Positions 1 to 64,000 of a stretch of 64,000 nt of DNA are shown one piece after another. The notes beneath the pieces are model-generated. The model searched no databases and had not been told where the DNA came from. It was given only the letters and a program-made list of their open reading frames with translations. A program made the translations under genes and the position numbers. Origin of the DNA: Pseudofrankia sp. DC12 (lineage in GTDB: Bacteria; Actinomycetota; Actinomycetes; Frankiales; Frankiaceae); the NCBI RefSeq assembly GCF_000966285.1, contig NZ_KQ031391.1, positions 5,456,430 to 5,520,429 on the forward strand. Direction: 5' to 3'. How positions within the stretch are numbered: the stretch's first letter is position 1; each line of letters begins with the position of its first letter.

Positions 1-2
1 TC

Positions 3-1523
3 GCGCGCCGCGCGGCGCTCACCCCGGACGCGCCGCTGCTACTCGCCGACGGCGACGACGGTCCGGTGCGGGTCGGCTGTGCCGAGCTGGCCGCCCGAGC
101 CGAGCGGGTCGCGGCCGGGCTGCTCGACGAGTACGCCGTCGGGCCGGGCGCCCGGGTCTGCTGGCAGCTCCCGACCCGGGTCGAGACGGTCGTGCTGTCG
201 ATGGCGCTCGCCCGCCTCGGCGCCGTCCAGGTGCCGATCATCCACATCTACCGGGAGCGCGAGGTCGCCGTCGCGCTGCGCCAGACCGGCGCGCGGCTGT
301 TCTGCGTCCCCGGGACCTGGCGCGGGACCGACTACGTCGAGCTGGCCGCCGCGGCGAGCGCGGACCTGGTCTACCGGCCGCGGGTGCTGGTGGTCGGCAC
401 CGGCGCGGACGCCCTCCCGCAGGGCGACCCGGCGCTGCTGCCCGCGCCGCCCACCGACGGCGAGAAGATCCGCTGGATCTACTACACCTCCGGCACGACC
501 TCGCAGCCCAAGGGCGTGCGGCACCGGGACTCCTCGCTGATCGCGGCCGGCGTCGGCCTCGCGCTGGCGCTGGGCGCCCGTCCGGACGACGTGGGCTCGA
601 TCGCCTTCCCGGTGGCGCACATCGGCGGGCCGGACTACCTGGCGATGATGCTGTCCGTCGGGTTCCCGGCGCTGCTGCTCGAGGCGTTCGTCCCGGCCGA
701 CGCGATCGCCGCCTTCCGCCGCCACGGGGTCACCCTCGCGGGCGGTTCGACCACTTTCTACACCGCGCTTCTCGCCGCGAGCCGGCAGTCGCCGACGCCC
801 GGCGAGCCGCTGGTCCCGACGCTGCGCCTGCTCGCCGGCGGCGGCGCGCCCAAGCCACCGGAGCTGTTCACCGACGTGCGGCGGGCGCTCGGCATCCCGA
901 TCGCCCACGGCTACGGAATGACCGAGATCCCGATGATCACCCAGGGCTCGCCGACCGACAGCGACGACGCGCTGATGTACTCCGAAGGCGCCCCGCTGCC
1001 CGGCGTCGAGGTGCGTGTCGTCGGCGCCGACGGTGTGGTCACGCCCGTCGGCGTGGAGGGCGAGGTCCGGGTCCGCGGCTCGACTGTCTGCGCCGGCTAC
1101 ACCGACGCCGAGGCGACCGCCGCCGCGTTCGACGAGGACGGCTGGTTCCGGACCGGAGACCTGGGCGTCATCCGCCCGGACGGGCACGTGACCCTGACCG
1201 GCCGGCTCAAGGATGTGATCATCCGCAAGGGCGAGAACGTCTCGGCCAAGGAGGTCGAGGACCTGCTCTACCAGCACCCGAAGGTCGGCGCGGTCGCGGT
1301 CGTCGGGCTGCCGGACGCTGAGCGTGGCGAGCTGGTCTGCGCCGTCGTCGAGCCTGTGGCAGGTGGGCCGGAACCCTCGCTGGCCGAGCTGGTGGCGTTC
1401 CTGCGTGCCGCCGGGCTGATGACGCAGAAGATTCCAGAGCGCCTGGAGATCCTCGACGCGCTGCCCAGAAACGCGACGCTTAAGATTCTCAAGCACGAGC
1501 TGCGCGCCCGCTACACGGCCTGA
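3..1523 (+). CDS. Acyl-CoA synthetase (AMP-binding), 5' end outside window
   Basis: ATP-dependent acyl-CoA ligase of the ANL (AMP-binding) superfamily; it would activate a carboxylic acid through an acyl-adenylate. The reading frame is open from the first bases and the protein context (a typical ligase N-terminus) continues upstream of the GTG at 66, so the true start lies outside the window. Visible motifs: phosphate-binding loop YYTSGTTSQPKG, GYGMTE, FRTGDLG, the hinge LKDVIIRKGENVS, and the C-terminal lysine region LPRNATLKILKHE. The substrate cannot be told; the motifs place it with the medium/cyclic acyl-CoA ligases rather than with the FadD8-like ligase at 48104. It ends just before a strong terminator. 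Confidence 0.88.
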   Translation, partial: ARRAALTPDAPLLLADGDDGPVRVGCAELAARAERVAAGLLDEYAVGPGARVCWQLPTRVETVVLSMALARLGAVQVPIIHIYREREVAVALRQTGARLFCVPGTWRGTDYVELAAAASADLVYRPRVLVVGTGADALPQGDPALLPAPPTDGEKIRWIYYTSGTTSQPKGVRHRDSSLIAAGVGLALALGARPDDVGSIAFPVAHIGGPDYLAMMLSVGFPALLLEAFVPADAIAAFRRHGVTLAGGSTTFYTALLAASRQSPTPGEPLVPTLRLLAGGGAPKPPELFTDVRRALGIPIAHGYGMTEIPMITQGSPTDSDDALMYSEGAPLPGVEVRVVGADGVVTPVGVEGEVRVRGSTVCAGYTDAEATAAAFDEDGWFRTGDLGVIRPDGHVTLTGRLKDVIIRKGENVSAKEVEDLLYQHPKVGAVAVVGLPDAERGELVCAVVEPVAGGPEPSLAELVAFLRAAGLMTQKIPERLEILDALPRNATLKILKHELRARYTA

Positions 1524-1548
1524 GCGAGGCCCTCACCCGCAAAACAGA

Positions 1549-1582
1549 ACGGGCCCGGACGGCGAATACCGTCCGGGCCCGT
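1549..1582. terminator. Bidirectional hairpin terminator
   Basis: Perfect 14-bp stem (1549-1562 with 1569-1582) and a 6-nt loop cgaata, preceded by AAAAC. It lies between the converging stops of the acyl-CoA ligase and the subtilase, so it can serve both strands. Confidence 0.85.
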
Positions 1583-1611
1583 CAAATGTCGTGCTCAGAC
1601 CACTCGGGTGC

Positions 1612-3378
1612 TCAGCGCAGTTTGGCCACGTTCGACGCGTTGATGATGCCGTACCCGTAGAAACCGTTGTCCTTCACTGTCCCCTGGCAGACCGGCGCGT
1701 AGCCGGCATGGTCGGGCTCGGGGTACTGGTTGGCGGTCGGGCAGGCCACCGGAGTCGCCGTCTGCTCGAGCGCCCGCATCACGACCTTCGGGTCGAGCGT
1801 CAGCCCGCCATGGGCCCGGTCGGGGCGCCCGAGCTGGCTGACGATCAGCGCCGCGACCCCGACCGCGTGCGGTGAGGCCATCGACGTGCCCTGCAGGTAC
1901 TGGTAGTACGACGTGACGCCCTTGCTGTCGTCACGGATCACGAAGGGCGTCGTCGGGTTGCCGGCGGCGTCGATGTCGCCGACCGCGGCCGCGACGTTCT
2001 TCGGGTAGGCGGCGAGGATCAGGTTCCCCGGGGTGTGGAACGCGGCCGTGCCGTACTGGTCGTAGTAGTCACCGCCGGGCGCCGCCACGGTGGTGTGGGT
2101 CAGGCCGTAGTTGCTGAAGTACGACAGCCGCTTGGACGGCCCGATCGCGTTGACGGACAGGACGCCCTTGGCCTCCGACGGCATCGACAGGCACGAGTTG
2201 TCGATGACGCGCGAGTGCGCGGCGGTGCCGGACTGCGGGTACGGGTAGTCCGGGCTGGTGTCGTCCGAGGAGATGTGGTCGAGGTCGGTCGACTCGTTGC
2301 CCGAGGCCGCGATCAGCGTGACGTTACGGGCGGACGCGTAGGCGACCGCGCGCTGGGTGGCCGCGATGATCGTGCGCTGCTCGGCCTGCTGCTGCGGGGT
2401 GTCCGCCGCGTTGGCCGTGCAGTTGAACAGCCACGGGTCGGTGTAGAACGACATGTTGACCACGTCGACGCCGATGTCACCGGCGTAGGTGATCGCGTCG
2501 ATCGTCGGCTTCAGGAAGAAGAAGCCGGCGTCCTGACCAGCCCGGATGTTCACCAGCTGCACGTTCGGCGCGACGCCGGCGATTCCCAGGCCGTTGACCG
2601 GCGAGGCGATGGTGGAGGCGACGTGAGTGCCGTGGCCGTCGTCGTCCTCGTTCACCGGGTCGACGCAGGACGGGTGCTCACACGGCCCGTCCATCTCCTC
2701 GCCGGAGACCGGGTCGGTCGGGATGTCGGTGACGAAGTTGCGGGACAGCTTGGCGTTGAAGTTCGGCGCGATGTCCGGGTGGGTGCCGTCGATGCCGGTG
2801 TCGATGACGCCGACCAGCACGCCCTTGTTGCCCGGCTGGGACTTGTAGGAACCGGCCTGGGTGGCGCCGATCATCTGCATGTCCCACTGCGCGCCGGCGA
2901 GTGGCTCGTCCGCCGGTGTCCTGGGCTTGACGGGTGGGCCCCAGTGGCTCGGCGAGCCGCCCGACCGGGAGGAGCTGCGTTCCTTCTGGGTGAACGAGTC
3001 GCCGGGATCGGTCGAGGAGCCGCCGGCCGCGTCCGGGACCGCGTAGCCGATCGGGGAGTTGGGAGCGGCACCGACGAGGGCCGCGCTGCGGTCGGCCTTC
3101 GCCTCGAAGGCCGGGTCGGTCGAGGTGATGGTCGCCAGGCCCACCTTGGCGTTCTCGGACACCACGGTCCCGCCGAGCGAGGCGACCGCCGCGCGGCCGG
3201 ACTCGGCCGAGCCGGCGTAGACGACGACGTAGGTCCGCGCCGCGGCGGCGTTTGCCGGGCCTGGCAGCGCGACAGCGGCCGGGACGGCGAGGAGCGCCGC
3301 GACCAGCGCTGCCTGCTTGGCCCGGCGCCCTCGGCCGGTACGACGGTCCTGGGGGAGGGATGAGGAGGAGCTGCGCAT
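1612..3378 (-). CDS. Secreted S8 (subtilisin-like) serine protease
   Basis: Secreted endopeptidase of about 588 residues. The chosen ATG (3378) has an AAAGGTGA ribosome site nine bases upstream and begins a classical signal peptide (arginine-rich start, hydrophobic stretch, cleavage near ANAAAA). The longer reading frame from 3438 would put 20 extra residues in front of the signal peptide and is less likely. An inhibitor-I9-like propeptide follows (YVVVYAGSAE). The catalytic triad is clear: Asp in GVIDTGIDGTHPDI (about residue 190), His in DDGHGTHVAS (about 246) and Ser in GTSMASPHAVG (about 496). No transmembrane anchor or sorting motif is seen at the C-terminus, so it is probably released. 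It is monocistronic, ending at a bidirectional terminator. Confidence 0.93.
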   Translation of the reverse strand: MRSSSSSLPQDRRTGRGRRAKQAALVAALLAVPAAVALPGPANAAAARTYVVVYAGSAESGRAAVASLGGTVVSENAKVGLATITSTDPAFEAKADRSAALVGAAPNSPIGYAVPDAAGGSSTDPGDSFTQKERSSSRSGGSPSHWGPPVKPRTPADEPLAGAQWDMQMIGATQAGSYKSQPGNKGVLVGVIDTGIDGTHPDIAPNFNAKLSRNFVTDIPTDPVSGEEMDGPCEHPSCVDPVNEDDDGHGTHVASTIASPVNGLGIAGVAPNVQLVNIRAGQDAGFFFLKPTIDAITYAGDIGVDVVNMSFYTDPWLFNCTANAADTPQQQAEQRTIIAATQRAVAYASARNVTLIAASGNESTDLDHISSDDTSPDYPYPQSGTAAHSRVIDNSCLSMPSEAKGVLSVNAIGPSKRLSYFSNYGLTHTTVAAPGGDYYDQYGTAAFHTPGNLILAAYPKNVAAAVGDIDAAGNPTTPFVIRDDSKGVTSYYQYLQGTSMASPHAVGVAALIVSQLGRPDRAHGGLTLDPKVVMRALEQTATPVACPTANQYPEPDHAGYAPVCQGTVKDNGFYGYGIINASNVAKLR

Positions 3379-3763
3379 GAACACGGTCACCTTTTTGGGG
3401 GCGGAATGCGCTTGATCCGACGGATCCGCGTTCGACACCGTAGTAGAAGCATCGTGGCATGGCTACCAGATGTGGCGGGTTTTGAGGATCCGTCGTGCGT
3501 ATACCACTCTGAGCACACCATCAGCACGCCCCACGAAGGCAGGGTAGTTGCGGCGATGTTTCCGCGGTTTCCCGGTGGCTGATTTCCGCGCTGGAACGGT
3601 GAACCGGTTGGAATTGTGAGGTCCCCGTCGACTCGGTCTTGGGACACCGGTTTGCGCCGCCGGCGCGAGGGCCGGCCGGGTGCCTCGTCCTTGGTCGACT
3701 GTCTCTGGGGCGAGTGTCCCTGGGCCGCCGCCGTCCCCGGGTCGCCAGCCCCGGCGGGTGACG
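3379..3763. other. Intergenic region upstream of the subtilase
   Basis: About 385 bases between two minus-strand genes. No convincing gene is seen in either strand. It must hold the promoter of the protease; a few short palindromes (for example AACCGGTT near 3600) are present but none is distinctive. Confidence 0.5.
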
Positions 3764-5203
3764 TCAGCCCACGAGGGCGCCGGTCTCGACCGAGCCGGCA
3801 CTGGCGTGGACCGCCTCGGCCAGCAGCGCGACCGCGGTCGGGATGTCCTGCTCGCCGATCCCGGCGACGCACAGGCGCAGGTGGCTGGAGTCCTGCTCGC
3901 CGACCACGAAGTACCGCCCCGGCACCACCGACACCCCCAGGCGCGCCGCCCGGCTCGCGACCACCTGGTCGTCGGTGCCGCGCGGCAGCCGCAGCCACAG
4001 GCTGATGCCGCCGCGCGGGTTCTCGAAGGTGCAGTCCGGCAGCTCGGCCGCGAGTGCCGCCGCCAGCGCCGCCATCCGCACCCGCAGCGCCGCCGAGACG
4101 GTCCGCAGCTGGGCCGCCCAGCCGGGGCCGGTCACCATCTCGATGGCGGTGTGCTGCAACGGCGTCGGCACGAAGAAGTCGTCGACCTGGCGCATCGCGG
4201 CCAGCCGGTTCATCACAGGCCCACGCGCCACCAGCGCACCGACCCGCAGGCTCGGCGCGAGGATCTTCGTCAGTGAGCAGATGGTGATGACGTGCCCTGA
4301 GTCGTCGTCACGCCACAGCGGTGGCGGCGGGAGCTGGCCATGACCGAGCCAACGGGAGAAGTCGTCCTCGACGATGAAGGCGCCGGCCTTCTCGCAGATG
4401 TCGAGGACGGTGCGACGGCGGTCATGCGCGAGCACCGCGCCGGTCGGGTTGGCGTACGTGGGCTGCAGGAACAGCAGCCGGGCCGAGGTGGCCGCGAACG
4501 CCCGCTCCAGCAGCTCAGGACGCACCCCGTCCGCGTCGGTGGGCACCGGCACGGGAACGAGGCCCGCGCTGCGCGCGACGGCGAGCGCGCCGTGGTAGGT
4601 CGGGACCGCGAACAGCAGTGGACTGCCCGCCGGCAGCAGCGCGCGGAACGCGGCCGACAGCGCGCCCTGAGCGCCCGGGGTGATCAGCACCTCGCTGGGG
4701 TCGGCACCGATCTGCCGGCCGAACCAGCTGCGCAGCTCGGCGACCCCCATCGCGGGGGGAGCGGCCCAGGCGTCCGGGCGCCGTACCGCGCGGGTCGCCG
4801 CGGCCGCGAGCCTGCTGTCGGCCCGCAGTGACGCGTCCAGGTAGCCCGAACCCAGCTCGAACCCGTGGACGCTCGCGCGGCCCAGCACCAGCTCGACCCC
4901 GCCGGACCCGGCGACCGGGCTCGCGCCCAGCGCCACCTGCTGCCAGTCGGTGTCCCCGAAGCGGGGAGCGCGGCGCGCCGCGACGAACGTGCCGGCGCCT
5001 GGCCGGGTGACCAGCACCCCTTCGGTCACCAGCCGGGCGAGCGCGCGCTGCACGGTGACCGGCCCGACGCCGAGGCGCTGCTGCAGCTCGCGGGTGCTGG
5101 GCAGCCGCGCCCCCACGGCGCGGGCGTCCGCCAGCGCGCGCAGCTCGTCGGCGACCTTCTCGGCACTGCCGGTGTCGCTGCGGCCGGTGCTACTATATTT
5201 CAT
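3764..5203 (-). CDS. MocR/PdxR-type regulator (GntR HTH fused to aminotransferase fold)
   Basis: Transcription factor of the MocR subgroup, about 479 residues. An N-terminal winged helix (GARLPSTRELQQRLGVGP, then VQRALARL, about residues 30-65) is fused to a fold-type-I PLP aminotransferase domain. The PLP lysine is in SLTKILAPSLRVG and the sugar-phosphate/ring contacts in FLQPTYANPTG and VEDDFSRW. Members sense PLP or an amino-compound and usually regulate a divergent gene. The ATG at 5203 was chosen because the helix-turn-helix begins straight after it; the frame runs on upstream to 5500 with low-quality sequence. A TATCTT hexamer sits about nine bases before this ATG and no Shine-Dalgarno is seen, so the mRNA may be leaderless. 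The divergent neighbour is a very small membrane protein. Confidence 0.85.
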   Translation of the reverse strand: MKYSSTGRSDTGSAEKVADELRALADARAVGARLPSTRELQQRLGVGPVTVQRALARLVTEGVLVTRPGAGTFVAARRAPRFGDTDWQQVALGASPVAGSGGVELVLGRASVHGFELGSGYLDASLRADSRLAAAATRAVRRPDAWAAPPAMGVAELRSWFGRQIGADPSEVLITPGAQGALSAAFRALLPAGSPLLFAVPTYHGALAVARSAGLVPVPVPTDADGVRPELLERAFAATSARLLFLQPTYANPTGAVLAHDRRRTVLDICEKAGAFIVEDDFSRWLGHGQLPPPPLWRDDDSGHVITICSLTKILAPSLRVGALVARGPVMNRLAAMRQVDDFFVPTPLQHTAIEMVTGPGWAAQLRTVSAALRVRMAALAAALAAELPDCTFENPRGGISLWLRLPRGTDDQVVASRAARLGVSVVPGRYFVVGEQDSSHLRLCVAGIGEQDIPTAVALLAEAVHASAGSVETGALVG

Positions 5204-5311
5204 GAGAAGACAAGATAGCGCTTTCGGTACGGTCCCGTCAGCTGCTTTCCGCCGACCGGTCTGGACGCCTGTCGGGCCGCCCGCGATGGGCGTCAGCGTC
5301 GGCGACGCGCG

Positions 5312-5464
5312 GTGACCGCCGCCGCGACCGCTGCCGTGGTCGTCGGTCTGCTCGTGCTGGGCAGCGTTCTGTCCTGGCTGTTCGGGCCTGACACCAGGGA
5401 TCCGGACTTCGGGCCGCGCCCGTCCAGCCCCCGTGACGAGTTCTTCGGATCCCGCTTCCCGTGA
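5312..5464 (+). CDS. Small single-pass membrane protein (50 aa), hypothetical
   Basis: GTG-started frame of 50 codons. Residues 8-24 (AVVVGLLVLGSVLSWLF) form one hydrophobic helix, followed by a polar, proline/arginine-rich tail ending DEFFGSRFP. No Shine-Dalgarno is evident. Support comes from its composition, its place divergent from a MocR regulator (whose usual target is the neighbour), and a strong hairpin terminator 50 bases after its stop. Function is not recognised. Confidence 0.42.
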   Translation: MTAAATAAVVVGLLVLGSVLSWLFGPDTRDPDFGPRPSSPRDEFFGSRFP

Positions 5465-5515
5465 CCGGCGGCGCTGAGCGCCCCGCGACCTGCCGTACAT
5501 CGAAAACGACTGAGG

Positions 5516-5541
5516 GGCCGGAAGCGATAGCGCTTCCGGCC
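5516..5541 (+). terminator. Hairpin terminator
   Basis: Perfect 11-bp stem GGCCGGAAGCG / CGCTTCCGGCC around the loop ATAG, 51 bases after the stop of the small membrane protein gene. Confidence 0.65.
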
Positions 5542-5753
5542 GCGTCGACGCGGTGCGCTTCCTGCGGTTCGGAGAGGCGCGCGGCGACTACCCGCAGGTC
5601 GTCGCCGCGCTCAACGGATCCGGGCATTGAGACGAGCCGGCGGCGAAGAGTCGGCAACTCCCTGGGGTTCTGGCGTGTTTGCGCCTGGGCGCCCGACGCC
5701 GCCAACGTGCCCACGAAACCGGCAATCGACAAGGCCGGCGACCGACTTCCACG
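5542..5753. other. Intergenic stretch, possible short relic frame
   Basis: No normal gene is seen. A 25-codon GTG frame at 5553-5630 (starting MRFLRFGEARGDYP) resembles the first residues of fumarylacetoacetate-hydrolase-type proteins, but it stops at once and has no ribosome site; it is either a relic or chance. Confidence 0.3.
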
Positions 5754-5792
5754 CCCTGCCGAAGCAGGGTAGGGAGGGCGCTCAGCGCCCGA
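5754..5792 (-). repeat. Twin-hairpin repeat, likely terminator of the cyclase operon
   Basis: Two hairpins in a row: CCCTGC-CGAA-GCAGGG (5754-5769) and GGGCGC-TCA-GCGCCC (5776-5790). The 22 bases at 5771-5792 are identical, in inverse orientation, to part of the element at 60103-60124. It lies 50 bases past the stop of the minus-strand operon ending at 5842. Confidence 0.6.
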
Positions 5793-5841
5793 CAGGCGCA
5801 TAGTCCCGCGGGCGCTCCGCGCCCGTTCGGGATGATTCGCC

Positions 5842-6768
5842 CTACTTGATGGCGACCGGTGCCACGATTCCGCCGAGTCCGTTGGCCAACGGTTCCGGGG
5901 TCGCCGACAGCAGGAAGGTGTAGATCCCGTCGTCGGCGCAGTCGGCCGCGAGCGTCTCCAGATCGAAGTTCTGCCCCTGGGTCAGGCCCATCTCGACCAG
6001 GTGCAGCAGGTGCACCGGCAGCGGCGCGTCGTCCCGCTCCCAGGGGAAGACCTCGAAGACCACCGTGTCGGTGGCCGCGGCGGCGACGTCCTGCGCGCGC
6101 ATCCACTCCACCGAGCGCAGCGACAGCCCCGCCACCGGCGCCAGGTAGCCCATCTTGTCGCCGGCTTGCAGCAGCCGCATCTGGCCGGTGCGGACCAGCA
6201 CCAGGTCGCCCGGCTCGACGGCGACCCCGGCGAGGCCGACGGCCGCGGCCAGATCGTCGCTGGTGATCGCGTAGCCCGAGTCCAGCCGTTCGACGCCGCG
6301 GGCCCGGGCGACGTCGAGCAGCACGCCGCGCCCGACGATCGGCCCCGCCTTGTCGATGCCGCAGCGGGCCGCCCCGGCCGCGGTGACCGTGGCCGCGCCG
6401 AAGCCGTTGTAGATCCGCCCGTCATAGGACGCGTGCGCCAGCGCGTCCCAGTGCGTCGCCGCCTGCACACCCATGACGACCATGTCGTCGGAGAAGCAGA
6501 CCTGCGACGGGTCGCCGGTCAGCGGCTCGTTCAACGAGATCATCGTGCGGATCGGGTTGATCCGGCCGGGGATGAACCCGAGCTGGGGACCGTCCTGGGA
6601 CAGCGGCAGCGCGAGCGAGAAGCGCTTCCCGGTGCGTGCGGCGGCCACGCCCCGGCGGACCGCCTCGTCGGTCAGCAGATTCAGCGTGCCGCGCTCGTCG
6701 TCGGATCCCCAGCGGCCCCAGTTGTTGACCTTCCTGGCGAGCGCGTGGAACTCCTCGGGCAACGCCAC
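5842..6768 (-). CDS. Cyclase-family (kynurenine-formamidase-like) metal hydrolase
   Basis: 308-residue protein of the cyclase family (PF04199), which holds metal-dependent amide, ester or lactone hydrolases such as KynB and isatin hydrolase. The metal-site signature is present as THWDALAHASYDG (about residue 104), with HASYDG in place of the more usual DxPxH continuation. The GTG at 6768 is fixed by a GGAGGAG ribosome site seven bases upstream; the frame is open much further upstream but overlaps the thiolase gene. It is the last gene of the operon OB-fold/Ltp4/Ltp3/cyclase, 37 bases behind Ltp3, so it may act on a ring lactone or CoA-ester product of the same pathway. That role is inference from position only. 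Confidence 0.85.
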   Translation of the reverse strand: MALPEEFHALARKVNNWGRWGSDDERGTLNLLTDEAVRRGVAAARTGKRFSLALPLSQDGPQLGFIPGRINPIRTMISLNEPLTGDPSQVCFSDDMVVMGVQAATHWDALAHASYDGRIYNGFGAATVTAAGAARCGIDKAGPIVGRGVLLDVARARGVERLDSGYAITSDDLAAAVGLAGVAVEPGDLVLVRTGQMRLLQAGDKMGYLAPVAGLSLRSVEWMRAQDVAAAATDTVVFEVFPWERDDAPLPVHLLHLVEMGLTQGQNFDLETLAADCADDGIYTFLLSATPEPLANGLGGIVAPVAIK

Positions 6769-6805
6769 CGGCGATCTCCTCCGATCGGGCGTCGGGCACA
6801 CCGGG

Positions 6806-7960
6806 CTACAGCGAGGATCGGACGATCCACATCGCGAAGTACTGGGCGCCACCGCCGTAGGCGTGGCCCAGCGCGGTGCGGGCGCCGTCGACCTGGTGCT
6901 CCCCGGCCCGGCCGCGTACCTGCAGCGCGGCCTCGGCGAACCGCAGCATCCCGGACGCGCCGATCGGGTTCGACGACAGGACGCCGCCGGACGGGTTGAC
7001 CGGGAACGACCCGCCGATCTCCGTCTCGCCCGCCTCGACCAGCTTCCACCCGTCGCCCGGGCCGGTGATGTCGTGGCCCTCCAGCCACATCGGCTCGTAC
7101 CAGCTGAACGGGACGTAGAGCTCGGCGACGTCGATCTCGGTGAGCGGGTTGGTGATCCCGGCGGCCCGGTACAGGTCGTGGGCGCAGTCGACGCCGGCCT
7201 GCGGGCGGACCGGGTCACGGCTCGGGAACGACGTCGGCTCGCTGCGCATCGCCGTCGCCGCGACCCAGGCGGGCGGGTTCCCCCGGGCCGCCGCGTCGCG
7301 ACCGCCGGCCTCGTCGGTCAGCACCAGCGCGCACGCGCCGTCGGAGGACGGGCAGGACTCCAGGAAGTGCAGTGGGTCCCACAGCACGAACGAGTCGCGG
7401 ACCTTCTCCATCGAGATGTCGGCGATCCTGAGGTGTGCGTAGGGGTTCTTCAGCGCGTTGCGCCGATCCTTGACGGCCACCTGCCAGCCGATGTGCTCCG
7501 GCGCGCCGGAGCGGCGGATGTAGGAGCGGATCCACGGCGCGAAGATGCCACCCGCCCCCATCGAGCCCGACTTCCCGCCGGACAGCCCCCACTGGGCGTT
7601 GCCCTCGGACTGCTTCTCGAACGCGACGGCTAGCACCCGGCGATGCCGGCGGGCGTGGATCAGGTGCGAGGCGACGATGGCCGTCGAGCCACCGACGCTG
7701 CCGGCCGTGTGCACCCGCATGATCGACTTTCCGGCCGCGCCGAGCGCGTCGGCGAGGTACAGCTCGGGCATCATGACGCCCTCGAAGGCGTCCGGCGCCT
7801 TGCCGAGGACGACGGCGTCGATGTCGGGCCAGTCGAGGCCCGCGTCCTGCAGGGCCCGGCTCGCCGCCTCCCGGACCAGACCCGCGAGCGAGACGTCGAG
7901 ACGCTTGCTCTTGTGGTGGGTCTGGCCGATCCCGATGATCGCGCACGGCTCGCCGCTCAT
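6806..7960 (-). CDS. ltp3: Thiolase-like lipid-transfer protein, Ltp3-like
   Basis: 384-residue thiolase-superfamily protein closely resembling mycobacterial Ltp3 (Rv3523): GKAPDAFEGVMMPEL, RVHTAGSVGGST, CPSSDGACA and the C-terminal SSNPIGASGM and LGHAYGGG are all of that type. The residue expected to be the nucleophilic cysteine of a true thiolase is replaced in RVHTAGSVGG, as in the Ltp2/Ltp3/Ltp4 group, some of which act as aldolases with a DUF35 partner in steroid side-chain removal. Its ATG overlaps the stop of the Ltp4-like gene by four bases, so the two are translationally coupled. The exact substrate is not settled by sequence. Confidence 0.9.
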   Translation of the reverse strand: MSGEPCAIIGIGQTHHKSKRLDVSLAGLVREAASRALQDAGLDWPDIDAVVLGKAPDAFEGVMMPELYLADALGAAGKSIMRVHTAGSVGGSTAIVASHLIHARRHRRVLAVAFEKQSEGNAQWGLSGGKSGSMGAGGIFAPWIRSYIRRSGAPEHIGWQVAVKDRRNALKNPYAHLRIADISMEKVRDSFVLWDPLHFLESCPSSDGACALVLTDEAGGRDAAARGNPPAWVAATAMRSEPTSFPSRDPVRPQAGVDCAHDLYRAAGITNPLTEIDVAELYVPFSWYEPMWLEGHDITGPGDGWKLVEAGETEIGGSFPVNPSGGVLSSNPIGASGMLRFAEAALQVRGRAGEHQVDGARTALGHAYGGGAQYFAMWIVRSSL

Positions 7961-9126
7961 CGCGTCTCTCCTTGCGGCTCGCGCTCACCCGGTTCGCGGC
8001 TGAGCAGGCAGACGAGGTTCTGCTGCAGGCACGGACCGGAGGTCGCGTGCGCCAGCGCCCGGCCGTGGCCCTGCTCGCGGATCGCCCGGGCGGCCTCGAC
8101 GACCCGGACCAGCCCGGTGGCCATCACCGGGTTCGCGGCCAGCGCCCCACCCGAGGGGTTGACGACGCAGTCCGCCGGCAGGCCGAGCGCGTCCCGCAGG
8201 ATGATCTCTTCGTGGCTGTAGGTGGCGGACAGCTCCGCGACCTCGACCGGCCCACCGCAGCCGAGGCCGGCGGCCTGCGCGGCCTTCCGGGTCGACACCG
8301 AGTCGGTGAGGTCCCGCATGCCAGGCTGGTGCGGCTCGATGAAGTGCTCCAGGCCGGTGATCCACACCGGCCTGATCCCGTGCTTGGCGGCCAGCCGGTT
8401 CGCCACGGACGCGGTCGCGAGCACGAGCGCGCACGCCCCGTCCGTCACCGGCGGCGCGTCATGCACCCGCAGCGGGGAGCGCACGTACTCAGCCGCCAGC
8501 AGCGCGTCGATCTCGGCGTCCGAGGGCGCGTCCGGGCGCTCGGTCAGGCCGCGGCCGGCCGCCGCGACCGCAGGGACCGCGTGGGGGTTGGCGGCGGCGG
8601 CCTGCCGGGCCCGCGCGGCGACAGCGGCCAGGTCACGCTCGGTCGCCGTCCCGGTGTCCAGCAGCGCCCGTGCCTGCAGCGCGGCCAGCGACAGCGGGTC
8701 GACCCCGAGCGGCGCCAGGTAGTACGGGTCGGTCTGCAGGTTCAGCACCCGGGCGAGGTCGCCGCTCGAGGACTTGCCGGAGCCGAAGACCAGCGCCGTG
8801 CGTTCGTCGCCGATCAGCAGCCGCACCCAGGCCTCGTGCAGCGCCCAGGCCCCGTCCATCTCGACGTGCGACTCGCGGATCGGCGGCCAGGCGCCGACCG
8901 CGTCGAGGTTCGCGACGAAGGTGAAGGTGCCGCCCGACAGGTAGTCAGCGCTGCCGGAGCAGGTGAAGTCGATCTCCTTGCGCTCCAGTCCCGCGCTGAC
9001 CAGGGCCCGGGTGACGACGTCCAGGCACAGCTGCACCTCGGTCGACTCGGCGAACTCGCTCATCGGCGACAGGGCGTAGCCGACGATCGCGACCGGCTCG
9101 CCGAATACCCGTTCGTTGTCTGTCAT
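7957..9126 (-). CDS. ltp4: Thiolase-like protein, Ltp4-like
   Basis: 389-residue thiolase-fold protein resembling mycobacterial Ltp4 (Rv3522): DFTCSGSADYLSGGTF, ESHVEMDGAWALHEA, VFGSGKSSSGDL, NPSGGALAANPVMATG and ATSGPCLQQNLV. The normal active-site Cys segment is replaced by ESHVEMDGAWA, so it is unlikely to be a classical thiolase on its own and probably forms a heteromer with the Ltp3-like protein. The ATG at 9126 gives the standard family N-terminus; the frame upstream to 9267 runs through a repeat element and is not expected to be translated. Only a modest GGGGTG ribosome site precedes it. Confidence 0.88.
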   Translation of the reverse strand: MTDNERVFGEPVAIVGYALSPMSEFAESTEVQLCLDVVTRALVSAGLERKEIDFTCSGSADYLSGGTFTFVANLDAVGAWPPIRESHVEMDGAWALHEAWVRLLIGDERTALVFGSGKSSSGDLARVLNLQTDPYYLAPLGVDPLSLAALQARALLDTGTATERDLAAVAARARQAAAANPHAVPAVAAAGRGLTERPDAPSDAEIDALLAAEYVRSPLRVHDAPPVTDGACALVLATASVANRLAAKHGIRPVWITGLEHFIEPHQPGMRDLTDSVSTRKAAQAAGLGCGGPVEVAELSATYSHEEIILRDALGLPADCVVNPSGGALAANPVMATGLVRVVEAARAIREQGHGRALAHATSGPCLQQNLVCLLSREPGEREPQGETR

Positions 9127-9208
9127 GTCTGCACCCCTGCTGAGCTCGGTCGCGCGCGGAATGACTGCTGAGCTCCGTCGGCAGCGAGCTCCGGCCCCGT
9201 CCTTGCTG

Positions 9209-9256
9209 CCCGACCTCCCAAATCGGCTTCGCCGATTCGGCAGGGACCCTGCCGAC
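9209..9256 (-). repeat. Dispersed repeat, copy 1 (GATCGGCGAAGCCGAT-type core)
   Basis: Read on the minus strand: GGGTCCCTGCCG, then AATCGGCGAAGCCGATT, then TGGGAGGTCGGG. The core is a perfect palindrome around GAA. The same layout recurs at 10547-10604 and 31781-31824. This copy lies between the OB-fold gene and the Ltp4-like gene. Confidence 0.65.
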
Positions 9257-9283
9257 GGGACCTCCACTCGCTGCCTGCCGCGC

Positions 9284-10366
9284 TCAGAAGACCCGGTCCA
9301 GGTAGCGCTCGACGGGCAGGTCCGGCTCGCCGGTCGGGCGCCAGCCGGCGATCGCGCCGGTGGTGGCGCCCCAGCCGCGGTTGCCGAACTCGTCGGCGCT
9401 GCGCTCGGCCTCGGGCAGCCAGACCGCCTCGACCCGCATGCCCGGCCGTACGTCCTCGTTGGCGACGTCGACGACGGGCTGGAGGCCCAGCAGCGCCTCG
9501 ACCTCGTCGAGCAGCACCGAGACCCGCACGAACGGCTCGGTCTCCTTCTGGCCCGGATACGCCACCGGGGTGACGATCGTGAAGTTCGTGACGACGCCCC
9601 GGTCGGGCAGCACCAGGTCCTGGCTCTCGTCGAGCGGGATCCCGTCGATCGGGCAGAAGTCGCGGGGCGGCGCGTAGACCTTCGCGCAGGTCGGGCAGCG
9701 CTGGCCGATCAGCCTGCCGGCCATCATCGAGCGGGCGTACCGCTCGCCGGCCGGGGCGAGCGCCTCCTTGTAGGTCAGCGACGACCAGAACTCCATCGTG
9801 GCCACCGGCTCGCCCGGTCCGGCCGCGGCTCGGGCCGCCGCGTCGACGATGCCGGGGACGGCCTCGGCGCAACCGGCGGTCTCCTCGGGAACGAAGTACG
9901 CGAGGTCGTCCGGGCGGCCCTTCGGCTCGGCCCGGAACCGGGCGACCACCCGCAGCCCGCTACGCAGCGCGCCCTCGGGGGCGTCGACGACATGCATCAG
10001 GCTGGTATCGGCCCCGTCGAGCTGGATCAGCGCGAAGGCGAACGGCCGGTCGAGCGGGTGGCGCGCGTCCGGAACCGGCACCCAGGTCCAGGTCCAGACC
10101 GTGCCGGCCGGGCCGACGTCGACCAGCTCGCCGGACGTGGCCGCTCCGGTGTCCGGGTCATACTCCAACGGCGGGCAGAGCACCCGCGCGCCGCTGCGGA
10201 CACCGGTGATCCGGCCGGCGGCGAGCGCGATGAAGTACCCGCCGACGACCGGGCCGAGGCTGCGGCGGTACGGGAACTCGACGGTGTTGGTGACGATCCT
10301 GGGCACGGTCGCTGCCGCGGAGGTCTCAGGGCTTTCGACCTCGGATGCCCCAGCTGACACAGGCAA
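9284..10366 (-). CDS. Tandem DUF35 OB-fold protein with one zinc ribbon (Rv3521-like)
   Basis: 360-residue acyl-CoA-associated OB-fold protein. Two DUF35-type domains are visible: residues about 30-150 (lacking a zinc ribbon) and about 190-330 with the ribbon CPTCAKVYAPPRDFCPIDG. DUF35 proteins pair with thiolase-fold Ltp proteins; Rv3521 in mycobacteria sits beside ltp3 and ltp4 in the same way. The start is a TTG at 10366, chosen for the AGGAGG ribosome site five bases upstream. It is first in a four-gene minus-strand operon; KstR-type boxes lie 90-130 bases upstream. Confidence 0.85.
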   Translation of the reverse strand: MPVSAGASEVESPETSAAATVPRIVTNTVEFPYRRSLGPVVGGYFIALAAGRITGVRSGARVLCPPLEYDPDTGAATSGELVDVGPAGTVWTWTWVPVPDARHPLDRPFAFALIQLDGADTSLMHVVDAPEGALRSGLRVVARFRAEPKGRPDDLAYFVPEETAGCAEAVPGIVDAAARAAAGPGEPVATMEFWSSLTYKEALAPAGERYARSMMAGRLIGQRCPTCAKVYAPPRDFCPIDGIPLDESQDLVLPDRGVVTNFTIVTPVAYPGQKETEPFVRVSVLLDEVEALLGLQPVVDVANEDVRPGMRVEAVWLPEAERSADEFGNRGWGATTGAIAGWRPTGEPDLPVERYLDRVF

Positions 10367-10457
10367 GGCTGCCTCCTGGCATCGCGTCCGCCCGGGGCAC
10401 GCGCCGGCCGGGCGGGGGAGCGACGGATGAACGTGTCGACGGACGAGTCGCGACGAG

Positions 10458-10496
10458 AACGTGTTGCTGTTCTACCGCAAAATAAGAACAGGTTCT
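10458..10496 (-). promoter_or_regulatory. KstR-type operator pair
   Basis: AGAACAGGTTCT at 10485-10496 is a perfect palindrome and matches the KstR consensus TnnAACnnGTTnnA at all but the first base. A second core, AACGTGTT, is at 10458-10465. On the minus strand the palindrome runs straight into TTATTTT, a plausible -10, so a repressor here would block the OB-fold/ltp4/ltp3/cyclase operon. Confidence 0.72.
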
Positions 10497-10546
10497 AGGG
10501 TGAGCGCCCCGAACGGACGCGGAGCGACCGCGGGGCGCTCCGCCTC

Positions 10547-10604
10547 GGGGTCCCTCCCGGATCGACGGAAGCGATCTGGGAGGTCGGCGATCTGGGAGGT
10601 CCGG
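10547..10604 (+). repeat. Dispersed repeat, copy 2, with partial duplication
   Basis: GGGGTCCCTCCCGGATCGACGG begins the copy in the same order as copies 1 and 3, followed by AAGCGATCTGGGAGGTC. The end is duplicated (GCGATCTGGGAGGTC twice, 15 and then 15 bases). The core palindrome is degraded here. Confidence 0.55.
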
Positions 10605-10748
10605 CGCGCCCTCCCGGCGCTTACGGCCCCGCGGTGTGAATGTCGGTGGTCAGAGTTGATCTGGGGTCGGTTTCGTGGTTGCGTCCGGCCACTCGCCGTC
10701 GCCCTGGTTGCGATTAGCCCGCCCGTGAAAACGTTGCATGATCGATTG

Positions 10749-10760
10749 AGAATGTGTTCT
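10749..10760 (+). promoter_or_regulatory. KstR-like box in front of the Liv operon
   Basis: AGAATGTGTTCT differs from the palindrome AGAACnnGTTCT at one position; against TnnAACnnGTTnnA there are two mismatches. It lies about 100 bases before the livHM-like start and runs into CTATGT, a possible -10. Together with 10485-10496 it would give each divergent promoter its own site. Confidence 0.5.
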
Positions 10761-10860
10761 ATGTCTTCACGTGTGGCTGTGGCGTAGGCCACAATGATCG
10801 ACGGCCGGGATCGTCCGAGCGGGCTGCGGCCGGCCGACAGAGGAGACGGGAGGTCGGCGC

Positions 10861-13104
10861 ATGCACGAGTTCCTGGTCTTCACGATCAGTGGCCTGACGA
10901 CGGCCGGGATCTACGCGATCAGCGCGTCCGGGCTGACCCTCACCTACGTCACCACCGGCGTGTTCAACATCGCCCACGGCGCGACCGGCATGCTCGCCGC
11001 GTTCGTCTACTGGCAGTTGCGCTACGGCTGGGGCTGGCCGACACCGGTGGCGCTGCTGCTCTGCGTCTGCGTAGCCGCCCCGCTGTTCGGGCTGCTGCTG
11101 GAACGGGTGGTGATGCGCCGGCTCGCCGGCGCCCCCGAGACCACCAGGCTGGTCGTCACCGTGGCGGTGCTCGTCGTCCTGGTCTCGGTCGACCAGTGGA
11201 TCTGGGACCCCAGCGAGTTCCGCGGCTCGCGGGAGCTGTTCGCCGGCCGGGGCGTCCATCTCGGCGACATCCAGGTGCCGTACAACGATCTGATCGTCCT
11301 GCTGGTCGCGGCGGCGGTCGCCGGCGCGCTGTGGCTGTTGCTGCACCGCAGCCGGGCCGGCATCGCGATGCGGGCCCGGGTCGACGACCCGGCGCTCGCG
11401 ACGCTGAACGGTGCCCGGCCGCGGACGTCGGCGCGGCTGGCCTGGATGATCGGCACCGCACTGGCGGCGCTCGCCGGCATCCTGATCGCGCCCAAGCTGA
11501 CCATGTCGGCCATCCCGCTCACGCTGCTCATCGTCAACGCCTACGCGGCCGCCGTCATCGGGAGGCTGCGCAGCCTTCCGATGACGTTCGCCGGCGCGCT
11601 CGTCGTCGGGCTGCTGTCCGACTTCGCCGTCGGCTACCTGCCGAAGATCAGCTACGGCCAGCAGTACCTGCGCGGCGTGCTGCCGGTGGTGCCGGTCCTG
11701 GTGCTGCTGGTGGCGTTGCTGGTGCTGCGGGCCTCCCGGCTGCGCGGCCGGCCGTCGCTGGCCGTCCGGGAGATCACCCCGACGCCGACCTGGGCCGGTG
11801 GGCTGTGGTTCTGCACCGCGGTCCTGTTCGCCGCGCTGATCGCCGCGACGACGATGCGCCCGGCCGACCTGTTCGCCTCCACCTCGATGTGGGGGCTCGC
11901 GATCGTCGGCCTGTCGATGGTGCCACTGGTCGGCTACGCGGGCCGCATCTCGCTGTGCCAGCTGAGCTTCGCCGGGATCGGCGGCGCGGTCGTCGCGCAC
12001 GCCGGGCACGGCGGCGATCCGGCGGCCCTGCTGCTGGCCGCCGCCGTCGCGGCCGTCGTCGGCGCCGTCGTCTCACTGCCGGCGCTGCGGCTGTCCGGGA
12101 TCTACCTGGCGCTGCTGACCGGCGCGTTCGCCGTCACACTGGACAACTGGATCTTCCAGCTGCCGTCGTTCACCGTCGCCGGCCACCGCTTCGACTTCTT
12201 CGAGGGCGGCACGCTGTCCGTCGACCGGTTCCGGCTCGGGTCCTTCCACACCGACTCCTCGAAGGCGTTCTTCTTCACCGGCGCGGTGCTGTTCGTCGCC
12301 GCGGCCCTCGTCGTCATCGCGGTGCGGCGCAGCGAGCTCGGCCAGCGGCTGATCGCGGTCAAGGAGAGCCCGGCGGCGTCGGCCACGCTCGGGATGAACG
12401 TCCGGCTGACGACGTTGGTCGTGTTCACCCTCTCGGCCGCGATCGCCGGGCTCGGCGGCGGTGTCTACGCCTCGGCGGTGCGCTCGACCACCGCGGACGC
12501 GTTCAGCTTCTTCACCGGGCTGACGCTGCTGCTGCTCGTCGTGGTCGGCGGGGTGAGCTCGATCGGCAGCGGGCTGGCCGCCGGCGTGCTGCTCGGCAGC
12601 GCCGCCGTCAGCAGCGCCGCCGGGGACTCGGCGGGCAGGGTCACCGCGACCGTCACCGGACTGGCCGCGCTCGCGCTGGCCGCCAACCCGAACGGCCTGA
12701 TCCCCTCGGTGCTGCGGCCCGCCTACGAGCCGGTGCGCCGGGCGCCCGTCGTGCTCGTCGGCGCGGTCGGCGTCGTGGCCGCGTTCTGGGCGCTGGAGCT
12801 GGCCCACCTGGTCACCGGCGGGCTGTTCCTCGTGGTCGTCGCGGTGGTCGCGGCCGCGGCGCCGCTGGTCGCGCGGGCCGTCGTCGGCGGCTCCTGGGCG
12901 GCGGCCGCGCCGAACCCGGCGCTGGCCGCCGTCAGCGCCCGGGCGCCGGCCGAGGGGCCGGACGCCGGGCTGTCGGGCCCGCTGGAGTGGCTCGGCTTCG
13001 ACGCGCCGGTGAGCCGGGCCGACCTCGACGTGCTCGACGCCCGGCTCGCGCTGGACACCGTCGATCCCGGTCTGCCGCGGGAGGTCCGCGTTGGTGTTGC
13101 TTGA
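10861..13104 (+). CDS. Liv-type ABC permease, LivH-LivM fusion
   Basis: 747-residue inner-membrane protein carrying both permease halves of a branched-chain-amino-acid-type (HAAT) ABC importer. Residues about 1-290 are LivH-like (ISASGLTLTYVTTGVFNIAHG is the typical opening), and about 325-650 are LivM-like (LSMVPLVGYAGRISLCQ, then VKESPAASATLGMNV). Two extra helices and a soluble tail of about 100 residues follow. The ATG has GGGAGG upstream. The gene starts an operon with two ATPases, overlapping the first by 14 bases. No binding protein is encoded here; the one at 46630 is a candidate partner. Position behind a KstR-like box suggests a steroid-derived or other hydrophobic acid as substrate rather than amino acids; that is inference. 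Confidence 0.9.
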   Translation: MHEFLVFTISGLTTAGIYAISASGLTLTYVTTGVFNIAHGATGMLAAFVYWQLRYGWGWPTPVALLLCVCVAAPLFGLLLERVVMRRLAGAPETTRLVVTVAVLVVLVSVDQWIWDPSEFRGSRELFAGRGVHLGDIQVPYNDLIVLLVAAAVAGALWLLLHRSRAGIAMRARVDDPALATLNGARPRTSARLAWMIGTALAALAGILIAPKLTMSAIPLTLLIVNAYAAAVIGRLRSLPMTFAGALVVGLLSDFAVGYLPKISYGQQYLRGVLPVVPVLVLLVALLVLRASRLRGRPSLAVREITPTPTWAGGLWFCTAVLFAALIAATTMRPADLFASTSMWGLAIVGLSMVPLVGYAGRISLCQLSFAGIGGAVVAHAGHGGDPAALLLAAAVAAVVGAVVSLPALRLSGIYLALLTGAFAVTLDNWIFQLPSFTVAGHRFDFFEGGTLSVDRFRLGSFHTDSSKAFFFTGAVLFVAAALVVIAVRRSELGQRLIAVKESPAASATLGMNVRLTTLVVFTLSAAIAGLGGGVYASAVRSTTADAFSFFTGLTLLLLVVVGGVSSIGSGLAAGVLLGSAAVSSAAGDSAGRVTATVTGLAALALAANPNGLIPSVLRPAYEPVRRAPVVLVGAVGVVAAFWALELAHLVTGGLFLVVVAVVAAAAPLVARAVVGGSWAAAAPNPALAAVSARAPAEGPDAGLSGPLEWLGFDAPVSRADLDVLDARLALDTVDPGLPREVRVGVA

Positions 13105-13921
13105 GGTCCGCGACGTGACGGTTCGCTACGGCGGGCACGTGGCGCTGAACGGGGTCAGCCTCGGGGTCGAGGCCGGCCGGGTCACCGGGCTGATCGGGCC
13201 GAACGGTGCGGGGAAGACCAGCCTGTTCAACGTCCTGACCGGCCTGCTCACTCCCAGCTCGGGGCAGGTGCTGCTCGACGGCGAGGACGTCACCGGCCTC
13301 GCTCCCTACCGGCGGGCCCGGCGGGGCATGGCCAGGACCTTCCAGATCCTGGAGCTGTTCGGCCAGCTCACCGTGCTGGAGAACGTGCAGCTCGCGGCCA
13401 GGCTGCGCCGCCGCATGCCGGGCCGCCACTCGCGGACCGGCGTGGCATGGCAGCGCGGTCCCGGCACGGTCGACCCGCGTGCCCTGCTCGACCGGGTCGG
13501 CCTGGCCGCGATGGCCGACCGGCGGGCCGACACCCTGCCGACCGGGCAGGGCCGGCGCCTCGAGCTCGCCAGGGCGCTGGCCGTCCGGCCCCGGGTGCTG
13601 CTGCTCGACGAGCCCGCGAGCGGGCAGGACGAGGCGGAGACGGCCGCTTTCGGCGACCTGCTCGGCGACCTCGCCGACGAGGGCCTGGCGATCCTGCTCG
13701 TCGAGCACGACATGACGCTGGTCATGGGCGTGTGCGCACACTTGTACGTGCTGGACTTCGGCAGCCTGATGGCCGAGGGTGACCCGGCCGGCGTGCGGGC
13801 CGACCCGCGCGTGCGCGAGGCCTATCTCGGCACCGTTCCCGAGCCGGGCGGCCCAGCCGACGGGCTGACGCTCACGGGGCTGGCCGCGCCGGCCGGGCAC
13901 GCCGCCGGGGAGCCGCGATGA
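13091..13921 (+). CDS. ABC transporter ATPase, LivG-like
   Basis: Cytoplasmic ATPase of about 276 residues energising the LivHM-like permease. Walker A is GPNGAGKTS, Walker B VLLLDEPASG, and the switch histidine is in LLVEHDM. The signature motif is atypical, LPTGQGRRLELARAL instead of LSxGQ. The LivG-specific insert (RRARRGMARTFQ) is present. The start may be TTG 13091 or GTG 13094; a GGAGG lies upstream of both, inside the permease gene. It overlaps livF by four bases (ATGA). Confidence 0.92.
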   Translation: MVLLEVRDVTVRYGGHVALNGVSLGVEAGRVTGLIGPNGAGKTSLFNVLTGLLTPSSGQVLLDGEDVTGLAPYRRARRGMARTFQILELFGQLTVLENVQLAARLRRRMPGRHSRTGVAWQRGPGTVDPRALLDRVGLAAMADRRADTLPTGQGRRLELARALAVRPRVLLLDEPASGQDEAETAAFGDLLGDLADEGLAILLVEHDMTLVMGVCAHLYVLDFGSLMAEGDPAGVRADPRVREAYLGTVPEPGGPADGLTLTGLAAPAGHAAGEPR

Positions 13922-14739
13922 TCGCCGGGCTGCGGCAGCGCCGGCCCGTGGACGCGCCGGACGTGGCGCCGGCCGCTGCTCCTGGAGCGCCGCTCGTCGA
14001 GGTCCGCGGGCTGCGGGCCGGCTACGGCCGGGTCGAGGTCCTCCACGGCGTGGACCTCTCCGTCCGGGCGGGTCAGGTGCTGGCGATCCTCGGTCCGAAC
14101 GGGGCCGGCAAGTCGACGCTGCTGCGGGTGCTGGCCGGCCTGCACCCGTGCGCCGGCGGCGACGTCGTGCTCGGCGGGCGGCGGGTCACGGGCGCGGACC
14201 CGGTCGACCTCGCCCGCCGCGGGCTGTGCCTGATCCCGGAGGGGCGGGGCGTGTTCCCGAGTCTCACGGTCCGGGAGAACCTGCGGATGATGACGCACCG
14301 GCGGGCCGGGATGTCGGTGGCCGAGGTGGAGGAGCGGGCGGTCGCGCGGTTCCCGCGGCTCGGCCAGCGGCTGCACCAGCCGGCCGGCACGATGAGCGGC
14401 GGCGAGCAGCAGATGCTCGCCCTGGCCCGGGCGATCGTGGCCGAGCCAGCGGTGCTGCTGCTCGACGAGCTGTCGATGGGACTCGCACCCCGGGTCGTGG
14501 CCGAGCTGTACGAGACCGTGCGGGCTGTCGCCGCCGAGAACGTGACGATCATCGTGGTCGAGCAGTTCGCGGCGACGGTCCTGGCGGTCGCCGACATCGC
14601 CGCGGTGCTGGTCGAGGGACGGGTCGCCGTGGCCGGCCCGCCCGCCGAGATCGCGGGCCGGCTGTCGAGCGCCTACCTGCTCGGCCAGCGCCCGCCTGAC
14701 GACTCCGGCGTGGCGGCCCCGCGCGCCGCCGCGCCATGA
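13918..14739 (+). CDS. ABC transporter ATPase, LivF-like
   Basis: 273-residue second ATPase of the importer. Walker A GPNGAGKST, signature MSGGEQQMLALARA, Walker B VLLLDELSMGLAP and switch EQFA are all intact. The extra 20 residues at the N-terminus are low-complexity. It is coupled to livG by an ATGA overlap and followed 80 bases later by a small membrane protein gene in the same direction. Confidence 0.92.
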   Translation: MIAGLRQRRPVDAPDVAPAAAPGAPLVEVRGLRAGYGRVEVLHGVDLSVRAGQVLAILGPNGAGKSTLLRVLAGLHPCAGGDVVLGGRRVTGADPVDLARRGLCLIPEGRGVFPSLTVRENLRMMTHRRAGMSVAEVEERAVARFPRLGQRLHQPAGTMSGGEQQMLALARAIVAEPAVLLLDELSMGLAPRVVAELYETVRAVAAENVTIIVVEQFAATVLAVADIAAVLVEGRVAVAGPPAEIAGRLSSAYLLGQRPPDDSGVAAPRAAAP

Positions 14740-14818
14740 GACGCCCCGGACGGCCACCCGCCGTGACCACACGAAGGCCCGCCCGCCGGGCCACCACGAC
14801 GATCGACGAGGTGAGATC

Positions 14819-15238
14819 GTGACGACCGAGACCACCAGCACCCCGACCGCCGTGGCCGGCCCGCCTGGCACCGGGGGCGACGCCGCCCAGGTCGGCGGCA
14901 CCGGTCCCGCCGGCCCCGGGCCGGGGAGCCGGGCCGAGGCGTTCCGCGCGGAGATGGCGACACTGCGCATCCGTGACCCGCGAGGCCGCCTCGACGGGCT
15001 GTTGCTGCGCGCCGGCGCCCTGCTGCTCGTGCTGGGGCCGGTGCTCGGGATCGTCGCCTACTTCCTGTCGCACTCGACGACGAACCCGCTGCAGCAGCGG
15101 GACGCGGTCGTGCTCGGCACGGTCGGCGTCTCCGTGACCGTCGTGGGCGCCGCGCTGTTCGTGCGCTACTCGATGGCCGCGTTCCTGCGCTTCTGGCTCG
15201 CGCGCATCCTGTTCGACCGCGAACACCCGCCGACCTGA
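14819..15238 (+). CDS. Two-helix membrane protein of the Liv operon, unknown function
   Basis: 139 residues, GTG start with GAGGTGA just upstream. The first 45 residues are low-complexity (Gly/Ala/Pro/Thr). Two transmembrane helices follow (about 63-83, LLLRAGALLLVLGPVLGIVA, and about 98-118, VLGTVGVSVTVVGAALFVRY), then a short basic end FWLARILFDREH. No known domain is recognised. The position directly behind livF suggests an accessory of the transporter. Confidence 0.75.
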   Translation: MTTETTSTPTAVAGPPGTGGDAAQVGGTGPAGPGPGSRAEAFRAEMATLRIRDPRGRLDGLLLRAGALLLVLGPVLGIVAYFLSHSTTNPLQQRDAVVLGTVGVSVTVVGAALFVRYSMAAFLRFWLARILFDREHPPT

Positions 15239-15316
15239 GCCGGAGCGCCCGCGCCGAGCTGGCGGTCAGGCCGCTCGGGTTGTCGGTGGGCGCGCCGGCC
15301 GTGGCAGGGTGGGGGC

Positions 15317-15742
15317 ATGGTTGCGATGGGTGCGGGAGAGTGGCAGGCGTTCGCGGGGGCCGGGACGCGGACCGGGAAGCTCGCGACGGTGCGGGCGGAC
15401 GGGCGGCCGCATCTGGCCCCGATCTGGTTCGTGCTCGACAGGGAGGACATCCTCTTCAACACCGGCGCCGACACGGTCAAGGGACGCAACCTGCGCCGGG
15501 ACGGTCGGGCGAGCCTGTGCGTCGACGACGACACGCCGCCCTACGCGTTCGTGATCGTCAACGGCACTGTGACGCTCTCGGAGGATCTCGCCGAGGTGCG
15601 CCGGTGGGCCGCGGTGATCGGCGGGCGCTACATGGGCGCGGACCGAGCCGAGGAGTTCGGCCGCCGCAACGGCGTGCCCGGCGAGCTTCTGGTCCGTCTC
15701 ACCCCGACCAGCGTCCTGGCCGAGCGCGCCGTCGCGGACTAG
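15317..15742 (+). CDS. PPOX-class, probably F420-dependent, oxidoreductase
   Basis: 141-residue split-barrel flavin/F420-binding protein of the pyridoxamine-phosphate-oxidase fold. It shows the family pattern KLATVRADGRPHLAPIWFVLD, TVKGRNLRRDGRASL and a C-terminal strand RLTPTSVLAER. Its length and pattern fit the Rv1155-like group that uses F420. Substrate is unknown. The ATG follows GGTGGGGGC. It stands alone, converging on the M56 peptidase gene. Confidence 0.82.
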   Translation: MVAMGAGEWQAFAGAGTRTGKLATVRADGRPHLAPIWFVLDREDILFNTGADTVKGRNLRRDGRASLCVDDDTPPYAFVIVNGTVTLSEDLAEVRRWAAVIGGRYMGADRAEEFGRRNGVPGELLVRLTPTSVLAERAVAD

Positions 15743-15788
15743 CGCGTCGCCGAGTGGTCCGTCGCGGGCCGGTCTGGACCCGCGTGGC

Positions 15789-16931
15789 TCAGGGCCCGAA
15801 CTGGTCCTCGACGGTCAGGGCGATCCGCAACGGGGTGTGGACGTCGTAAACGATGTTGCCGGCCCACAGGCAGGAGCTCAGCGACAGGATCGCGGGGATG
15901 GTGACCAGCATCCGGTGCCTGCTGCTCGGCAGCGGCCGCAGCAGGGCGCTGACGCGGCGCGGGACCGGGCCGGGCTGAGCCGGGCGCAGCCGGGCGTAAC
16001 GGGGCCGCCACCTGCTGGGGGTGCGCCGCGGGCGGTCGACCAGCCAGGCGGGCGAGGTGATCCGCAGCGCGTGCGGCTCGACCGGATGACGGCCGGACTG
16101 GTGCGTCGGGCACCAGGAGGCGCCGGGCGCCGGCGCGGCCGCTCGGGCCGACAGCCGCCGGGCCGGGGCCGGCTTCCCGGAGGACGGTGACGCGGACGCC
16201 GACCGGGCCGGGGCCGCCGAGCCAGCGGCGGCGGTGGCCAGCGCGACGGCACCGATGGTCCGGGCGACCAGAGCCCGGTCCCCGATCTCGAGCGCGGCCC
16301 GTTCGTCGGCCCAGCGCTCGACGCCGTACTCGACCAGCCGGGCGACCGGGCGCAGCAGTGGCTGGCCGGCGGCGGCGAGCCGGGCCGCGTCGACGTAGCG
16401 GTGGTGGTGACAGGCGAGGTGTGCCCGCTCGTGCGCCAGCACGACCTTGAGCTCGTCGCTGCTCAACGCGTCCCGCAGCGCCTCGGTGACCACGATCCGG
16501 CCGCGAACGCCGGGCAGCGTGAACGCGTCCGGCGCCGTGCCGGGCACGACGACCACGAGGTCCTCACCTGGCAGCGCCGCGGCCTCGTCCTCGGCGGCCC
16601 GCAGGGCCGCCCGCTGCCGGTGGAAGGCGCGGATCGCGGATACCGCCGCGACGATCGCGACGATCGCGAACGGACCGGACAGCCACGCGTCTCGGCCGGC
16701 GTCGGCCCACGCCTCGGTGGTCCAGCCGCGCTTGCCTGTCTTCACGATCGCCGTCGTCGTGTGGATGCCGCTGGCGAACAGCACCAGCGCCGTGGCGAGT
16801 GCCAGCAGGCAGGCTGACACGGTGAACGCCACGACGGCGACTCCGGCCGCCACCCGGTCGGCGAGCAGCCGCATCACGAGCGTGCCCAGCAGCGGCGCGA
16901 CGAGCGCGCACAGGACCAGCTCGCGGACCAT
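15789..16931 (-). CDS. M56/M48-type membrane metallopeptidase (BlaR1-like)
   Basis: 380-residue membrane zinc peptidase. There are hydrophobic helices at about 5-25, 32-52 and 85-103, then the zinc motif HERAH (in LAHERAHLACHHH, about residue 165) and the downstream ERWADERAA helix. A basic, Ala/Pro-rich segment (about 245-330) precedes a final helix (MLVTIPAILSLSSCLWAGNI). No penicillin-binding sensor domain is present. Its ATG abuts the stop of a BlaI-type repressor gene, the usual regulator/peptidase pairing, in which the peptidase would cleave or inactivate the repressor. Confidence 0.88.
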   Translation of the reverse strand: MVRELVLCALVAPLLGTLVMRLLADRVAAGVAVVAFTVSACLLALATALVLFASGIHTTTAIVKTGKRGWTTEAWADAGRDAWLSGPFAIVAIVAAVSAIRAFHRQRAALRAAEDEAAALPGEDLVVVVPGTAPDAFTLPGVRGRIVVTEALRDALSSDELKVVLAHERAHLACHHHRYVDAARLAAAGQPLLRPVARLVEYGVERWADERAALEIGDRALVARTIGAVALATAAAGSAAPARSASASPSSGKPAPARRLSARAAAPAPGASWCPTHQSGRHPVEPHALRITSPAWLVDRPRRTPSRWRPRYARLRPAQPGPVPRRVSALLRPLPSSRHRMLVTIPAILSLSSCLWAGNIVYDVHTPLRIALTVEDQFGP

Positions 16932-17585
16932 TCAGTGTCCGGCCGGTATGCCGCCGAAGCCTGAACCGTGCCCGCGCCGCCCGTCTCGGGCGTCAGGAGG
17001 TCGAGCCGCGCCGTCCCAGCCTCGGTCTGGGGCGTTGCCGCGGTCGGACGACCCTTCGGCGAGCAGCTGACGGATCAGCGCCTCGTCGCCAGGCGAGAGG
17101 GCGGCGACGAAGTGGGTCAGCGCTGGGCGGTGGTCGGCCTGCTCGTCGAGCAGCCGGTTCATCCGCCAGGCGACCAGGCTCGCGGCGTCGGACTTCGCGA
17201 CATAGAGGAACGCGCGACCGGCTCGTCGGCGCGTCACGACGCCCTTGCCATGCAGCCGGGTGAGCGTCGTCACGACGGCGCTGTAGGACAGCGCGGGGCC
17301 GCCGTTGAGCCGCTCCCGTACCTGTGCGGGCGAGAGCTCGCGGCGCGCGGTGTGCAGCACCGTGAGAATCTCGGCCTCCAGGGACCCCGGTGACCGGCGC
17401 CGGCCGCGTCCAGCGGCGGCGGCCAGCCCCACTCCGGTCATCGCTCCGGCGTGGTCGTCGAGGTCGTCAGCGCCGTAGGCGCCGGCCTCGGTGAGGGCCC
17501 CGTCCAGCAGGCCGGTCCCACCCAGGCGGTCGTCACGGGCATCGTCCGCGTTTGCGTCGGCATCGGATACCACGCCTATGACCAT
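16932..17585 (-). CDS. BlaI/MecI/CopY-family repressor
   Basis: Winged-helix repressor. The HTH core is GSLEAEILTVLHTARRELSPAQVRERL, split here as GSLEAEILTVLHTA and LSPAQVRERL, followed by SYSAVVTTLTRLHGKGVV and a wing RRRAGRAFLY. A helical dimerisation part ends ALSPGDEALIRQLLAE, with an unusual Gly/Arg/Asp-rich tail of about 40 residues. The start is uncertain: ATG 17585 has a GGGG five bases away but adds an acidic 48-residue leader; ATG 17441 gives the usual family N-terminus. It is transcribed with the M56 peptidase. Confidence 0.82.
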   Translation of the reverse strand: MVIGVVSDADANADDARDDRLGGTGLLDGALTEAGAYGADDLDDHAGAMTGVGLAAAAGRGRRRSPGSLEAEILTVLHTARRELSPAQVRERLNGGPALSYSAVVTTLTRLHGKGVVTRRRAGRAFLYVAKSDAASLVAWRMNRLLDEQADHRPALTHFVAALSPGDEALIRQLLAEGSSDRGNAPDRGWDGAARPPDARDGRRGHGSGFGGIPAGH

Positions 17586-17767
17586 ACGGACCCCGGCGAC
17601 CTCTATGCGAGGGGTGGGGTGGCTACGGCGCGTCGAGGCCGGACCGCGCCGGCATGTGGCGGACGCCGCGCACCCGCTCGGGCACGATTCGCGCACCTTC
17701 TCCCTAGGCTGGCCCCTGAACCGGGCCTGGATCGGCGCCCGCTGCGGGCGGCCCGGCGATCCGCCCG

Positions 17768-17781
17768 ACCAAGCGCTTGGT
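17768..17781 (+). promoter_or_regulatory. KstR2 operator, perfect palindrome
   Basis: ACCAAGCGCTTGGT matches the KstR2 consensus AnCAAGnnCTTGnT at every fixed base and is itself a perfect palindrome. It lies 20 bases upstream of the kstR2-like GTG, between the expected -35 and -10 positions, as for autorepression. Confidence 0.88.
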
Positions 17782-17789
17782 TGACAGGC

Positions 17790-17795
17790 GATAAT
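17790..17795 (+). promoter_or_regulatory. -10 hexamer, leaderless kstR2 promoter
   Basis: GATAAT ends six bases before the GTG at 17802 and there is no Shine-Dalgarno, so transcription should begin at or next to the start codon. Confidence 0.55.
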
Positions 17796-17801
17796 CCTGC
17801 C

Positions 17802-18455
17802 GTGAGCACCTCGTCAACCCGCGCCGGCGGGCCGGGCCGTGGCGGCCGTCTCGGGCGGCCGACCGCCGCGGGGGAGTCGGAGCGGCGGGCGGCCATCGTC
17901 GAGATCGCCGCCGGGCTGTTCGCCGAGCGCGGGTACCGGGCCACCACGGTCCGCGAGATCGCCGACGCCGCCGGCATGCTCTCCGGCAGCCTGTACCACC
18001 ATTTCGACTCCAAGGAGTCGATCATCGATGAGCTGCTGTCGAGCTTCCTCACCGAGCTGCAGGCCGAGTACGCCGCGATCGCGGCTGTCCCGGCGCCGGC
18101 GACCGACACGATCGCCGCACTGGTCCGGTCGGCGTTCGCGGCGATCGCGCGGCACCGGGCCGCCGTCACCGTCTTCCAGAACGAGCGCGGCTACCTCGCG
18201 ACGCTGCCGCGGTTCGGCTACCTGCGCACCTCCGAGGAGGCCAGCCAGCGGCTGTGGCTGGACGCCCTGCGGGCCGGGATCGCCGCCGGTGAGCTGCGTG
18301 CGGACCTCGACCCGAAGCTCACCCACCGGTTCCTGCGGGACGCGATCTGGGTGTCCGTGCACTGGTATCGCCCGGATGGGCGGCTGGCACCGGGCGAGCT
18401 GGCCGAGCATTTCCTCGCGACCGTCTTCGACGGCATCCGCGCCCGGCCCGCGTAG
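17802..18455 (+). CDS. kstR2: KstR2-like TetR repressor of HIP (ring C/D) catabolism
   Basis: 217-residue TetR-family repressor. The DNA-binding half (IVEIAAGLFAERGYRATTV, REIADAAGMLSGSLYHHF, DSKESIIDELL) and the ligand half (FAAIARHRAAVTVFQNE, FLRDAIWVSVHWYRPDG) follow mycobacterial KstR2 (Rv3557c) almost segment by segment. In mycobacteria KstR2 binds HIP-CoA (the CoA ester of the C/D-ring propionate) and controls the HIP genes. Here it is preceded by a perfect KstR2 palindrome and followed by fadE30- and ipdF-like genes that carry another such site. The GTG start fits a leaderless transcript. Confidence 0.9.
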   Translation: MSTSSTRAGGPGRGGRLGRPTAAGESERRAAIVEIAAGLFAERGYRATTVREIADAAGMLSGSLYHHFDSKESIIDELLSSFLTELQAEYAAIAAVPAPATDTIAALVRSAFAAIARHRAAVTVFQNERGYLATLPRFGYLRTSEEASQRLWLDALRAGIAAGELRADLDPKLTHRFLRDAIWVSVHWYRPDGRLAPGELAEHFLATVFDGIRARPA

Positions 18456-18608
18456 CCGGTACCGGCCCGGCCGCACCAGCGGGCACTGGTCGCCGTTTTC
18501 GGAGGTGGTCCTGGTCCGGCTCCGACCGCGCTCCGACGCCGAACCTGCGATCCACAGGCCGCGCGGCGACGCGGACTCGGCCGTGACAGGGCTGGACCGG
18601 AGACCAAA

Positions 18609-18622
18609 ACCAAGCGCTAGCT
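18609..18622 (+). promoter_or_regulatory. KstR2-type operator before fadE30-like gene
   Basis: ACCAAGCGCTAGCT matches AnCAAGnnCTTGnT with one mismatch (position 11). A further GCTTGG follows directly, giving a wider dyad CCAAGC-GCTA-GCTTGG. A TAGCCT hexamer at 18635-18640 lies eight bases before the GTG of the next gene. Confidence 0.65.
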
Positions 18623-18647
18623 TGGGTGAGCGGCTAGCCTGGCTGTC

Positions 18648-19862
18648 GTGGTGTCGACGGTGCGGCCCGCGGCCGCCAGGACAGCCGCCGGCCGGGGTGA
18701 GGCTGGCGAGTCGGCCGGGTTCCGGGCCGAGGTGCGGGGCTGGCTCGCGGACGCCCTGACCGGCGAGTTCGGGGCGGCGCGCGGGCTGGGCGGCCCAGGG
18801 CGCGAGCACGAGGCCTTCGAGCTGCGGGCAGCCTGGGAGCGGCACCTCGCCGCGGCCGGCTGGACCTGTCTGAGCTGGCCGAAGGCCTACGGCGGGCGTG
18901 AGCTTTCGCTGGCCGACCAGGTGGTCTTCCACGAGGAGTACGCCCGAGCCGACGCGCCGGCCCGGGTCGGGCTGATCGGCGACGGCATGGTCGGCCCGAC
19001 GCTGATTGCGTTCGGCACCGACGACCAGCGTCGCCGGTTCCTGCCGCCGATCCGCGCCGGCGCGGCCCTGTGGTGCCAGCTGTACTCCGAGCCCGGCGCC
19101 GGATCCGACCTCGCCGGGCTCAAGACCCGCGCGCACCGCGACGGCGACAACTTCGTGATCAACGGCCAGAAGGTCTGGTCGTCGCTGGCCCACCAGTCCG
19201 ACTGGGGCTTCGCCCTGGTCCGCACCGAGCCCGGCTCGCAGCGTCACAAGGGCCTGTCCTACCTGCTCGTACCGATGCGCCAGCCCGGCATCGACATCCG
19301 CCCGATCGTCTCGATGACCGGGACCTCGGAGTTCAACGAGGTCTTCTTCGACGATGCCCGCACCGACGCGGTGAACCTGGTCGGAGCCGAGGGGGATGGC
19401 TGGACGGTCGGGATGGCCACCCTCGGCTTCGAGCGCGGCACGTTCACTGTCGGCCAGCAGATCGGCTTCAAGCGCGAACTGGAGCGGGTGATCGCGCTGG
19501 CCAGGAGCAACGGCGCCTGGGAACGGCCCGACCTGCGCGACCGGCTCGTCCGGGCCTGGATCGGGGTCGAGATCATGCGGTTCACCGCGCTGCGGACGCT
19601 CGCCGACTCGGCGGCCGACACCCCGCCTGGCCCGGCGGCGTCGATCGGCAAGCTCTACTGGTCCACCTGGCACCAGCAGCTCGGCGAGCTGGCGATGGAC
19701 GTGCTCGGCGCCGCCGGCATGCTCGTCGAGGGCGAGCCGTACGAGCTGCGGCCCGAGCAGTCGCTGTTCCTGTTCAGCCGGGCCGACACGATCTACGCCG
19801 GGTCGAGCGAGATCCAGCGCAACATCATCGCCGAGCGAACGCTGGGGCTGCCGCGTGCCTGA
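18648..19862 (+). CDS. fadE30: Acyl-CoA dehydrogenase, FadE30-like
   Basis: 404-residue FAD-dependent acyl-CoA dehydrogenase. Typical signatures: CQLYSEPGAGSDLAGLKT (FAD/substrate loop), INGQKVWSSLAHQSDW, MTGTSEFNEVFFDD and the C-terminal SEIQRNIIAERTLGLP. Its place between kstR2 and an ipdF-like gene matches Rv3560c (FadE30), which dehydrogenates the propionyl side chain of the HIP-CoA intermediate. About 20 low-complexity residues precede the conserved part; two GTG codons in a row are possible starts and no ribosome site is seen, so it may be leaderless. It overlaps the SDR gene by eight bases. Confidence 0.87.
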   Translation: MVSTVRPAAARTAAGRGEAGESAGFRAEVRGWLADALTGEFGAARGLGGPGREHEAFELRAAWERHLAAAGWTCLSWPKAYGGRELSLADQVVFHEEYARADAPARVGLIGDGMVGPTLIAFGTDDQRRRFLPPIRAGAALWCQLYSEPGAGSDLAGLKTRAHRDGDNFVINGQKVWSSLAHQSDWGFALVRTEPGSQRHKGLSYLLVPMRQPGIDIRPIVSMTGTSEFNEVFFDDARTDAVNLVGAEGDGWTVGMATLGFERGTFTVGQQIGFKRELERVIALARSNGAWERPDLRDRLVRAWIGVEIMRFTALRTLADSAADTPPGPAASIGKLYWSTWHQQLGELAMDVLGAAGMLVEGEPYELRPEQSLFLFSRADTIYAGSSEIQRNIIAERTLGLPRA

Positions 19863-20679
19863 CCCGAAGCTGACCAGGAGCCCCGCCGCGCCGCCGGTTG
19901 TGCTGGCCGCGCCCGAGCCGCCGCCCGGGCGGGACCTGCTGCGCGGCAAGGTCGTGCTGGTGACGGCCGCCGCGGGAACCGGCATCGGGTTCGCGACCGC
20001 CTGGCGGGCGGCGCTGGAGGGGGCGACGGTGGTCGTCTCCGACCATCACGTCCGACGCCTCGGCGAGGCCGCGGCCAGGCTCAAGGACATCGCCGGTGAG
20101 GAGCCGCTCGCCGTCGCGTGCGACGTGCGCAGCGAGGAGCAGGTCGGCGCACTGTTCGACGCCGTCCACGCCACCCACGGTCGGCTCGACGTCCTGGTCA
20201 ACAACGCGGGCCTGGGCGGCGATGTGCCGCTCACCGAGATGACCGACGAGCAGTGGGCGACCGTCCTCGACGTGACGCTCACCGGCACCATGCGGGCGAC
20301 GAGGGCCGCGCTGCGCCGAATGCTGCCGGCCGGCGCCGGGGTGATCGTCAACAACGCCTCCGTGGTCGGCTGGCGGGCGCAGGCCGGCCAGGCTCACTAC
20401 GCCGCGGCCAAGGCCGGCGTGATGGCGCTGACCAGGTGCGCCGCGATGGAGGCCGCGCCCTACGGGGTCCGGGTGAACGCCGTGGCGCCGAGCCTCGCCA
20501 TGCACCCGTTCCTGGCGAAGGTCAGCGACCCGGACTTCCTCGCCGAGCTCGCCAGCCGGGAGGCGTTCGGTCGTCCCGCCGAGCCCTGGGAGGTCGCGAC
20601 CGTCATCGCCTTCCTGGCCAGCGACTACTCCACCTATCTGACCGGCGAGGTCGTCTCCGTCAGCAGCCAGCACCCGTAG
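19855..20679 (+). CDS. ipdF: Short-chain dehydrogenase, IpdF-like
   Basis: 274-residue SDR. NAD(P) site TAAAGTGIG (about residue 40), NNAG loop VLVNNAGLGG, catalytic Ser in NNASVVGW and the YxxxK motif in HYAAAKAG. The whole chain, including SDHHVRRLGEAAARL and the ending YLTGEVVSVSSQHP, follows mycobacterial IpdF (Rv3559c), an oxidoreductase in degradation of the last two steroid rings. The GTG lies within the end of fadE30, indicating translational coupling. The first 30 residues are proline-rich and not part of the fold. Confidence 0.88.
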   Translation: MPDPKLTRSPAAPPVVLAAPEPPPGRDLLRGKVVLVTAAAGTGIGFATAWRAALEGATVVVSDHHVRRLGEAAARLKDIAGEEPLAVACDVRSEEQVGALFDAVHATHGRLDVLVNNAGLGGDVPLTEMTDEQWATVLDVTLTGTMRATRAALRRMLPAGAGVIVNNASVVGWRAQAGQAHYAAAKAGVMALTRCAAMEAAPYGVRVNAVAPSLAMHPFLAKVSDPDFLAELASREAFGRPAEPWEVATVIAFLASDYSTYLTGEVVSVSSQHP

Positions 20680-21051
20680 CGCCCGGCGAGGTGCCCGGTC
20701 ACGGGTCTCACCACGTCCAGTCGTGTTCGGCTACGCGTCCGGTCAGGTCCGGCAGCGAAACGCGAGAGCGGTCCCTACGACCTGATCGCCGCTCGGATGA
20801 CCGTGGCCTGTGCCGCAGCCAGATCGCATACCCAGACGGGGATCTTCGGCCGGTTCGAGCCAGTTGACTGGCCATGATCGCGAACTACGTATGGAGAGAT
20901 GTCGCAAATCGGGCATGGGCTGCCAGTTTCCATACCAAGTCCGCGATCATCGAGCGCCGGAGCGGAGACGCGGGCCGTTGATCGCCAGTTGGGTACGGAT
21001 TTCGGCCTCGCGCGAGGCTCCCCAAGCCGGAACTGGCCGCCCGCCACGCGC
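20680..21051. other. Intergenic region with a long imperfect inverted repeat
   Basis: 372 bases between converging genes, with no gene seen. Arms at 20874-20895 and 20929-20950 (ATGATCGCG...TATGGA and its near complement, about 18 of 22 paired) enclose a 33-base loop. It could act as a terminator or be a small repeat; the function is not known. Confidence 0.45.
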
Positions 21052-21804
21052 CTAGCCCGGCGTTCGGCCGGTGGTCGGCATTGGTTGGGCCGCCGGGGCG
21101 TAGGCGCGGACGAAGAGGTCCACGTTGGCGCGGATCGCCGTGTCGAGTTCCGGGGAGCCGAAGGCTGGGGGTGCGGCGAGGGCGAAGGTGCCGAGCTCGG
21201 TCATCTGCCACGAGGCTCCGGTGACCAGGGTGACGAACTGACCGGCCGCGCGGGCCGGGTCGTCGATGGACAGCGCGCCGGCATGGGCGAGGCGGGCCAG
21301 GCAGCCGATGAGCGCGGGCCAGACCGGCGTCGCCACGCGCTTCTGCCATAGCGCCAGCAGCTTCGGGTGGCGGGGGGCCTCGGTCTGTACGAGCAGCCGC
21401 AGCGACGCGGTGTCCGGGCTCGCGAAGACCTCGGTGATCCGGCCCGCCAGCTCGACCAGGTAACGGGCCGCGTCGTCGACGCCGTCGAGCCGGTCGGGGA
21501 AGGCGTGCGTCGCGCCGCGTAGCGCCTCGAGGTTCACCGTGATCCGGTCGTCCACGACGGCGAGGAACAGGGTCTCCTTGTCGCCGAAGTGGTTGTAGAG
21601 CGTCTGGCGGGAGACCGGGGTGGCGGAGGCGATGTCGTCGAGGCTGGTCGCGGCGTAGCCCTGCCGCGCGAAGACCTCGAACGCGGCCCCCATGATCGCG
21701 TCGCGTTTCGCCTGCCGGCCACGGCCTGGCGTCGTGACGACCCCCGTCGCGTCTGAACCCCCCGCGCCCGTGGTCACCGGCACAGGGTACTCTCCTGGAC
21801 TCAC
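21052..21804 (-). CDS. TetR/AcrR-family repressor
   Basis: About 250 residues with a GTG start. The HTH is IMGAAFEVFARQGYAATSL, DDIASATPVSRQTLYNHF, GDKETLFLAVV (about residues 37-80). The C-terminal ligand domain is of the AefR-like/TetR_C type. The first 25 residues are Gly/Thr-rich and the start may be a later GTG. It is divergent from an FAD oxidoreductase gene, with a clear palindrome between them, so it probably represses itself and that gene. Confidence 0.85.
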   Translation of the reverse strand: MSPGEYPVPVTTGAGGSDATGVVTTPGRGRQAKRDAIMGAAFEVFARQGYAATSLDDIASATPVSRQTLYNHFGDKETLFLAVVDDRITVNLEALRGATHAFPDRLDGVDDAARYLVELAGRITEVFASPDTASLRLLVQTEAPRHPKLLALWQKRVATPVWPALIGCLARLAHAGALSIDDPARAAGQFVTLVTGASWQMTELGTFALAAPPAFGSPELDTAIRANVDLFVRAYAPAAQPMPTTGRTPG

Positions 21805-21817
21805 GCGCCCAGAATTT

Positions 21818-21833
21818 TAGACTTCACTGTCTA
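21818..21833. promoter_or_regulatory. Probable TetR operator (TAGAC-N6-GTCTA)
   Basis: Interrupted perfect dyad TAGACttcactGTCTA in an AT-rich stretch between the divergent TetR (start 21804) and the FAD oxidoreductase (start 21894). The AT-rich flanks (TTTTAG, TAGATTTAT) look like the two overlapping -10 regions. Confidence 0.65.
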
Positions 21834-21893
21834 GATTTATGGACAGGTGTGTCCGTCTGGTCGCCCTTCGTCCTCGACCAAGGAGAGGGAGAC

Positions 21894-23384
21894 GTGAGTT
21901 CCCCCCAGGTTCCGCACACGGTGGTCATCGGCGCCGGTCCCGCCGGCCTGACCGCCGCCTTCCAGTTGGCCGCCCGCGCCGCGGCCGTCACGGTGTTCGA
22001 GGCCGACGACGTGGTCGGCGGCATCAGCCGGACCGTCGAACGCGACGGCTGGCGGTTCGACATCGGCGGCCACCGGTTCTTCACCAAGGTCGCCGCCGTC
22101 GACGCGCTGTGGCACGAGATCCTGCCGGCCGAGGATTTCCTGCTCCGGCCCCGGATGAGCCGGATCTACTACCAGGGAAAGCTCTACGACTACCCGCTGC
22201 GGGCGATGAACGCGTTGCGCAATCTCGGGCCGGGGCAGGCGGCGCTCGCCATCGGGTCCTACGCCCGCGCGAGGCTGCGGCCTCCCAGGGACCAGAGCAA
22301 CTACGAGGCCTGGCTGGTCGCGCGTTTCGGGTGGCGGCTTTACCGCACGTTCTTCAAAACGTACACCGAGAAGCTCTGGGGAATCCCGGTCATCGAGATG
22401 CCGGCGGACTGGGCCGCGCAGCGGGTCAAGAACCTCTCACTGTCGTCCGCGATCGTCAACGCCGTGTTGCCGAGGCGGAACCAGAAGGACATCACCAGCC
22501 TGATCGAGGAGTTCCACTATCCGAAATTCGGCCCCGGAATGATGTGGGAGACCTGCCGCGACAAGGTCGAGAAGATGGGGGGCACGGTCACGATGAACAC
22601 CTCCGTCACCGCGGTGCACCACGCGGGTGGCCGGGCCACGGCGGTCACCGTCCGCTCGGGAGACGGCGGCCGAACCCGCGTGCCGGCCGACCAGGTGATC
22701 TCCTCGACGCCGCTGTCGACCCTGGTACTGAGCCTGGACCCACCGGCGCCGCCGGAGGTCGTCGAGGCGGCGAAGGACCTGCGCTACCGCGACTACCTGA
22801 CCGTCGCCCTCGTCGTGCCGGCGGAGTTCAGCTTCCCGGACAACTGGATCTACATCCACGACCCGGGCGTGCGGGTCGGTCGCATTCAGAACTACGGCTC
22901 CTGGTCGCCCTACCTGGTCAAGGAGGGGCGGACCTGCCTGGGCCTGGAGTTCTTCGTCTTCGAGGGCGACGACATGTGGTCCAGCCCCGATGGAGACCTG
23001 GTCGCGCTCGCGACGCGCGAACTGGAGATGCTGGGCCTGGTGCGCCCTGGCGCGGTAGAACGAGGCTACGTCGTCCGTGTGCCGAAGGCCTACCCGACCT
23101 ACGACCAGTTCTATCGGCGCAACGTCGAGATCATGCGTGAATGGCTCGCCGAGAACGTCCCGAACGTTCACCCGGTCGGCCGCAACGGCATGCACCGGTA
23201 CAACAACGCCGACCATTCCATGCTGACGGCGATGCTGACGGTCGAGAACATCCTCGACGGCACCCGTCATGACGTCTGGACCGTCAACGTCGAAGAGGAA
23301 TATCACGAGGAGAAAAGGTCCGGCGGTGGGACGGTCGGTACCGGACGGGACGCGCCGGTTCTGCCCCGGCGGGAGCGGCGGTGA
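21894..23384 (+). CDS. FAD-dependent amine-oxidase/UDP-galactopyranose-mutase-like protein
   Basis: 496-residue flavoprotein. Rossmann motif VIGAGPAGLTAAFQL (residues about 9-23), the FEADDVVGG and DIGGHRFF segments typical of UGM/protoporphyrinogen-oxidase relatives, and a C-terminal FAD contact GMHRYNNADHSMLTA. GTG 21894 is fixed by AGGAGAGGG upstream. Relatives are often annotated as NAD(P)/FAD-dependent oxidoreductases in cell-surface sugar or lipid pathways; the substrate cannot be told. The last 30 residues are Gly/Arg-rich and poorly conserved in kind. It is probably controlled by the divergent TetR. Confidence 0.86.
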   Translation: MSSPQVPHTVVIGAGPAGLTAAFQLAARAAAVTVFEADDVVGGISRTVERDGWRFDIGGHRFFTKVAAVDALWHEILPAEDFLLRPRMSRIYYQGKLYDYPLRAMNALRNLGPGQAALAIGSYARARLRPPRDQSNYEAWLVARFGWRLYRTFFKTYTEKLWGIPVIEMPADWAAQRVKNLSLSSAIVNAVLPRRNQKDITSLIEEFHYPKFGPGMMWETCRDKVEKMGGTVTMNTSVTAVHHAGGRATAVTVRSGDGGRTRVPADQVISSTPLSTLVLSLDPPAPPEVVEAAKDLRYRDYLTVALVVPAEFSFPDNWIYIHDPGVRVGRIQNYGSWSPYLVKEGRTCLGLEFFVFEGDDMWSSPDGDLVALATRELEMLGLVRPGAVERGYVVRVPKAYPTYDQFYRRNVEIMREWLAENVPNVHPVGRNGMHRYNNADHSMLTAMLTVENILDGTRHDVWTVNVEEEYHEEKRSGGGTVGTGRDAPVLPRRERR

Positions 23385-23525
23385 CGGGGCCGTGGCAGGC
23401 TTGTGTGGTGGCGACTCCGGTCTGACGAGAACGGGGCGTGCCCGCTGGCCGGATGGTCCACGGGCGCGCCACGCCGGGGTGTGGTAGCGGGGCCAGCTGG
23501 CCCGGGACCGTTAGCCTGCCGACCG

Positions 23526-24563
23526 ATGGTTACTATGAGTAGTCGACGTGGCCGGCTTGGGGTCATCCGTTCCCTCGTGGTCACGCTGGCCGCGGCCGGC
23601 TGCGTCGGCGCCGCGGGACTGGTCGGCCCACCGGCGTCGGCGGCGACTCCGGCGGTGGCACTGCCGTCCGGGGTGGCACTGCCGTTGGGGGCGAGGCTGC
23701 CGTCCGGGGTGACGCTTCCGTTGGGAGTGGGCGTGCCGGTGCCGGTCGCGTCCGACGCGGGGCGGCTGCCGCCGTTCGGGCCGATTGGGCTGGAACGGGA
23801 GACCATCCCGCTCGGCACGCTCGACGTCCCCGGCTTCCTGAGCACCGGGCCGCTCGTCGCCGCGCTCGACCAGGTGCCCGCCGGACCGGGCGAGCTATAC
23901 ACGGTCGGGCGTCTGCAGGCCTACGGGATTCACACACTTGACGGCCAGGTGAACATCAGGACCGCGATCGCCGAGATCGCCCATGTGGGGCCGACGTACG
24001 AGCTGGCGCCGTACCTGCCGGGGGTCGGGCACCTGGTGCCCGGCGACGGCTCCTGGGAGGCCATCCCACCGGGCACGCCTGGCCTGCTGTACTCCAGGCC
24101 GCAGTACCGGATCGCGGTCTTCCCGTGGTTCGGCGCCGTGGAGGTGACCGCGCACGTCCCGGCCGCGCTGGCCCCGCGCACCGCCGTGCGCGGGCTCTTC
24201 ACCGGGCTGAGCGCGGCCCAGCTCGCGCTGATCATCCATGCGATGTGGCCGAACGTGCTGCCGCCGCTGGTCACCTACGCGGCGAACGACCCGTGGCTGG
24301 GCCTGCTCGACCCCGGGGCGGCCGAGTGGCCCGGCGCGGACGTCGGGGTCAGCCTGCTCGACGTAGTCAAGCCCGCGCTCGGCCCGATCTTCCAGCCGAT
24401 GCTGAACTCGATGGCCGGCGGCGGGGTGGGCGCTCCGTCACTCGACACGCTCGGCTCCGCGTTGATGGCCAAGCTCGCGCCGCTGTCGAGCACGCTCGGG
24501 CCGCTCCTGAGCAAGATCGGGCCGCTGCTGGCGCCCCGGTCCGCGTCGCCGGCCCCGAAGTGA
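23526..24563 (+). CDS. Secreted protein of unknown function
   Basis: 345 residues. A basic start (SSRRGRLGVIR) and a hydrophobic stretch to ASAA give a signal peptide of about 40 residues. Then come short repeats of the form ALPSGV/LPLGA (about 45-80), and a globular part containing YGIHTLDGQVNIRTAIAEI and GSWEAIPPGTPGLLYS. A leucine/proline-rich tail ends the chain. No catalytic motif or known domain is recognised. A TAGCCT hexamer eight bases before the ATG and the lack of a ribosome site suggest a leaderless transcript. Confidence 0.72.
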   Translation: MVTMSSRRGRLGVIRSLVVTLAAAGCVGAAGLVGPPASAATPAVALPSGVALPLGARLPSGVTLPLGVGVPVPVASDAGRLPPFGPIGLERETIPLGTLDVPGFLSTGPLVAALDQVPAGPGELYTVGRLQAYGIHTLDGQVNIRTAIAEIAHVGPTYELAPYLPGVGHLVPGDGSWEAIPPGTPGLLYSRPQYRIAVFPWFGAVEVTAHVPAALAPRTAVRGLFTGLSAAQLALIIHAMWPNVLPPLVTYAANDPWLGLLDPGAAEWPGADVGVSLLDVVKPALGPIFQPMLNSMAGGGVGAPSLDTLGSALMAKLAPLSSTLGPLLSKIGPLLAPRSASPAPK

Positions 24564-25058
24564 CCTCGGGCCCTGGGACCTGGCGGCGGCGGTCAACGTC
24601 TGCCCGCCGCCCTGACGCTGTTCTGGTCCTCTCATGGATCCTGCTGGCCAATTACACGCAGCTACTTACACGCAGCTACGATTCGGCCGGGACTGGCCGC
24701 CGATCAGGGGGCGAGCGGTCGCTCCGGCGTCCGTTATGCGGCGTATGTCTGGGCGCCTCTTCTAGATCACCGAGGCTCTCCCGAATTGGCCAGCAGGGTC
24801 CTCGTGGCTACGAAACAGAACCGGTTACGACCATCGGAGGGTTGAAACAGCGGTCATGGGGACGCCGGAAGCGGCGAACCTCGTCGGACGCGGCACCAGC
24901 GGCGCCTGCGACGTGCCCAGCCACTGATCCGCGCGAAGGGCGTGCCGGGGAGACCCCGTCGCCGTCCCGCCAGGGAACGTCAGTCCACTCCTACGCCGTG
25001 GTTACGAGCTGGCCCAGTCTCGTGATCACGGCGTAGGACTGGGCCGACGCAGGATTCA
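24564..25058. other. Intergenic region with short repeats
   Basis: About 495 bases, no gene seen. It contains a perfect 14-bp tandem repeat (next entry) and an inverted pair CCTACGCCGTG (24990-25000) / CACGGCGTAGG (25026-25036) with a 25-base spacer. Confidence 0.5.
24652..24679. repeat. 14-bp perfect tandem repeat, two copies
   Basis: TTACACGCAGCTAC at 24652-24665 and again at 24666-24679. Confidence 0.8.
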
Positions 25059-25089
25059 GGCGGCCCCGCGCCTGGAGCGCGGGGCCGCC
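25059..25089 (-). terminator. Hairpin terminator of the conservon operon
   Basis: Perfect 13-bp stem GGCGGCCCCGCGC / GCGCGGGGCCGCC around loop CTGGA, 20 bases beyond the stop of the StyA-like gene. Confidence 0.78.
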
Positions 25090-25108
25090 GGATGATGGCT
25101 GGTGGGGC

Positions 25109-26335
25109 TCAGACCGTCGCGAGGTAGGCGGCCGTCTTCGCCGGGTCCATGAACCACTCGAAGTAGTCCGGCGGGTTGTCGAAGCCGTTGACGAACCGGC
25201 GGGCGACCGCGTCCTTGGCCTGCGCGGTGCCGAGGATCTGCAGGACGTGCTCCGGTGGCGGCCCGAGCAGCGCGTTGGTCCAGGTGGTGACGAACTGGGC
25301 GTAGGACCAGTAGGTCTCGAACGCGGCGGTCATCCATTCCCGGTCGAACGGCTTGTCGCCGTGAGCCAGGATGCTGTCCAGGTAGGAGACCGCGCACTTG
25401 GCGGCGTTGTTCGAGCCCTGCCCGGTGATCGGGTCGTTGGCGACGACGACGTCGGCCATGCCGAGCACGATGCCACCCGACGGCAGCTCGCCGACCGGCT
25501 GGCGGACCACCGGGGTGTACCCGCCGGCGAGGGTCGCCCGCGCGTCGGTGAGCTCCACGTCCGCGCAGCGCTCGTACTCCCACGGCACGTACGTCTTCAC
25601 CAGCTCCAGCAGCCGGCGCAGGTGCTCATCGGGGTCGGGCTGGTCGGCGAAGACGTCCAGCGGCCCGCCGGGGACGCCCTCGAAGAACAGGATGTCGCAG
25701 TTCCCGCTCAGCGTGTACGACGGGATCACGAACAGCTCGCCGGCGCCGGGGGCGATGTTGAACCGGACCCCCGGGTTGTCCGGGTGCTCCGGGCGCGGCG
25801 CGAGGCCGTGCACGTACGCCAGCGACAGCGCGCGCTGCGGGGCGGTGAACGGCGAGCGCTCCGGGTTCCGGTCGAACAGCCCGACCAGCTCGCCCTTGCC
25901 CGCCGCGACGACGACGAGGTCGTAGTGGTTGGTCAGGGAGTCCAGGTCGCCGGTGGTGACGCCGTGGATGATGAGCTTCCCGCCGCGCTGTTCGAACAGC
26001 TCGATCCAGCCGGCCATCTTCACCCGCTGGTCGATGGACTGGCAGTAGTGGTCGAGCCTGCCGAAGAAGTCCAGCGCCCGGCTGCCATCCGGGGCCAGCA
26101 CGGAGACGCCGAGGCCCTCGATCTTGACGGCGTCGGACTCCCAGAGGTTCAGCTGGTGGTCACGCTCGTGCTGCAGCGAGGTGTGGAACATCGCCTGCGT
26201 CGACATGACCCGCCCGCCGCGGATCTCCTCCGGCGTCCGCGCCGACATCACGGTGACGTCGTATTCATGTTCCTGGAGCATCAGGGCAAGCTGCAGCCCG
26301 GACTGGCCAGCCCCAACGACCAGCACTTTACGCAT
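25109..26335 (-). CDS. StyA-like FAD monooxygenase (styrene/indole monooxygenase family)
   Basis: 408-residue flavoprotein with an N-terminal GAGQSGLQLAL (residues 8-18) FAD site, VVVAAGKGE, and PITGQGSNNAAKCA near the flavin ring, all typical of the two-component styrene/indole epoxidases (StyA), which take reduced FAD from a separate reductase. No reductase gene is nearby. The ATG lies within the end of the GTPase gene (eight-base overlap), so it is co-translated with the conservon. In known conservons the fifth gene is often a cytochrome P450; here the slot is filled by a flavin monooxygenase. Substrate unknown. Confidence 0.85.
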   Translation of the reverse strand: MRKVLVVGAGQSGLQLALMLQEHEYDVTVMSARTPEEIRGGRVMSTQAMFHTSLQHERDHQLNLWESDAVKIEGLGVSVLAPDGSRALDFFGRLDHYCQSIDQRVKMAGWIELFEQRGGKLIIHGVTTGDLDSLTNHYDLVVVAAGKGELVGLFDRNPERSPFTAPQRALSLAYVHGLAPRPEHPDNPGVRFNIAPGAGELFVIPSYTLSGNCDILFFEGVPGGPLDVFADQPDPDEHLRRLLELVKTYVPWEYERCADVELTDARATLAGGYTPVVRQPVGELPSGGIVLGMADVVVANDPITGQGSNNAAKCAVSYLDSILAHGDKPFDREWMTAAFETYWSYAQFVTTWTNALLGPPPEHVLQILGTAQAKDAVARRFVNGFDNPPDYFEWFMDPAKTAAYLATV

Positions 26336-26981
26336 GTGTTCGTGCCTTTCTTAGCTCCGGCGTCTCGGTCAGCGACAACGTGTACAGCACGAGCTCACGC
26401 AGGGTTTGCACAGTGGACGCCGGATCGCGGGCGTCACAGGTGACCAGCGGTGTTCCCGGCCTGAGAGCCAGTGCGTCGCGCACTTCGTCCAGGTCGTGCC
26501 AGAGCTCTCCGTCGAATCGGTTCACAGCGACGATGAAGGGCACGTCGGCGTCGTTCTCGAAATAGTTGATCGCCGCGAATGACTGGTCGATCCGGCGGGT
26601 GTCCACCAGGACGATGGCGCCCAGCGCGCCGCGCGACAGGTCGTCCCACATGAACCAGAACCGCGCCTGCCCCGGCGTGCCGAACAGGTACAGCACGAGA
26701 TCCGAGTACAGCGTGATCCGGCCGAAGTCCATCGCGACGGTGGTCGTCAGCTTGCCGTTCGGCGGCAGGTCGTCGACGCGCTCGCTGGCCTCGGTCATCC
26801 ACGCCTCGGTGTTGATGGGCGGCACCTCGGACACCGAGCCGACGAAGGTGGTCTTCCCGACGCCGAACCCACCCGCGACGACGATCTTCGCCGAGATGGT
26901 GAGCGGGCCGGCGGAACCGCCGTCGGCTGGCTGGCCACCCTGGTACGACCCGTTGCGCTGGCTCATCTCGGCAGGGCTCAC
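26328..26981 (-). CDS. Conservon Ras-like GTPase (CvnD-type)
   Basis: 217-residue MglA/Ras-like GTPase. P-loop GGFGVGKTTFV (about residue 35), switch II LFGTPGQARFWFMWDD with the usual conservon change from DxxG to GTPG, and base-recognition VNRFDG. It has no lipid-anchor signal. GTG 26981 is preceded by AGGA at eight bases. It should partner the roadblock protein (27560) and receive signals from the kinase (28013). Confidence 0.92.
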   Translation of the reverse strand: MSPAEMSQRNGSYQGGQPADGGSAGPLTISAKIVVAGGFGVGKTTFVGSVSEVPPINTEAWMTEASERVDDLPPNGKLTTTVAMDFGRITLYSDLVLYLFGTPGQARFWFMWDDLSRGALGAIVLVDTRRIDQSFAAINYFENDADVPFIVAVNRFDGELWHDLDEVRDALALRPGTPLVTCDARDPASTVQTLRELVLYTLSLTETPELRKARTHA

Positions 26982-27106
26982 GTCCGTGTTCCTAGTTTCA
27001 TGGCGCCTGATTTCCTGGCGTGGGTCTCGAAGTAGCTCTCACACAGTGCCCGGACCGGCCCGGGAGATAACAGGAAACGGTACTCCGGTGATCCGTCCGG
27101 TGCTTC

Positions 27107-27520
27107 TCAGACGGGAAGTTCCCGCAGGCCACGCAGGATTCGCTCCAGCACGTTGCGGTCGTCCCGGAACGCGTGTGCCGTTGGATGGATGAGCACGGCG
27201 CCCTGTGTTGCCAGGTCGCTGATCAGCACACGAACCACCCCGAGCGGAATGGAAAGCAACGCGGACAGCTCGGCGATCGACATCTGCCCCCGGGCCCGTT
27301 CGTAGAGCGCCTTCGACTCCGGCATGAGCGCCTCGCTCAGCATCGGGTCGTAGCGTGGGACGGACACCAGCGTCTCGACCAGCAGGTGATAGCGAGACCG
27401 GGTGCGCCCGCCCGTCAGCGCATAGGGCCGGACCCGCTTGCTGCGAGCCTGGTGCGCCGGCTTGCCGCGCGGCTCGTCCACCTGCGGCTCCTTTCCCTTG
27501 CTCACCTGCGGCACCATCAC
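27107..27520 (-). CDS. DUF742 conservon protein (CvnC-type)
   Basis: 137-residue DUF742 protein. The typical opening RPYALTGGRTR and the winged-helix-like stretch MSIAELSALLSIPLGVVRVL, then LISDLATQGAVLIHP and the terminal LERILRGLRELPV are present. DUF742 proteins are predicted to bind DNA or partner proteins in the CvnABCD complex. It is separated from the GTPase by 125 bases. Confidence 0.92.
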   Translation of the reverse strand: MMVPQVSKGKEPQVDEPRGKPAHQARSKRVRPYALTGGRTRSRYHLLVETLVSVPRYDPMLSEALMPESKALYERARGQMSIAELSALLSIPLGVVRVLISDLATQGAVLIHPTAHAFRDDRNVLERILRGLRELPV

Positions 27521-27559
27521 GATCCTCTGGTCGTCTCGACGCGAGCGGCCGGCCGGGGC

Positions 27560-28003
27560 TCAGTCACTGGGCCGGCGCCCGACCAGCACCCGCCGCAGGT
27601 CGGCACGCAGCTCGGGCGTCAGGGCGTGCCCGGCGTGCATGACGAACTGGGTCATCTCGTAGGCGACGACCTTCATGTCGCAGTCGGGGCTGGTGAGCAC
27701 CGCCAGGCCCGCGCCGGCGTCGATCCCCATGAACAGGAAGTACCCCTGCGAGAGCCGCACGATGATCTGTTCGCAGGTTCCCTTGCCGAACAGGGCCGCG
27801 CTGTTGCGGGCGAGGCTGAGCATCCCGCTGGCGATGGCGGCGAGCCGCTCTGCCTCCTCGGTGGTCATCTCCTGGGACGAGGTCAGCGAGAGCCCGTCCG
27901 AGGACATGATCAGCGCGTGGGTGACACCGTGCACCTTGCGGACGAAGTCGTCGATCAGCCAGGTGAAGTCGGTTTCGGGGTGGCCGTTGTGCTCCTGCGT
28001 CAC
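27560..28003 (-). CDS. Roadblock/LC7 conservon protein (CvnB-type)
   Basis: 147 residues of roadblock/LC7 fold. Segments DFTWLIDDFVRKVHGVTHAL and SSDGLSLTSSQEM, then AERLAAIASGMLSLAR and MKVVAYEMTQFV are diagnostic. Such proteins act as GTPase regulators. It lies nine bases after the kinase gene and 39 before the DUF742 gene. Confidence 0.92.
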   Translation of the reverse strand: MTQEHNGHPETDFTWLIDDFVRKVHGVTHALIMSSDGLSLTSSQEMTTEEAERLAAIASGMLSLARNSAALFGKGTCEQIIVRLSQGYFLFMGIDAGAGLAVLTSPDCDMKVVAYEMTQFVMHAGHALTPELRADLRRVLVGRRPSD

Positions 28004-28012
28004 GTGGGGTCC

Positions 28013-29293
28013 TCAGTCCGCTCGCTCGTCGCGGGCGGCGCGCTCGCCTTCGGAGAACGCGCCCAGATCCGCCAGTAGTTTCCTGTGGCCGACCGTCGGG
28101 TCGGCGGCCTCGGCCGCGCCCTCGGGTGATCCCGCCCCGGCACGCGCGCCGATGGCGTCCCCGTACGTGTCCCGCAGGCTGTGCGAAACCCGGCGTGGCA
28201 GTCCGCTGGCGGTGGTACCCGCCGACGCCGCTGCCGGCGGCGGCGGGCTGGCCGGCGCCGGCTCGGCGCGCCGGGCGGCCGGTCGCCCGGCGTTTCGCGT
28301 GCTCACGGCGGTGGGCCGGGAGCCGGCATGCCCGTTCAGCGGGGTGGTCGCCTGGACGTCCTCGACGTCGCCGGACCGGCCGGGACTGTCGGTGCCCGCC
28401 GGCACCGACACGGTCTGCAGGCCGGACCAGCCGGCGTCCGGCAGCTCACAGACCAGCGGCGCAGGCAGCAGCACCGAGCCGGTGGTGCCGTGCGGATGCC
28501 GGTGATCCAGCCACACCTTGATCCCGTGCCGGGTGGCGAGCCGGCGGACCACGGCGAGCCCCATGTGCCGGACCGCGTCGTCGTCGAGTACGGGATCCGC
28601 CGTGAGCCGCTGGTTGATCTGGCGCAGCCGGTCGGCCGGCAGCCCGATGCCCTCGTCCTCGATCCGCAGCAGCGCGCTGCCGGTCTCGGTGAGGTGGGCG
28701 CCGACCCGGACCGGCGAGTGCGGTGGGGACGACTTCGTCGCGTTGTCGAGCAGCTCCGCGAGCAGGCGGCTGACGTCCTCGGCGGCGAACCCGACGACCC
28801 CGAGGTTGACGACCCGCCCGACGGTGACCCGCTGGTAGTGGTCGATCGACGACATCGCGCCGCGGATCACGTCGATCAGCGAGGACGTCTGGGAGCCCTG
28901 CTCGCCGGCGTCCCGGCCGGCGAGCACCCGCAGGTTCTCGGCGTTGCGGCGCAGCCGGGCGGCCAGGTGGTCGAGTCGGTAGAGCTCGGCCAGTCGGTCG
29001 GCGTCCTCCTCGCGCGACTCCATCTCCTCCAGCTGCGCGAGCAGCGTGTCGACCAGGTTGAGGTCCCGCAGCGCGAGGTCGGCGCAGATCGCCGACAGGG
29101 CCTCCTCCGCCGGACTGGGCGTGGCCGCCGCGCGGGCGCCGGGCACCCGCGACCCCGCGGGTGCCTGCGTTCGGCCGGATCGCGCGGGCGTCGAGCGGGT
29201 GGGCGGTGGCGCGAGCAGCTGCGCGGCCGCCTCGCGGGAGCCGCCCAGCAGCGCACGTGACCGGTTCAGGAGTTCCCGAGCGCGCGTCGTCAT
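28013..29293 (-). CDS. Conservon histidine kinase, short soluble form (CvnA-type)
   Basis: About 426 residues. The dimerisation/H-box is YRLDHLAARLRRNAENLRV (about residues 115-133) and the ATPase has LLDNATKSSPP (N-box), EDEGIGLP (G1) and HMGLAVVRRLATRHG (G2). A disordered Ala/Pro tail of about 130 residues follows. Unlike standard CvnA proteins it has no signal anchor, transmembrane helices or nitrate-sensing extracellular domain, so it should be cytoplasmic. ATG 29293 is preferred; GTG 29335 in the same frame would add 14 residues. It heads the minus-strand operon. Confidence 0.87.
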   Translation of the reverse strand: MTTRARELLNRSRALLGGSREAAAQLLAPPPTRSTPARSGRTQAPAGSRVPGARAAATPSPAEEALSAICADLALRDLNLVDTLLAQLEEMESREEDADRLAELYRLDHLAARLRRNAENLRVLAGRDAGEQGSQTSSLIDVIRGAMSSIDHYQRVTVGRVVNLGVVGFAAEDVSRLLAELLDNATKSSPPHSPVRVGAHLTETGSALLRIEDEGIGLPADRLRQINQRLTADPVLDDDAVRHMGLAVVRRLATRHGIKVWLDHRHPHGTTGSVLLPAPLVCELPDAGWSGLQTVSVPAGTDSPGRSGDVEDVQATTPLNGHAGSRPTAVSTRNAGRPAARRAEPAPASPPPPAAASAGTTASGLPRRVSHSLRDTYGDAIGARAGAGSPEGAAEAADPTVGHRKLLADLGAFSEGERAARDERAD

Positions 29294-29335
29294 ACCAGCC
29301 TGGATGCTCCTCGTCGTGCGGGGCTTTTTTTCCAC

Positions 29336-29781
29336 GCGGACCGGTGTGCGGCCGGTGTGCCACGAGCGGACGCGTCACACCGGGGAGTCGCCTCCCGGCC
29401 CGTTCGCTCGCTGGCCTCGCCGACTTTCTGCCGGTGATGACGATCCGGAGATTCGCGGCCCGCGGGGGCGTTCGGGGGCCGTTAACTGGGGATTGCCGTC
29501 CAACATGGGGTGGTTTGAGCGTACCGTCCCGGCCGCACCGCGTATCGCGGGCAGCCGGAGGACCACGCGAGACAACACGCACTGTAATCGCCCACGGCTC
29601 GCGGGCCGGGTCAGCTCCGAACAGTCAGCCCGTGCTGGCTGACAACTCCAGCACGACGAGCAGGCCCCGGTGTGACTTTCGGGCCAAAAGCGAGAGGAGA
29701 AGGTCCCGAGTCTGGGCGTGTAAAAGCTCACCGCTCCGGCTTCGGCCCAAAGGCGCCTCTACAGCCGGTAGCCGGCCTCGG
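29336..29781. other. Intergenic region between conservon and LLM gene
   Basis: About 446 bases with no gene seen. It should carry the conservon promoter. A 7-bp hairpin GTCAGCC-CGTGCT-GGCTGAC at 29624-29643 may end transcription of the LLM operon coming from the right. Confidence 0.5.
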
Positions 29782-30792
29782 TCAGCCAGTGGGAGCGGCC
29801 TCGGCGGCGACGCGGGGAAGCACGTTCTCGGCGAAGAGGCGCAGGCTTTCCCAGCCGCGCTCGGGCGGCATTCCGCCGCACAGCGGATGCAGCACGGTCA
29901 CCGGCCCCAGCTCGCCGGGCCCGGCGGACAGTCCCCGCCGCACGCATTCGTCCGGCGTCAGAATCCGGTAGCGGCCCTCGGCACGCAGCTCGTTGACGGT
30001 CGTCGCGTGCGAATGCGCGGCCGAGGTCTGTCCCTCCGGCTGCCAGGACGAATACAGCGTCGCCTCCGCGAGAAAGTGCTCGCCGAGCTCCGCCCACGCC
30101 TTGTCAGGGTCTTCGGCGACGTGCACGAACGCCGTTTCGGTCGGCGGCATCACGACGAAACCGGACGTGCCCTGCTGGGTGCACTGCTCGTAGTAATAGG
30201 CCTCCAGCTCGGGCAGGTTGTTCGCCGGGCACAACGGCAGCCCCAGCCGGGCCGCCCGGCGCGCCGAGACCTTCGCCGAGCCGCCGACCCACAGCAGCTG
30301 CGCGGGCGGGCTCGCCGGTGGTGGCGTCACCCGGACCGTCCGGCCGCGGTACTCGAACGGCTCCCCGGTCCACGCGGCCAGCACCGCGGTCAGCGACTCG
30401 TCCATCAGGGCCCCACGCCTCGACCAGTCCAGCCCCGCGTCCGCGTACTCGAGAGGGCGGTAGCCGAGGCCGGCGACCGCGGTGATGCGCCCCCGGCCGG
30501 CCAGGTCGAGCACCGCGAGCTGCTCGGCCAGCCGCAGCGGGTCGCTCAACGGCACCAGCAGGGCCTGCACGATGACGTGGACCCGCTTCGTCGCACCGAG
30601 GATGAGGCCCGCGTTGACCAGTGGCGCCGGGCTCCAGCCGTTGTCGGCGCCGTGGTGCTCCTCCAGCGACACCATCGGGATCCCGGCCGCGTCGGCGTAG
30701 CCGGCCATCTTGATGCCGGCCTGGTAGGCCGCGGCGAGCCCGCCCCGGTCGAGCCCGGGCACCGCGAAGTTGAACCGCAGCACAGAAAGCAT
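29782..30792 (-). CDS. LLM-class (luciferase-like) flavin/F420 oxidoreductase
   Basis: 336-residue TIM-barrel oxidoreductase. SLEEHHGADNGWSPAPL (the EHH motif of the group), VIVQALLVPLSDPLRLAEQL and ITAVAGLGYRPLEYA identify it. It lies 31 bases behind the SDR gene and so belongs to the operon divergent from ipdABC, under the KstR2-type site at 31971. LLM enzymes are common in actinobacterial steroid clusters, but the reaction of this one is unknown. Confidence 0.87.
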   Translation of the reverse strand: MLSVLRFNFAVPGLDRGGLAAAYQAGIKMAGYADAAGIPMVSLEEHHGADNGWSPAPLVNAGLILGATKRVHVIVQALLVPLSDPLRLAEQLAVLDLAGRGRITAVAGLGYRPLEYADAGLDWSRRGALMDESLTAVLAAWTGEPFEYRGRTVRVTPPPASPPAQLLWVGGSAKVSARRAARLGLPLCPANNLPELEAYYYEQCTQQGTSGFVVMPPTETAFVHVAEDPDKAWAELGEHFLAEATLYSSWQPEGQTSAAHSHATTVNELRAEGRYRILTPDECVRRGLSAGPGELGPVTVLHPLCGGMPPERGWESLRLFAENVLPRVAAEAAPTG

Positions 30793-30823
30793 GGCTGATC
30801 TCCCATTCCCTGGCGGCGGCGCG

Positions 30824-31732
30824 TCAGGCGCCGTAGACCGGTTCGGCCGGGGGAGCGGTGGCGAGCAGCTTGTCGACGGCGGCCCCGACCTGGGCCGTCT
30901 CCCAGCGGGCGCCGCGGTCGATCGGCACCCCGTGCCGCCAGCCGCTCGCGACGGCGAGCTTCCCGCCCTCGACCTCGAAGACCTGTCCGGTGACGTGCGC
31001 GGAGCGCTCGCTGCCCAGCCACACCACCAGCGGCGCGATATTCGCCGGGTCCATCGCGTCGAAGCCGGACTCGACCGGCGCCATCGTGTCGAAGACGCCC
31101 TCGGTCATCCGGGTCCGTGCCGACGGCGCGATGGCGTTCGCCGTCACCCCGTAGCGGGCCAGCTCGGTCGCGGCGATCAGCGTCAGCGCGGCGATCCCGG
31201 CCTTCGCCGCGCCGTAGTTGCCCTGTCCGACGCTGCCCTGAAGGCCCGCGCCGGAGCTGGTGTTGATGATCCTGGCGTCCGGGCGCCGCCCGGCCTTCGC
31301 CTCGTCGCGCCAGTAGGCGGCGGCGTGCCGCAGCGGCGCCGCGTGCCCCTTGAGGTGGACGCGCACGACCGCGTCCCACTCCGGCTCGGTCATCGAGACG
31401 AGCATCCGGTCGCGCACGAAGCCGGCGTTGTTGACCAGCACGTCGAGCCGGCCGAACGCGTCCAGGGCGGTGCGCACCAGTGCCTGGGCCCCGGCCCAGG
31501 CGGCGACGTCGTCGGTGTTCGCGACCGCCTCGCCGCCGAGGGCCCTGATCTCCTCGACGACGCCTTGCGCGACGGGCTCGCCGGCGGCGGCGCCGTCAGC
31601 GGCCACCCCGACGTCGTTGACGACCACCCGGGCGCCCTGGCGGGCGAACTCCAGCGCGTGCGCCCGGCCGATGCCCCGCCCCGCGCCGGTGACGATCACG
31701 ACCCGTCCGGCACAGACCCCGTCCTCGCTCAC
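30824..31732 (-). CDS. Short-chain dehydrogenase (Rv3548c-like)
   Basis: About 302 residues. NAD site VTGAGRGIGRAHALEF, NNAG loop, Ser in INTSSGAG and YxxxK in NYGAAKAG. The extended C-terminus ending in a small-helix domain is as in the SDRs beside ipdAB in mycobacteria (Rv3548c). The GTG at 31732 gives the family N-terminus; the open frame upstream to 31861 crosses a dispersed repeat and is probably not translated. First gene of a two-gene operon with the LLM gene; promoter shared with ipdA. Confidence 0.87.
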   Translation of the reverse strand: MSEDGVCAGRVVIVTGAGRGIGRAHALEFARQGARVVVNDVGVAADGAAAGEPVAQGVVEEIRALGGEAVANTDDVAAWAGAQALVRTALDAFGRLDVLVNNAGFVRDRMLVSMTEPEWDAVVRVHLKGHAAPLRHAAAYWRDEAKAGRRPDARIINTSSGAGLQGSVGQGNYGAAKAGIAALTLIAATELARYGVTANAIAPSARTRMTEGVFDTMAPVESGFDAMDPANIAPLVVWLGSERSAHVTGQVFEVEGGKLAVASGWRHGVPIDRGARWETAQVGAAVDKLLATAPPAEPVYGA

Positions 31733-31780
31733 GGCATCCCGAGTTCGCTCCGTCGCTTCGCTCTTGGCGCGGCTGTCCTC

Positions 31781-31824
31781 CGGGGTTCCTGCGGGATCGG
31801 CGAAGCCGATCTCGTAGGTCCGCC
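31781..31824 (+). repeat. Dispersed repeat, copy 3 (GATCGGCGAAGCCGAT core)
   Basis: GGGGTTCCTGCGG, then GATCGGCGAAGCCGATC, then TCGTAGGTC: the same order as copies 1 and 2. It lies 50 bases upstream of the SDR start. Confidence 0.62.
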
Positions 31825-31970
31825 TCGGACGTCCGCTCCGCTCGCTCACTCCTGCGCTCACGGTGCGGCCACCCCTTCGCTCTCGGCTGCGTCGCGGCCC
31901 GTGGCCGCGTGGTCCGCCGGCCCGTCATCTCCGCGCGGTGGCCGTCGACGGCTGGTAACTTACCCGACCA

Positions 31971-31984
31971 AGCAAGCGCTTGTG
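31971..31984. promoter_or_regulatory. KstR2-type operator between SDR-LLM and ipdABC operons
   Basis: AGCAAGCGCTTGTG matches AnCAAGnnCTTGnT except for the last base; the inner CAAGCGCTTG is a perfect palindrome. It lies 56 bases before the ipdA ATG and about 240 before the divergent SDR start. Confidence 0.72.
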
Positions 31985-32039
31985 TTACGTACGCCGTGCG
32001 GTCCGGACACCGGCCGCACGCTCGGCTGAGGGGCGGTTG

Positions 32040-32921
32040 ATGGGTGCGAAGCTGACGACGATGAATGCCGCCGTCGCGGCGGTCGAGAGCGGGATGACCG
32101 TCGGCATCGGCGGCTGGGGCTCGCGCCGCAAGCCGATGGCCCTGATCCGGGCGCTCGCCCGCGGCCCGGCCACCGACCTGACTGTCGTCACCTACGGCGG
32201 CCCCGACGTCGGCCTGCTCGCTGCCGCTGGGAAGATCCGCGTGCTGGTCAGCGGGTTCGTCTCGCTCGACTCGATCGCGCTGGAGCCGCACTTCCGCGCC
32301 GCCCGTCAGCGCGGCGAGATCGAGTTCCGCGAGCTGGACGAGGGCATGCTGCAGTGGGGCCTGCTCGCCGCCGCGCACCGGCTCCCGTTCCTGCCGATCC
32401 GGGCCGGCCTCGGCTCGGACGTCCCGACGACCTTCCCCGGCCTGCGGACCGTCACGTCGCCCTACCCGGACGGCGAGGAGCTCGTCGCCGTGCCGGCGCT
32501 TACGCTCGACGTCACGTTCGTGCACGCCAACCGGGCTGATGCCGCCGGTAACGCGGCGTTCCTCGGCCCCGACCCGTACTTCGACGACCTGTTCTGCCTC
32601 GCCGCGCGCCACCGGGTGCTGTCCTGCGAGCGGGTGGTCGAGACCGCCCAGCTGACGAAGGAAGCCCCGGTCCAGGCGTTGCGCATCAACCGGATGATGG
32701 TCGACGCGGTTGTCGAGACGCCGAACGGCGCCCACTTCACCAGCTGCGTGCCCGACTACGGCCGCGACGAGGCGTTCCAGCGTGCCTACGCGGCCGCGGC
32801 GGGCGGCGGCTCGGACTGGGCCGCCTTCCACGAGCGGTACCTCTCCGGCGACGAGGCCGCGTACCAGGCCGCGGTCCAGGCCCAGCGGCCGCTTAGGGGC
32901 GAGAAGGAGACCGCTCGATGA
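32040..32921 (+). CDS. ipdA: IpdA, alpha subunit of COCHEA-CoA hydrolase (CoA-transferase fold)
   Basis: 293-residue family-I CoA-transferase-like subunit. The segments MTVGIGGWGSRRKPMALIRA, LTVVTYGGPDVGLL, ELDEGMLQWGL, LPFLPIRAGLGSDV and NRMMVDAVVETPNGAHFT follow mycobacterial IpdA (Rv3551). IpdAB uses the CoA-transferase fold to hydrolyse a ring: it opens the last steroid ring (C) of COCHEA-CoA. ATG 32040 is chosen for AGGGG six bases upstream and the family N-terminus. Its stop overlaps the ipdB start (ATGA). Confidence 0.93.
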   Translation: MGAKLTTMNAAVAAVESGMTVGIGGWGSRRKPMALIRALARGPATDLTVVTYGGPDVGLLAAAGKIRVLVSGFVSLDSIALEPHFRAARQRGEIEFRELDEGMLQWGLLAAAHRLPFLPIRAGLGSDVPTTFPGLRTVTSPYPDGEELVAVPALTLDVTFVHANRADAAGNAAFLGPDPYFDDLFCLAARHRVLSCERVVETAQLTKEAPVQALRINRMMVDAVVETPNGAHFTSCVPDYGRDEAFQRAYAAAAGGGSDWAAFHERYLSGDEAAYQAAVQAQRPLRGEKETAR

Positions 32922-33736
32922 CGCGGCCCGACGCGGCCCCGGCGCGGCCGGTGCAAGGACCTGGCGGGCTGGTGGCCCGCCGGGCCGACGTCTGCGCGCT
33001 GGCGTGTGCCGAGGCCTTCCGCGGCGCCGGCGAGATCCTCGCCAGTGCCTTCGGGACCGCGCCCACGCTCGGGGCCCGGCTCGCCCGCCTGCTGTTCGCC
33101 CCCGAGCTGTTGCTCTCCGACGGCGAGGCCATGCTTCTGGCCAACACGCCGCCGCTGGGCGCGCCACCGTCGGACGCGGTGGTGGAGGGCTGGCTGCCGT
33201 TCCGGTCCGTGTTCGACGTCGTGGCCGCCGGCCGCCGCCACGTCATCATGATCCCGTCGCAGCTCGACGCCTACGGCAACATGAACATCTCCGTGGTCGG
33301 CCCGCACGCCCGGCCGAGGGCCCAGCTCATCGGCACCCGTGGCGCCCCGGGCAACACCGTCAACCACCGCACCAGCTACTGGGTGCCCAGGCACGGGCCG
33401 CGGGTGTTCGTCGAGCGCGTCGACGTCGTCTGCGGCGTCGGCTACGACCGGGCCCGCGCGGCCGGGCCGTCCGCCGTCCGCTTCCACGGCCTGGGCCGGG
33501 TGGTCACGGACCTCGCCGTCCTCGACTTCGCGAGCCCCGACAACCGGCTGCGGCTGGCCTCCGTGCACCCGGGCGTGACCGTCGACGAGGTCCTCGCCGC
33601 GACCGGTTTCCCGCTTGTCCTGCCGGCTGCTGGCCAGGCGGCCGTACTGGTGACGCCGACGCCGACGCGTGCCGAGCTGGACCTGCTCGACCTCCTCGAC
33701 CCCAGGGGCCTGCGTTACCGCGAGGTGGCCGCGTGA
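32918..33736 (+). CDS. ipdB: IpdB, beta subunit of COCHEA-CoA hydrolase
   Basis: 272-residue partner of IpdA. RADVCALACAEAFRGAGEIL, RRHVIMIPSQLDAYGNMNIS, GTRGAPGNTVNHRTSYWV and VDVVCGVGYDRAR follow Rv3552. It is about 20 residues longer at the N-terminus than the mycobacterial protein (Pro/Ala-rich). It overlaps ipdA by ATGA and ipdC by GTGA, so all three are co-translated. Confidence 0.93.
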   Translation: MTRPDAAPARPVQGPGGLVARRADVCALACAEAFRGAGEILASAFGTAPTLGARLARLLFAPELLLSDGEAMLLANTPPLGAPPSDAVVEGWLPFRSVFDVVAAGRRHVIMIPSQLDAYGNMNISVVGPHARPRAQLIGTRGAPGNTVNHRTSYWVPRHGPRVFVERVDVVCGVGYDRARAAGPSAVRFHGLGRVVTDLAVLDFASPDNRLRLASVHPGVTVDEVLAATGFPLVLPAAGQAAVLVTPTPTRAELDLLDLLDPRGLRYREVAA

Positions 33737-34854
33737 GTGGTGACCCGCGCCTCGAGACGGCGTTCACCCAGCTGACCGGGGCGCGGTACCCGATCGTCCA
33801 GACCGGGATGGGGTGGGTGTCCGGCGCCCGGCTGACCGCGGCCACCGCCGCCGCCGGCGGGCTGGGGATCCTCGGCTCGGCGACGATGACGCTCGACGAG
33901 CTGGCCACCGCCATCCGGACGGTGAAGGAACGCACCGACGCGCCGTTCGGCGTCAACCTGCGGTCCGACGCCGAGGACGTCGAGGACCGGGTCGCGCTCA
34001 TGGTCTCCGAAGGAGTGCGCGTCGCGTCGTTCGCGCTCGCGCCGCGCAAGGACCTGTTCGCCCGGCTGCGCGAGGCCGGGATCGTGACGATGCCCTCCGT
34101 CGGGGCCCGCCGGCACGCCGAGAAGGTCGCGTCCTGGGGTGCCGACGCGCTGCTCGTCCAGGGCGCGGAGGGCGGCGGGCACACCGGCGCGGTCCCGACG
34201 TCGCTGCTCGTCCCGCAGGTCGTCGACGCCGTCGACATCCCGGTGATCGCCGCTGGCGGCTACCTCGACGGCCGCGGCCTCGTCGCCGCGCTCGCCTACG
34301 GCGCAGCCGGCATCGGGATGGGCACCCGGTTCCTGCTCACCGCGGACAGCACGGTCGCCGACACCGTCAAGGCGCACTACCTGGCCGCCGGGGTCGACGG
34401 CACGATCGTCACCACGCGGGTCGACGGAGTGCCGCACCGGGTGCTGCGGACCCCGCTCGTCGATGGGCTGAACTCGGCCGGTCCGCTCACCCGGCTCCCG
34501 CGCGCGATCCGCAACGCGGCCGCGTTGCGCCGGGCCTCGGGCGCGACCTGGCGCGGGCTGATGCGCGAGGGCCGGGCGCTGCGCTCCCACGGCGGGCTGA
34601 CCTGGAGCCAGGTGCTGATGAGTGCCAACACCCCGATGCTGTTGCGCGCCTCCATGGTCGAGGGCCGCGACGATCTCGGGCTGATGACGTCCGGCCAGGT
34701 GGTGGGCCTGATCGACGATCTGCCGACTGTCGACGAGCTGGTCGGCCGGATCGTCGCGGAGGCGGCCGCCGTCCTCGACCGGCTCGCGGCTCCCGGTGCC
34801 GGCGCGCCGCTGCGGCCGGCGCGGCCGATCACCGTGGCGCCGGAGCCCGGATGA
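33733..34854 (+). CDS. ipdC: IpdC, nitronate-monooxygenase-like flavoprotein
   Basis: 373-residue FMN-binding TIM-barrel protein of the nitronate monooxygenase/enoyl reductase II family. Signatures: YPIVQTGMGWVSGARL, VQGAEGGGHTG, VIAAGGYLDGRGLVAALAYG and GIGMGTRFLLT. It corresponds to mycobacterial IpdC (Rv3553), needed to prepare the C/D-ring intermediate for ring opening. GTG 33733 overlaps the ipdB stop; the frame is open far upstream (through ipdAB) but only as a shadow. It overlaps the next gene by four bases. Confidence 0.92.
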   Translation: MSGDPRLETAFTQLTGARYPIVQTGMGWVSGARLTAATAAAGGLGILGSATMTLDELATAIRTVKERTDAPFGVNLRSDAEDVEDRVALMVSEGVRVASFALAPRKDLFARLREAGIVTMPSVGARRHAEKVASWGADALLVQGAEGGGHTGAVPTSLLVPQVVDAVDIPVIAAGGYLDGRGLVAALAYGAAGIGMGTRFLLTADSTVADTVKAHYLAAGVDGTIVTTRVDGVPHRVLRTPLVDGLNSAGPLTRLPRAIRNAAALRRASGATWRGLMREGRALRSHGGLTWSQVLMSANTPMLLRASMVEGRDDLGLMTSGQVVGLIDDLPTVDELVGRIVAEAAAVLDRLAAPGAGAPLRPARPITVAPEPG

Positions 34855-35354
34855 GCGAGTCGGCGCCGTCAGCGGCAGCCGGAGTCCCGATGAGCGAGCC
34901 GGCGCCGCTCGTCCTGACCGGCGCGGACGCGGTGCGCGCGGCGGTCGGCCGCGAGCTCGGCCCGGCCGGGCCGGTGCTCGTCGGCCCCGACCGAGTCGAG
35001 GCATTCGAGACCGCCACCGGCCGGTCCGCCCGGCCGGCCGGCCCGCCGTCGACCTGTGCCGGGCCGACGACCGGTCGGGCGGTGCCGAAGCTGCTGCTGC
35101 TGTCGCTGGTGAACGACGTGCTGCCCCGGCTCGTCGACGTCCGCGGCTTCGCGATGGGTGTCAACTACGGCACCGGCCCGGTGTACTTCCCGGCCGCACT
35201 GCCGGTCGGCGCCGCCTTCCTCGGCCGCCTGGTGATCGTCGACGTTGCCGACGTCCCCGGCGGCCTCCAGGCCACCTTCCGGGTCACTCTCACCACTGGC
35301 GGCACCGGCCATCAGGTGTGTGTCGCGGACAGTCTCGCGCGCTACCTGTTCTAG
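34851..35354 (+). CDS. Degenerate MaoC/NodN-like hot-dog protein
   Basis: 167 residues. The second half (LLLLSLVNDVLPRLVDVRGF, MGVNYGTGPVYFPAALPVG, then VIVDVADVPGGLQATFRVTL and CVADSLARYLF) is that of the NodN/MaoC acyl-dehydratase group. The catalytic part, a D-x4-H motif followed by AHG, is missing: the chain goes straight from ETATGRSARPAG to GRAVPKLLLLSL. It is therefore probably not a hydratase by itself. It is the last gene of the ipdABC operon (ATGA overlap), so a structural or partner role there is possible. Confidence 0.75.
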   Translation: MSESAPSAAAGVPMSEPAPLVLTGADAVRAAVGRELGPAGPVLVGPDRVEAFETATGRSARPAGPPSTCAGPTTGRAVPKLLLLSLVNDVLPRLVDVRGFAMGVNYGTGPVYFPAALPVGAAFLGRLVIVDVADVPGGLQATFRVTLTTGGTGHQVCVADSLARYLF

Positions 35355-35589
35355 CGGCCGCGCGCGCACCCGCCCGGCTGCGACGGCGGGCGTCGTCAAC
35401 GCCCGCGGGGCCGCGCGCTGGCCTGGATGCCGCTGCGCCCGAGCTGGCGGGTCGTGTCCGCGTTCGTCGTGGGACCTTGCCGTCTGGAGCGTGCTGGTCA
35501 ACCTGTGTCTTGGCCTCGCGAATCCTTTTCGCCGTGGGCCCACTCTTATGGGGGTGTCGTACGCATCGAGCCGGACGGGAGGGCGGGGC
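35355..35589. other. Intergenic region after the ipd operon
   Basis: 235 bases, no gene seen. GGGAGGG at its end is a good ribosome site for the short frame beginning at 35590. Confidence 0.45.
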
Positions 35590-35691
35590 ATGAGCGGTGC
35601 CGAGTGGGCCAGCGCGCAGCTGATCGCCGCCGCCCGGGACGGCCACGTCGAGCCGCTGACCGCGCTGGTCGCGAACACTCATCCGCATGCA
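35590..35691 (+). pseudogene. Possible N-terminal remnant of an ECF sigma factor
   Basis: An ATG with a strong GGGAGGG ribosome site starts MSGAEWASAQLIAAARDG and LTALVANTHPHA, which resembles the first 33 residues of ECF sigma factors (ELIAAARDGD...LV). The similarity stops there; the frame then runs through the redoxin gene out of phase. It looks like a truncated gene whose promoter and start now precede the redoxin frame. Confidence 0.35.
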
Positions 35692-36058
35692 CGTGTTGCT
35701 GTACTTCATGCGCGCCGCGACCTGCGCGGTGTGCGTCCGGCACGTCCGCGACCTGGCTCGGCACGCCGACGACTACGCCGCCCTCGGGGCCAGCATCCTG
35801 GTGGCGGTACCGGAGGGGCTGCCGACCGCCCGCGAGTGGGCAGCCTGGCAGCGCCTGCCGTTCCCGGTCGTGACCGGGGCGCATGGCAGCCCCCACGAGG
35901 CGGTCGGCCTACCGCGCGCGATGTTCGGGGCCGTGCAGCGGTCCGGCACGGTCCTGGTCGACCGGGCCGGACTCGTCCGGTACGCGAAGGCCGCGACGAT
36001 GCCGACGGCCGGCTACGACCGCCCGGCGGTCCTGCGCGCCCTGGACGCGCTGTGGTAG
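35687..36058 (+). CDS. Redoxin/AhpC-TSA-like protein
   Basis: 123 residues of thioredoxin-like fold. LLYFMRAATCAVCVRHVRDL puts a CxxC at residues 13-16 straight after the first strand; PFPVVTGAHGSPHEAVG and SGTVLVDRAGLVRYA follow in the order seen in peroxiredoxin-like redoxins. The N-terminal strand is missing compared with family members, and no ribosome site precedes the ATG, so either the gene is 5'-truncated or it is reached by frameshift from the sigma-like frame. Confidence 0.65.
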   Translation: MHVLLYFMRAATCAVCVRHVRDLARHADDYAALGASILVAVPEGLPTAREWAAWQRLPFPVVTGAHGSPHEAVGLPRAMFGAVQRSGTVLVDRAGLVRYAKAATMPTAGYDRPAVLRALDALW

Positions 36059-36354
36059 CCACCATCGCCAAGGCGGCCGGTGTGGCCCTCCGTCACCGCC
36101 AGGAGCGGCCCTCCGGGCAGCCCCGCCACGCCAGGACGGCGCTCCCGGGGGCGTCATGCCCTGGGTGCGGGCTCGCGGCCGCACGCATCCGAGCGACTTA
36201 GGCAACAGATTGGACCAGTATGCCCGTCACTCTGCGAAGCTGGACCGGGCGGCGGAACGTGCTCCAAGGCACCGGACCGGCGGACGGCGGGCGGGGGCCC
36301 GCCGGCCCGGCGCGACACGGCGCGCGGCTGCGGAGTGGGCCGGGTGGCCTAGAG
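36059..36354. other. Intergenic region before kstR
   Basis: About 296 bases, no gene seen. Confidence 0.4.
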
Positions 36355-36368
36355 TAGAACAGGATCTA
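36355..36368 (+). promoter_or_regulatory. KstR operator before kstR
   Basis: TAGAACAGGATCTA fits TnnAACnnGTTnnA with one mismatch (GAT for GTT). The right half merges with TCTAAT (36365-36370), a good -10. The site lies 47 bases before the GTG, as expected for autorepression. Confidence 0.75.
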
Positions 36369-36415
36369 ATTTTTTGGGGTCGGCGGTTGCGCCGAGCGCC
36401 AGTGAGGAGGCCCCG

Positions 36416-37060
36416 GTGAGCGAGGCGGTGGCCGCGGCGGCCACGCCGCCGGCGAAGGGCGTGCCCGCGACGACGGCGACTCCCTCCCAGCAGGCGCGCC
36501 GGGAACGCATGCTTTCCGCGGCGCTCGCCCTGGCCAGCCGCGGTGGCTACGACGAGGTGCAGATGCGCGAGGTGGCCGAACAGGCCGGGGTCGCGCTGGG
36601 CACCCTGTACCGGTACTTCCCGTCAAAGGTGCACCTGCTCGCCTCGGCGCTGGCCCGTCACCTGGCCGGCCTTCGCGACGCGGTGCTCGACCAGCCGTCC
36701 GGCTCCGACGACCCGGCGACCAGGGTGCTGGCGATGATGAACCGCCTGGTCGACGAGCTCAGCCGGGACCGGCTGGTCGCCGAGGCCCTCATCCAGGCGA
36801 TGACGCTGGCGTCAGCGACCATCGGCACCGAGATCGACGACGTCGACGAGGCGATGATCGGTCTGATCGGGGTCGCCGCGTTCGGGTCCGACCACGTCGT
36901 CGACGAGCGGGACAGGCTGATAACCAACATCATCGGCAAGGTCTTCCTCAGCGACCTGCGCTACTGGCTTGGGGACCGGATGACCCTCGACGGCGTCCGC
37001 GCCTCCCTCGGCGACACCGTCGCCGTCGTCCTCGCCGGTCAGCAGGCCCTCGTCAGGTAG
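36416..37060 (+). CDS. kstR: KstR-like TetR repressor of steroid catabolism
   Basis: 214-residue TetR repressor. The DNA-binding part RMLSAALALASRGGYDEVQM, REVAEQAGVALGTLYRYF, PSKVHLLASALARH follows mycobacterial KstR nearly residue for residue, and the C-terminal half (LVAEALIQAMTLASATIGTE, KVFLSDLRYWLG) is of the same type. KstR responds to CoA thioesters of cholesterol side-chain intermediates. GTG 36416 is fixed by AGGAGG five bases upstream; a TTG at 36374 in the same frame is rejected. A KstR-type operator precedes it. Confidence 0.88.
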   Translation: MSEAVAAAATPPAKGVPATTATPSQQARRERMLSAALALASRGGYDEVQMREVAEQAGVALGTLYRYFPSKVHLLASALARHLAGLRDAVLDQPSGSDDPATRVLAMMNRLVDELSRDRLVAEALIQAMTLASATIGTEIDDVDEAMIGLIGVAAFGSDHVVDERDRLITNIIGKVFLSDLRYWLGDRMTLDGVRASLGDTVAVVLAGQQALVR

Positions 37061-37673
37061 CCGAAACACGACGTACTGGTCCGGGCCCGGTGGCGCGGGA
37101 ACCGGCCGGTCGGCCATCGCGGAACCCCGGCGACCGGCGTCGTCCGCCGTCCAGCTGCCGACAAAGCGGACGCATTGGCTCGCCGTGAGTGTCGTCACCC
37201 GCGTTGACGCAGCGCGCCGGACGGGTCGACGGGGCGCGTCCGATGTGAGTGGCCTGGTCACCCACCGGCGCGGCCGGCGGGCCGAGAGAGCGCCCAGTGA
37301 CGGTGCGTCGGCACTGCCGAAGAACGTGTCGGCATATGTCCGGCCGCGCCAGCCCCACTCCTTGACGTGTGACTCGCGTCACCCAGTTCCGGTCGTTTGC
37401 CACGGCCGCTCGTGGGCTGTCATGGTGGTTCTCGTGCCGCGCTGGACGGTGGGGCACACGCCGGGCGGGACGCCTTTTCTTTGCCCCCGCGTTACGGCGT
37501 TTTTCTTCGGACCTGTTTGGCAGGGACCGGGGGTGGGCGCGTCACCGAGGTGGCGCCTGGCATCGTAGTGTCGATGCCCTTTCCGAGGTACGGATTCCGG
37601 ACCGGGTTTTCGCCGGGTTGGAGTGCGCGCGGATTTCTGCCTGTCTTCGGAGGCGTGGGAAAGGATTTCAATC
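37061..37673. other. Long leader region of the Rpf-like gene
   Basis: 613 bases without a gene. It contains a CRP-like site (37368-37383) and a hairpin GGCATCG-TAGTGT-CGATGCC followed by CTTT (37559-37578), about 95 bases before the start codon. Rpf genes often have c-di-AMP (ydaO) riboswitches, but I could not match that consensus here. Confidence 0.45.
37368..37383 (+). promoter_or_regulatory. CRP-like binding site
   Basis: TGTGACTCGCGTCACC matches TGTGAnnnnnnTCACA except at the last base, and GTGAC-TCGC... GTCAC is a dyad. It lies about 290 bases before the Rpf-like start. In mycobacteria CRP (Rv3676) activates rpfA, so the link is plausible. Confidence 0.55.
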
Positions 37674-38036
37674 TTGCTTCGTGGCCTCTCCACCCGTGCC
37701 CGTGCGATGATCGCCACCCCGGCGTTGGCCGCGGCGGTGGTCGGGACCGGTCTGGTCGCCACCCAGCCCGCCTCCGCCTCGGCCCGTCCGTCGGCGGCGC
37801 ATTTCCTCTCGGCCGTGGTGCCGTGTGAGTCCGGGGGAAACCCGCGTGCGGTGAACTCGATCGGTGCCGGTGGGCTGTTCCAGTTCCTGCCCTCGACCTG
37901 GCACTCGCTCGGCGGCCGTGGTCTGCCGCAGAACGCCTCGGTGTCCGAGCAGTGGGCCAAGGCCTACAAGCTGTACGCCACGTCCGGCACCAGCCCGTGG
38001 TACGCCTCGAAGGGCTGCTGGGGCCACAAGATCTGA
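37674..38036 (+). CDS. Secreted Rpf/transglycosylase-like protein
   Basis: 120 residues with a TTG start; AAAGGA lies eight bases upstream. The signal peptide is RGLSTRARAM + IATPALAAAVVGTGLVATQP, cut near ASA. The mature part is a single resuscitation-promoting-factor/lysozyme-like domain: the catalytic Glu is in VVPCESGGNPRAVN, then GAGGLFQFLPSTWHSLGG and SEQWAKAYKLYATSG. It should cleave peptidoglycan. No LysM or other anchoring domain is attached. It is followed by two hairpins. Confidence 0.85.
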   Translation: MLRGLSTRARAMIATPALAAAVVGTGLVATQPASASARPSAAHFLSAVVPCESGGNPRAVNSIGAGGLFQFLPSTWHSLGGRGLPQNASVSEQWAKAYKLYATSGTSPWYASKGCWGHKI

Positions 38037-38039
38037 GCC

Positions 38040-38107
38040 GGTGTCCGGCCGGCCGGACACCCGAGAACAACGAAGGAAACGGGCCCCGCGCCATCATGGC
38101 GCGGGGC
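38040..38107. terminator. Double hairpin terminator
   Basis: First a perfect 22-base palindrome of the type GGTGTCCGGCC/GGCCGGACACC (38040-38061), then an 11-bp stem GCCCCGCGCCA-TCA-TGGCGCGGGGC (38083-38107). It separates the converging Rpf-like and LLM genes. Confidence 0.78.
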
Positions 38108-38164
38108 TTCGTGCGTTTCTCGGGCCCGGTCCGGGCCGGAAGTCCGGACGGCGGCTTGGGCGGT

Positions 38165-39298
38165 TCAGGCCTTCGCGGCGAGCTGGGCCTCGCGCTGGCG
38201 GGTGGTGCTGTGGACCGGGTCCTTGTCGAACTTCGGCAGGACGTGGCGCCCGAACATGTCCACTGCCTCGACGGCGATGTCGATCGGCATCGTGGTCGAG
38301 AGCATGCCGAAGGCGAGCTGGTCGGCGCCGATGTTGACGTACGTCTGGACCGCGCGCTCGACCTCGTCCGGGTCGCCGATGCAGATCGTGCCGGCCCGGA
38401 CGCCGAGCTGGAGGATCTCGGCGGTCGGCTCCGGCAGGGTCGCGGGCCAGTCGGGCACCCAGTTCGGCTTCGGGAACGTGTCCAGGTACCGGAAGACCAG
38501 GCTGTGCTGGTAGCTCATGGTGATGTCGGTGGCGATCTGCCGGGCCCGGTCGCCGTCCGCCAGGCAGAGCATCTGGCTGGTCACCATGACGTTGTTGTTG
38601 ATGTAACCGCCGATGGGTTCGGCCTTCTCGATGTTCTTCTTGTAGGTCTCGATGAGCGGCGCCAGCTCGTCAGGCGAGCTGTTGGCGAAGCACAGCACGC
38701 CCAGGCCCATCTTGGCGGCTTTCTCGAAAGTTCCCGGGTTTCCGGCGGCGACCCACAGCGGCGGGTGGGGCCGGGTGTACGGCTTCGGCAGGACGTTGCG
38801 TTCGGGCATGGTGAAGAACTGGCCGTCATGTGTGTACGGCTCGTCCTTCCACATCTTCGGCAGCTCGGCGACGACCTCGTCGAACATAAGCTTGGTGAGC
38901 GCCGGATCCTCGATGCCGAAGCCCTTCTGCTCCGTGCTCGAGGAGCCCCTTCCCATGCCCAGCTCGAACCGGCCGCCGGAAAGATGGTCGAGCATCGCGG
39001 CTCGTTCGGCGATCCGGGCCGGGTGGTTCACCGGCGGGGTGATGTTGAAGATGCCGCTGCCGATGTGGATATTGCTGGTGGTTCCGGCGACGTAGGCGAG
39101 GAAGACCTCGTTCGCCGACAGGTGTGAGTACTCCTCGAGGAAATGGTGCTCCGTCGCCCAGGTGTACTTGAATCCGGCGCGGTCCGCGGCCTGGGTCCAG
39201 GCGACCTCGTCCATCAGCCGGCTGTGTTCCGCGCCGATCGGGTCGCGGTCTGACAGCCGCTTGGGCAGGTAGAGCGAGTTGAAGATCCCGAACTCCAT
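38165..39298 (-). CDS. LLM-class flavin-dependent oxidoreductase
   Basis: 377-residue luciferase-like monooxygenase. WATEHHFLEEYSHLSANEV (EHH motif), HIGSGIFNITPPVNHPARIA, FELGMGRGSSSTEQKGF and RPHPPLWVAAGNPGTFEKAA are typical. ATG 39298 is preferred because AAGGGTGG lies eight bases upstream; GTG 39310 is the alternative. It is divergent from the aldehyde/alcohol dehydrogenase pair, with a perfect KstR palindrome between them. Role in steroid side-chain or ring chemistry is inferred from that site. Confidence 0.9.
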   Translation of the reverse strand: MEFGIFNSLYLPKRLSDRDPIGAEHSRLMDEVAWTQAADRAGFKYTWATEHHFLEEYSHLSANEVFLAYVAGTTSNIHIGSGIFNITPPVNHPARIAERAAMLDHLSGGRFELGMGRGSSSTEQKGFGIEDPALTKLMFDEVVAELPKMWKDEPYTHDGQFFTMPERNVLPKPYTRPHPPLWVAAGNPGTFEKAAKMGLGVLCFANSSPDELAPLIETYKKNIEKAEPIGGYINNNVMVTSQMLCLADGDRARQIATDITMSYQHSLVFRYLDTFPKPNWVPDWPATLPEPTAEILQLGVRAGTICIGDPDEVERAVQTYVNIGADQLAFGMLSTTMPIDIAVEAVDMFGRHVLPKFDKDPVHSTTRQREAQLAAKA

Positions 39299-39410
39299 GA
39301 ACGAGGCCACCCTTCGCCTGCTGTCTGGTGGTTGGTGGTGCGCCGGCGGCGGCGGGCACGCGCGCCCTGGCCCGCGGGGCCAGGCGCCCGGCGTGCGCCT
39401 GGCCGCCGGC

Positions 39411-39440
39411 GCCTGCGCCGGCCTGCGCCGGCCTGCGCCG
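39411..39440. repeat. 10-bp tandem repeat, three perfect copies
   Basis: GCCTGCGCCG repeated at 39411, 39421 and 39431. Confidence 0.8.
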
Positions 39441-39538
39441 GAGCTGCCCGGGTGACGAGCCCTCTCTCCCGCCCCTCGGGCTGAGGGCCACCTCGACCGC
39501 TGACGGTGTGAGGGGAAAGCTCGTTGTCGGCTTCGAGG

Positions 39539-39552
39539 TAGAACCTGTTCTA
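39539..39552. promoter_or_regulatory. KstR operator, perfect palindrome
   Basis: TAGAACCTGTTCTA fits TnnAACnnGTTnnA at every fixed base; the two half-sites are perfect complements, apart from the central CT pair. It runs into TACACT (39551-39556), a possible -10 for the plus-strand dehydrogenase genes. Confidence 0.88.
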
Positions 39553-39754
39553 CACTCTAGCCGCGACAGGCCGCCACGCAAGGGGCCTGATGCTCCGTCA
39601 GAAACCGTCATCCTCGTCGGTCCTTCACGCCGGACGGCTGAAGAGCCCGAGGACACGGACCCGGGGGAACGCGAGGAACCACGGCCCTCGGTCGGGCGGC
39701 CCGGCGACGGGCGCGCCGCCCGCGGCCACTTCAGCGGACGAGGGGGCACACGCC

Positions 39755-41215
39755 ATGGGCGTCCCGAGCAGCCGGATCTACCTGGCCGGCGAGTGGGTGG
39801 AACCGGCCGGCGGCCACTACGACGTAGTCAACCCGGCCACCGAGGAGGTCGTCGGCGTGGCGCCGGAGGCGAGCGCGGCGCAGGCCGAGCAGGCCGCGGC
39901 GGCGGCGAGGGCGGCGTTCGAGGGCTGGGCGACCGCGAGCCCGGCGCGCCGGTCGGAGGTGCTCGGCCGGGTCGCCGACCTCCTGACGAAGTACAACGAC
40001 GACCTGGTCCCGCTGGTGCAGGCCGAGACCGGCGCGACCATGCGGGTCGCGTCGACGATGCAGGTGCCGGTGGCCGTCGAGCGGTTCAGCCGGTACGCGC
40101 GGCATGCGCTGGAGCCGTCGCTGGTGGCGCTGCCGCCGCAGGCGATCGATGCGACCCCGCTGGCCCCGGGCGGGCTTGTCGGCGCGGTCGCCCGCCGCGC
40201 GCCGGTCGGCGTGGTCGCCTGCATCACCCCGTACAATTTCCCGCTGGTGAACATGGCCGGCAAGGTCGCGCCGGCACTCGCGATGGGGAATACCGTCGTG
40301 ATCAAACCGGCTCCGCAGGATCCGCTGCAGGTGCTGCGGTTCGCCGAGATCGTCCACGAGGCCGGGGTGCCGGCCGGGGTGGTCAACGTCGTCACCGGGT
40401 CCGCCGTGGACACCGGCGCCGCGCTGGTGGCCTCGCCCGACGTCGACATGATCAGCTTCACCGGCAGCACCGCCGTCGGCCGCAGGATCGGCGCGGCGGC
40501 GGGCCAGGACATGAAGCGCCAGCTCATGGAGCTCGGCGGCAAGGGTGCCGCGATCGTGTTCGAGGACGCCGACCTCGACCGGGCCGCGGCCGGCATCGGC
40601 AGCACCTGGGCCTTCCACTCCGGCCAGATCTGCACCGCCCCGACCCGCGCACTGGTGCACCGCTCGGTGCACGACCAGCTGGTCGAGAAGCTCGTCGGCT
40701 ACGCGAACTTCTGCCCGGTCGGCGATCCGATGCTGGCCTCGACGGTCGTCGGCCCGCTCATCTCGGCCAGCCAGCGCGACCGGGTCGAGGCCCTGGTCGC
40801 CGAGGGCGCCGGGGCCGGTGCGACCGTCGCCGTCGGCGGTACGCGTCCCGAGCTGGACCGCGGCTTCTACGCGGCGCCGACGCTGCTGACCGGCGTGACG
40901 CCGGACATGACCGTCGCGCAGGAGGAGTTCTTCGGGCCGGTTGTCGTCGTGCTCGCCTTCGGCGACGAGGACGAGGCGGTCCAGATCGCGAACGGGACCC
41001 CGTTCGGCCTGTACGACTACGTCTTCTCCGGGGACACCGCGCGCGCCTACCGCGTCGCGACGCGGCTGCGCAGCGGCAACGTCGGGATCAACACCGTCGC
41101 CCGCAACCACGAGACGCCGTTCGGCGGCTTCAAGCACAGCGGAGTGGGCCGCGACTGCGGCGTCTTCGCGCTGCAGGCGTACAGCGAGCTGCAGAGCATC
41201 GTCTGGCCCGGCTGA
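39755..41215 (+). CDS. NAD(P)-dependent aldehyde dehydrogenase
   Basis: 486-residue ALDH. Oxyanion/cofactor segment ITPYNFPLVNMAGKVAPAL, GSTAVGRRI, general-base Glu in MELGGKGA (about residue 258), nucleophile Cys in SGQICTAPTR (about 292) and PFGGFKHSGVGRD near the end. ATG 39755 is chosen for GAGGGGG eight bases upstream. It is followed 42 bases later by a zinc alcohol dehydrogenase, so the pair could oxidise an alcohol to an acid. With the KstR site this would fit oxidation of a terminal side-chain alcohol, an inference. Confidence 0.92.
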   Translation: MGVPSSRIYLAGEWVEPAGGHYDVVNPATEEVVGVAPEASAAQAEQAAAAARAAFEGWATASPARRSEVLGRVADLLTKYNDDLVPLVQAETGATMRVASTMQVPVAVERFSRYARHALEPSLVALPPQAIDATPLAPGGLVGAVARRAPVGVVACITPYNFPLVNMAGKVAPALAMGNTVVIKPAPQDPLQVLRFAEIVHEAGVPAGVVNVVTGSAVDTGAALVASPDVDMISFTGSTAVGRRIGAAAGQDMKRQLMELGGKGAAIVFEDADLDRAAAGIGSTWAFHSGQICTAPTRALVHRSVHDQLVEKLVGYANFCPVGDPMLASTVVGPLISASQRDRVEALVAEGAGAGATVAVGGTRPELDRGFYAAPTLLTGVTPDMTVAQEEFFGPVVVVLAFGDEDEAVQIANGTPFGLYDYVFSGDTARAYRVATRLRSGNVGINTVARNHETPFGGFKHSGVGRDCGVFALQAYSELQSIVWPG

Positions 41216-41257
41216 GCGCCACCACCCGACAGCCGCCCGAGAGACCAAGGGGAGATC

Positions 41258-42340
41258 ATGCGCGGTGTTGTGTTCGACGGCCAGAAGGCCGAGCTGGTCG
41301 ACGACCTGACCGTCCGTGGCCCGGGGCCGGGCGAGGCGCTGGTGCGCATCGTGGCCGCGGGCTTGTGTCACAGCGACGTGTCGGTGATCAACGGGACGAT
41401 CCCGTTCCCGACCCCGGTCGTGCTGGGCCACGAGGGCGCGGGTGTCGTCGCCGCGGCCGGCGACGCCGTCGGCCACGTCCGGCCCGGCGACCACGTGGTG
41501 CTCTCCACGCTGGGCAACTGCGGCGCCTGCCAGCACTGCGACGCGGGCCGCCCGACGATGTGCCGCTCGACGTTCGGCGCCCGGCCGCAGCCGTTCACCT
41601 GGCGGGGCGAGCCGGCGTACAACTTCGCGAACCTCTCCTGCTTCGCCGAGGAGATCGTGGTGAAGGCCAACCAGTGTGTGCCGATCCCGAAGGACGTCGC
41701 GCTGACGTCGGCGGCTCTCGTCGGCTGCGGCGTGGTCACCGGCGTCGGCGCGGTCCTGCAGCGGGCGAAGGTCCACCCTGGCTCGACCGTCGCGGTGCTC
41801 GGTGTCGGTGGTGTCGGGCTCAACGTGCTGCAGGGAGCCCGGATCGCCGGGGCGGCCCGGATCGTCGCCGTCGACGTGAACCCGGCGAAGGAGCCTCTCG
41901 CCCGCGCGTTCGGGGCCACGGACTTCGTCAATCCGACCGGCGCCGACGCCACCACGGTCATCAAGGAGGCCATCCAGGACACCGAGCCGACCGGCTACGA
42001 CTACGTCTTCGAGTGCGTCGGCCACCCGGCCCTCATCCGGGCCGCCATCGACGCGCTCGCCTGGTCCGGCTCGGCGGTCCTGCTCGGGGTGCCGGCGGCG
42101 GCGACGGAGGCGTCGTTCAACGTCGCGGGCATGTTCCTGGACAAGTCGATCCTCGGCTGCCGGTACGGCTCGGCCCAGCCCCAGCGCGACATCCGCCGCT
42201 ACGTCGACCTGTACCGCGGCGGCCGGCTGCTGCTCGACGAGCTGGTCACCCGCACCTACCCGCTCGCCGACTTCCACCGCGCGGTCGAGGACCTCGAACA
42301 CGGCGACCTCGCTCGCGGCGTCCTCACTCTGGACGCCTAG
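41258..42340 (+). CDS. Zinc-dependent alcohol dehydrogenase (MDR family)
   Basis: 360-residue medium-chain dehydrogenase. Catalytic zinc ligands in AAGLCHSDVS (Cys about residue 37) and GHEGAGVV (His 60), structural zinc in CGACQHCDAGRPTMC (about 88-101), and NAD site VLGVGGVGLNVLQG (about 182). The ATG follows AAGGGGAG. The stop codon lies in the first arm of a long inverted repeat. It forms an operon with the aldehyde dehydrogenase. Confidence 0.93.
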   Translation: MRGVVFDGQKAELVDDLTVRGPGPGEALVRIVAAGLCHSDVSVINGTIPFPTPVVLGHEGAGVVAAAGDAVGHVRPGDHVVLSTLGNCGACQHCDAGRPTMCRSTFGARPQPFTWRGEPAYNFANLSCFAEEIVVKANQCVPIPKDVALTSAALVGCGVVTGVGAVLQRAKVHPGSTVAVLGVGGVGLNVLQGARIAGAARIVAVDVNPAKEPLARAFGATDFVNPTGADATTVIKEAIQDTEPTGYDYVFECVGHPALIRAAIDALAWSGSAVLLGVPAAATEASFNVAGMFLDKSILGCRYGSAQPQRDIRRYVDLYRGGRLLLDELVTRTYPLADFHRAVEDLEHGDLARGVLTLDA

Positions 42341-42393
42341 GGCGCTTCCCGTGGATCTTCGGCCGCGACCAGGATCCGCGGGAAGCGCCCTAG
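42337..42393 (+). terminator. Long inverted repeat, probable terminator
   Basis: CTAGGGCGCTTCCCG (42337-42351) and its exact complement (42379-42393) with a 27-base spacer that adds GGATC/GATCC. The left arm contains the TAG stop of the alcohol dehydrogenase. Confidence 0.65.
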
Positions 42394-42497
42394 CGGCCGG
42401 CTGGAGACGGCCGGCACGCGGCGCGGTCCGTTACCTTTGGTAGCTGATCGTCGGTTCTCGACCCAGCCCCCAGTCCCCGGCGGTCGTGGAGGCCGCC

Positions 42498-44327
42498 ATG
42501 CCCGCCCAGCCGCCGTCCGGACCGCGCGAACAGTGTGACCTGATCATGCAGGGCGGCATCACCAGCGGCATCGTCTATCCCGCCGCCGTCGCCGAGCTGC
42601 ACGAGCGCTACGACTTCCGTTCCATCGGCGGCGCGTCCGCCGGCGCGATCGGGGCCGCGCTCACCGCCGCCGCCCAGTTCGGCGACTACGCCCGGCGGCG
42701 CGAGCCGACCAGCCCCGGCGGGTTCGGCCCGCTGACCGAGGCGGCCGAGCAGGTCGCCGCGCCAGGCCTGCTCGTCGGTCTGTTCCAGCCCAGCCGGGCG
42801 GCCGGGTGGGCGTTCGGCCTGCTGTTCGGCCTGCAGCGGGCCGGCTCGTCCTGGCCGGCGCGGCTGCGGGTGCTGGGCGGCTGGGCCGCCCGGTACTTCG
42901 CCGCGCAGGTGCTGATCGCCGGCGGGATCTCGTTCGGCGCGATGGTCGGCGTCCTCTACGGCTTCGGCGGCAGCCTGGCCGGGCAGCGCTGGTACGGCTG
43001 GCTGGTGGTCGCGGTGGTCCTGCTCGTCACGTCGCTGCTCGGCCTGCTCGCGGCGGTCCTGGTGCGCGCCCTGCGGACCGTCCGCCGCCTGCCCGGCGAC
43101 TTCTTCGGCGCCTGTTCCGGCATGCCGGCCGGGCGCGGCGAGCAGCCCGCGCTGACACCGTGGCTGCACGGTCAGATCCAGCGCTGCGCCGGCCGTGTCG
43201 ACGGCGCGCCGCTGACGTTTCGCGACCTCGCCGGCGGCCGGCGGGCCGACGAGAAGATCGCGCTGGAGATGATGACGACGGACCTCAGCGCCGCGCAGCC
43301 GCTGAGCCTGCCGTTCGCCGAGGGGCAGTTCCTTTACTCACCCGGTGAGTTCGCCCGGCTCTTCCCGGGCGACGTGCTGGCGCACCTGGAGCAGGTCAGC
43401 ACGCCGGTGCCGACACCGGAGGGCGTTCTCGGGCCGACCGACCTGCGGACGTTCCCCGGGCTGGACCTGCCGGTCATCGTCGGCACCCGGATGAGCCTGA
43501 GCTTCCCGGCCCTGATCTGCGCAGTGCCGTTGTGGGCCCAGGGCGTGGGCCGCACCGGCCCGGTCCGGCACTGGTTCTCCGACGGCGGGATCTCCAGCAA
43601 CTTCCCGATGCACTTCTTCGACACCTGGCTGCCGACCCGGCCCACCTTCGGCCTCGACCTGGTCCCCACGCCCCGGGCCGCGGGCAAGCGTGAGCCGGTC
43701 CGCGAGCCCGGCGACCCCGTCGCGACGGCGACGGTCGCGCCGCCGGCGGCGCTGCGCACCGAGAAGCTGCGCAGAGTGGCCCAGATCGGCAGCTTCTTCG
43801 GGTTCCTCGGCCAGATCCTCGACACGACGCTGAACTGGCGGGACACCCTGCTCGCCGAACTGCCCGGCTTCTCCGACCGCATCCGCTCGATCCGCCTGCC
43901 CGAGGGCACCGGCGGCATCCAGCTGACGATGACGCCGGACCAGATCAACGCCCTGGCCGCCAGCGGCGCGGCCGCCGGCGAGAGTCTCCTCACCACGTTC
44001 GACTGGGACGAGCATCTGTTCGCCCGCTACACCCTGCTCATGCGCCAGCTCCAGCAGAACCTCGTCGGCGGCCGCAACGCGGACCCGAGCACAGTGGCGA
44101 AGGCGTTCACCCCCGAGCTCCAGCAGCTGCTCGCCAGTCTCGGCGAGGCGGCCGTGCCCGGCGACGGCGCGACGACCTACGACGCGCAGTGGGGCGTGTC
44201 CGCCCGCGACCGCACCCTCGCGCTGCTCGGGCTCGCGACCGGCTGGGCCGCGGCCCCGTCCCTGAGCTTCATCCAGGGCCCCGCACCCACCCCGCCCCCC
44301 GTCATGCGCATGCGTCCCAAGGTCTGA
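42498..44327 (+). CDS. Patatin-like phospholipase with internal membrane helices
   Basis: 609-residue predicted lipid acyl hydrolase. The oxyanion loop is MQGGITSGIVYP, the nucleophile serine is in GGASAGAIGAAL (about residue 47) and the catalytic Asp in SDGGISSNFPMHFFD (about 361). Between them two transmembrane helices (about 135-160 and 170-195) are inserted, so the enzyme should sit at the membrane. ATG 42498 is fixed by GGAGG five bases upstream; a GTG at 42486 is rejected. Substrate lipid unknown. It stands alone; no regulatory box was found upstream. Confidence 0.88.
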   Translation: MPAQPPSGPREQCDLIMQGGITSGIVYPAAVAELHERYDFRSIGGASAGAIGAALTAAAQFGDYARRREPTSPGGFGPLTEAAEQVAAPGLLVGLFQPSRAAGWAFGLLFGLQRAGSSWPARLRVLGGWAARYFAAQVLIAGGISFGAMVGVLYGFGGSLAGQRWYGWLVVAVVLLVTSLLGLLAAVLVRALRTVRRLPGDFFGACSGMPAGRGEQPALTPWLHGQIQRCAGRVDGAPLTFRDLAGGRRADEKIALEMMTTDLSAAQPLSLPFAEGQFLYSPGEFARLFPGDVLAHLEQVSTPVPTPEGVLGPTDLRTFPGLDLPVIVGTRMSLSFPALICAVPLWAQGVGRTGPVRHWFSDGGISSNFPMHFFDTWLPTRPTFGLDLVPTPRAAGKREPVREPGDPVATATVAPPAALRTEKLRRVAQIGSFFGFLGQILDTTLNWRDTLLAELPGFSDRIRSIRLPEGTGGIQLTMTPDQINALAASGAAAGESLLTTFDWDEHLFARYTLLMRQLQQNLVGGRNADPSTVAKAFTPELQQLLASLGEAAVPGDGATTYDAQWGVSARDRTLALLGLATGWAAAPSLSFIQGPAPTPPPVMRMRPKV

Positions 44328-44381
44328 AGCCGAGGCGCCGACTGGCCTGCGCGGACGCCGATCATCCGGCAAGCGGCTACA

Positions 44382-44514
44382 CCTTGATCGAGAACTGCGC
44401 AGGGGAAAGGCGGACAAACCGGGGCGTCACACGCCGTTTTGCCTGCACAACGAGTGATCAAGGCGTCTCGATGGGGCGTGAGACCGCCTTGATCGCTGGC
44501 TGCGCAGGGGAAAG
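44382..44514. repeat. 28-nt element in three copies (+, -, +)
   Basis: Copies at 44382-44409 (+), 44436-44463 (-) and 44487-44514 (+). Shared pattern: CCTTGATC, six variable bases, then TGYGCAGGSRAAA. The two plus copies differ almost only in the six variable bases. Between them are small dyads GGCGTCACACGCC and GTCTC...GAGAC. It fills the space between the converging patatin and amidohydrolase genes. Confidence 0.75.
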
Positions 44515-44516
44515 CG

Positions 44517-46271
44517 CTACCTGGTCGGGACCGTGCCGGTGTCCCGGCCGGAGCGCAGCAGCGTGCCAGGGGTGGCGCCGGTCGCCCGGCCGTCGGTGAC
44601 GATGCGGGTGCCGTTGACGAAGACCGCCTCAATGCCCACCGGCCCGGCGGTCAGCCGGGCGGCCCCGGCCGGCAGGTCGCGCACCAACCTGGCTGGTTCG
44701 CTGTCGACGGTCGCGGGATCGAAAACCACCAGGTCGGCGGCGTAGCCGGTGGCGACCATCCCGCGCCCGCGCAGGCCGAACGCGGCGGCCGGCTCGCCGG
44801 TCATCATCGCGACGGCCCGCTCCAACCCGACGAGCCTGCGGCCGCGCAGGCAGTCGCCGAGAAACCGGGTCGGGTAGGGGGCGCCGGCCATCCGGTCGAG
44901 GTGGGCACCCGCGTCCGAGCCGCCGAGCAGCACGTCCTCGTGCTCCCAGGTCCGCGCGCGCAGGGCCCAGGACTCGGGGTTGTCGTCCGTCGGCATCGGC
45001 CACAGGACGGTACGCAGGTCGTCGGCCGCGGTGATCTCGACCAGCGTGGCGAACGGGTCCTGGCCACGCTCGGCCGCGATGTCCGCGACGACCCGGCCGG
45101 ACAAGCCCTCGTTCGCGGGGGAGTAGGTGTCCCCGATGACGTAGCGGCCGAAGCTCGTCAGCCGCAGCAGCACCCCGGCCGCCGGGTCGTGGGCCGCCGC
45201 CAGCAGCCGGGCCTGGACCGTCGGGTCGCGCAGAGCGTCGACCCGCGCCGGGGTCGGCAGCCGCATGACCTCGCCCCAGCCGGGGATCAGGTGCAGGGCG
45301 CAGAAGGTACCCAGGCTCATGTTCATCGGGACGAGCGTCGGCATGGTCAGCGCGATCACCCGGCCGCCCAGCTCGCGGGCCCGCCGGGACGCCTCCAGCT
45401 GGCGCGGCACCCGCAGCGGCGCCGCCGAGCCGATCGTGAGCACGTTCCAGTTCAGCGGCCGGCCGGCCGCGGCGGACAACTCGCCGAGCAGCTCGATCTC
45501 GTCGTCGCTGAACATGTCCAGGCAGCCCGGGACGATGCCCTCCAGGAACGTCCCCTCGTGCTCACCGACCGCCCGCGCCAGCGCCAGCAGCTCGTCCCGG
45601 CTGGCCCAGCGGGACGCGACCGGCTGGCCGTCGCCGTCGCTGTGCGTCCCGGAGAGGGTGGTGGACAGGCCCAGCGCCCCGGCGTCCAGCGCGGCGTGCA
45701 GGCCCGCGGCCATCGCGGCGACGGCGCCGTCGTCCGCCGCCGAGCCGATCGCCGCCGGGCCCATGACGTAGCGGCGCAGCGCGCAGTGCCCGAGCAGGAA
45801 GCCCGCGTTCACGGCAATCCGCCCGTCGAGCCCGTCGAGGTACTCGGCGAACGACTCCCAGCCCCAGGCGACGCCCGACTCCAGCGCCTCCAACGGCATC
45901 CCCTCGACTCTGGCCATCATCCGGCGCAGGTAGTCGGCCTCGTCGGGGCCGGGCCGCCCGTCACGCGGGCGCAGCGGGGCGAGCGTGAAACCGCAGTTGC
46001 CGCCCAGCACGGTCGTCACGCCGTGCTGGCTGGAGGGGCTGGCGCTGGGGTCCCACCAGAGCTGCGCGTCGTAGTGGGTGTGCACGTCGATGAAGCCGGG
46101 GCAGACGACCTTGCCGGCGGCGTCGACGGTCAGTGCCGCGTCGCCGGCCGGCAGGGTGCCGGGAGCGCCGACCGCCACGATCCGGCCGTCCCGCACGCCC
46201 ACGTCCGCGGCGCGCGCCGGCGCCCCGGTCCCGTCGACGAGCTGCCCGCCCTGAACGACCAGATCGAGCAT
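44517..46271 (-). CDS. N-acyl-D-amino-acid deacylase-like amidohydrolase
   Basis: 584-residue metal-dependent amidohydrolase. The opening DLVVQGGQLVDGTGAPARAA and metal site GFIDVHTHYDAQLWWDP (about residues 60-75) with GGNCGFTLAPL define the D-aminoacylase group; GHCALRRYVMG and the GGSDAGAHLD metal Asp are also present. These enzymes cleave acyl groups from amino acids or related amides. ATG 46271 has AGGAGG five bases upstream. It is divergent from a binding-protein/ligase operon, with a KstR box and a second palindrome between them. Confidence 0.9.
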   Translation of the reverse strand: MLDLVVQGGQLVDGTGAPARAADVGVRDGRIVAVGAPGTLPAGDAALTVDAAGKVVCPGFIDVHTHYDAQLWWDPSASPSSQHGVTTVLGGNCGFTLAPLRPRDGRPGPDEADYLRRMMARVEGMPLEALESGVAWGWESFAEYLDGLDGRIAVNAGFLLGHCALRRYVMGPAAIGSAADDGAVAAMAAGLHAALDAGALGLSTTLSGTHSDGDGQPVASRWASRDELLALARAVGEHEGTFLEGIVPGCLDMFSDDEIELLGELSAAAGRPLNWNVLTIGSAAPLRVPRQLEASRRARELGGRVIALTMPTLVPMNMSLGTFCALHLIPGWGEVMRLPTPARVDALRDPTVQARLLAAAHDPAAGVLLRLTSFGRYVIGDTYSPANEGLSGRVVADIAAERGQDPFATLVEITAADDLRTVLWPMPTDDNPESWALRARTWEHEDVLLGGSDAGAHLDRMAGAPYPTRFLGDCLRGRRLVGLERAVAMMTGEPAAAFGLRGRGMVATGYAADLVVFDPATVDSEPARLVRDLPAGAARLTAGPVGIEAVFVNGTRIVTDGRATGATPGTLLRSGRDTGTVPTR

Positions 46272-46310
46272 TGTCGCCTCCTCCCGCTCCAGGTCCGACA
46301 GTAGCCCGGT

Positions 46311-46329
46311 ACCTGACGGGTCGTCAGGT
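46311..46329 (-). promoter_or_regulatory. TetR-type palindrome before the amidohydrolase gene
   Basis: ACCTGACGGGTCGTCAGGT: 8-bp half-sites around GGT. It lies 40 bases upstream of the amidohydrolase start and does not fit KstR or KstR2, so a further TetR-type regulator is likely. It could instead be a hairpin in RNA. Confidence 0.5.
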
Positions 46330-46431
46330 TCTTCACCGCGCCGCCGCGGCGGCCGTGCGGACGGCCGGCCTGGCGCCCCGCCGCGTGCTGACGAGCGGCC
46401 AGGACTTCGCCAGATTCACTTTCGCCAAAGA

Positions 46432-46445
46432 TGCAACCTGTTCTA
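46432..46445 (+). promoter_or_regulatory. KstR operator, full consensus match
   Basis: TGCAACCTGTTCTA fits all fixed bases of TnnAACnnGTTnnA and runs into TAGTCT (46444-46449), a plausible -10. It lies about 185 bases before the binding-protein gene and 160 from the divergent amidohydrolase. Confidence 0.78.
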
Positions 46446-46629
46446 GTCTGTGGCCGCGCTCGCGTCGCTACGACATCTGTCGTGACCGCCGCCGGCCCCG
46501 CGCGTCGGCGCCGCTCGCGGCTGTGGCTGGCGGATTGTCAACCGGACGGCGCACGTCCCGGCCGCCGCGCGACCGGTCCCGTGCCGACCGCAGGACTGAC
46601 CACGGACGACGACCCCACGGAGAGGTCCG

Positions 46630-48054
46630 ATGGCCCGCAGAAGCTCCCGCCCGTGTCTCGAGAGGCCGCGACCGCGCCTCGGCGCCCGCCGCGGCCTGGT
46701 CCGGTTGCCGGTGCTCGCGGCAGCCAGCGCGCTGCTGCTCGTCGTCGTGGGCTGCACCAGGTCCACGAACGAGACCGAGACCGGTGGTGGCGACGCCGTC
46801 GGGTCACCCACCGCCGCGGCGCCGGCCACGGCCGGCGCAGGCGACTTCGGTACCGAGAAGGGCATCTGCGGCCCGGGCTCCGCCCGCACCGCGACCGGCC
46901 GCGGCGTGACCGCGTCGTCGATCACGATCGGCACCATGGGCGACCCGGGCAGCACCGTCACCCCGGGCCTGGGGCAGGAGTTCTTCGACGTCGCCGACGC
47001 CTTCGCCGCCTGGTGCAACAAGGCTGGCGGCATCAACGGGCGCAAGATCGTGGTCAAAAGGCACGACGCCAAGCTCACCGACGTCGCGGCCCGCACCCTC
47101 GACGCCTGCCAGACCGACTTCATGCTGGTCGGCGGCGGCAACGTCCTCGACGCGCCCGGCGTGCGGCCGAGGATCGACTGCAAGCTCGGCGCGGTCCCGG
47201 CCTACGGCGTGTCGCCACAGTCGCTGAACGCCCCGCTTCAGCTGCGGGCGGCGCCGAACACCGCGAACCGCTACCCGGTCGCCGGGTTCCTCGCGATGGC
47301 CCGGATGTTCCCCGACGCGATGAACGCGATCGGCATCAGCGGCAGCTCGCTCGCGGACATCCGCCCGCAGGGCCTGCGGCTGCAGGAGGCGCTCACCCAG
47401 CTCGGCTACAAGGTGACCGACTACCAGGAGCCGCCGGCGCTGGTGACGAACTGGCGCCCGTACGTCGAGGAGCTCAAGGGCAAGGGAGTCCAGGGCTACG
47501 AGGCGATCGGCGTCCAGGACCTGACCCCGGTGGTCACGGCGATGAACGACGTCGGCCTGAACCTCAAGTACATGATCATTGAGAACCAGCTCTACGACCC
47601 AAAGACCATCGCGGGCGCGAAGAGCACGAAGTTCCCGCCGACGTGGCTGGTCATGGACCATCTGCCGTTCGAGCTGGCCGCGCAGAGCCCGGTCACCCAG
47701 GAGGCGGTCGATCTCGTCCACGCGACGGTCCCGAACGCGAAACTAACCGCCTTCACCGCGCTCGCGCTGAGCTCCTGGGTGCTGTGGGCCAAGTCGGCGA
47801 CGGCATGCGGCGACACCCTGACCGTCGACTGCGTCCTCGCGAAGGCGGGCACGCAGACCGCGTGGACCGCCGGCGGCCTCTACCCGAAGATCGACCTCAG
47901 GCCAGGTGAGCAGGAGGTCTCGCACTGCTACCTGCTGATGAAGGTCACGCCGACCGGCTTCGTCTACGACAAGACCGCGACGGCGCCCAACCAGGGCTTC
48001 TTCAACTGCTCCGACAACAACGTCGTCACGCTCGCCAACCCGTTCACGACATGA
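46630..48054 (+). CDS. Liv-type ABC substrate-binding lipoprotein
   Basis: 474-residue extracytoplasmic binding protein of the branched-chain-amino-acid (Peripla_BP_6) type. A basic start, hydrophobic stretch and lipobox LVVVGC (Cys about residue 41) mark a lipoprotein. The mature part opens ASSITIGTMGDPGSTVTPGLG and has the classic FAAWCNKAGGINGRKIVVKR and DFMLVGGGNVLDAPGVRP. The ATG follows GGAGAGG. No permease is adjacent; the LivHM/G/F set at 10861 lacks a binding protein and carries a similar operator. An operon with the acyl-CoA ligase, 50 bases downstream, hints that the ligand is an organic acid. Confidence 0.9.
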   Translation: MARRSSRPCLERPRPRLGARRGLVRLPVLAAASALLLVVVGCTRSTNETETGGGDAVGSPTAAAPATAGAGDFGTEKGICGPGSARTATGRGVTASSITIGTMGDPGSTVTPGLGQEFFDVADAFAAWCNKAGGINGRKIVVKRHDAKLTDVAARTLDACQTDFMLVGGGNVLDAPGVRPRIDCKLGAVPAYGVSPQSLNAPLQLRAAPNTANRYPVAGFLAMARMFPDAMNAIGISGSSLADIRPQGLRLQEALTQLGYKVTDYQEPPALVTNWRPYVEELKGKGVQGYEAIGVQDLTPVVTAMNDVGLNLKYMIIENQLYDPKTIAGAKSTKFPPTWLVMDHLPFELAAQSPVTQEAVDLVHATVPNAKLTAFTALALSSWVLWAKSATACGDTLTVDCVLAKAGTQTAWTAGGLYPKIDLRPGEQEVSHCYLLMKVTPTGFVYDKTATAPNQGFFNCSDNNVVTLANPFTT

Positions 48055-48103
48055 CCGCGGCCCCCCAGACCCGGGCCGCGGACGACCGCACGGGAGTGGC
48101 GTG

Positions 48104-49792
48104 GTGAGCGGCGAGACGGCGGGAGCGTTACCCGGGGCGGCGAGCCGGCCGGTCAACTTCGCGGACATGCCGGAGCTGGTCGCCGACGCGGTACCCGACC
48201 GGCTCGCGCCGCCGCAGGCCGGCGACCTGTACCGCCCGTCCTTCCTGCCGGATCTGCTGATCGCCGCGCTCGGGCGCAACCCCGACCGACCAGCGGTCTA
48301 CATCGGCGACGTCGCGCTCACCGCCGCCGAGGTCGCCGCCGAGATCAGCCGGTACGCGCAGGCATACGCGTCGGTCGGCCTGCGGGTCGGCAGCCGGACC
48401 GCGATGCTGTCGCCGAACCGGCCCGAGGTGCTGTTCGCGATGGGCGCGAACATGATCACCGGCTGCCGTTCAACCTCGCTGCACCCGCTCGGCTCGCTTG
48501 ACGACCACGTCTACGTCCTCACCGACGCCGAGGTCGAGACGCTCGTCGTGGACGAGAAGTTCGCCGAGCGGGCGGCCGAGTACGTCCGCCGGGTGCCGAC
48601 CCTGCGCCAGGTGGTCACCTTCGGGTCGACCGATCTCGGCCCCAACCTGCTGGAGCTCGCCGCCAGGTTCGGCCCGAAGCCGCTGAAGGCGCCGGATGTC
48701 GGCCCCGACGACGTCGGCGGCCTCACCTACACCGGTGGCACGACTGGCAAGCCCAAGGGCGTCATGGGCACCTACCGTGGCGCCGCCGCCATGACGAACA
48801 TCCAGCTCACCGAGTGGCAGTGGCCCGACGAGCCGCGGTTCCTGATGTGCACCCCGCTCAGCCACGCGGGGGCCGCCTTCTTCATCCCGGTGCTGCTGCG
48901 CGGCGGCTGCCTGGTCGTGCTGCCCGGCTTCGACCCCGGCCTGGTGATCGAGGCCATCGAGAAATACAAGATCAACTCGACCATGCTGGTACCGACGATG
49001 ATCTACGTGCTGCTCGACCACCCGAAGCTCGCGACCACCGATGTCTCCAGCCTGAAGACGATCTACTACGGTGCCGCCGCGATGGCGCCGGCCCGGCTCG
49101 TCGAGGCGATCGGCCGGTTCGGCCCGATCTTCTTCCAGTACTACGGCCAGTCCGAGTCGCCGATGACGATCACCGTGCTGCGCAAGGAGGAGCACGACCT
49201 CTCCCGGCCCGAGCGGCTGGCCAGCTGCGGCCGGCCGGTGCCGTGGGTGCGGGTCGCGCTGCTCGACGAGGACGGCAACGAGGTCCCCGACGGCGAGCCG
49301 GGGGAGATCTGCGTGCGAGGCCCGCTGAACTGCGGCGGCTACTGGAAGCTGCCCGAGCAGACGGCCGAGCTGTTCCGGCACGGCTGGCTGCACACCGGTG
49401 ACATCGCCCGGCGCGACGCCGAGGGGTTCCTCTACATCGTCGACCGCAAGAAGGACATGGTGATCTCCGGCGGGTTCAACATCTTCCCGCGTGAGGTCGA
49501 GGACGTGCTCGCCACTCACCCGGCGGTGGCCGCCGCGGCCGTCATCGGCGTGCCGGACGAGAAGTGGGGCGAGGCCGTGAAGGCCGTCGTCGTGCGCCGC
49601 CCCGGCGTCACCACCCCCGAGGACGTGCTCACCGGCGAGCTGACCGCGCTGGTCCGGGACCGCAAGGGTTCCCACCACGCGCCGAAGACCGTCGACTACG
49701 CCGACTCCATCCCGGTAAGCCCGCTGGGCAAGCCCGACAAGAAGGCCCTACGCGCCCGGTACTGGTCAGACACGACCCGCCAGGTGAACTGA
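48104..49792 (+). CDS. Acyl-CoA ligase, FadD8-like
   Basis: 562-residue AMP-binding ligase. LTYTGGTTGKPKGVMGTY (phosphate loop), FLMCTPLSHAGAAFF, QYYGQSESPMTIT, LHTGDIARRD, KKDMVISGGFNIFPREVE and the lysine region SPLGKPDKKALRARYW closely follow mycobacterial FadD8, including LHPLGSLDDHVYVLTD. It would convert an imported acid to its CoA ester. Two GTG codons (48101, 48104) are possible starts, with GGGAG upstream. Same operon as the binding lipoprotein. Confidence 0.9.
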   Translation: MSGETAGALPGAASRPVNFADMPELVADAVPDRLAPPQAGDLYRPSFLPDLLIAALGRNPDRPAVYIGDVALTAAEVAAEISRYAQAYASVGLRVGSRTAMLSPNRPEVLFAMGANMITGCRSTSLHPLGSLDDHVYVLTDAEVETLVVDEKFAERAAEYVRRVPTLRQVVTFGSTDLGPNLLELAARFGPKPLKAPDVGPDDVGGLTYTGGTTGKPKGVMGTYRGAAAMTNIQLTEWQWPDEPRFLMCTPLSHAGAAFFIPVLLRGGCLVVLPGFDPGLVIEAIEKYKINSTMLVPTMIYVLLDHPKLATTDVSSLKTIYYGAAAMAPARLVEAIGRFGPIFFQYYGQSESPMTITVLRKEEHDLSRPERLASCGRPVPWVRVALLDEDGNEVPDGEPGEICVRGPLNCGGYWKLPEQTAELFRHGWLHTGDIARRDAEGFLYIVDRKKDMVISGGFNIFPREVEDVLATHPAVAAAAVIGVPDEKWGEAVKAVVVRRPGVTTPEDVLTGELTALVRDRKGSHHAPKTVDYADSIPVSPLGKPDKKALRARYWSDTTRQVN

Positions 49793-49973
49793 CCCGGCCC
49801 TCACCGTGGTGCGCGGGCGGCTGGGCCGGGCGACGCGGCCAAAGGGCGTGCGCCGGCTAGCTGCCCACGTAAGGATCTGAGAAACGGGCGCCGCGAGCGG
49901 CCCCGACGTCCGCCCGCCGGTCCATCCGCCCCTGTTGGACAGCGGTTCCACGCAACTGTGGTGAGGAGTAGCC

Positions 49974-50285
49974 ATGCCCGTCATCGTCGCGACCATGACC
50001 CCGAAGCCGGACCAGGTCGACGAGGTCCGCGCGATCCTGGTGGACCTCATCCCCGAGATGCACCAGGAACCGGGCTGCAAGCTGTACTCGTTGCACGAGG
50101 CCCCCGGCAAGTTCGTCTTCGTCGAAGAGTGGGCCGACGACGCCGCGATGGCCGCGCATGGCGCCGGTCCCGCGATCGGCAAGATGTTCAGCGCGTTGGA
50201 CGGCCGTCTCGACGGCCCGCCCGATCTCGTCTTCCTCACCCCCGTTCCCGCCGGTGACCCGGCCCTGGGCCAGCTGCGCCCCTGA
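49974..50285 (+). CDS. Antibiotic-biosynthesis-monooxygenase (ABM) family protein
   Basis: 103-residue dimeric alpha-beta-barrel protein. VIVATMTPKPDQVDEVRAIL, PEMHQEPGCKLYSLHE and KFVFVEEWADDAAMAAH are the usual ABM strands and helix. Members oxidise quinol-like compounds without a cofactor or act in stress responses; the role here is unknown. The ATG has GGAG upstream (GTGAGGAGTAGCC). Confidence 0.86.
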   Translation: MPVIVATMTPKPDQVDEVRAILVDLIPEMHQEPGCKLYSLHEAPGKFVFVEEWADDAAMAAHGAGPAIGKMFSALDGRLDGPPDLVFLTPVPAGDPALGQLRP

Positions 50286-50315
50286 GCGGCTTCGGCTGAT
50301 CCCGCGCGCACACTC

Positions 50316-50840
50316 CTACCGCTCGGGGCGGCGAAGCGGCGCGCGGAGCCGGCGGACGCCATAGGTCCTGGCGTACCGCGGATGGTCGCCGAAGCGCCGC
50401 AGCGGCCACAGCGCGTTGGTCCCGTCGGTCACGCTCGCGTGCAGGAGCAGGTGGTCGCCGCCGGCTCGGCTGCCGGTGTGAATGGCCACGTGGTTGACCG
50501 CGAAATCGCGGAAGTTGAGCAGCTCACCGTCCCGGAAACGCGGCACGAACTCGTCCGGCGGCACCGGCGGGTCGGCGGCCCCGAACCAGACGAGGTCGCC
50601 GGCCCGGGGCTCGGCCTGGCCGGGGACCGGCTCGAAATGCGTGCGGTCGCGGAACATCTCCAGCGACCGCAGCGAAGCGGGCAGCCGGTGGCCGAACAGG
50701 TCCGCGATCACCAGGTGTGCGAGCGCGACACAGTTCAGCCCGTCACGCAGGGCCTCGGCGCGGCTGGTGACCTCGGTCGGCCCCCGCGACCAGGCATACC
50801 GGAAGGCCGGGTCGAGGTAGGCCAGGAGCTCGTCGTCCAT
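50316..50840 (-). CDS. NlpC/P60-like cysteine-hydrolase fold protein, no signal peptide
   Basis: 174 residues. A candidate catalytic Cys in RDGLNCVALAHLVI (residue 37) is followed by GDLVWFGAADPP and a His in AVNHVAIHTGS, the order seen in NlpC/P60 proteins, with LLHASVTDG after it. No signal peptide or wall-binding domain is present, so it probably works in the cytoplasm or is not a wall hydrolase. ATG 50840 has an excellent AGGAGGTGA site. It is divergent from a TerD gene. Confidence 0.7.
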   Translation of the reverse strand: MDDELLAYLDPAFRYAWSRGPTEVTSRAEALRDGLNCVALAHLVIADLFGHRLPASLRSLEMFRDRTHFEPVPGQAEPRAGDLVWFGAADPPVPPDEFVPRFRDGELLNFRDFAVNHVAIHTGSRAGGDHLLLHASVTDGTNALWPLRRFGDHPRYARTYGVRRLRAPLRRPER

Positions 50841-50993
50841 GCTGGGTCACCTCCTGGCCGATCCGACCGGGATCCGGGGCAGTGGACCCGCCGCCGCTCC
50901 GGATGGAGTTGTTCGTCCCGTCCCGGATTCCAGCCGGGTGTGGTTCGCTTGTCAGACCGGTTTCCCTGCTCCGAGGCCACAGGAGGCAACGTC

Positions 50994-51569
50994 GTGACCG
51001 TCGACGTGACGAAGGGTCGCAGCGTCGCGCTCAGTAAGGATGGCGGCCTTACCAGGGTGACTGTCGGCCTCGGCTGGGACCCGGCGCCCCGGGGCGCCGA
51101 GGAGGACTTCGACCTCGACGCGAGCGTACTCGCGCTGGGCGCGGACGATCTGATCATCTCACCGTCGTACTTCGTCTTCTTCAACAACCTGGCCAGCCCC
51201 CGCAACGAGATCGTCCATCTGGGCGACAGCCTGACCGGCGAGGGCAGCGGCGACGACGAGCAGATCGAGGTGCACCTCGACGGCCTGTCGACGTCGGTCG
51301 TCCGGATCGTCTTCGCGGTGACGATCCACAACGCCGACTACCGGCACCAGAGCTTCGGCGACGTGCGCAACGCCTTCATCCGGGTCGCCGACAGCGGCCA
51401 CGGGCTTGAGCTGGCCCGTTACAACCTCTCGACCGACGCGGCCACCGAGACCTCCATGCTGTTCGGCGAGCTCTACCGGGCCGACGGTGGCTGGCGGTTC
51501 CGGGCGCTCGGCCAGGGCAGGACCGACGGTCTGGCCGGCATCGCCCGGCAGTTCGGCTTCGCCGTCTGA
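50994..51569 (+). CDS. TerD-family protein
   Basis: 191-residue TerD-domain protein, a calcium-binding beta-sandwich of the tellurite/stress (ter) systems. VTKGRSVALSKDGGLTRVTV, EEDFDLDASVLAL, YFVFFNNLASPRNEIVHLGD and DDEQIEVHLDGL are typical; the Asp-rich loops hold the calcium ligands. The GTG start has AGGAGG seven bases upstream. A second TerD protein fused to a vWA domain lies nearby on the other strand. Confidence 0.93.
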   Translation: MTVDVTKGRSVALSKDGGLTRVTVGLGWDPAPRGAEEDFDLDASVLALGADDLIISPSYFVFFNNLASPRNEIVHLGDSLTGEGSGDDEQIEVHLDGLSTSVVRIVFAVTIHNADYRHQSFGDVRNAFIRVADSGHGLELARYNLSTDAATETSMLFGELYRADGGWRFRALGQGRTDGLAGIARQFGFAV

Positions 51570-51713
51570 GCGACGCGCAGGCGTGTTCCGGGCCGGACGG
51601 CGCCCGATGGTTCGTCTGCCTGTCCCGTACGCGTCTTCGTGGGACGGTTTGGGGGCAATGACGGGTGGTACACACCGGATGATCTCCTGTTCCCCTAGCT
51701 GGGAGGCATTCCA

Positions 51714-51992
51714 GTGCTACTCGTCATCATCTCCTGGATCGTGCTCGGCCTGATCGCCGGCGCCGTCGCCCGCCTGCTGGTTCCGGGCCCGGACCCGATG
51801 AGCATCCCGATGACGGCGCTGCTCGGCATCGGCGGCTCGTTCGTCGGCGGTTTCCTCGGTTACGTCCTGTTCCACAAGGACCTGGGCGAGGGCGCGCTGC
51901 AGCCGTCCGGCATCCTCGGGTCGATCATCGGTGCGATCGTGCTGCTGCTGGTCTACCGTGCCGTCGGCGGCCGCCGTCGCGTGCGGCGCTGA
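51714..51992 (+). CDS. GlsB/YeaQ/YmgE-type small membrane protein
   Basis: 92 residues, the transglycosylase-associated/YeaQ family. Three hydrophobic helices: about 2-24 (LLVIISWIVLGLIAGAVARL), 32-54 and 67-83 (ILGSIIGAIVLLLVYRAVGG), with a basic C-terminus. The GTG is preceded by GGGAGG. These proteins appear in stress responses, but the biochemical role is not known. Confidence 0.9.
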   Translation: MLLVIISWIVLGLIAGAVARLLVPGPDPMSIPMTALLGIGGSFVGGFLGYVLFHKDLGEGALQPSGILGSIIGAIVLLLVYRAVGGRRRVRR

Positions 51993-52017
51993 TGGTGCGC
52001 CGCCCCCGGCGCGCCGA

Positions 52018-52062
52018 GGACGCGGGCGCGGCCTCACCCTGGTGAGACCGGCGCCCGCGTCC
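52018..52062 (+). terminator. Hairpin terminator
   Basis: 12-bp stem GGACGCGGGCGC / GCGCCCGCGTCC (52018-52029 with 52051-52062), with an inner CTCACC/GGTGAG stem. It lies between the converging YeaQ-like and TerF-like genes. Confidence 0.75.
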
Positions 52063-52130
52063 CTCATGAACCGCCCCCGCGGCCGGGGGAGTCGCGAGCC
52101 CAGGCCGGCCCACGACCGGCGGAAGGCGGG

Positions 52131-53624
52131 TCAGACCGGGATGCCGGCGGCGCGCGCCGCACGCAGCCAGGCCGGGAACTCCGACAGCAGCCGCTGGTAG
52201 AGCACCGCGTCGTCGATCTCGTCGAGGTCGTCCACGGCGAAGAAGCCGGCGTTGTCGACCACCCGCCCGGACAGCGTGTCGAGCTTCTCCAGAATCCCGT
52301 ACTGCGCCTTGCCGACACCGACGAACTGCCAGAAGATCGGCAGCTTCGACGCCTGCCGCAGCAGGTCCGCGATCATCCGGTCTCGATACAGGCCGCCGTC
52401 GGTGAGCACCAGCACCAGGGCTGGCGGCGGGGCGGGCATCCGGCCGAAATGGTCGATGATGGCCGCGATGACCTTCTGCTCCTCGTTCTGGCCGCCGATG
52501 CCCTCCCAGTTCGGGATCGGCCAGCCGGCGCGCCGGGCGGCCTCCTCACGAGCGAGCGTCGCCTCCGCGCCGCCCTGGCCGGTGGTCGCCTTCCGCTGCC
52601 GCACGTACAGCGGAATCCAGTCGGCCAGGTAGTCGACCCGCAGCGGCGGCAGCGCCAGGGCCTCGGTCGCGTACGACCAGACGTCCAGGGTGCCGTCGTC
52701 GTCCATGGTCGCGGCGACGGCCGCGATCCGCTCGACGACCCGGCCCACCGTGCCCCGTTTGTACAGCGGGCGCATCGACCCGGACGCGTCGAGGGCGAGC
52801 GCGACCCGCGCCTGCTTGCCGCTCAGGCCCTGCTTGGTCAGCACCACCTTCACGGCCTGCTTGCGCAGGTCCAGGCGCTTCCGCATGTCGATCTTCGGGT
52901 CGCCGGTGGGCGGGAGGTCGGAGGCCTTGGCCAGGGCGGGTACGGCGGCGGGCGCCGGGGGCGCCGGGGCCTGACGCGTCTGGGCGGGTGCCTCGGCGGG
53001 CCCGCGGCCCGTGAATCCAGGCGCCGGACCGACCACGGGACGGGGCGCGGGAGCCGTCGCCACGGCGGGTGGCGTGACATCCTCGTCGCCGCCGACATCC
53101 ACGCCGTAGTCGGTGGCGAGGCCGGCGAGGCCCGAGGCGTAGCCCTGGCCGACGGCCCGCACCTTCCAGGCGTCGCCGCGCCGGTAGAGCTCGACGACGA
53201 CCAGCGCCTTCTCCGGCCCCAGCGGCGGCGGGGCGAAGCTGGCGAGTTCCTGGCCGGTGGACAGGTCCTTCACCGTGGCCCGCACGTCGAGGCCGCCGAA
53301 GGTCAGCTGCGGGGTGACCACGTCGATCGTCGCCGTCACGACGATCGCCTGGACATCCGCGGGCTGGCGGGCCGGGTCGATCGTGACGACCTCGGCCTGG
53401 CCGTCGGGTGCGCGCCCGATGTGGCGGACCGTGCCGTCCGGGCTGCTCGGCGCGTTGAAGAAGACCAGGTCCGCGTCCTCGCGGACCTTGCCGTTCGACC
53501 CAAGCCGCAGCGCGCAGACGTCGAGTGACGTCTGTGATCCGGCGGCGCCGGCCGTCCGCCAGCCCACGGTGATCTCGACAGGTCGATCCCCAAGCGCGGT
53601 GTTCGCGCCTTTTGTCAGCTCCAC
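52131..53624 (-). CDS. TerD domain fused to a von Willebrand A domain (TerF-like)
   Basis: 497 residues. Residues about 1-180 form a TerD domain (LTKGANTALGD, DADLVFFNAPSSPDGTVRHI, VVVELYRRGDAWKVRAVGQGY). A Pro/Ala linker (about 185-245) leads to a vWA domain with the MIDAS start ALALDASGSMRPLY (about residue 277) and LVLTDGGLYRD. This is the TerF architecture of the ter stress system. A CATACT hexamer lies about eight bases before the GTG with no ribosome site, so it may be leaderless. Confidence 0.9.
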   Translation of the reverse strand: MELTKGANTALGDRPVEITVGWRTAGAAGSQTSLDVCALRLGSNGKVREDADLVFFNAPSSPDGTVRHIGRAPDGQAEVVTIDPARQPADVQAIVVTATIDVVTPQLTFGGLDVRATVKDLSTGQELASFAPPPLGPEKALVVVELYRRGDAWKVRAVGQGYASGLAGLATDYGVDVGGDEDVTPPAVATAPAPRPVVGPAPGFTGRGPAEAPAQTRQAPAPPAPAAVPALAKASDLPPTGDPKIDMRKRLDLRKQAVKVVLTKQGLSGKQARVALALDASGSMRPLYKRGTVGRVVERIAAVAATMDDDGTLDVWSYATEALALPPLRVDYLADWIPLYVRQRKATTGQGGAEATLAREEAARRAGWPIPNWEGIGGQNEEQKVIAAIIDHFGRMPAPPPALVLVLTDGGLYRDRMIADLLRQASKLPIFWQFVGVGKAQYGILEKLDTLSGRVVDNAGFFAVDDLDEIDDAVLYQRLLSEFPAWLRAARAAGIPV

Positions 53625-53771
53625 GCGCCGTAGTATGGCGCGCCTTCGCCGCCGGCCGCGTAACTGGCGCCGTACGCGCGGCCAGGCGTTTCGCCACGGC
53701 CCGCGGCAGGCCGGACGGGAGCCGACCCGGCCAGGACCAACGTCAACGGCGGTGCGGCCGCCGCCGATCTC

Positions 53772-54692
53772 TCAGGCGTCCGCCAGCGTCTCGGCCCACT
53801 CGGCGGCGATGGCGCCGAAGACGGACGGGTCGCCGTCGTGGTTCCAGTACGCCGTCGCGACCTGGACGGCGGTCGCACCCGCCCGCAGGAAGTCGGCGAC
53901 GTCGCGGCCGGTCGTCACCCCGCCGGCGCCGACGATCTCCACCGGCGCGGGCAGCAGCCGGCGCAGCTGGCGGACCTGGCCGAGCGCGACCGGGCGCAGC
54001 GCCGGCCCGGCGAGGCCGGCCAGCTCGACCCCGATCACCGGCCGGCCGGCGTCGTCGAACGCGAGCCCGTTCGGGAAGGTGTTGGTCGCGCAGACGTAGC
54101 CCGGGCCACCGCCGGCCGCGACCGCTGTGGCGAGCACCCCGGCGAGCCCGGCGAGTGCCTCCGGGTCCGAGAACGGCGAGATCTTCACGCCGTACGGGAC
54201 GCGCGTCGGGGCGTCGCGCAAAACCGCGTCGACCGCCGCGAGAATCGCCGCGGTCTGGCCCTCGTCGAAGCAGGCGATCCGTTTCTGGGTGCCACCGTCC
54301 CAGACGTTCGGGCAGGCGAGGTTGAGCTCGAGCAGGTCCACGCCCGTCGGGGCCGTGGCGGCCGCGGCGCGCGCGTAGTCGTCCACGCCGAAGCCGGCCA
54401 CGCTCAGGATGAGCGGCTTGCCCGCGTCGTGGGCCGACCGGGCCATCGCAGGGAGCTGCTCGACGTAGTACTCGAGCCCGCGGTTGGGCAGGCCGAGGGC
54501 GTTCAGCGAGAAGCCGTCGCCGGCGTGGTAGGTCGCGCCGGAGTTGCCGGTGCGCGCGGCGACGGTGATCGAGCCGACGACGATCGCCGCCGCCGCCGAC
54601 CGGGCGAGGTCACGGACGTCGTCGAGTGACTTGCAGGTCCCGGCCGCGTTCATCACGGGGTGCTCGAGCTCGGTCCCGCACAGCAGCGGCAT
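53772..54692 (-). CDS. Dihydroorotate-dehydrogenase-like FMN protein
   Basis: 306-residue TIM-barrel flavoprotein. MNAAGTCKSLDDV, SLNALGLPNRGLEYY, LELNLACPNVW, YGVKISPFSD and EIVGAGGVTTGRDVADFLRAGA match the class-1 PyrD fold; LNLACPN holds conserved pyrimidine-contact residues. ATG 54692 has AAGGGG five bases upstream. No pyr genes are near, so it may be a stand-alone PyrD or a related oxidoreductase. Confidence 0.85.
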   Translation of the reverse strand: MPLLCGTELEHPVMNAAGTCKSLDDVRDLARSAAAAIVVGSITVAARTGNSGATYHAGDGFSLNALGLPNRGLEYYVEQLPAMARSAHDAGKPLILSVAGFGVDDYARAAAATAPTGVDLLELNLACPNVWDGGTQKRIACFDEGQTAAILAAVDAVLRDAPTRVPYGVKISPFSDPEALAGLAGVLATAVAAGGGPGYVCATNTFPNGLAFDDAGRPVIGVELAGLAGPALRPVALGQVRQLRRLLPAPVEIVGAGGVTTGRDVADFLRAGATAVQVATAYWNHDGDPSVFGAIAAEWAETLADA

Positions 54693-54908
54693 GCCGTCCC
54701 CTTCCCGCCGGGCCCGCGCGGCCGGCGTCGCCAACCCCATCTTGCCTGGCGGGGCAGGCCGGGATGTCAGGCAGGCCGACACCCCGGGCCTGACAGTTGA
54801 GGCGGCGCGGAAGACGCCGCGGGCCGGCGGCGTGGCTGGGCGTCCAGGCCGCCGGCCCGCGCGGCCGGACGAAAAGGAGGTACGACGAAACGGGTGACGG
54901 AGCGTGGG

Positions 54909-55703
54909 TCAGCCGAGCAGGCCGGTCAGCGGGACTGAGCCGGTCTGGGACTGGCCGAGCGCGAAGCACTTCTTGACGTCGTGCGTGTACCCGGTGATGA
55001 AGGCGGCCGCACGCTGGTCCGGCGTGCCGTGGGCGTCCGGGTCGGACGGCGACTCCTTGTGGAACCAGCTGTCGCCCAGGCTGAAGAAGAGCACCGAGCC
55101 CTTGGCCACGTCGACGCCGGGCAGCCGCTTGGCGTCGTGGGTGAACTTCGCCTCCGTGCCGGCGAGGCAGTCGGCCTGGTTCTCCTCCGAGCGGGACACG
55201 ACCCCGACCCGGTTGGTCAGCCGGGTCACCCGGTGGCCGAGCTCGTGCATGAGCACGAACATCGGGTAGGACGGGCCGCCCTGCTTGTAGAGGCGCGCCA
55301 TGAAGTCCTGGCTGTACGCGACGGTGTCGTCGAGCCGGCAGTAGAACGCGTTGCCCTTGAAGTCGTCGGCGTTCTTGTCCTGCGCACCGCACTGGTCGGC
55401 GGGGATCTCGCCGTCGCGGTAGACGATGAACCGCGGGGTGGTCCAGACACTGCCCAGCTGCTGTGACCAGAACGTGTTCACCCCGCCGGGGCAGCCGACC
55501 GCCCCGGTGATGACCTTGAGCGCGTCAGCCTCGGTCGTGGCGGGGCCACCGCAGGAGGGGTCGGCCGTCGTGCCGCCGGTGGAGGCTGGCGACGTCGTCG
55601 AGGCGACGGTGGTGGAGTCGACCGGGTTGCAGCCGGTAAGCATTCCCACGGACAACGCCACCGAAACAGAGATAGCGGCCAATGCCGCCCATTTCGTTCG
55701 CAC
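54909..55703 (-). CDS. Putative zinc metallopeptidase lipoprotein (YpfJ-like)
   Basis: 264 residues. The signal ends in lipobox GMLTGC (Cys 25), then a Ser/Thr-rich linker. The peptidase part has the zinc motif HELGH (in VLMHELGHRVTRL, about residue 155) and NQADCLAG with a likely third ligand region; RDAFI-like parts are replaced by QRAAAFITGYTHDV. It fits the putative neutral zinc metallopeptidase family PF04228. GTG 55703 is chosen because the signal peptide begins there; the open frame continues to 56165 without lipoprotein features. Confidence 0.82.
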   Translation of the reverse strand: MRTKWAALAAISVSVALSVGMLTGCNPVDSTTVASTTSPASTGGTTADPSCGGPATTEADALKVITGAVGCPGGVNTFWSQQLGSVWTTPRFIVYRDGEIPADQCGAQDKNADDFKGNAFYCRLDDTVAYSQDFMARLYKQGGPSYPMFVLMHELGHRVTRLTNRVGVVSRSEENQADCLAGTEAKFTHDAKRLPGVDVAKGSVLFFSLGDSWFHKESPSDPDAHGTPDQRAAAFITGYTHDVKKCFALGQSQTGSVPLTGLLG

Positions 55704-55958
55704 GCCGCGACCGTACTCGTTCCTGCCCCGGGCCGAACCGGCCCCGTCGGCACGGCGACAGTCTGCCGTCGTACCGGTGTCGTGCCCTGACCGGGCGCTA
55801 TCTGGTCTGCGGCGGAGCGGCGCGGGCCCCGGTGAGGGGACGACGCGAGGCAAGAACCGGGGGATGCCAGACTCATGCGGGATCGGGGGTGTAGGACGGT
55901 CGATTGTGGGTAATTTTCGGCCTGAACCCAACACGGGGTTTTTCTCACAGGAGAACCG

Positions 55959-56162
55959 GTGGCCGAAACGCGTACCTACCAGAGGACGACCGTCGCTGCG
56001 CTTATCTACTTCGTCGTCGGCGTGATCATCACGGTGAACCAGGGCTACTGGCACCCGGACCGCTGGGACGGTCACTTCCTGGCGAGCCTGCTGACCGCGA
56101 TTGTCGCGAGCCTCCTCTGGCCGCTCGCGCTCTTCTACACGTTCATCCTGACCAGCACCTGA
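55959..56162 (+). CDS. Small two-helix membrane protein
   Basis: 67 residues, GTG start with AGGAG five bases upstream. Two helices: about 11-26 (VAALIYFVVGVIITVN) and about 41-64 (LASLLTAIVASLLWPLALFY), joined by a short aromatic loop QGYWHPDRWDGHF. No known function. Divergent from the zinc peptidase lipoprotein. Confidence 0.75.
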   Translation: MAETRTYQRTTVAALIYFVVGVIITVNQGYWHPDRWDGHFLASLLTAIVASLLWPLALFYTFILTST

Positions 56163-56279
56163 CACTCACCGCTCTCGCTGGGCGGTCCGTCCGAAATCCC
56201 ACTCGTCCACCTGGCCAGGATGACGCGGATATTTAGGGACGGACCGGCCCCGGTCTCCTGGATCCGTTCGTTCGACCGG

Positions 56280-57188
56280 TCAGCTGATGGTGACCGGTGT
56301 GCCTACCGGTAGCAGGTCCGCCAGCGCGGTGATGTCGGCGTTACGCAGCCGAATACATCCCATGCTGACATCCGTGCCGACCCGGTCGGGCTGGTTCGTG
56401 CCGTGCAGGCCGATGATGCCATTGCCGCCGTGGAAGTCCGTGATGACGTCAGAAAAGCCGGACAGCCCGAACGCATAAGGCCCGTAAGCGCCGGCCGGGT
56501 CCGCCGGTTTCAGCAACTCGGCCAGGTAGAAATGCCCGAGCGGAGTCGGCGTCGTACCGGTGCCGATGCCGACCGGATAGACGCCCGCACGCTTGCCGTC
56601 CTTGAAGACGGTGAGCTCGTGGCGTGCCTTGTCGACGGTGAGCGCGAACGGGGTCGCCGTCAGGCGGACATCCTTGGTCCGAATCCAGCCGGCCGTCCCG
56701 TTCGGGCGCACCGGCAGCGATACCTGTAGCCAGTCCGGCTGGTAGCGAGTGACCAGCAGTACCAGCGGGGCGCCCTCGGCGTTCGGGTTGGCAAGCGTGC
56801 TCGTCGGCTGGTCGGCGGCACGGCCGATCGGCGCGATGGCCGGCGGCTGCGGGGCCGTCCCGGCGGCGTCCGGCGCCGGCGCCGACTGGCCGAAGACCGG
56901 CACGGTGCCGAGCGCCGGCCACGCGACCAGACTCCACCCCGCCGGAAGGTGGGCCGGATCGAGGCCGGCCGGACGCGGCTTCGCCACGGGTCGGGTCGTG
57001 CTGGCCGAGACGCTCGGCTTCGTCCCGGCCGGCGGTGGATGGCCGCCGCCGCAGCCAGCCAGGGCGACGGCAATGGCCAGGCTGGCCGCGGCCGTCCCCG
57101 GGAAGGCCCTGGTTGACCCTCGGGCGGCCGCGCCGGTCGCCTTCGCCTCGTCCAGTCGGCTCGCCGTCGTTCGGTCGCGCCCGCGCAC
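56280..57188 (-). CDS. L,D-transpeptidase lipoprotein (YkuD domain)
   Basis: 302 residues. The lipobox is VALAGC (about residue 52); a Pro-rich linker with an SH3-like part follows (RYQPDWLQVSLPVRPNGTAGW). The YkuD catalytic domain (about 200-302) has GLHGTNQPDRVG and the Cys in VSMGCIRLRNAD (about 279). It makes 3-3 cross-links in peptidoglycan. GTG 57188 is chosen for a G-rich site seven bases upstream; the open frame goes on to 57302. Confidence 0.85.
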   Translation of the reverse strand: MRGRDRTTASRLDEAKATGAAARGSTRAFPGTAAASLAIAVALAGCGGGHPPPAGTKPSVSASTTRPVAKPRPAGLDPAHLPAGWSLVAWPALGTVPVFGQSAPAPDAAGTAPQPPAIAPIGRAADQPTSTLANPNAEGAPLVLLVTRYQPDWLQVSLPVRPNGTAGWIRTKDVRLTATPFALTVDKARHELTVFKDGKRAGVYPVGIGTGTTPTPLGHFYLAELLKPADPAGAYGPYAFGLSGFSDVITDFHGGNGIIGLHGTNQPDRVGTDVSMGCIRLRNADITALADLLPVGTPVTIS

Positions 57189-57388
57189 CTGTCCGCCCCC
57201 CGCCCGCCCCTCGCCGTCCGCCGCAGCCGGAAGGTTACTGGCTGTAGCAGCCGACGAGTGGCGGCGGTGGGGTTCGAGCGGGAACCGAGCGGACACGGCC
57301 ACCCGTCCGCCTCGCGCGGGTATGGATGCTCCGGCCGCCGTGGCGGACCGGCCGCGGCGGAGTCAGCCCAGGCCGGTCCGTCGCGGGC

Positions 57389-60022
57389 CTACTTCCCGGT
57401 GCGGGGCACGCCGTTCTCGTCGACCAGACCGGCGCGCCGCAGCGCGTCGGCGATCGCACCGTTCGGCGGGGCGGACCGCCCGCCGCGCTGCCCGCCGGAC
57501 CGGCCGCCGGCGCCACGCGGGCCGCCACCCCGCCCGTCGCGAGCATCGCCGCGGCCGCCGCCATCCCGGCGCGGGCCGCGGCCGTCGCCGCCCCGAGCCT
57601 CCCGGCCACTATCGCGGGCGCCGGCCTGACCGCCGCTGCTCGCCTGGCCGCCACCCGGCCGGCCGCCGCCGGCCTGGCTGGCGCCGCTCGGGCCGCCACC
57701 CGGCTGGCCGCCGCTGCGCGGGCCCGACCGTGGCGCGCGCCCCTCGCGGCCGCCACCGCCGCCACCGCCGCCACCACCGGCGCCGGCGGCATCGTCGTCG
57801 AGGCGCAGCGTCAGGGAGATGCGCTTGCGGGGGACATCGACGTCGAGGACCTTGACCTTGACGATGTCGCCCGGCTTCGCGACCTCGCGAGGGTCGCGCA
57901 CGAAGGTCTTGGACATCGCCGACACGTGCACCAGGCCGTCCTGGTGGACGCCGACGTCCACGAAGGCGCCGAACGCGGCGACGTTGGTGACGACGCCCTC
58001 CAGCACCATGCCGGCGACCAGGTCGACGATCTCGTTCACCCCGTCGGCGAAGGTGGCCGTCTTGAAGGCCGGCCGTGGGTCGCGCCCGGGCTTCTCCAGC
58101 TCGGCGAGGATGTCGGTCACCGTCGGCAGGCCGAAGGTGCCATCGACGAAGTCGGTCGCCTTCACCGCCCGCAGCGCGCTGGAGTTGCCGATCAGCCCGC
58201 GGATGTCGCTGCTCGTCGCGGTCAATATGCGGCGCACCACCGGATACGACTCGGGGTGCACCGACGAGGCGTCGAGCGGGTCGTCGCCGCCGGGGATGCG
58301 CAGGAAGCCGGCGCACTGCTCGAACGCCTTCGGGCCGAGCCGGGGGACCTCGCGCAGCGCGGTCCTGGTCCGGAACGGTCCCATCGCGTCCCGGTGCGCG
58401 ACGATGTTCTCGGCGAGAGTCGCCCCGATCCCGGACACCCGGGTCAGCAGCGGTGCCGACGCGGTGTTCACGTCGACGCCGACGGCGTTCACCGCGTCCT
58501 CGACGACCGCGTCCAGCGACCGGGAGAGCTTCAGCTCGCTCAGGTCGTGCTGGTACTGGCCGACGCCGATCGACTTCGGGTCGATCTTCACGAGCTCGGC
58601 GAGCGGGTCCTGCAGGCGCCGCGCGATCGAGACCGCGCCGCGCAGCGAGACGTCCATGCCGGGCAGTTCTTTGGACGCGAAGGCGCTGGCCGAGTAGACC
58701 GATGCCCCCGCCTCGGAGACGACGATCTTGGTGAGCTTCAGCTCGGCCGCCCCGCGGACCAGTTCCTCGGCGAGCTTGTCGGTCTCCCGGGACGCGGTGC
58801 CGTTGCCGATCGCGATCAGCTCGACCTGGTGCGCCGCGCACAGCTTGTGCAGCTTCACCAGGGCCTCGTCCCAGCGGCGCGCCGGCACGTGCGGGTAGAT
58901 CGTGTCGGTCGCCACGACCTTCCCGGTGGCGTCGACGACGGCGACCTTGACGCCGGTCCGGTAGCCCGGGTCGAGCCCCATCGTGGCGCGGCTGCCGGCG
59001 GGCGCGGCCAGCAGCAGGTCGCGCAGGTTCGTGGCGAAGACCCGGACGGCCTCGTCCTCGGCGGCCTGGAACAGGCGCAGCCGCAGGTCGATGCCGAGGT
59101 GGACCAGGATGCGGGTCCGCCAGGCCCAGCGGACCGTGTCGCCCAGCCACCGGTCGGCCGGTCGGCCAGAGTTGGTGACGTTGAACCGGGCGGCGATCGC
59201 CGTCTCGTAGCCCGACGGCACCACCGGGGCGGTCGGGTCCGCGTCCTCGGGCTCCGGGTCGAGATCCAGGTCGAGGACCTCCTCCTTCTCGCCGCGCAGC
59301 AGCGCGAGTACGCGGTGCGACGGCAGCGAGGTGAACGGCTCGTCGAAGGCGAAGTAGTCGGCGAACTTGGCGCCGGCCTCCTCCCTGCCCTCTCGAACCT
59401 TGGAGACCAGCCGGCCGCGGCCCCACATCCGCTCGCGCAGCTCGCCGATCAGGTCGGCGTCCTCGGCGAAGCGCTCCACGAGGATCGACCGGGCGCCGTC
59501 GAGGGCCGCCGCGGCGTCCGCGACGCCCTTCTCGGCGTCGACGTAGCCGGCCGCCATGGCCGTCGGGTCCAGCGTCGGGTCAGCCAGCAGCGCGTCGGCC
59601 AGCGGCTCCAGGCCCGCCTCCCGGGCGATCTGGGCCTTCGTGCGCCGCTTCGGCTTGTAGGGGAGGTAGATGTCCTCCAGCCGGGCCTTCGAGTCGGCGG
59701 TGTTGATCTGCGCCTCAAGCGCGTCGTCGAGCTTGCCCTGGGAGCGGATCGACTCCAGGATGGCGGCCCGGCGCTCCTCCAGCTCCCGCAGGTAGCGCAG
59801 CCGCTCCTCCAGCGTGCGCAGCTGCGTGTCGTCGAGGGTGCCGGTCACCTCCTTGCGGTAGCGCGCGATGAACGGGACGGTCGAGCCGCCGTCGAGCAGG
59901 CCGACGGCCGCCACGACCTGTGTCTCGCGCACCCCGAGCTCGTCGGCGATCCGGCCCTCAATGGACCTCCCGGCAGCCGCTGTTGGCAGTGCGGCAACCT
60001 GGACGGTGGACGTCGTCGTCAC
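57389..60022 (-). CDS. tex: Tex-family RNA-binding protein with RG-rich tail
   Basis: 877 residues. Order: Tex N-terminal helices ([20 protein letters not shown]), YqgF-like RNase-H fold (about 330-460, [18 protein letters not shown]), helix-hairpin-helix repeats (about 480-570, [17 protein letters not shown]) and an S1 domain (about 655-730, [20 protein letters not shown]). A Gly/Arg-rich disordered tail of about 130 residues follows, longer than in most relatives, and ends in a short conserved-looking helix [19 protein letters not shown] 60022 has GGAGGAG upstream. Tex proteins bind RNA and influence transcription or ribosome-linked processes. Confidence 0.93.
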
Positions 60023-60412
60023 AGCTTGATCTCCTCCGGTCCCTCCCGATTATGGCGATCGGCCAGAGACGGCGCTTCGCGCCTCTGGCCGATCCGCCTG
60101 GTTCGGGCGCTGAGCGCCCTCCCTTGGGTGGTTCTGGGGTGGGGAGAAGTACGGAGGCTGGCGCTGGTCCAGGGTCGGGATCTGGGGCGCGTCGCGCTGG
60201 GGACGGAGCCTGGGTCGCGTTGCGGCTGGGAGCGGGAGCTACGCCCGCCGGGCCTGCGGAGGGAGCTGTCCGGGCCTCCGCCGGATGGCGTCGGCGCTTA
60301 CCCGGGGCCGGGCTCCGGGGTGTGTTGTGGCCAAGGAGATGAGAATCATGGTTGGATGCCGTCGTGCGTTGTTCTCGTGGAGATCGGACGTCCGGGGCCG
60401 GTGGCCTGGGCG
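60023..60412. other. Intergenic region upstream of tex
   Basis: 390 bases. No gene seen; it holds the repeat element at 60056-60122. The remainder carries only short runs of ordinary GC-rich sequence. Confidence 0.45.
60056..60122 (+). repeat. Double-hairpin repeat, copy facing right
   Basis: A long stem of the type GGCCAGAG..GGCGC-TTCG-CGCC-TCTGGCC (60061-60090), flanked by GATC, then GGGCGC-TGA-GCGCCC (60105-60119). The same two hairpins occur in inverted order and orientation at 60972-61040. Confidence 0.75.
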
Positions 60413-60676
60413 TCAGGCCTGGGCGAGGCGGCCGGTGTCGGCGTGGTCGCGGATCAGGGTGGGGTCGATGCCCTTGCCGCGGGCGCAGTGGGCGCAGCAG
60501 AAGAAGTGGCCGTCGGCCTCGACGCCGTGGCCGCTGATCTTCACGCCGCAGTGCTCGCAGACCGGGCTCATCGCATGGATGGCGCATTCGAAGCTGTCGA
60601 AGACGTGCACGGCGCCCTGAGCGTGCACCTCGAAGCTCATCGCGTAGTCGTTTCCGCAGACCTCGCACGTGGCCAC
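60413..60676 (-). CDS. Prokaryotic-metallothionein-like small zinc protein
   Basis: 87 residues with seven cysteines: ATCEVCGNDYAMSFEV, SFECAIHAM, VCEHCGVKISGHGVEADG, FFCCAHCARGKG. The pattern fits small actinobacterial metallothionein-annotated zinc proteins (PF02069-like). It probably stores or carries zinc. The GTG has AAGGAGG seven bases upstream. It stands alone between two repeat elements. Confidence 0.82.
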   Translation of the reverse strand: MATCEVCGNDYAMSFEVHAQGAVHVFDSFECAIHAMSPVCEHCGVKISGHGVEADGHFFCCAHCARGKGIDPTLIRDHADTGRLAQA

Positions 60677-60784
60677 CGCCGCGCCTCCTTCGCCGGCCGG
60701 GTCCCCGCCACCAGGGCGGAGAGCTGTCGGCTACGGACGGTAACAGCCCGCCCGCCGGCCTGCTACCCGGCGGCCGGCGAAGCA

Positions 60785-60934
60785 CCCGACCGAGGACAGG
60801 CGTCCCCGCCCGAACAGCCGATGCGCGACCAGTGAAACGCAACCCAGGACCCGACCTTGGACAGGCGCCTCCGCCCGAACAGCCGATGCGCGACCAGTGA
60901 AACGCAACCCAGGACCCGACCCTGGACAGGCGCC
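60785..60934. repeat. 65-bp tandem repeat, two full copies and a partial third
   Basis: Units start at 60785, 60850 and 60915, each beginning CCCGACC(N)2GGACAGGCG and containing CGAACAGCCGATGCGCGACC and AGTGAAACGCAACCCAGGA. The third copy ends after about 20 bases. The first two differ at only a few bases. Confidence 0.85.
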
Positions 60935-60971
60935 CACCTCCGCACTCCTCCTCACCCCAGAACCACCTAGG

Positions 60972-61040
60972 TGAGGGCGCCCAGCGCCCGAACCGGTGGA
61001 GCGGCCAGAGGCGCGAAGCGCCGTCTCTGGCCGCTCCACC
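60972..61040 (-). repeat. Double-hairpin repeat, inverted copy
   Basis: GGGCGC-CCA-GCGCCC (60975-60989) followed by the stem GGCCAGAGGCGCG..CGCC..CTCTGGCC (61003-61032), flanked by GGTGGAGC/GCTCCACC. It is the reverse of 60056-60122 and lies just past the stop of the methyltransferase gene, so it may serve as its terminator. Confidence 0.75.
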
Positions 61041-61046
61041 CTCGGA

Positions 61047-62897
61047 TCACGGGAGGCGGGCGAGGATTCGGTAGGCGTTCGCGCGGTCGCCTCGGGTCAG
61101 GAACGGGCGGCTCGCCGCCTCGGCGGCCGCGGCCACCGGCATCAGCGGCGCGAGGGCCGCGAACGCCGCCGCCCGCCGGGCGTAGCCCAGCACCGGGCGG
61201 CGAACGTCGCGCCAGGGCAGGTCGGGCGACGGCCCGAGCCGCTGGAACACCCCCCACCACGCGAGCGGCGCGTCACCGGAGATGTGGACCTGACCGAACT
61301 CCACGTCCTCGACGACGAAGCCGCGCGCCGCCAGCGCCTCGACGAGGTTGTCCGCCGGCAGCAGGTTCAGGTGCTGGGGGATCAGCAGGCCGGAGGCCAG
61401 CGGCCCGTAGGCGCGGAACGTCACGCTGTCCGGGTTCGGCACCTCGATGAGCAGATGGCCGCCCGGGCGCAGCGCGACCGCGGCGGCGTCGAGCTCGGCG
61501 CGCGGGTCGCCGGTGTGCTCCAGGTAGTGGAACATGCTGACCACGTCGTAGCGGCCGGCGAGCGACGGGGCGAGCTCGGGGAACTGGCCCAGGTAGGCGT
61601 TCTCGACCCAGCCGCGGCGGCCGGCCTCCTGGATCCCGTCGCCCAGGTCCAGGCCGTCGAACACGGTGCTCGGCCAGACATCCCGCGCCAGCAGGCAGAA
61701 ATGCCCGTGGCCCGCGCCGACGTCGAGCCAGGTCCGTGGCGTCGGTGGCACTGACCGGGCCCGGGCCGGGTGCGCGCCGGGGCCGAATCCCAGCACCCGC
61801 TCCATCGACTCCCGGCCGAGGCCGCCGTAGAAGTCGCGGTAGTAGAAGTCGAGGCCGTCAGGCGTCAGCCGCGGGTTCTGGAAGACGTGCCGGCAGTCGG
61901 CGCACCGGTCGTAGCGGAACCGGCCCGGCTTCACCTGCATCGTGTCGACGCCGACCGTCATCCGGCGCAGCCGGGACCCGCCGCACCACGGGCACGTGGC
62001 CCGGGGATCCTCCAGGAACCGCTCGACCCCGGCAGCGAGATCGGCCCGGTAGGCCGCGCGGGCCGCCTCGAGGCGCGCGTCGTCGTCGGTCGTGTAGGCC
62101 AGCGGTAACGACACCCGCCAGCGGCCGAGCTGCCTGGCGGCCCGGGCCGGGACCAGGTCGGCGAGCAGCTCGGCGACGCCGCGACGGCGGACCAGCGGCG
62201 CGGCCAGCAGGTCAGCCCGGTCCAGCCGGACCGGCCCCCCGGCGGCGACCGCCGCCGGCTGCAGCCAGCTGAGCGCCGCCGCGGCCAGCGTCCAGCCGGG
62301 CGCCGCGCGCGCTCCCGTGGCGAGCAGCGCGTCGCGCACGGCCGGGGCGACCAGGCTCGTCGGCTCCCACTCGTGGGCGGCGCGCCGGACGGCGAACCGC
62401 TCGGCCCCGGTCCTGGGCACACCGCGCAGCCCCGGCAGGACCGCGAGGGCCGTGGTCGTCGGCGCGTGGCGCTTGAGCACGGCGGTGATCGCGACCAGGT
62501 CGGTCTCGCTGAGGTCCTTCGGGTCCAGCGCGGTGCGGGCGAGAATCTCCCGGTCGACCAGCAGCGCCTGGTAGGCGCCCCGGCCTGGGGTGAGCCGGTT
62601 GGCCTGGTAGCGCGTGGTGTCCACCAGCCGGGCCAGGTCGAGGAGGCGGTCCGGGGTCAGCTGCTCGGGCACCAGGTCCAGCACGTCCAGACCGTGCCGG
62701 CGGGCGTGGGCGCTCGCCGCGCGCCGCTGGGCGGCGTCGAGGTGGACACCGTCGGCGACGAGGAAGACGTGCGCGTGGTGCACCGGCTCGTCGGACGGCT
62801 CGATGGCCGGCAGCGCGGACAACCGGCGCCGCAGCCGGGCTGTGTTGAGGCCGACCCCGGCGGCCACGGCCGCCGACATCCAGGTCCGACGGTTCAT
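61047..62897 (-). CDS. SAM-dependent methyltransferase with zinc-ribbon and long N-terminal domain
   Basis: 616 residues. About 1-290: an unrecognised domain beginning with a short hydrophobic N-terminus (AAVAAGVGLNTARLRRRL) and HAHVFLVADGVHLDAAQRR. About 300-340: a zinc ribbon (CPWCGG ... CADCRHVFQNPRL). About 385-616: a class-I methyltransferase with motif I TWLDVGAGHGHFC, FDGLDLG, VVSMFHYLEHTGDP and RPGGHLLIEVPNP. ATG 62897 is fixed by GGAGG four bases upstream. Substrate unknown; it is a paralogue of the next gene. Confidence 0.85.
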   Translation of the reverse strand: MNRRTWMSAAVAAGVGLNTARLRRRLSALPAIEPSDEPVHHAHVFLVADGVHLDAAQRRAASAHARRHGLDVLDLVPEQLTPDRLLDLARLVDTTRYQANRLTPGRGAYQALLVDREILARTALDPKDLSETDLVAITAVLKRHAPTTTALAVLPGLRGVPRTGAERFAVRRAAHEWEPTSLVAPAVRDALLATGARAAPGWTLAAAALSWLQPAAVAAGGPVRLDRADLLAAPLVRRRGVAELLADLVPARAARQLGRWRVSLPLAYTTDDDARLEAARAAYRADLAAGVERFLEDPRATCPWCGGSRLRRMTVGVDTMQVKPGRFRYDRCADCRHVFQNPRLTPDGLDFYYRDFYGGLGRESMERVLGFGPGAHPARARSVPPTPRTWLDVGAGHGHFCLLARDVWPSTVFDGLDLGDGIQEAGRRGWVENAYLGQFPELAPSLAGRYDVVSMFHYLEHTGDPRAELDAAAVALRPGGHLLIEVPNPDSVTFRAYGPLASGLLIPQHLNLLPADNLVEALAARGFVVEDVEFGQVHISGDAPLAWWGVFQRLGPSPDLPWRDVRRPVLGYARRAAAFAALAPLMPVAAAAEAASRPFLTRGDRANAYRILARLP

Positions 62898-62965
62898 GGA
62901 ACCTCCAGGGAGCGACTCGGTGCGGTCCGGGGCCGGCCGGGCCCGGGATCCAGCGTCGGGAGGCG

Positions 62966-64000
62966 TCACGGCAGCCGGGCCAGTACCCGGTAGGCGTTCG
63001 ACCGCCGCCCCCCGGTCAGGTACGGCCGGGCGGCCGCGTCGGCGAGGACCAAGGCCGGGAACAACGGCCCGAGCGCGGCCAGCGTCGCCATCCGCCGGGC
63101 CTGCCCGCCGGGCGAGCCGGACTGGGTTCGCCAGGGCAGGTCCAGCGAGGGGGCGAGCCGCTGGCACAGTGCCCACCAGGCATACATCCCGTCGCCGTCC
63201 AGGTGGGCCCGGCCGAACTCGACGTGCTCGACCCGCAGGCCGCGCGAGGTCAGCACGTCGACCAGGTTGTCCGCCGGGACCAGGTGCAGGTGCTGCGGAG
63301 CGAGCCAGCCCGACCACAGCGGCCCGTAGGCGCGGGCCGAGAGGCTCTCGGGGTTGGGCACCTCGACGAGCAGGTGGCCGCCCGGGCGCAGCGCGGTGAT
63401 CGCGGCGTCCAGGTCCGCGCGCGGGTCACGGGTGTGCTCCAGGTAGTGGAACATGCTGACCACGTCGTAGCGGCCGGCGAGCGTCGGGGCCAGCTCGGGG
63501 AGCTGGCCGGCGTAGGCGCGGTCGATCCAGCCCCGCCGGGCCCCCTCCGCCAGTGCCTCGCCCTGGTCCAGGCCGTCGAAGACGGTGGTCGGCCACACAT
63601 CGCGGGCCATCAGGCAGAAGTGGCCCATGCCGGTGCCGACGTCCAGCCAGTTCCGCGGCGTCGGGGGCACCGACCGGGCGCGGGCGAGGTAGCCCGCCCG
63701 GCCGGCGTCGCCGATCACCTCCATGATCGGTGCGCCCAGGCCGTCGTAGAAGTCCCGGTAATAGAAGTCCAGGCCCTCGTCGGTGGGGGACGGGTTCTGG
63801 AAGACGTGCCGGCAGTCGGCGCAGCGGTCGTAGCGGAAGCGGCCGGGCTTGGCCAGCGTCGCGTCGAAGGCGTCGGTGACCTTGCTCAGCCGGGCGCCGC
63901 CGCACCAGGGACAGGTCGGCCGCGGTTGGGCGAGGAAACGTTCGACTCCTCCCGCGAGCTCGGCCTGGTAGAGCGCGCGCAGCTCGGCGGCGTGCTCGGC
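62966..64000 (-). CDS. Paralogous SAM methyltransferase, 5' end outside window
   Basis: The visible 344 residues parallel the C-terminal half of the gene at 61047: a ribbon CPWCGG ... CADCRHVFQNPSPT, then LDFYYRDFYDGLG, motif I NWLDVGTGMGHFC, VVSMFHYLEHTRDP and RPGGHLLVEVPNP. The frame is open to the window edge, so the start and any N-terminal domain are missing. It is separated from its copy by 68 bases; a tandem duplication is evident. Confidence 0.87.
   Translation of the reverse strand, partial: AEHAAELRALYQAELAGGVERFLAQPRPTCPWCGGARLSKVTDAFDATLAKPGRFRYDRCADCRHVFQNPSPTDEGLDFYYRDFYDGLGAPIMEVIGDAGRAGYLARARSVPPTPRNWLDVGTGMGHFCLMARDVWPTTVFDGLDQGEALAEGARRGWIDRAYAGQLPELAPTLAGRYDVVSMFHYLEHTRDPRADLDAAITALRPGGHLLVEVPNPESLSARAYGPLWSGWLAPQHLHLVPADNLVDVLTSRGLRVEHVEFGRAHLDGDGMYAWWALCQRLAPSLDLPWRTQSGSPGGQARRMATLAALGPLFPALVLADAAARPYLTGGRRSNAYRVLARLP

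Follow-up and report, generated by a model that had tools for sequence, protein, structure and literature searches.

A predicted KstR/KstR2 sterol catabolic network in Pseudofrankia sp. DC12, with the known ring-A/B module undetected at the sensitivity used

Pseudofrankia sp. DC12, a relative of Frankia, appears to carry a two-repressor sterol catabolic network, and the known ring-A/B module went undetected in its genome (6.88 Mb, single contig, 99% complete) at the sensitivity used. Both repressors and their own operators are present in the window, the stretch of 64,000 nucleotides analyzed here: KstR2 at 17802-18455 (+ strand) and a diverged KstR at 36416-37060 (+). KstR2 boxes precede kstR2, fadE30-ipdF, a pair encoding a short-chain-type dehydrogenase (SDR) and a luciferase-like monooxygenase (LLM), ipdABC, the echA20 operon, and fadA6, which form the ring-C/D set. 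KstR boxes precede kstR, cyp125, an F420 oxidoreductase, alcohol and aldehyde dehydrogenases, acyl-CoA ligases, lipid-transfer proteins, chsE4/chsE5-like dehydrogenases, an SDR pair, and, weakly, a LIV-type transporter, which form a side-chain and uptake set. Genome searches for KstD, HsaA, HsaC, and Mce were empty with one query each, and KshA and HsaD had no match in the 6% of the genome covered, so the modules for the side chain and for rings C and D seem to lack the known ring-A/B module. The usual description of a steroid pathway is that of a whole, from the side chain through rings A and B and on to HIP. Both regulators and both ends without the known middle would point either to second-hand specialists in sterol fragments, in which case cross-feeding could be tested from genome content, or to a new ring-A/B opening. 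The operators that the genome contains, 3 KstR2 core sites and 12 near-perfect KstR sites, provide a short gene list for testing.

The initial annotation had named the protein at 17802 KstR2 and that at 36416 KstR, and both names agreed with the best solved relatives and with the tree grouping. Residues 15-213 of KstR2 (217 residues) scored 187.5 bits against 4w1u and 185.7 bits against 4w97, both titled KstR2, and 186.4 bits against 2ibd, titled only "possible transcriptional regulator"; the next other chain scored 99.8 bits. In the tree, the protein grouped with the KstR2 rows with a support of only 68/91. The KstR2 operator motif of mycobacteria and rhodococci is given as AnCAAGnnCTTGnT in PMC3068626, and this palindrome was found in the promoter of kstR2 itself (ACCAAGCGCTTGGT, 17768-17781). 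The strict KstR2 core CAAGCGCTTG occurred at 3 sites in the genome versus 34 for the reversed control, and all three sites were at ring-C/D (HIP) promoters. Two of them are the kstR2 operator and AGCAAGCGCTTGTG at 31971-31984, between SDR-LLM and ipdABC. The loose motif with one mismatch was at chance level genome-wide (126 versus 147 in the control). Among 80 kstR2 promoters, CAAGNNCTTG was present in 47 and the reversed pattern in 1. A matrix built from kstR2 promoters of other genera was used to scan 377 kb of the strain's own sequence, and the five pathway sites took the top five ranks. Since the best reversed control scored 18.6, the lower two of these (18.6 and 17.2) were not distinct by score alone. 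The site at 18609-18622 (ACCAAGCGCTAGCT / AACCAAGCGCTAGCTTGGGTG), before fadE30-ipdF, is the one scoring 17.2, and it has the same bases in F. nepalensis amid diverged surroundings. The 31971 core is at the same place in F. nepalensis, and all five orthologous promoters compared there have KstR2 boxes. The KstR2 targets first proposed for the window, fadE30-ipdF at 18609 and ipdABC with SDR-LLM at 31971, were retained, the former with a weak site.

The ring-C/D genes of the window lie on both sides of these operators. The fadE30-like acyl-CoA dehydrogenase gene (18648-19862, +) is followed by an ipdF-like SDR gene (19855-20679, +; NF005880, 429.7 bits, above the cut-off of 336; 93% in F. nepalensis). 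The SDR at 30824-31861 (−) matched NF005861 from residue 48 (481.4 bits, above the cut-off of 373) and is presumably of the Rv3548c type; its real start is probably near 31720. Downstream lies the LLM gene (29782-30792, −; LLM models below cut-off, 82% in F. nepalensis). The product of ipdA (31980-32921, +) scored 352.5 bits against 6con, a CoA-transferase alpha subunit which we take to be IpdA, and 86.6 bits against the next kind, glutaconate CoA-transferase; its start is probably 32040, because the IpdA match begins there. The product of ipdB (32918-33736, +) scored 277.9 bits against the 6co6 beta chain, presumably IpdB, and 49.2 bits against the next kind. Judged by best hits, the two proteins are probably IpdA and IpdB and not CoA-transferases of the ordinary kind. 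An ipdC-like flavin enzyme (33733-34854, +; PF03060, 271.1 bits) and a small protein without a Pfam match (34851-35354, +; 62% in F. nepalensis) complete the stretch up to kstR. Elsewhere in the genome, a second KstR2-boxed cluster at 1.589-1.600 Mb contains echA20, fadE, and fadA6, and a FadD3-family ligase at 456485 scored 693.5 bits (cut-off, 657); fadD3 has no strict KstR2 box and is unlinked. The HIP genes fadD3, fadE30, ipdF, ipdC, echA20, fadA6, ipdA, and ipdB are thus present, several of the names resting on context and family membership instead of an equivalog model bearing the name.

These genes also accompany kstR2 in other genera. In a survey of 80 kstR2 loci (minimum identity of 35% across half of the query, flanks up to 10 kb), homologues were found near kstR2 for IpdA in 21, IpdB in 20, IpdC in 20, EchA20 in 19, FadA6 in 22, the SDR in 19, and FadE30 in 11 loci (up to 86%). 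Many of the ipdF-like hits, found at 35 of the 80 loci, are other SDRs, as indicated by their median identity of 37%. Nocardia HsaA, HsaC, KshA, and KstD queries matched at none of the 80 loci.

KstR (214 residues) is diverged. Its residues 22-208 matched solved KstR with 112.5 bits, and the next relative scored 68.9 bits. Against NCBIfam model NF033703 (KstR), it scored 155.9 bits, under the curated cut-off of 280, and the F. nepalensis protein scored 154.7; four Streptomyces proteins scored 192-197, Nocardioides and Marmoricola 263-266, and Nocardia, Actinophytocola, a Rhodococcus MAG, and the M. tuberculosis chain 331-335. The tree placed it on the KstR side with a support of 100/100, although the rows of that side had been picked by similarity to this very protein and the outgroups are on long branches. 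Neither TetR protein fell outside the KstR/KstR2 groups. The predicted operator of kstR (TAGAACAGGATCTA, 36355-36368) has one mismatch and is identical in F. nepalensis, so each repressor gene has its own box, as first described. A genome-wide scan with the strict pattern TAGAACNNGTTCTA, allowing up to one mismatch, listed this site among 12 near-perfect boxes, versus 6 in the control. Seven of the 12 fall within 59 kb (0.85% of the genome) of window sequence and the DNA adjoining it on the left, with a binomial probability of 2.5e-12 that refers to a span picked post hoc. The loose KstR motif with one mismatch was at chance level (616 versus 586). The strict patterns, unlike the loose motifs, thus departed from chance. 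The further KstR-type sites of the initial annotation were present, at 10455, 10484, 10748, 39539, and 46432, and most of them were upheld. Matrix scores were 22.1 for 39539, 19.2 for 10484, 18.1 for 46432, and 16.0 for 36355; those of 10748 (14.2) and 10455 (12.1) were below the window's best reversed control (14.5). Nine of the 12 strict sites have a box in the corresponding F. nepalensis promoter, and the remaining three (cyp125, 1733024, and 6704988) had no orthologue within the F. nepalensis stretches compared.

The genes next to these boxes are read as a side-chain and uptake set. A perfect KstR box (TAGAACAGGTTCTA, contig positions 5456286-5456299) lies just left of the window, between a FadD-type acyl-CoA ligase gene (66-1523, +; NCBIfam ligase models, none shown over cut-off) and a divergent Zn-alcohol dehydrogenase gene. 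F. nepalensis also has a perfect box upstream of the ligase orthologue, with the alcohol dehydrogenase in reversed orientation. The boxes at 10455-10497, of which 10484 (AAGAACAGGTTCTA) is in the genome-wide list and 10455 is weak, precede an operon of an OB-fold/zinc-ribbon protein related to the ChsH2 C-terminal domain (9284-10366, −; PF01796 and PF12172 over cut-off), a lipid-transfer protein (7957-9267, −; NF005924, 429.6 bits, above the cut-off of 419, match from residue 59), and a thiolase/lipid-transfer protein (6806-7960, −; NF006180, 626.4 bits, above the cut-off of 514; 95% in F. nepalensis). We take the latter two to be Ltp4- and Ltp3-like, respectively. The orthologous divergent promoter in F. 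nepalensis has two boxes. On its other side, the weak box at 10748-10761 precedes a LIV-type ABC transporter operon (10861-14739, +; UrtB, UrtC, LivG, and UrtE models all below their cut-offs), with a fused permease (10861-13104) and two ATPases (13091-13921 and 13918-14739). A perfect box (TAGAACCTGTTCTA, 39539-39552), also perfect in the orthologous divergent F. nepalensis promoter, separates an F420-type luciferase-like oxidoreductase (38165-39310, −; TIGR03619, 115.6 bits, below cut-off) from an aldehyde dehydrogenase (39590-41215, +) and a Zn-alcohol dehydrogenase (41258-42340, +). Judging from the spacing, a patatin-domain protein (42486-44327, +; PF01734, 42.9 bits, over cut-off) likely belongs to the same operon as the dehydrogenases. 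The box at 46432-46445 (TGCAACCTGTTCTA), third in the window by matrix score, precedes a substrate-binding protein (46630-48054, +; PF13458) and a FadD8-like ligase (48101-49792, +; NF004838, 752.6 bits, below the cut-off of 875). This box is outside the strict list because it has 2 mismatches to the strict consensus, and its promoter in F. nepalensis has no strict KstR box.

The window itself lacks kstD, hsa, and mce4, as first described. However, cyp125, also given as missing, is located 14 kb to the left of the window, next to a KstR box; its product scored 500.1 bits against 8vxi (CYP125MRCA), 374.1 against 2x5l (putative P450 125), and 337.4 against CYP124. The linked set proposed earlier was incomplete as well, since it left out the cluster at 1.589-1.600 Mb and, at 1.535 Mb, the chsE4/chsE5-like genes. 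The latter are separated by a perfect KstR box, with EchA19- and FadD-like genes around (EchA19 model, 395.4 bits, just under the cut-off of 400). The ChsE4/ChsE5-like proteins scored 500.5 and 292.2 bits against the two chains of 4x28, which we take to be ChsE4-ChsE5, followed by Tcur3483 (390.5) and Tcur3481 (261.6). CYP125 and the side-chain beta-oxidation part of the 9,10-seco sterol pathway are therefore present.

In whole-genome searches with one query each, the best matches were 24.3 bits over about 50 residues for KstD, 24.6 bits for HsaA, and 21 bits for HsaC, none of them full-length. Of 36 other genomes searched for HsaC, 13 had full-length relatives (46-83% identity); the KstD and HsaA searches were run without a positive control in other genomes. 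The Mce/MlaD domain PF02470 had 0 matches in the genome, and 4 of 14 control genomes were positive; to our knowledge, the absence of mce4 is normal outside the mycolate bacteria. The search for KshA and HsaD covered the window plus 30 own loci, which add up to 0.43 Mb including overlaps (6% of the genome), and gave no match.

Because KstD, HsaA, and HsaC were not found, the scavenging of perhydroindane compounds appears most likely, and we give this favored reading about an even chance. The cell would take up sterol-derived perhydroindane compounds released by other microbes, with or without side-chain remnants, trim them, and then mineralize rings C and D. Mycobacterial KstR is released by side-chain acyl-CoA and mycobacterial KstR2 by HIP-CoA; by analogy, KstR and KstR2 here would release DNA on binding the same respective ligands. 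A transporter for released perhydroindane metabolites is described for Rhodococcus in PMC8399759, and PMC5380842 cites a 1977 report of a streptomycete growing on HIP. Against this reading, CYP125 and the other side-chain enzymes would suit an intact sterol better than a fragment that other organisms have already oxidized, no HIP uptake system has been recognized in this strain, and the box of the LIV-type transporter is weak. Further points against it are the KstR score under the curated cut-off, the unlinked FadD3 without a strict KstR2 box, and the single queries and 6% KshA/HsaD scan behind the ring-A/B negatives.

The main rival is an unknown ring-A/B route, which we regard as a tentative possibility: whole sterols would be degraded, with rings A and B opened by enzymes unrelated to KstD, HsaA, and HsaC and rings C and D passed into the KstR2 set. 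Side-chain and ring-C/D modules at KstR and KstR2 boxes fit this route. Candidate openers are the KstR-linked F420 oxidoreductases, a StyA-like monooxygenase kept near kstR2 in F. nepalensis (86%), and a nitronate-monooxygenase-like enzyme with an adjoining flavin-reductase/IclR fusion, but we know of no steroid-ring opening by any of them. An HsaB-similar flavin reductase (182.1 bits; cut-off, 230) occurs without HsaA; however, HsaB-type reductases serve many monooxygenases, and in F. nepalensis the reductase and the nitronate-monooxygenase-like gene are on different contigs. More speculatively, Frankia relatives and perhaps some Streptomyces may share a KstR/KstR2 sterol pathway with a novel non-KstD, non-Hsa ring-A/B opening encoded by KstR-regulated genes, and their diverged KstR would read a different inducer.

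It is unlikely that sterol side chains are only trimmed, with C19-C22 steroids as end products and the KstR2 set used separately for HIP. The side-chain enzymes are present and ring-A/B enzymes were not found, but the interleaving of the regulons and their conservation in two species suggest a single pathway. That the strain is an ordinary complete degrader, with ring-A/B genes missed or divergent beyond detection, seems very unlikely: single queries were used, the KshA scan covered the window and 30 own loci, and a putative 3-ketosteroid 9alpha-monooxygenase gene is attributed to F. alni in PMC9956245, but the HsaC search lists relatives elsewhere down to about 25-28% identity and the genome is a nearly complete single contig. 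A recent loss of the ring-A/B genes that left the rest as a decaying remnant, which would fit the absent middle module and the diverged KstR, is also very unlikely, as the reading frames are intact, F. nepalensis retains the boxes and the proteins (62-95%), its draft genome shows no HsaC either (best, 26.7 bits), and three Streptomyces genomes with KstR and KstR2 relatives lack a close HsaC.

Compared with the mycobacterial and rhodococcal KstR2 regulon, the repressor, the operator, fadE30, ipdF, ipdABC, echA20, fadA6, and the SDR are shared. Here, in contrast, the boxed genes are split between two clusters separated by 3-4 Mb, fadD3 is unlinked and lacks a strict box, the fadE30 site is weak, and the LLM and the small protein are extra. 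With the KstR regulon of the same groups, which covers the side chain and rings A and B, the network shares the box of the repressor's own gene, cyp125, chsE4/E5-like and ltp-like genes, and an Rv3520c-family F420 oxidoreductase (435.8 bits, above the cut-off of 335); it differs in that KstD, HsaA, HsaC, and Mce were not detected and in the diverged KstR sequence. The 19-kb spacing of the repressors, noted initially, is not itself special. Both are also close in the Nocardia farcinica steroid locus (NZ_LN868939.1), 39 kb apart, although hsaC lies between them there. In M. tuberculosis, the KstR and KstR2 genes are presumably about as close as here.

The protein encoded at 17802-18455, designated KstR2 in the initial annotation, was compared with solved structures; its top three chains scored 186-188 bits, and the next chain scored 99.8. 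Two of the three chains are titled KstR2, and two of them share 47-48% identity with the protein; the remaining one, 2ibd, is presumably the Rhodococcus protein. These matches identify the protein as KstR2, and the designation stands. In a tree of TetR-type repressors, it fell on the KstR2 side (68/91). The second repressor, encoded at 36416-37060, scored 112.5 bits with the solved KstR vs 68.9 with the runner-up, and its recognition helix is nearly identical to that of the solved KstR in the alignment. The KstR rows, opposite the KstR2 rows, formed one side of the tree (100/100). However, the protein reached only 155.9 bits with the curated KstR model (cut-off, 280), and we describe it as resembling KstR; the proposed identity was supported by the structures and the tree but not by the model. 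The tree adds little, because similarity to the window protein was the basis for choosing the KstR rows and because the three remaining TetR rows have long branches. With the same model, the Frankia nepalensis protein likewise fell below the cut-off (154.7), four Streptomyces proteins scored 192-197, those of Nocardioides and Marmoricola scored 263-266, and those of Nocardia, Actinophytocola, a Rhodococcus MAG, and the M. tuberculosis chain scored 331-335. F. nepalensis CN7, the nearest named relative in hand, shares 85% identity in KstR2 and 91% in KstR, which suggests that the host is related to Frankia. The 19-kb spacing of the two repressors was considered as a novelty and rejected, because both are neighbors in Nocardia as well.

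The genome, a single contig of 6.88 Mb (99% complete) in which the window occupies 5456430-5520429, was searched for operators. The KstR2 motif in print, AnCAAGnnCTTGnT (PMC3068626), occurred with one mismatch at 126 sites, compared with 147 for the reversed pattern. The loose KstR motif with one mismatch occurred 616 times (control, 586), and its match list, in which the exact site at 39539 was not among the matches listed, was not taken as a regulon. Because both loose counts were at chance, stricter patterns were used instead. Among 80 kstR2 promoters of other genomes, one of them that of F. nepalensis, CAAGNNCTTG was found in 47 and its reverse in 1. The usual core across these promoters, CAAGCGCTTG, occurred at three sites in the genome (control, 34): before kstR2 (17768), between SDR-LLM and ipdABC (31971), and approximately 31 bp upstream of echA20 (genome position 1589577). 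Of the KstR2 operators proposed earlier, those at 17768 and 31971 are among these core sites. A matrix built from 46 sites, with both Frankia genomes left out, was scanned across 377 kb of the organism's own stretches and ranked echA20, kstR2, ipdA/SDR, fadA6 (1600006), and fadE30 (18609) highest. Since these stretches were partly selected owing to the echA20 match and the reversed control gave one 18.6-bit site, equal to the fadA6 site, the fadA6 and fadE30 sites lean also on conservation: in F. nepalensis, the fadA6 promoter has the exact core and the fadE30 promoter has the same bases, AACCAAGCGCTAGCTTGGGTG. The F. nepalensis genome contains seven core sites (control, 63), and for two of them (contigs C99 and C149) no pathway gene was found in the stretches read around them.

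The genes at these operators form a ring-C/D set. IpdA and IpdB matched their solved relatives far better than ordinary CoA-transferases. A second cluster at 1.589-1.600 Mb encodes EchA20 (NF005925, 418.9 bits over 260), a FadA6-like thiolase (NF005865, 667.3 over 591), two acyl-CoA dehydrogenases, an enoyl-CoA hydratase, and an SDR; the names EchA20 and FadA6 are those we take the mycobacterial genes to bear, and they are also based on position beside kstR2 in other genera. Among the 80 kstR2 loci, whose flanks extend at most 10 kb and are often cut, EchA20 was found in 19, FadA6 in 22, IpdA in 21, IpdB in 20, IpdC in 20, SDR in 19, and FadE30 in 11, and Nocardia queries for HsaA, HsaC, KshA, and KstD matched none within these flanks. 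A FadD3-family ligase is encoded at genome position 456485 (693.5 bits over a cut-off of 657). In mycobacteria and rhodococci, HIP-CoA is degraded by this ring-C/D set and is the effector of KstR2 (PMC5380842). A second FadD3-like ligase (5171014-5172534) was matched as two segments, one of which contains a TGA, and by eye is adjoined by two metal-hydrolase-like genes. Between ipdC and kstR, a small protein without a Pfam match (34851-35354) overlaps ipdC and is 62% identical in F. nepalensis. A StyA-like flavin monooxygenase (25109-26335; NF045732, 240.2 bits, below the cut-off of 550) is retained near kstR2 in F. nepalensis (86%), despite the inverted kstR2-ipdA block there. Within 26328-29335, a protein that matches small GTPases weakly (21.4 bits, under the cut-off) is followed in the gene order by two short ORFs and then a histidine-kinase-like protein, as we take to be the case in actinobacterial GTPase operons.

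For KstR, boxes with at most one mismatch lie upstream of all 10 kstR-like genes examined, which is weak evidence because 5 of the same 10 stretches also contain the reversed pattern; exact boxes, found in 7 of 10 (reversed, 0 of 10), are the real signal. The window's own kstR box at 36355 is not exact. With at most one mismatch, TAGAACNNGTTCTA occurred at 12 genome sites (control, 6), of which 7 fall within 5437329-5495981 (binomial 2.5e-12, for a span picked afterwards). Of the KstR sites proposed earlier, three, at 10484, 36355, and 39539, are on this list. The site at 46432 is weaker, and those at 10748 and 10455 scored no higher with the KstR matrix than the reversed control. Left of the window, boxes were found at 5437329 (F420 oxidoreductase, Rv3520c family, over cut-off), 5440928 (a P450), 5450835 (a nitronate-monooxygenase-like enzyme, with a flavin reductase/IclR fusion after it), and 5456286 (between an alcohol dehydrogenase and a divergent ligase, 66-1523 in the window). 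The remaining boxes are at 1535439 (chsE4/chsE5-like genes), 6035531 (two SDRs), 469793 (a small conserved protein), and 1733024 and 6704988 (nearby genes without an evident link). By tblastn, 9 of the 12 have an orthologous gene with an adjoining box in F. nepalensis, whereas for the remaining three, including cyp125, the orthologue was outside the stretches compared; its genome contains 14 TAGAACNNGTTCTA-type sites (control, 6). The top KstR-matrix score in the organism's own stretches read was 24.1; this site, at 468257, differs from the strict box at two positions and adjoins an aldo/keto-reductase-like gene. A site of 15.8 is located at 5556937, to the right of the window. The genes at 468257 and 469793 have F. 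nepalensis counterparts (72% and 79% identity) that likewise adjoin two KstR boxes. A large amidohydrolase (44517-46271; 85% in F. nepalensis) is divergent from a binding-protein/ligase operon across a KstR-type box. Overall, the sequence supports two regulons, for which binding and inducers are inferred.

The initial annotation had listed cyp125 as missing, and this was not borne out: outside the window, the P450 at 5440942-5442291 scored 500.1 bits with 8vxi (CYP125MRCA), 374.1 with 2x5l (putative P450 125), and 337.4 with CYP124, which identifies it by sequence as CYP125. Together with CYP125, genes at 1.535 Mb make up a side-chain set. There, a perfect KstR box separates two acyl-CoA dehydrogenases, which matched best the chains of 4x28 (500.5 and 292.2 bits), followed by Tcur3483 (390.5) and Tcur3481 (261.6). 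Downstream of one of them are an EchA19-like hydratase, which just missed its cut-off (395.4 bits; cut-off, 400), and a ligase over cut-off (NF005863). The gene at 5452063-5453391 encodes an HsaB-like flavin reductase (182.1 bits; cut-off, 230) fused to a weak IclR C-terminal match; it adjoins the KstR-boxed nitronate-monooxygenase-like gene and is 85% identical in F. nepalensis.

For KstD, HsaA, HsaC, and Mce proteins, the absence extended from the window to the genome at the sensitivity used. The enzyme queries were single proteins that, by sequence, we take to be the Nocardia farcinica references, with KstD represented by one type. Across the whole genome, KstD gave only fragments at the FAD motif (at most 24.3 bits), HsaA at best 24.6 bits, and HsaC at best 21 bits, and no Mce proteins were found; KshA and HsaD were sought in the window and in 30 of the organism's own loci and were not found there. 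As a control, the HsaC query recovered itself in the Nocardia record, and 13 of 36 other genomes with KstR2 yielded full-length relatives (46-83% identity). Of the known ring-A/B enzymes, KstD, HsaA, and HsaC are thus absent at the sensitivity used. The absence of mce4 was rejected as a mark of a different route (PMC4810484). The strongest rival explanation is that rings A and B are opened by unknown chemistry. One Frankia paper inferred cholesterol use from a single putative 9alpha-monooxygenase gene (PMC9956245). In the main text of a survey of more than 8,000 genomes, 16 actinobacterial genera are named and 'Frankia' is absent (PMC4810484). Our literature search found nothing joining KstR2, KstR, and Frankia, and papers on KstR and Frankia were off-subject judging by title.

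We favor the reading that the cell would use sterol fragments released by other microbes, because a transporter for released perhydroindanes is known in Rhodococcus (PMC8399759), streptomycete growth on HIP has been reported (Hashimoto and Hayakawa 1977, as cited in PMC5380842), and ligases stand at KstR boxes here with transporters nearby. The latter are a LIV-type transporter at a weak box and a major-facilitator gene downstream of the boxed alcohol dehydrogenase, in an order not conserved in F. nepalensis. HsaC and KstR relatives were surveyed in 38 of 81 loci, chosen for genus spread. Of the 11 genomes whose KstR relatives scored highest (at least 109 bits), 7 have an HsaC relative of at least 50% identity, and the other 4, F. 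nepalensis and three Streptomyces, have no such relative; because the genomes are mostly drafts, this is a weak pattern. A fall in KstR score where HsaC is missing was dropped because of Streptomyces NBC_01669, in which HsaC is present (50%) although KstR scored only 195.4. Streptomyces SPB162, NBC_00154, and S. natalensis have KstR2 and a KstR relative with no close HsaC found, and in SPB162 and NBC_00154 the HIP gene cluster was seen next to KstR2.
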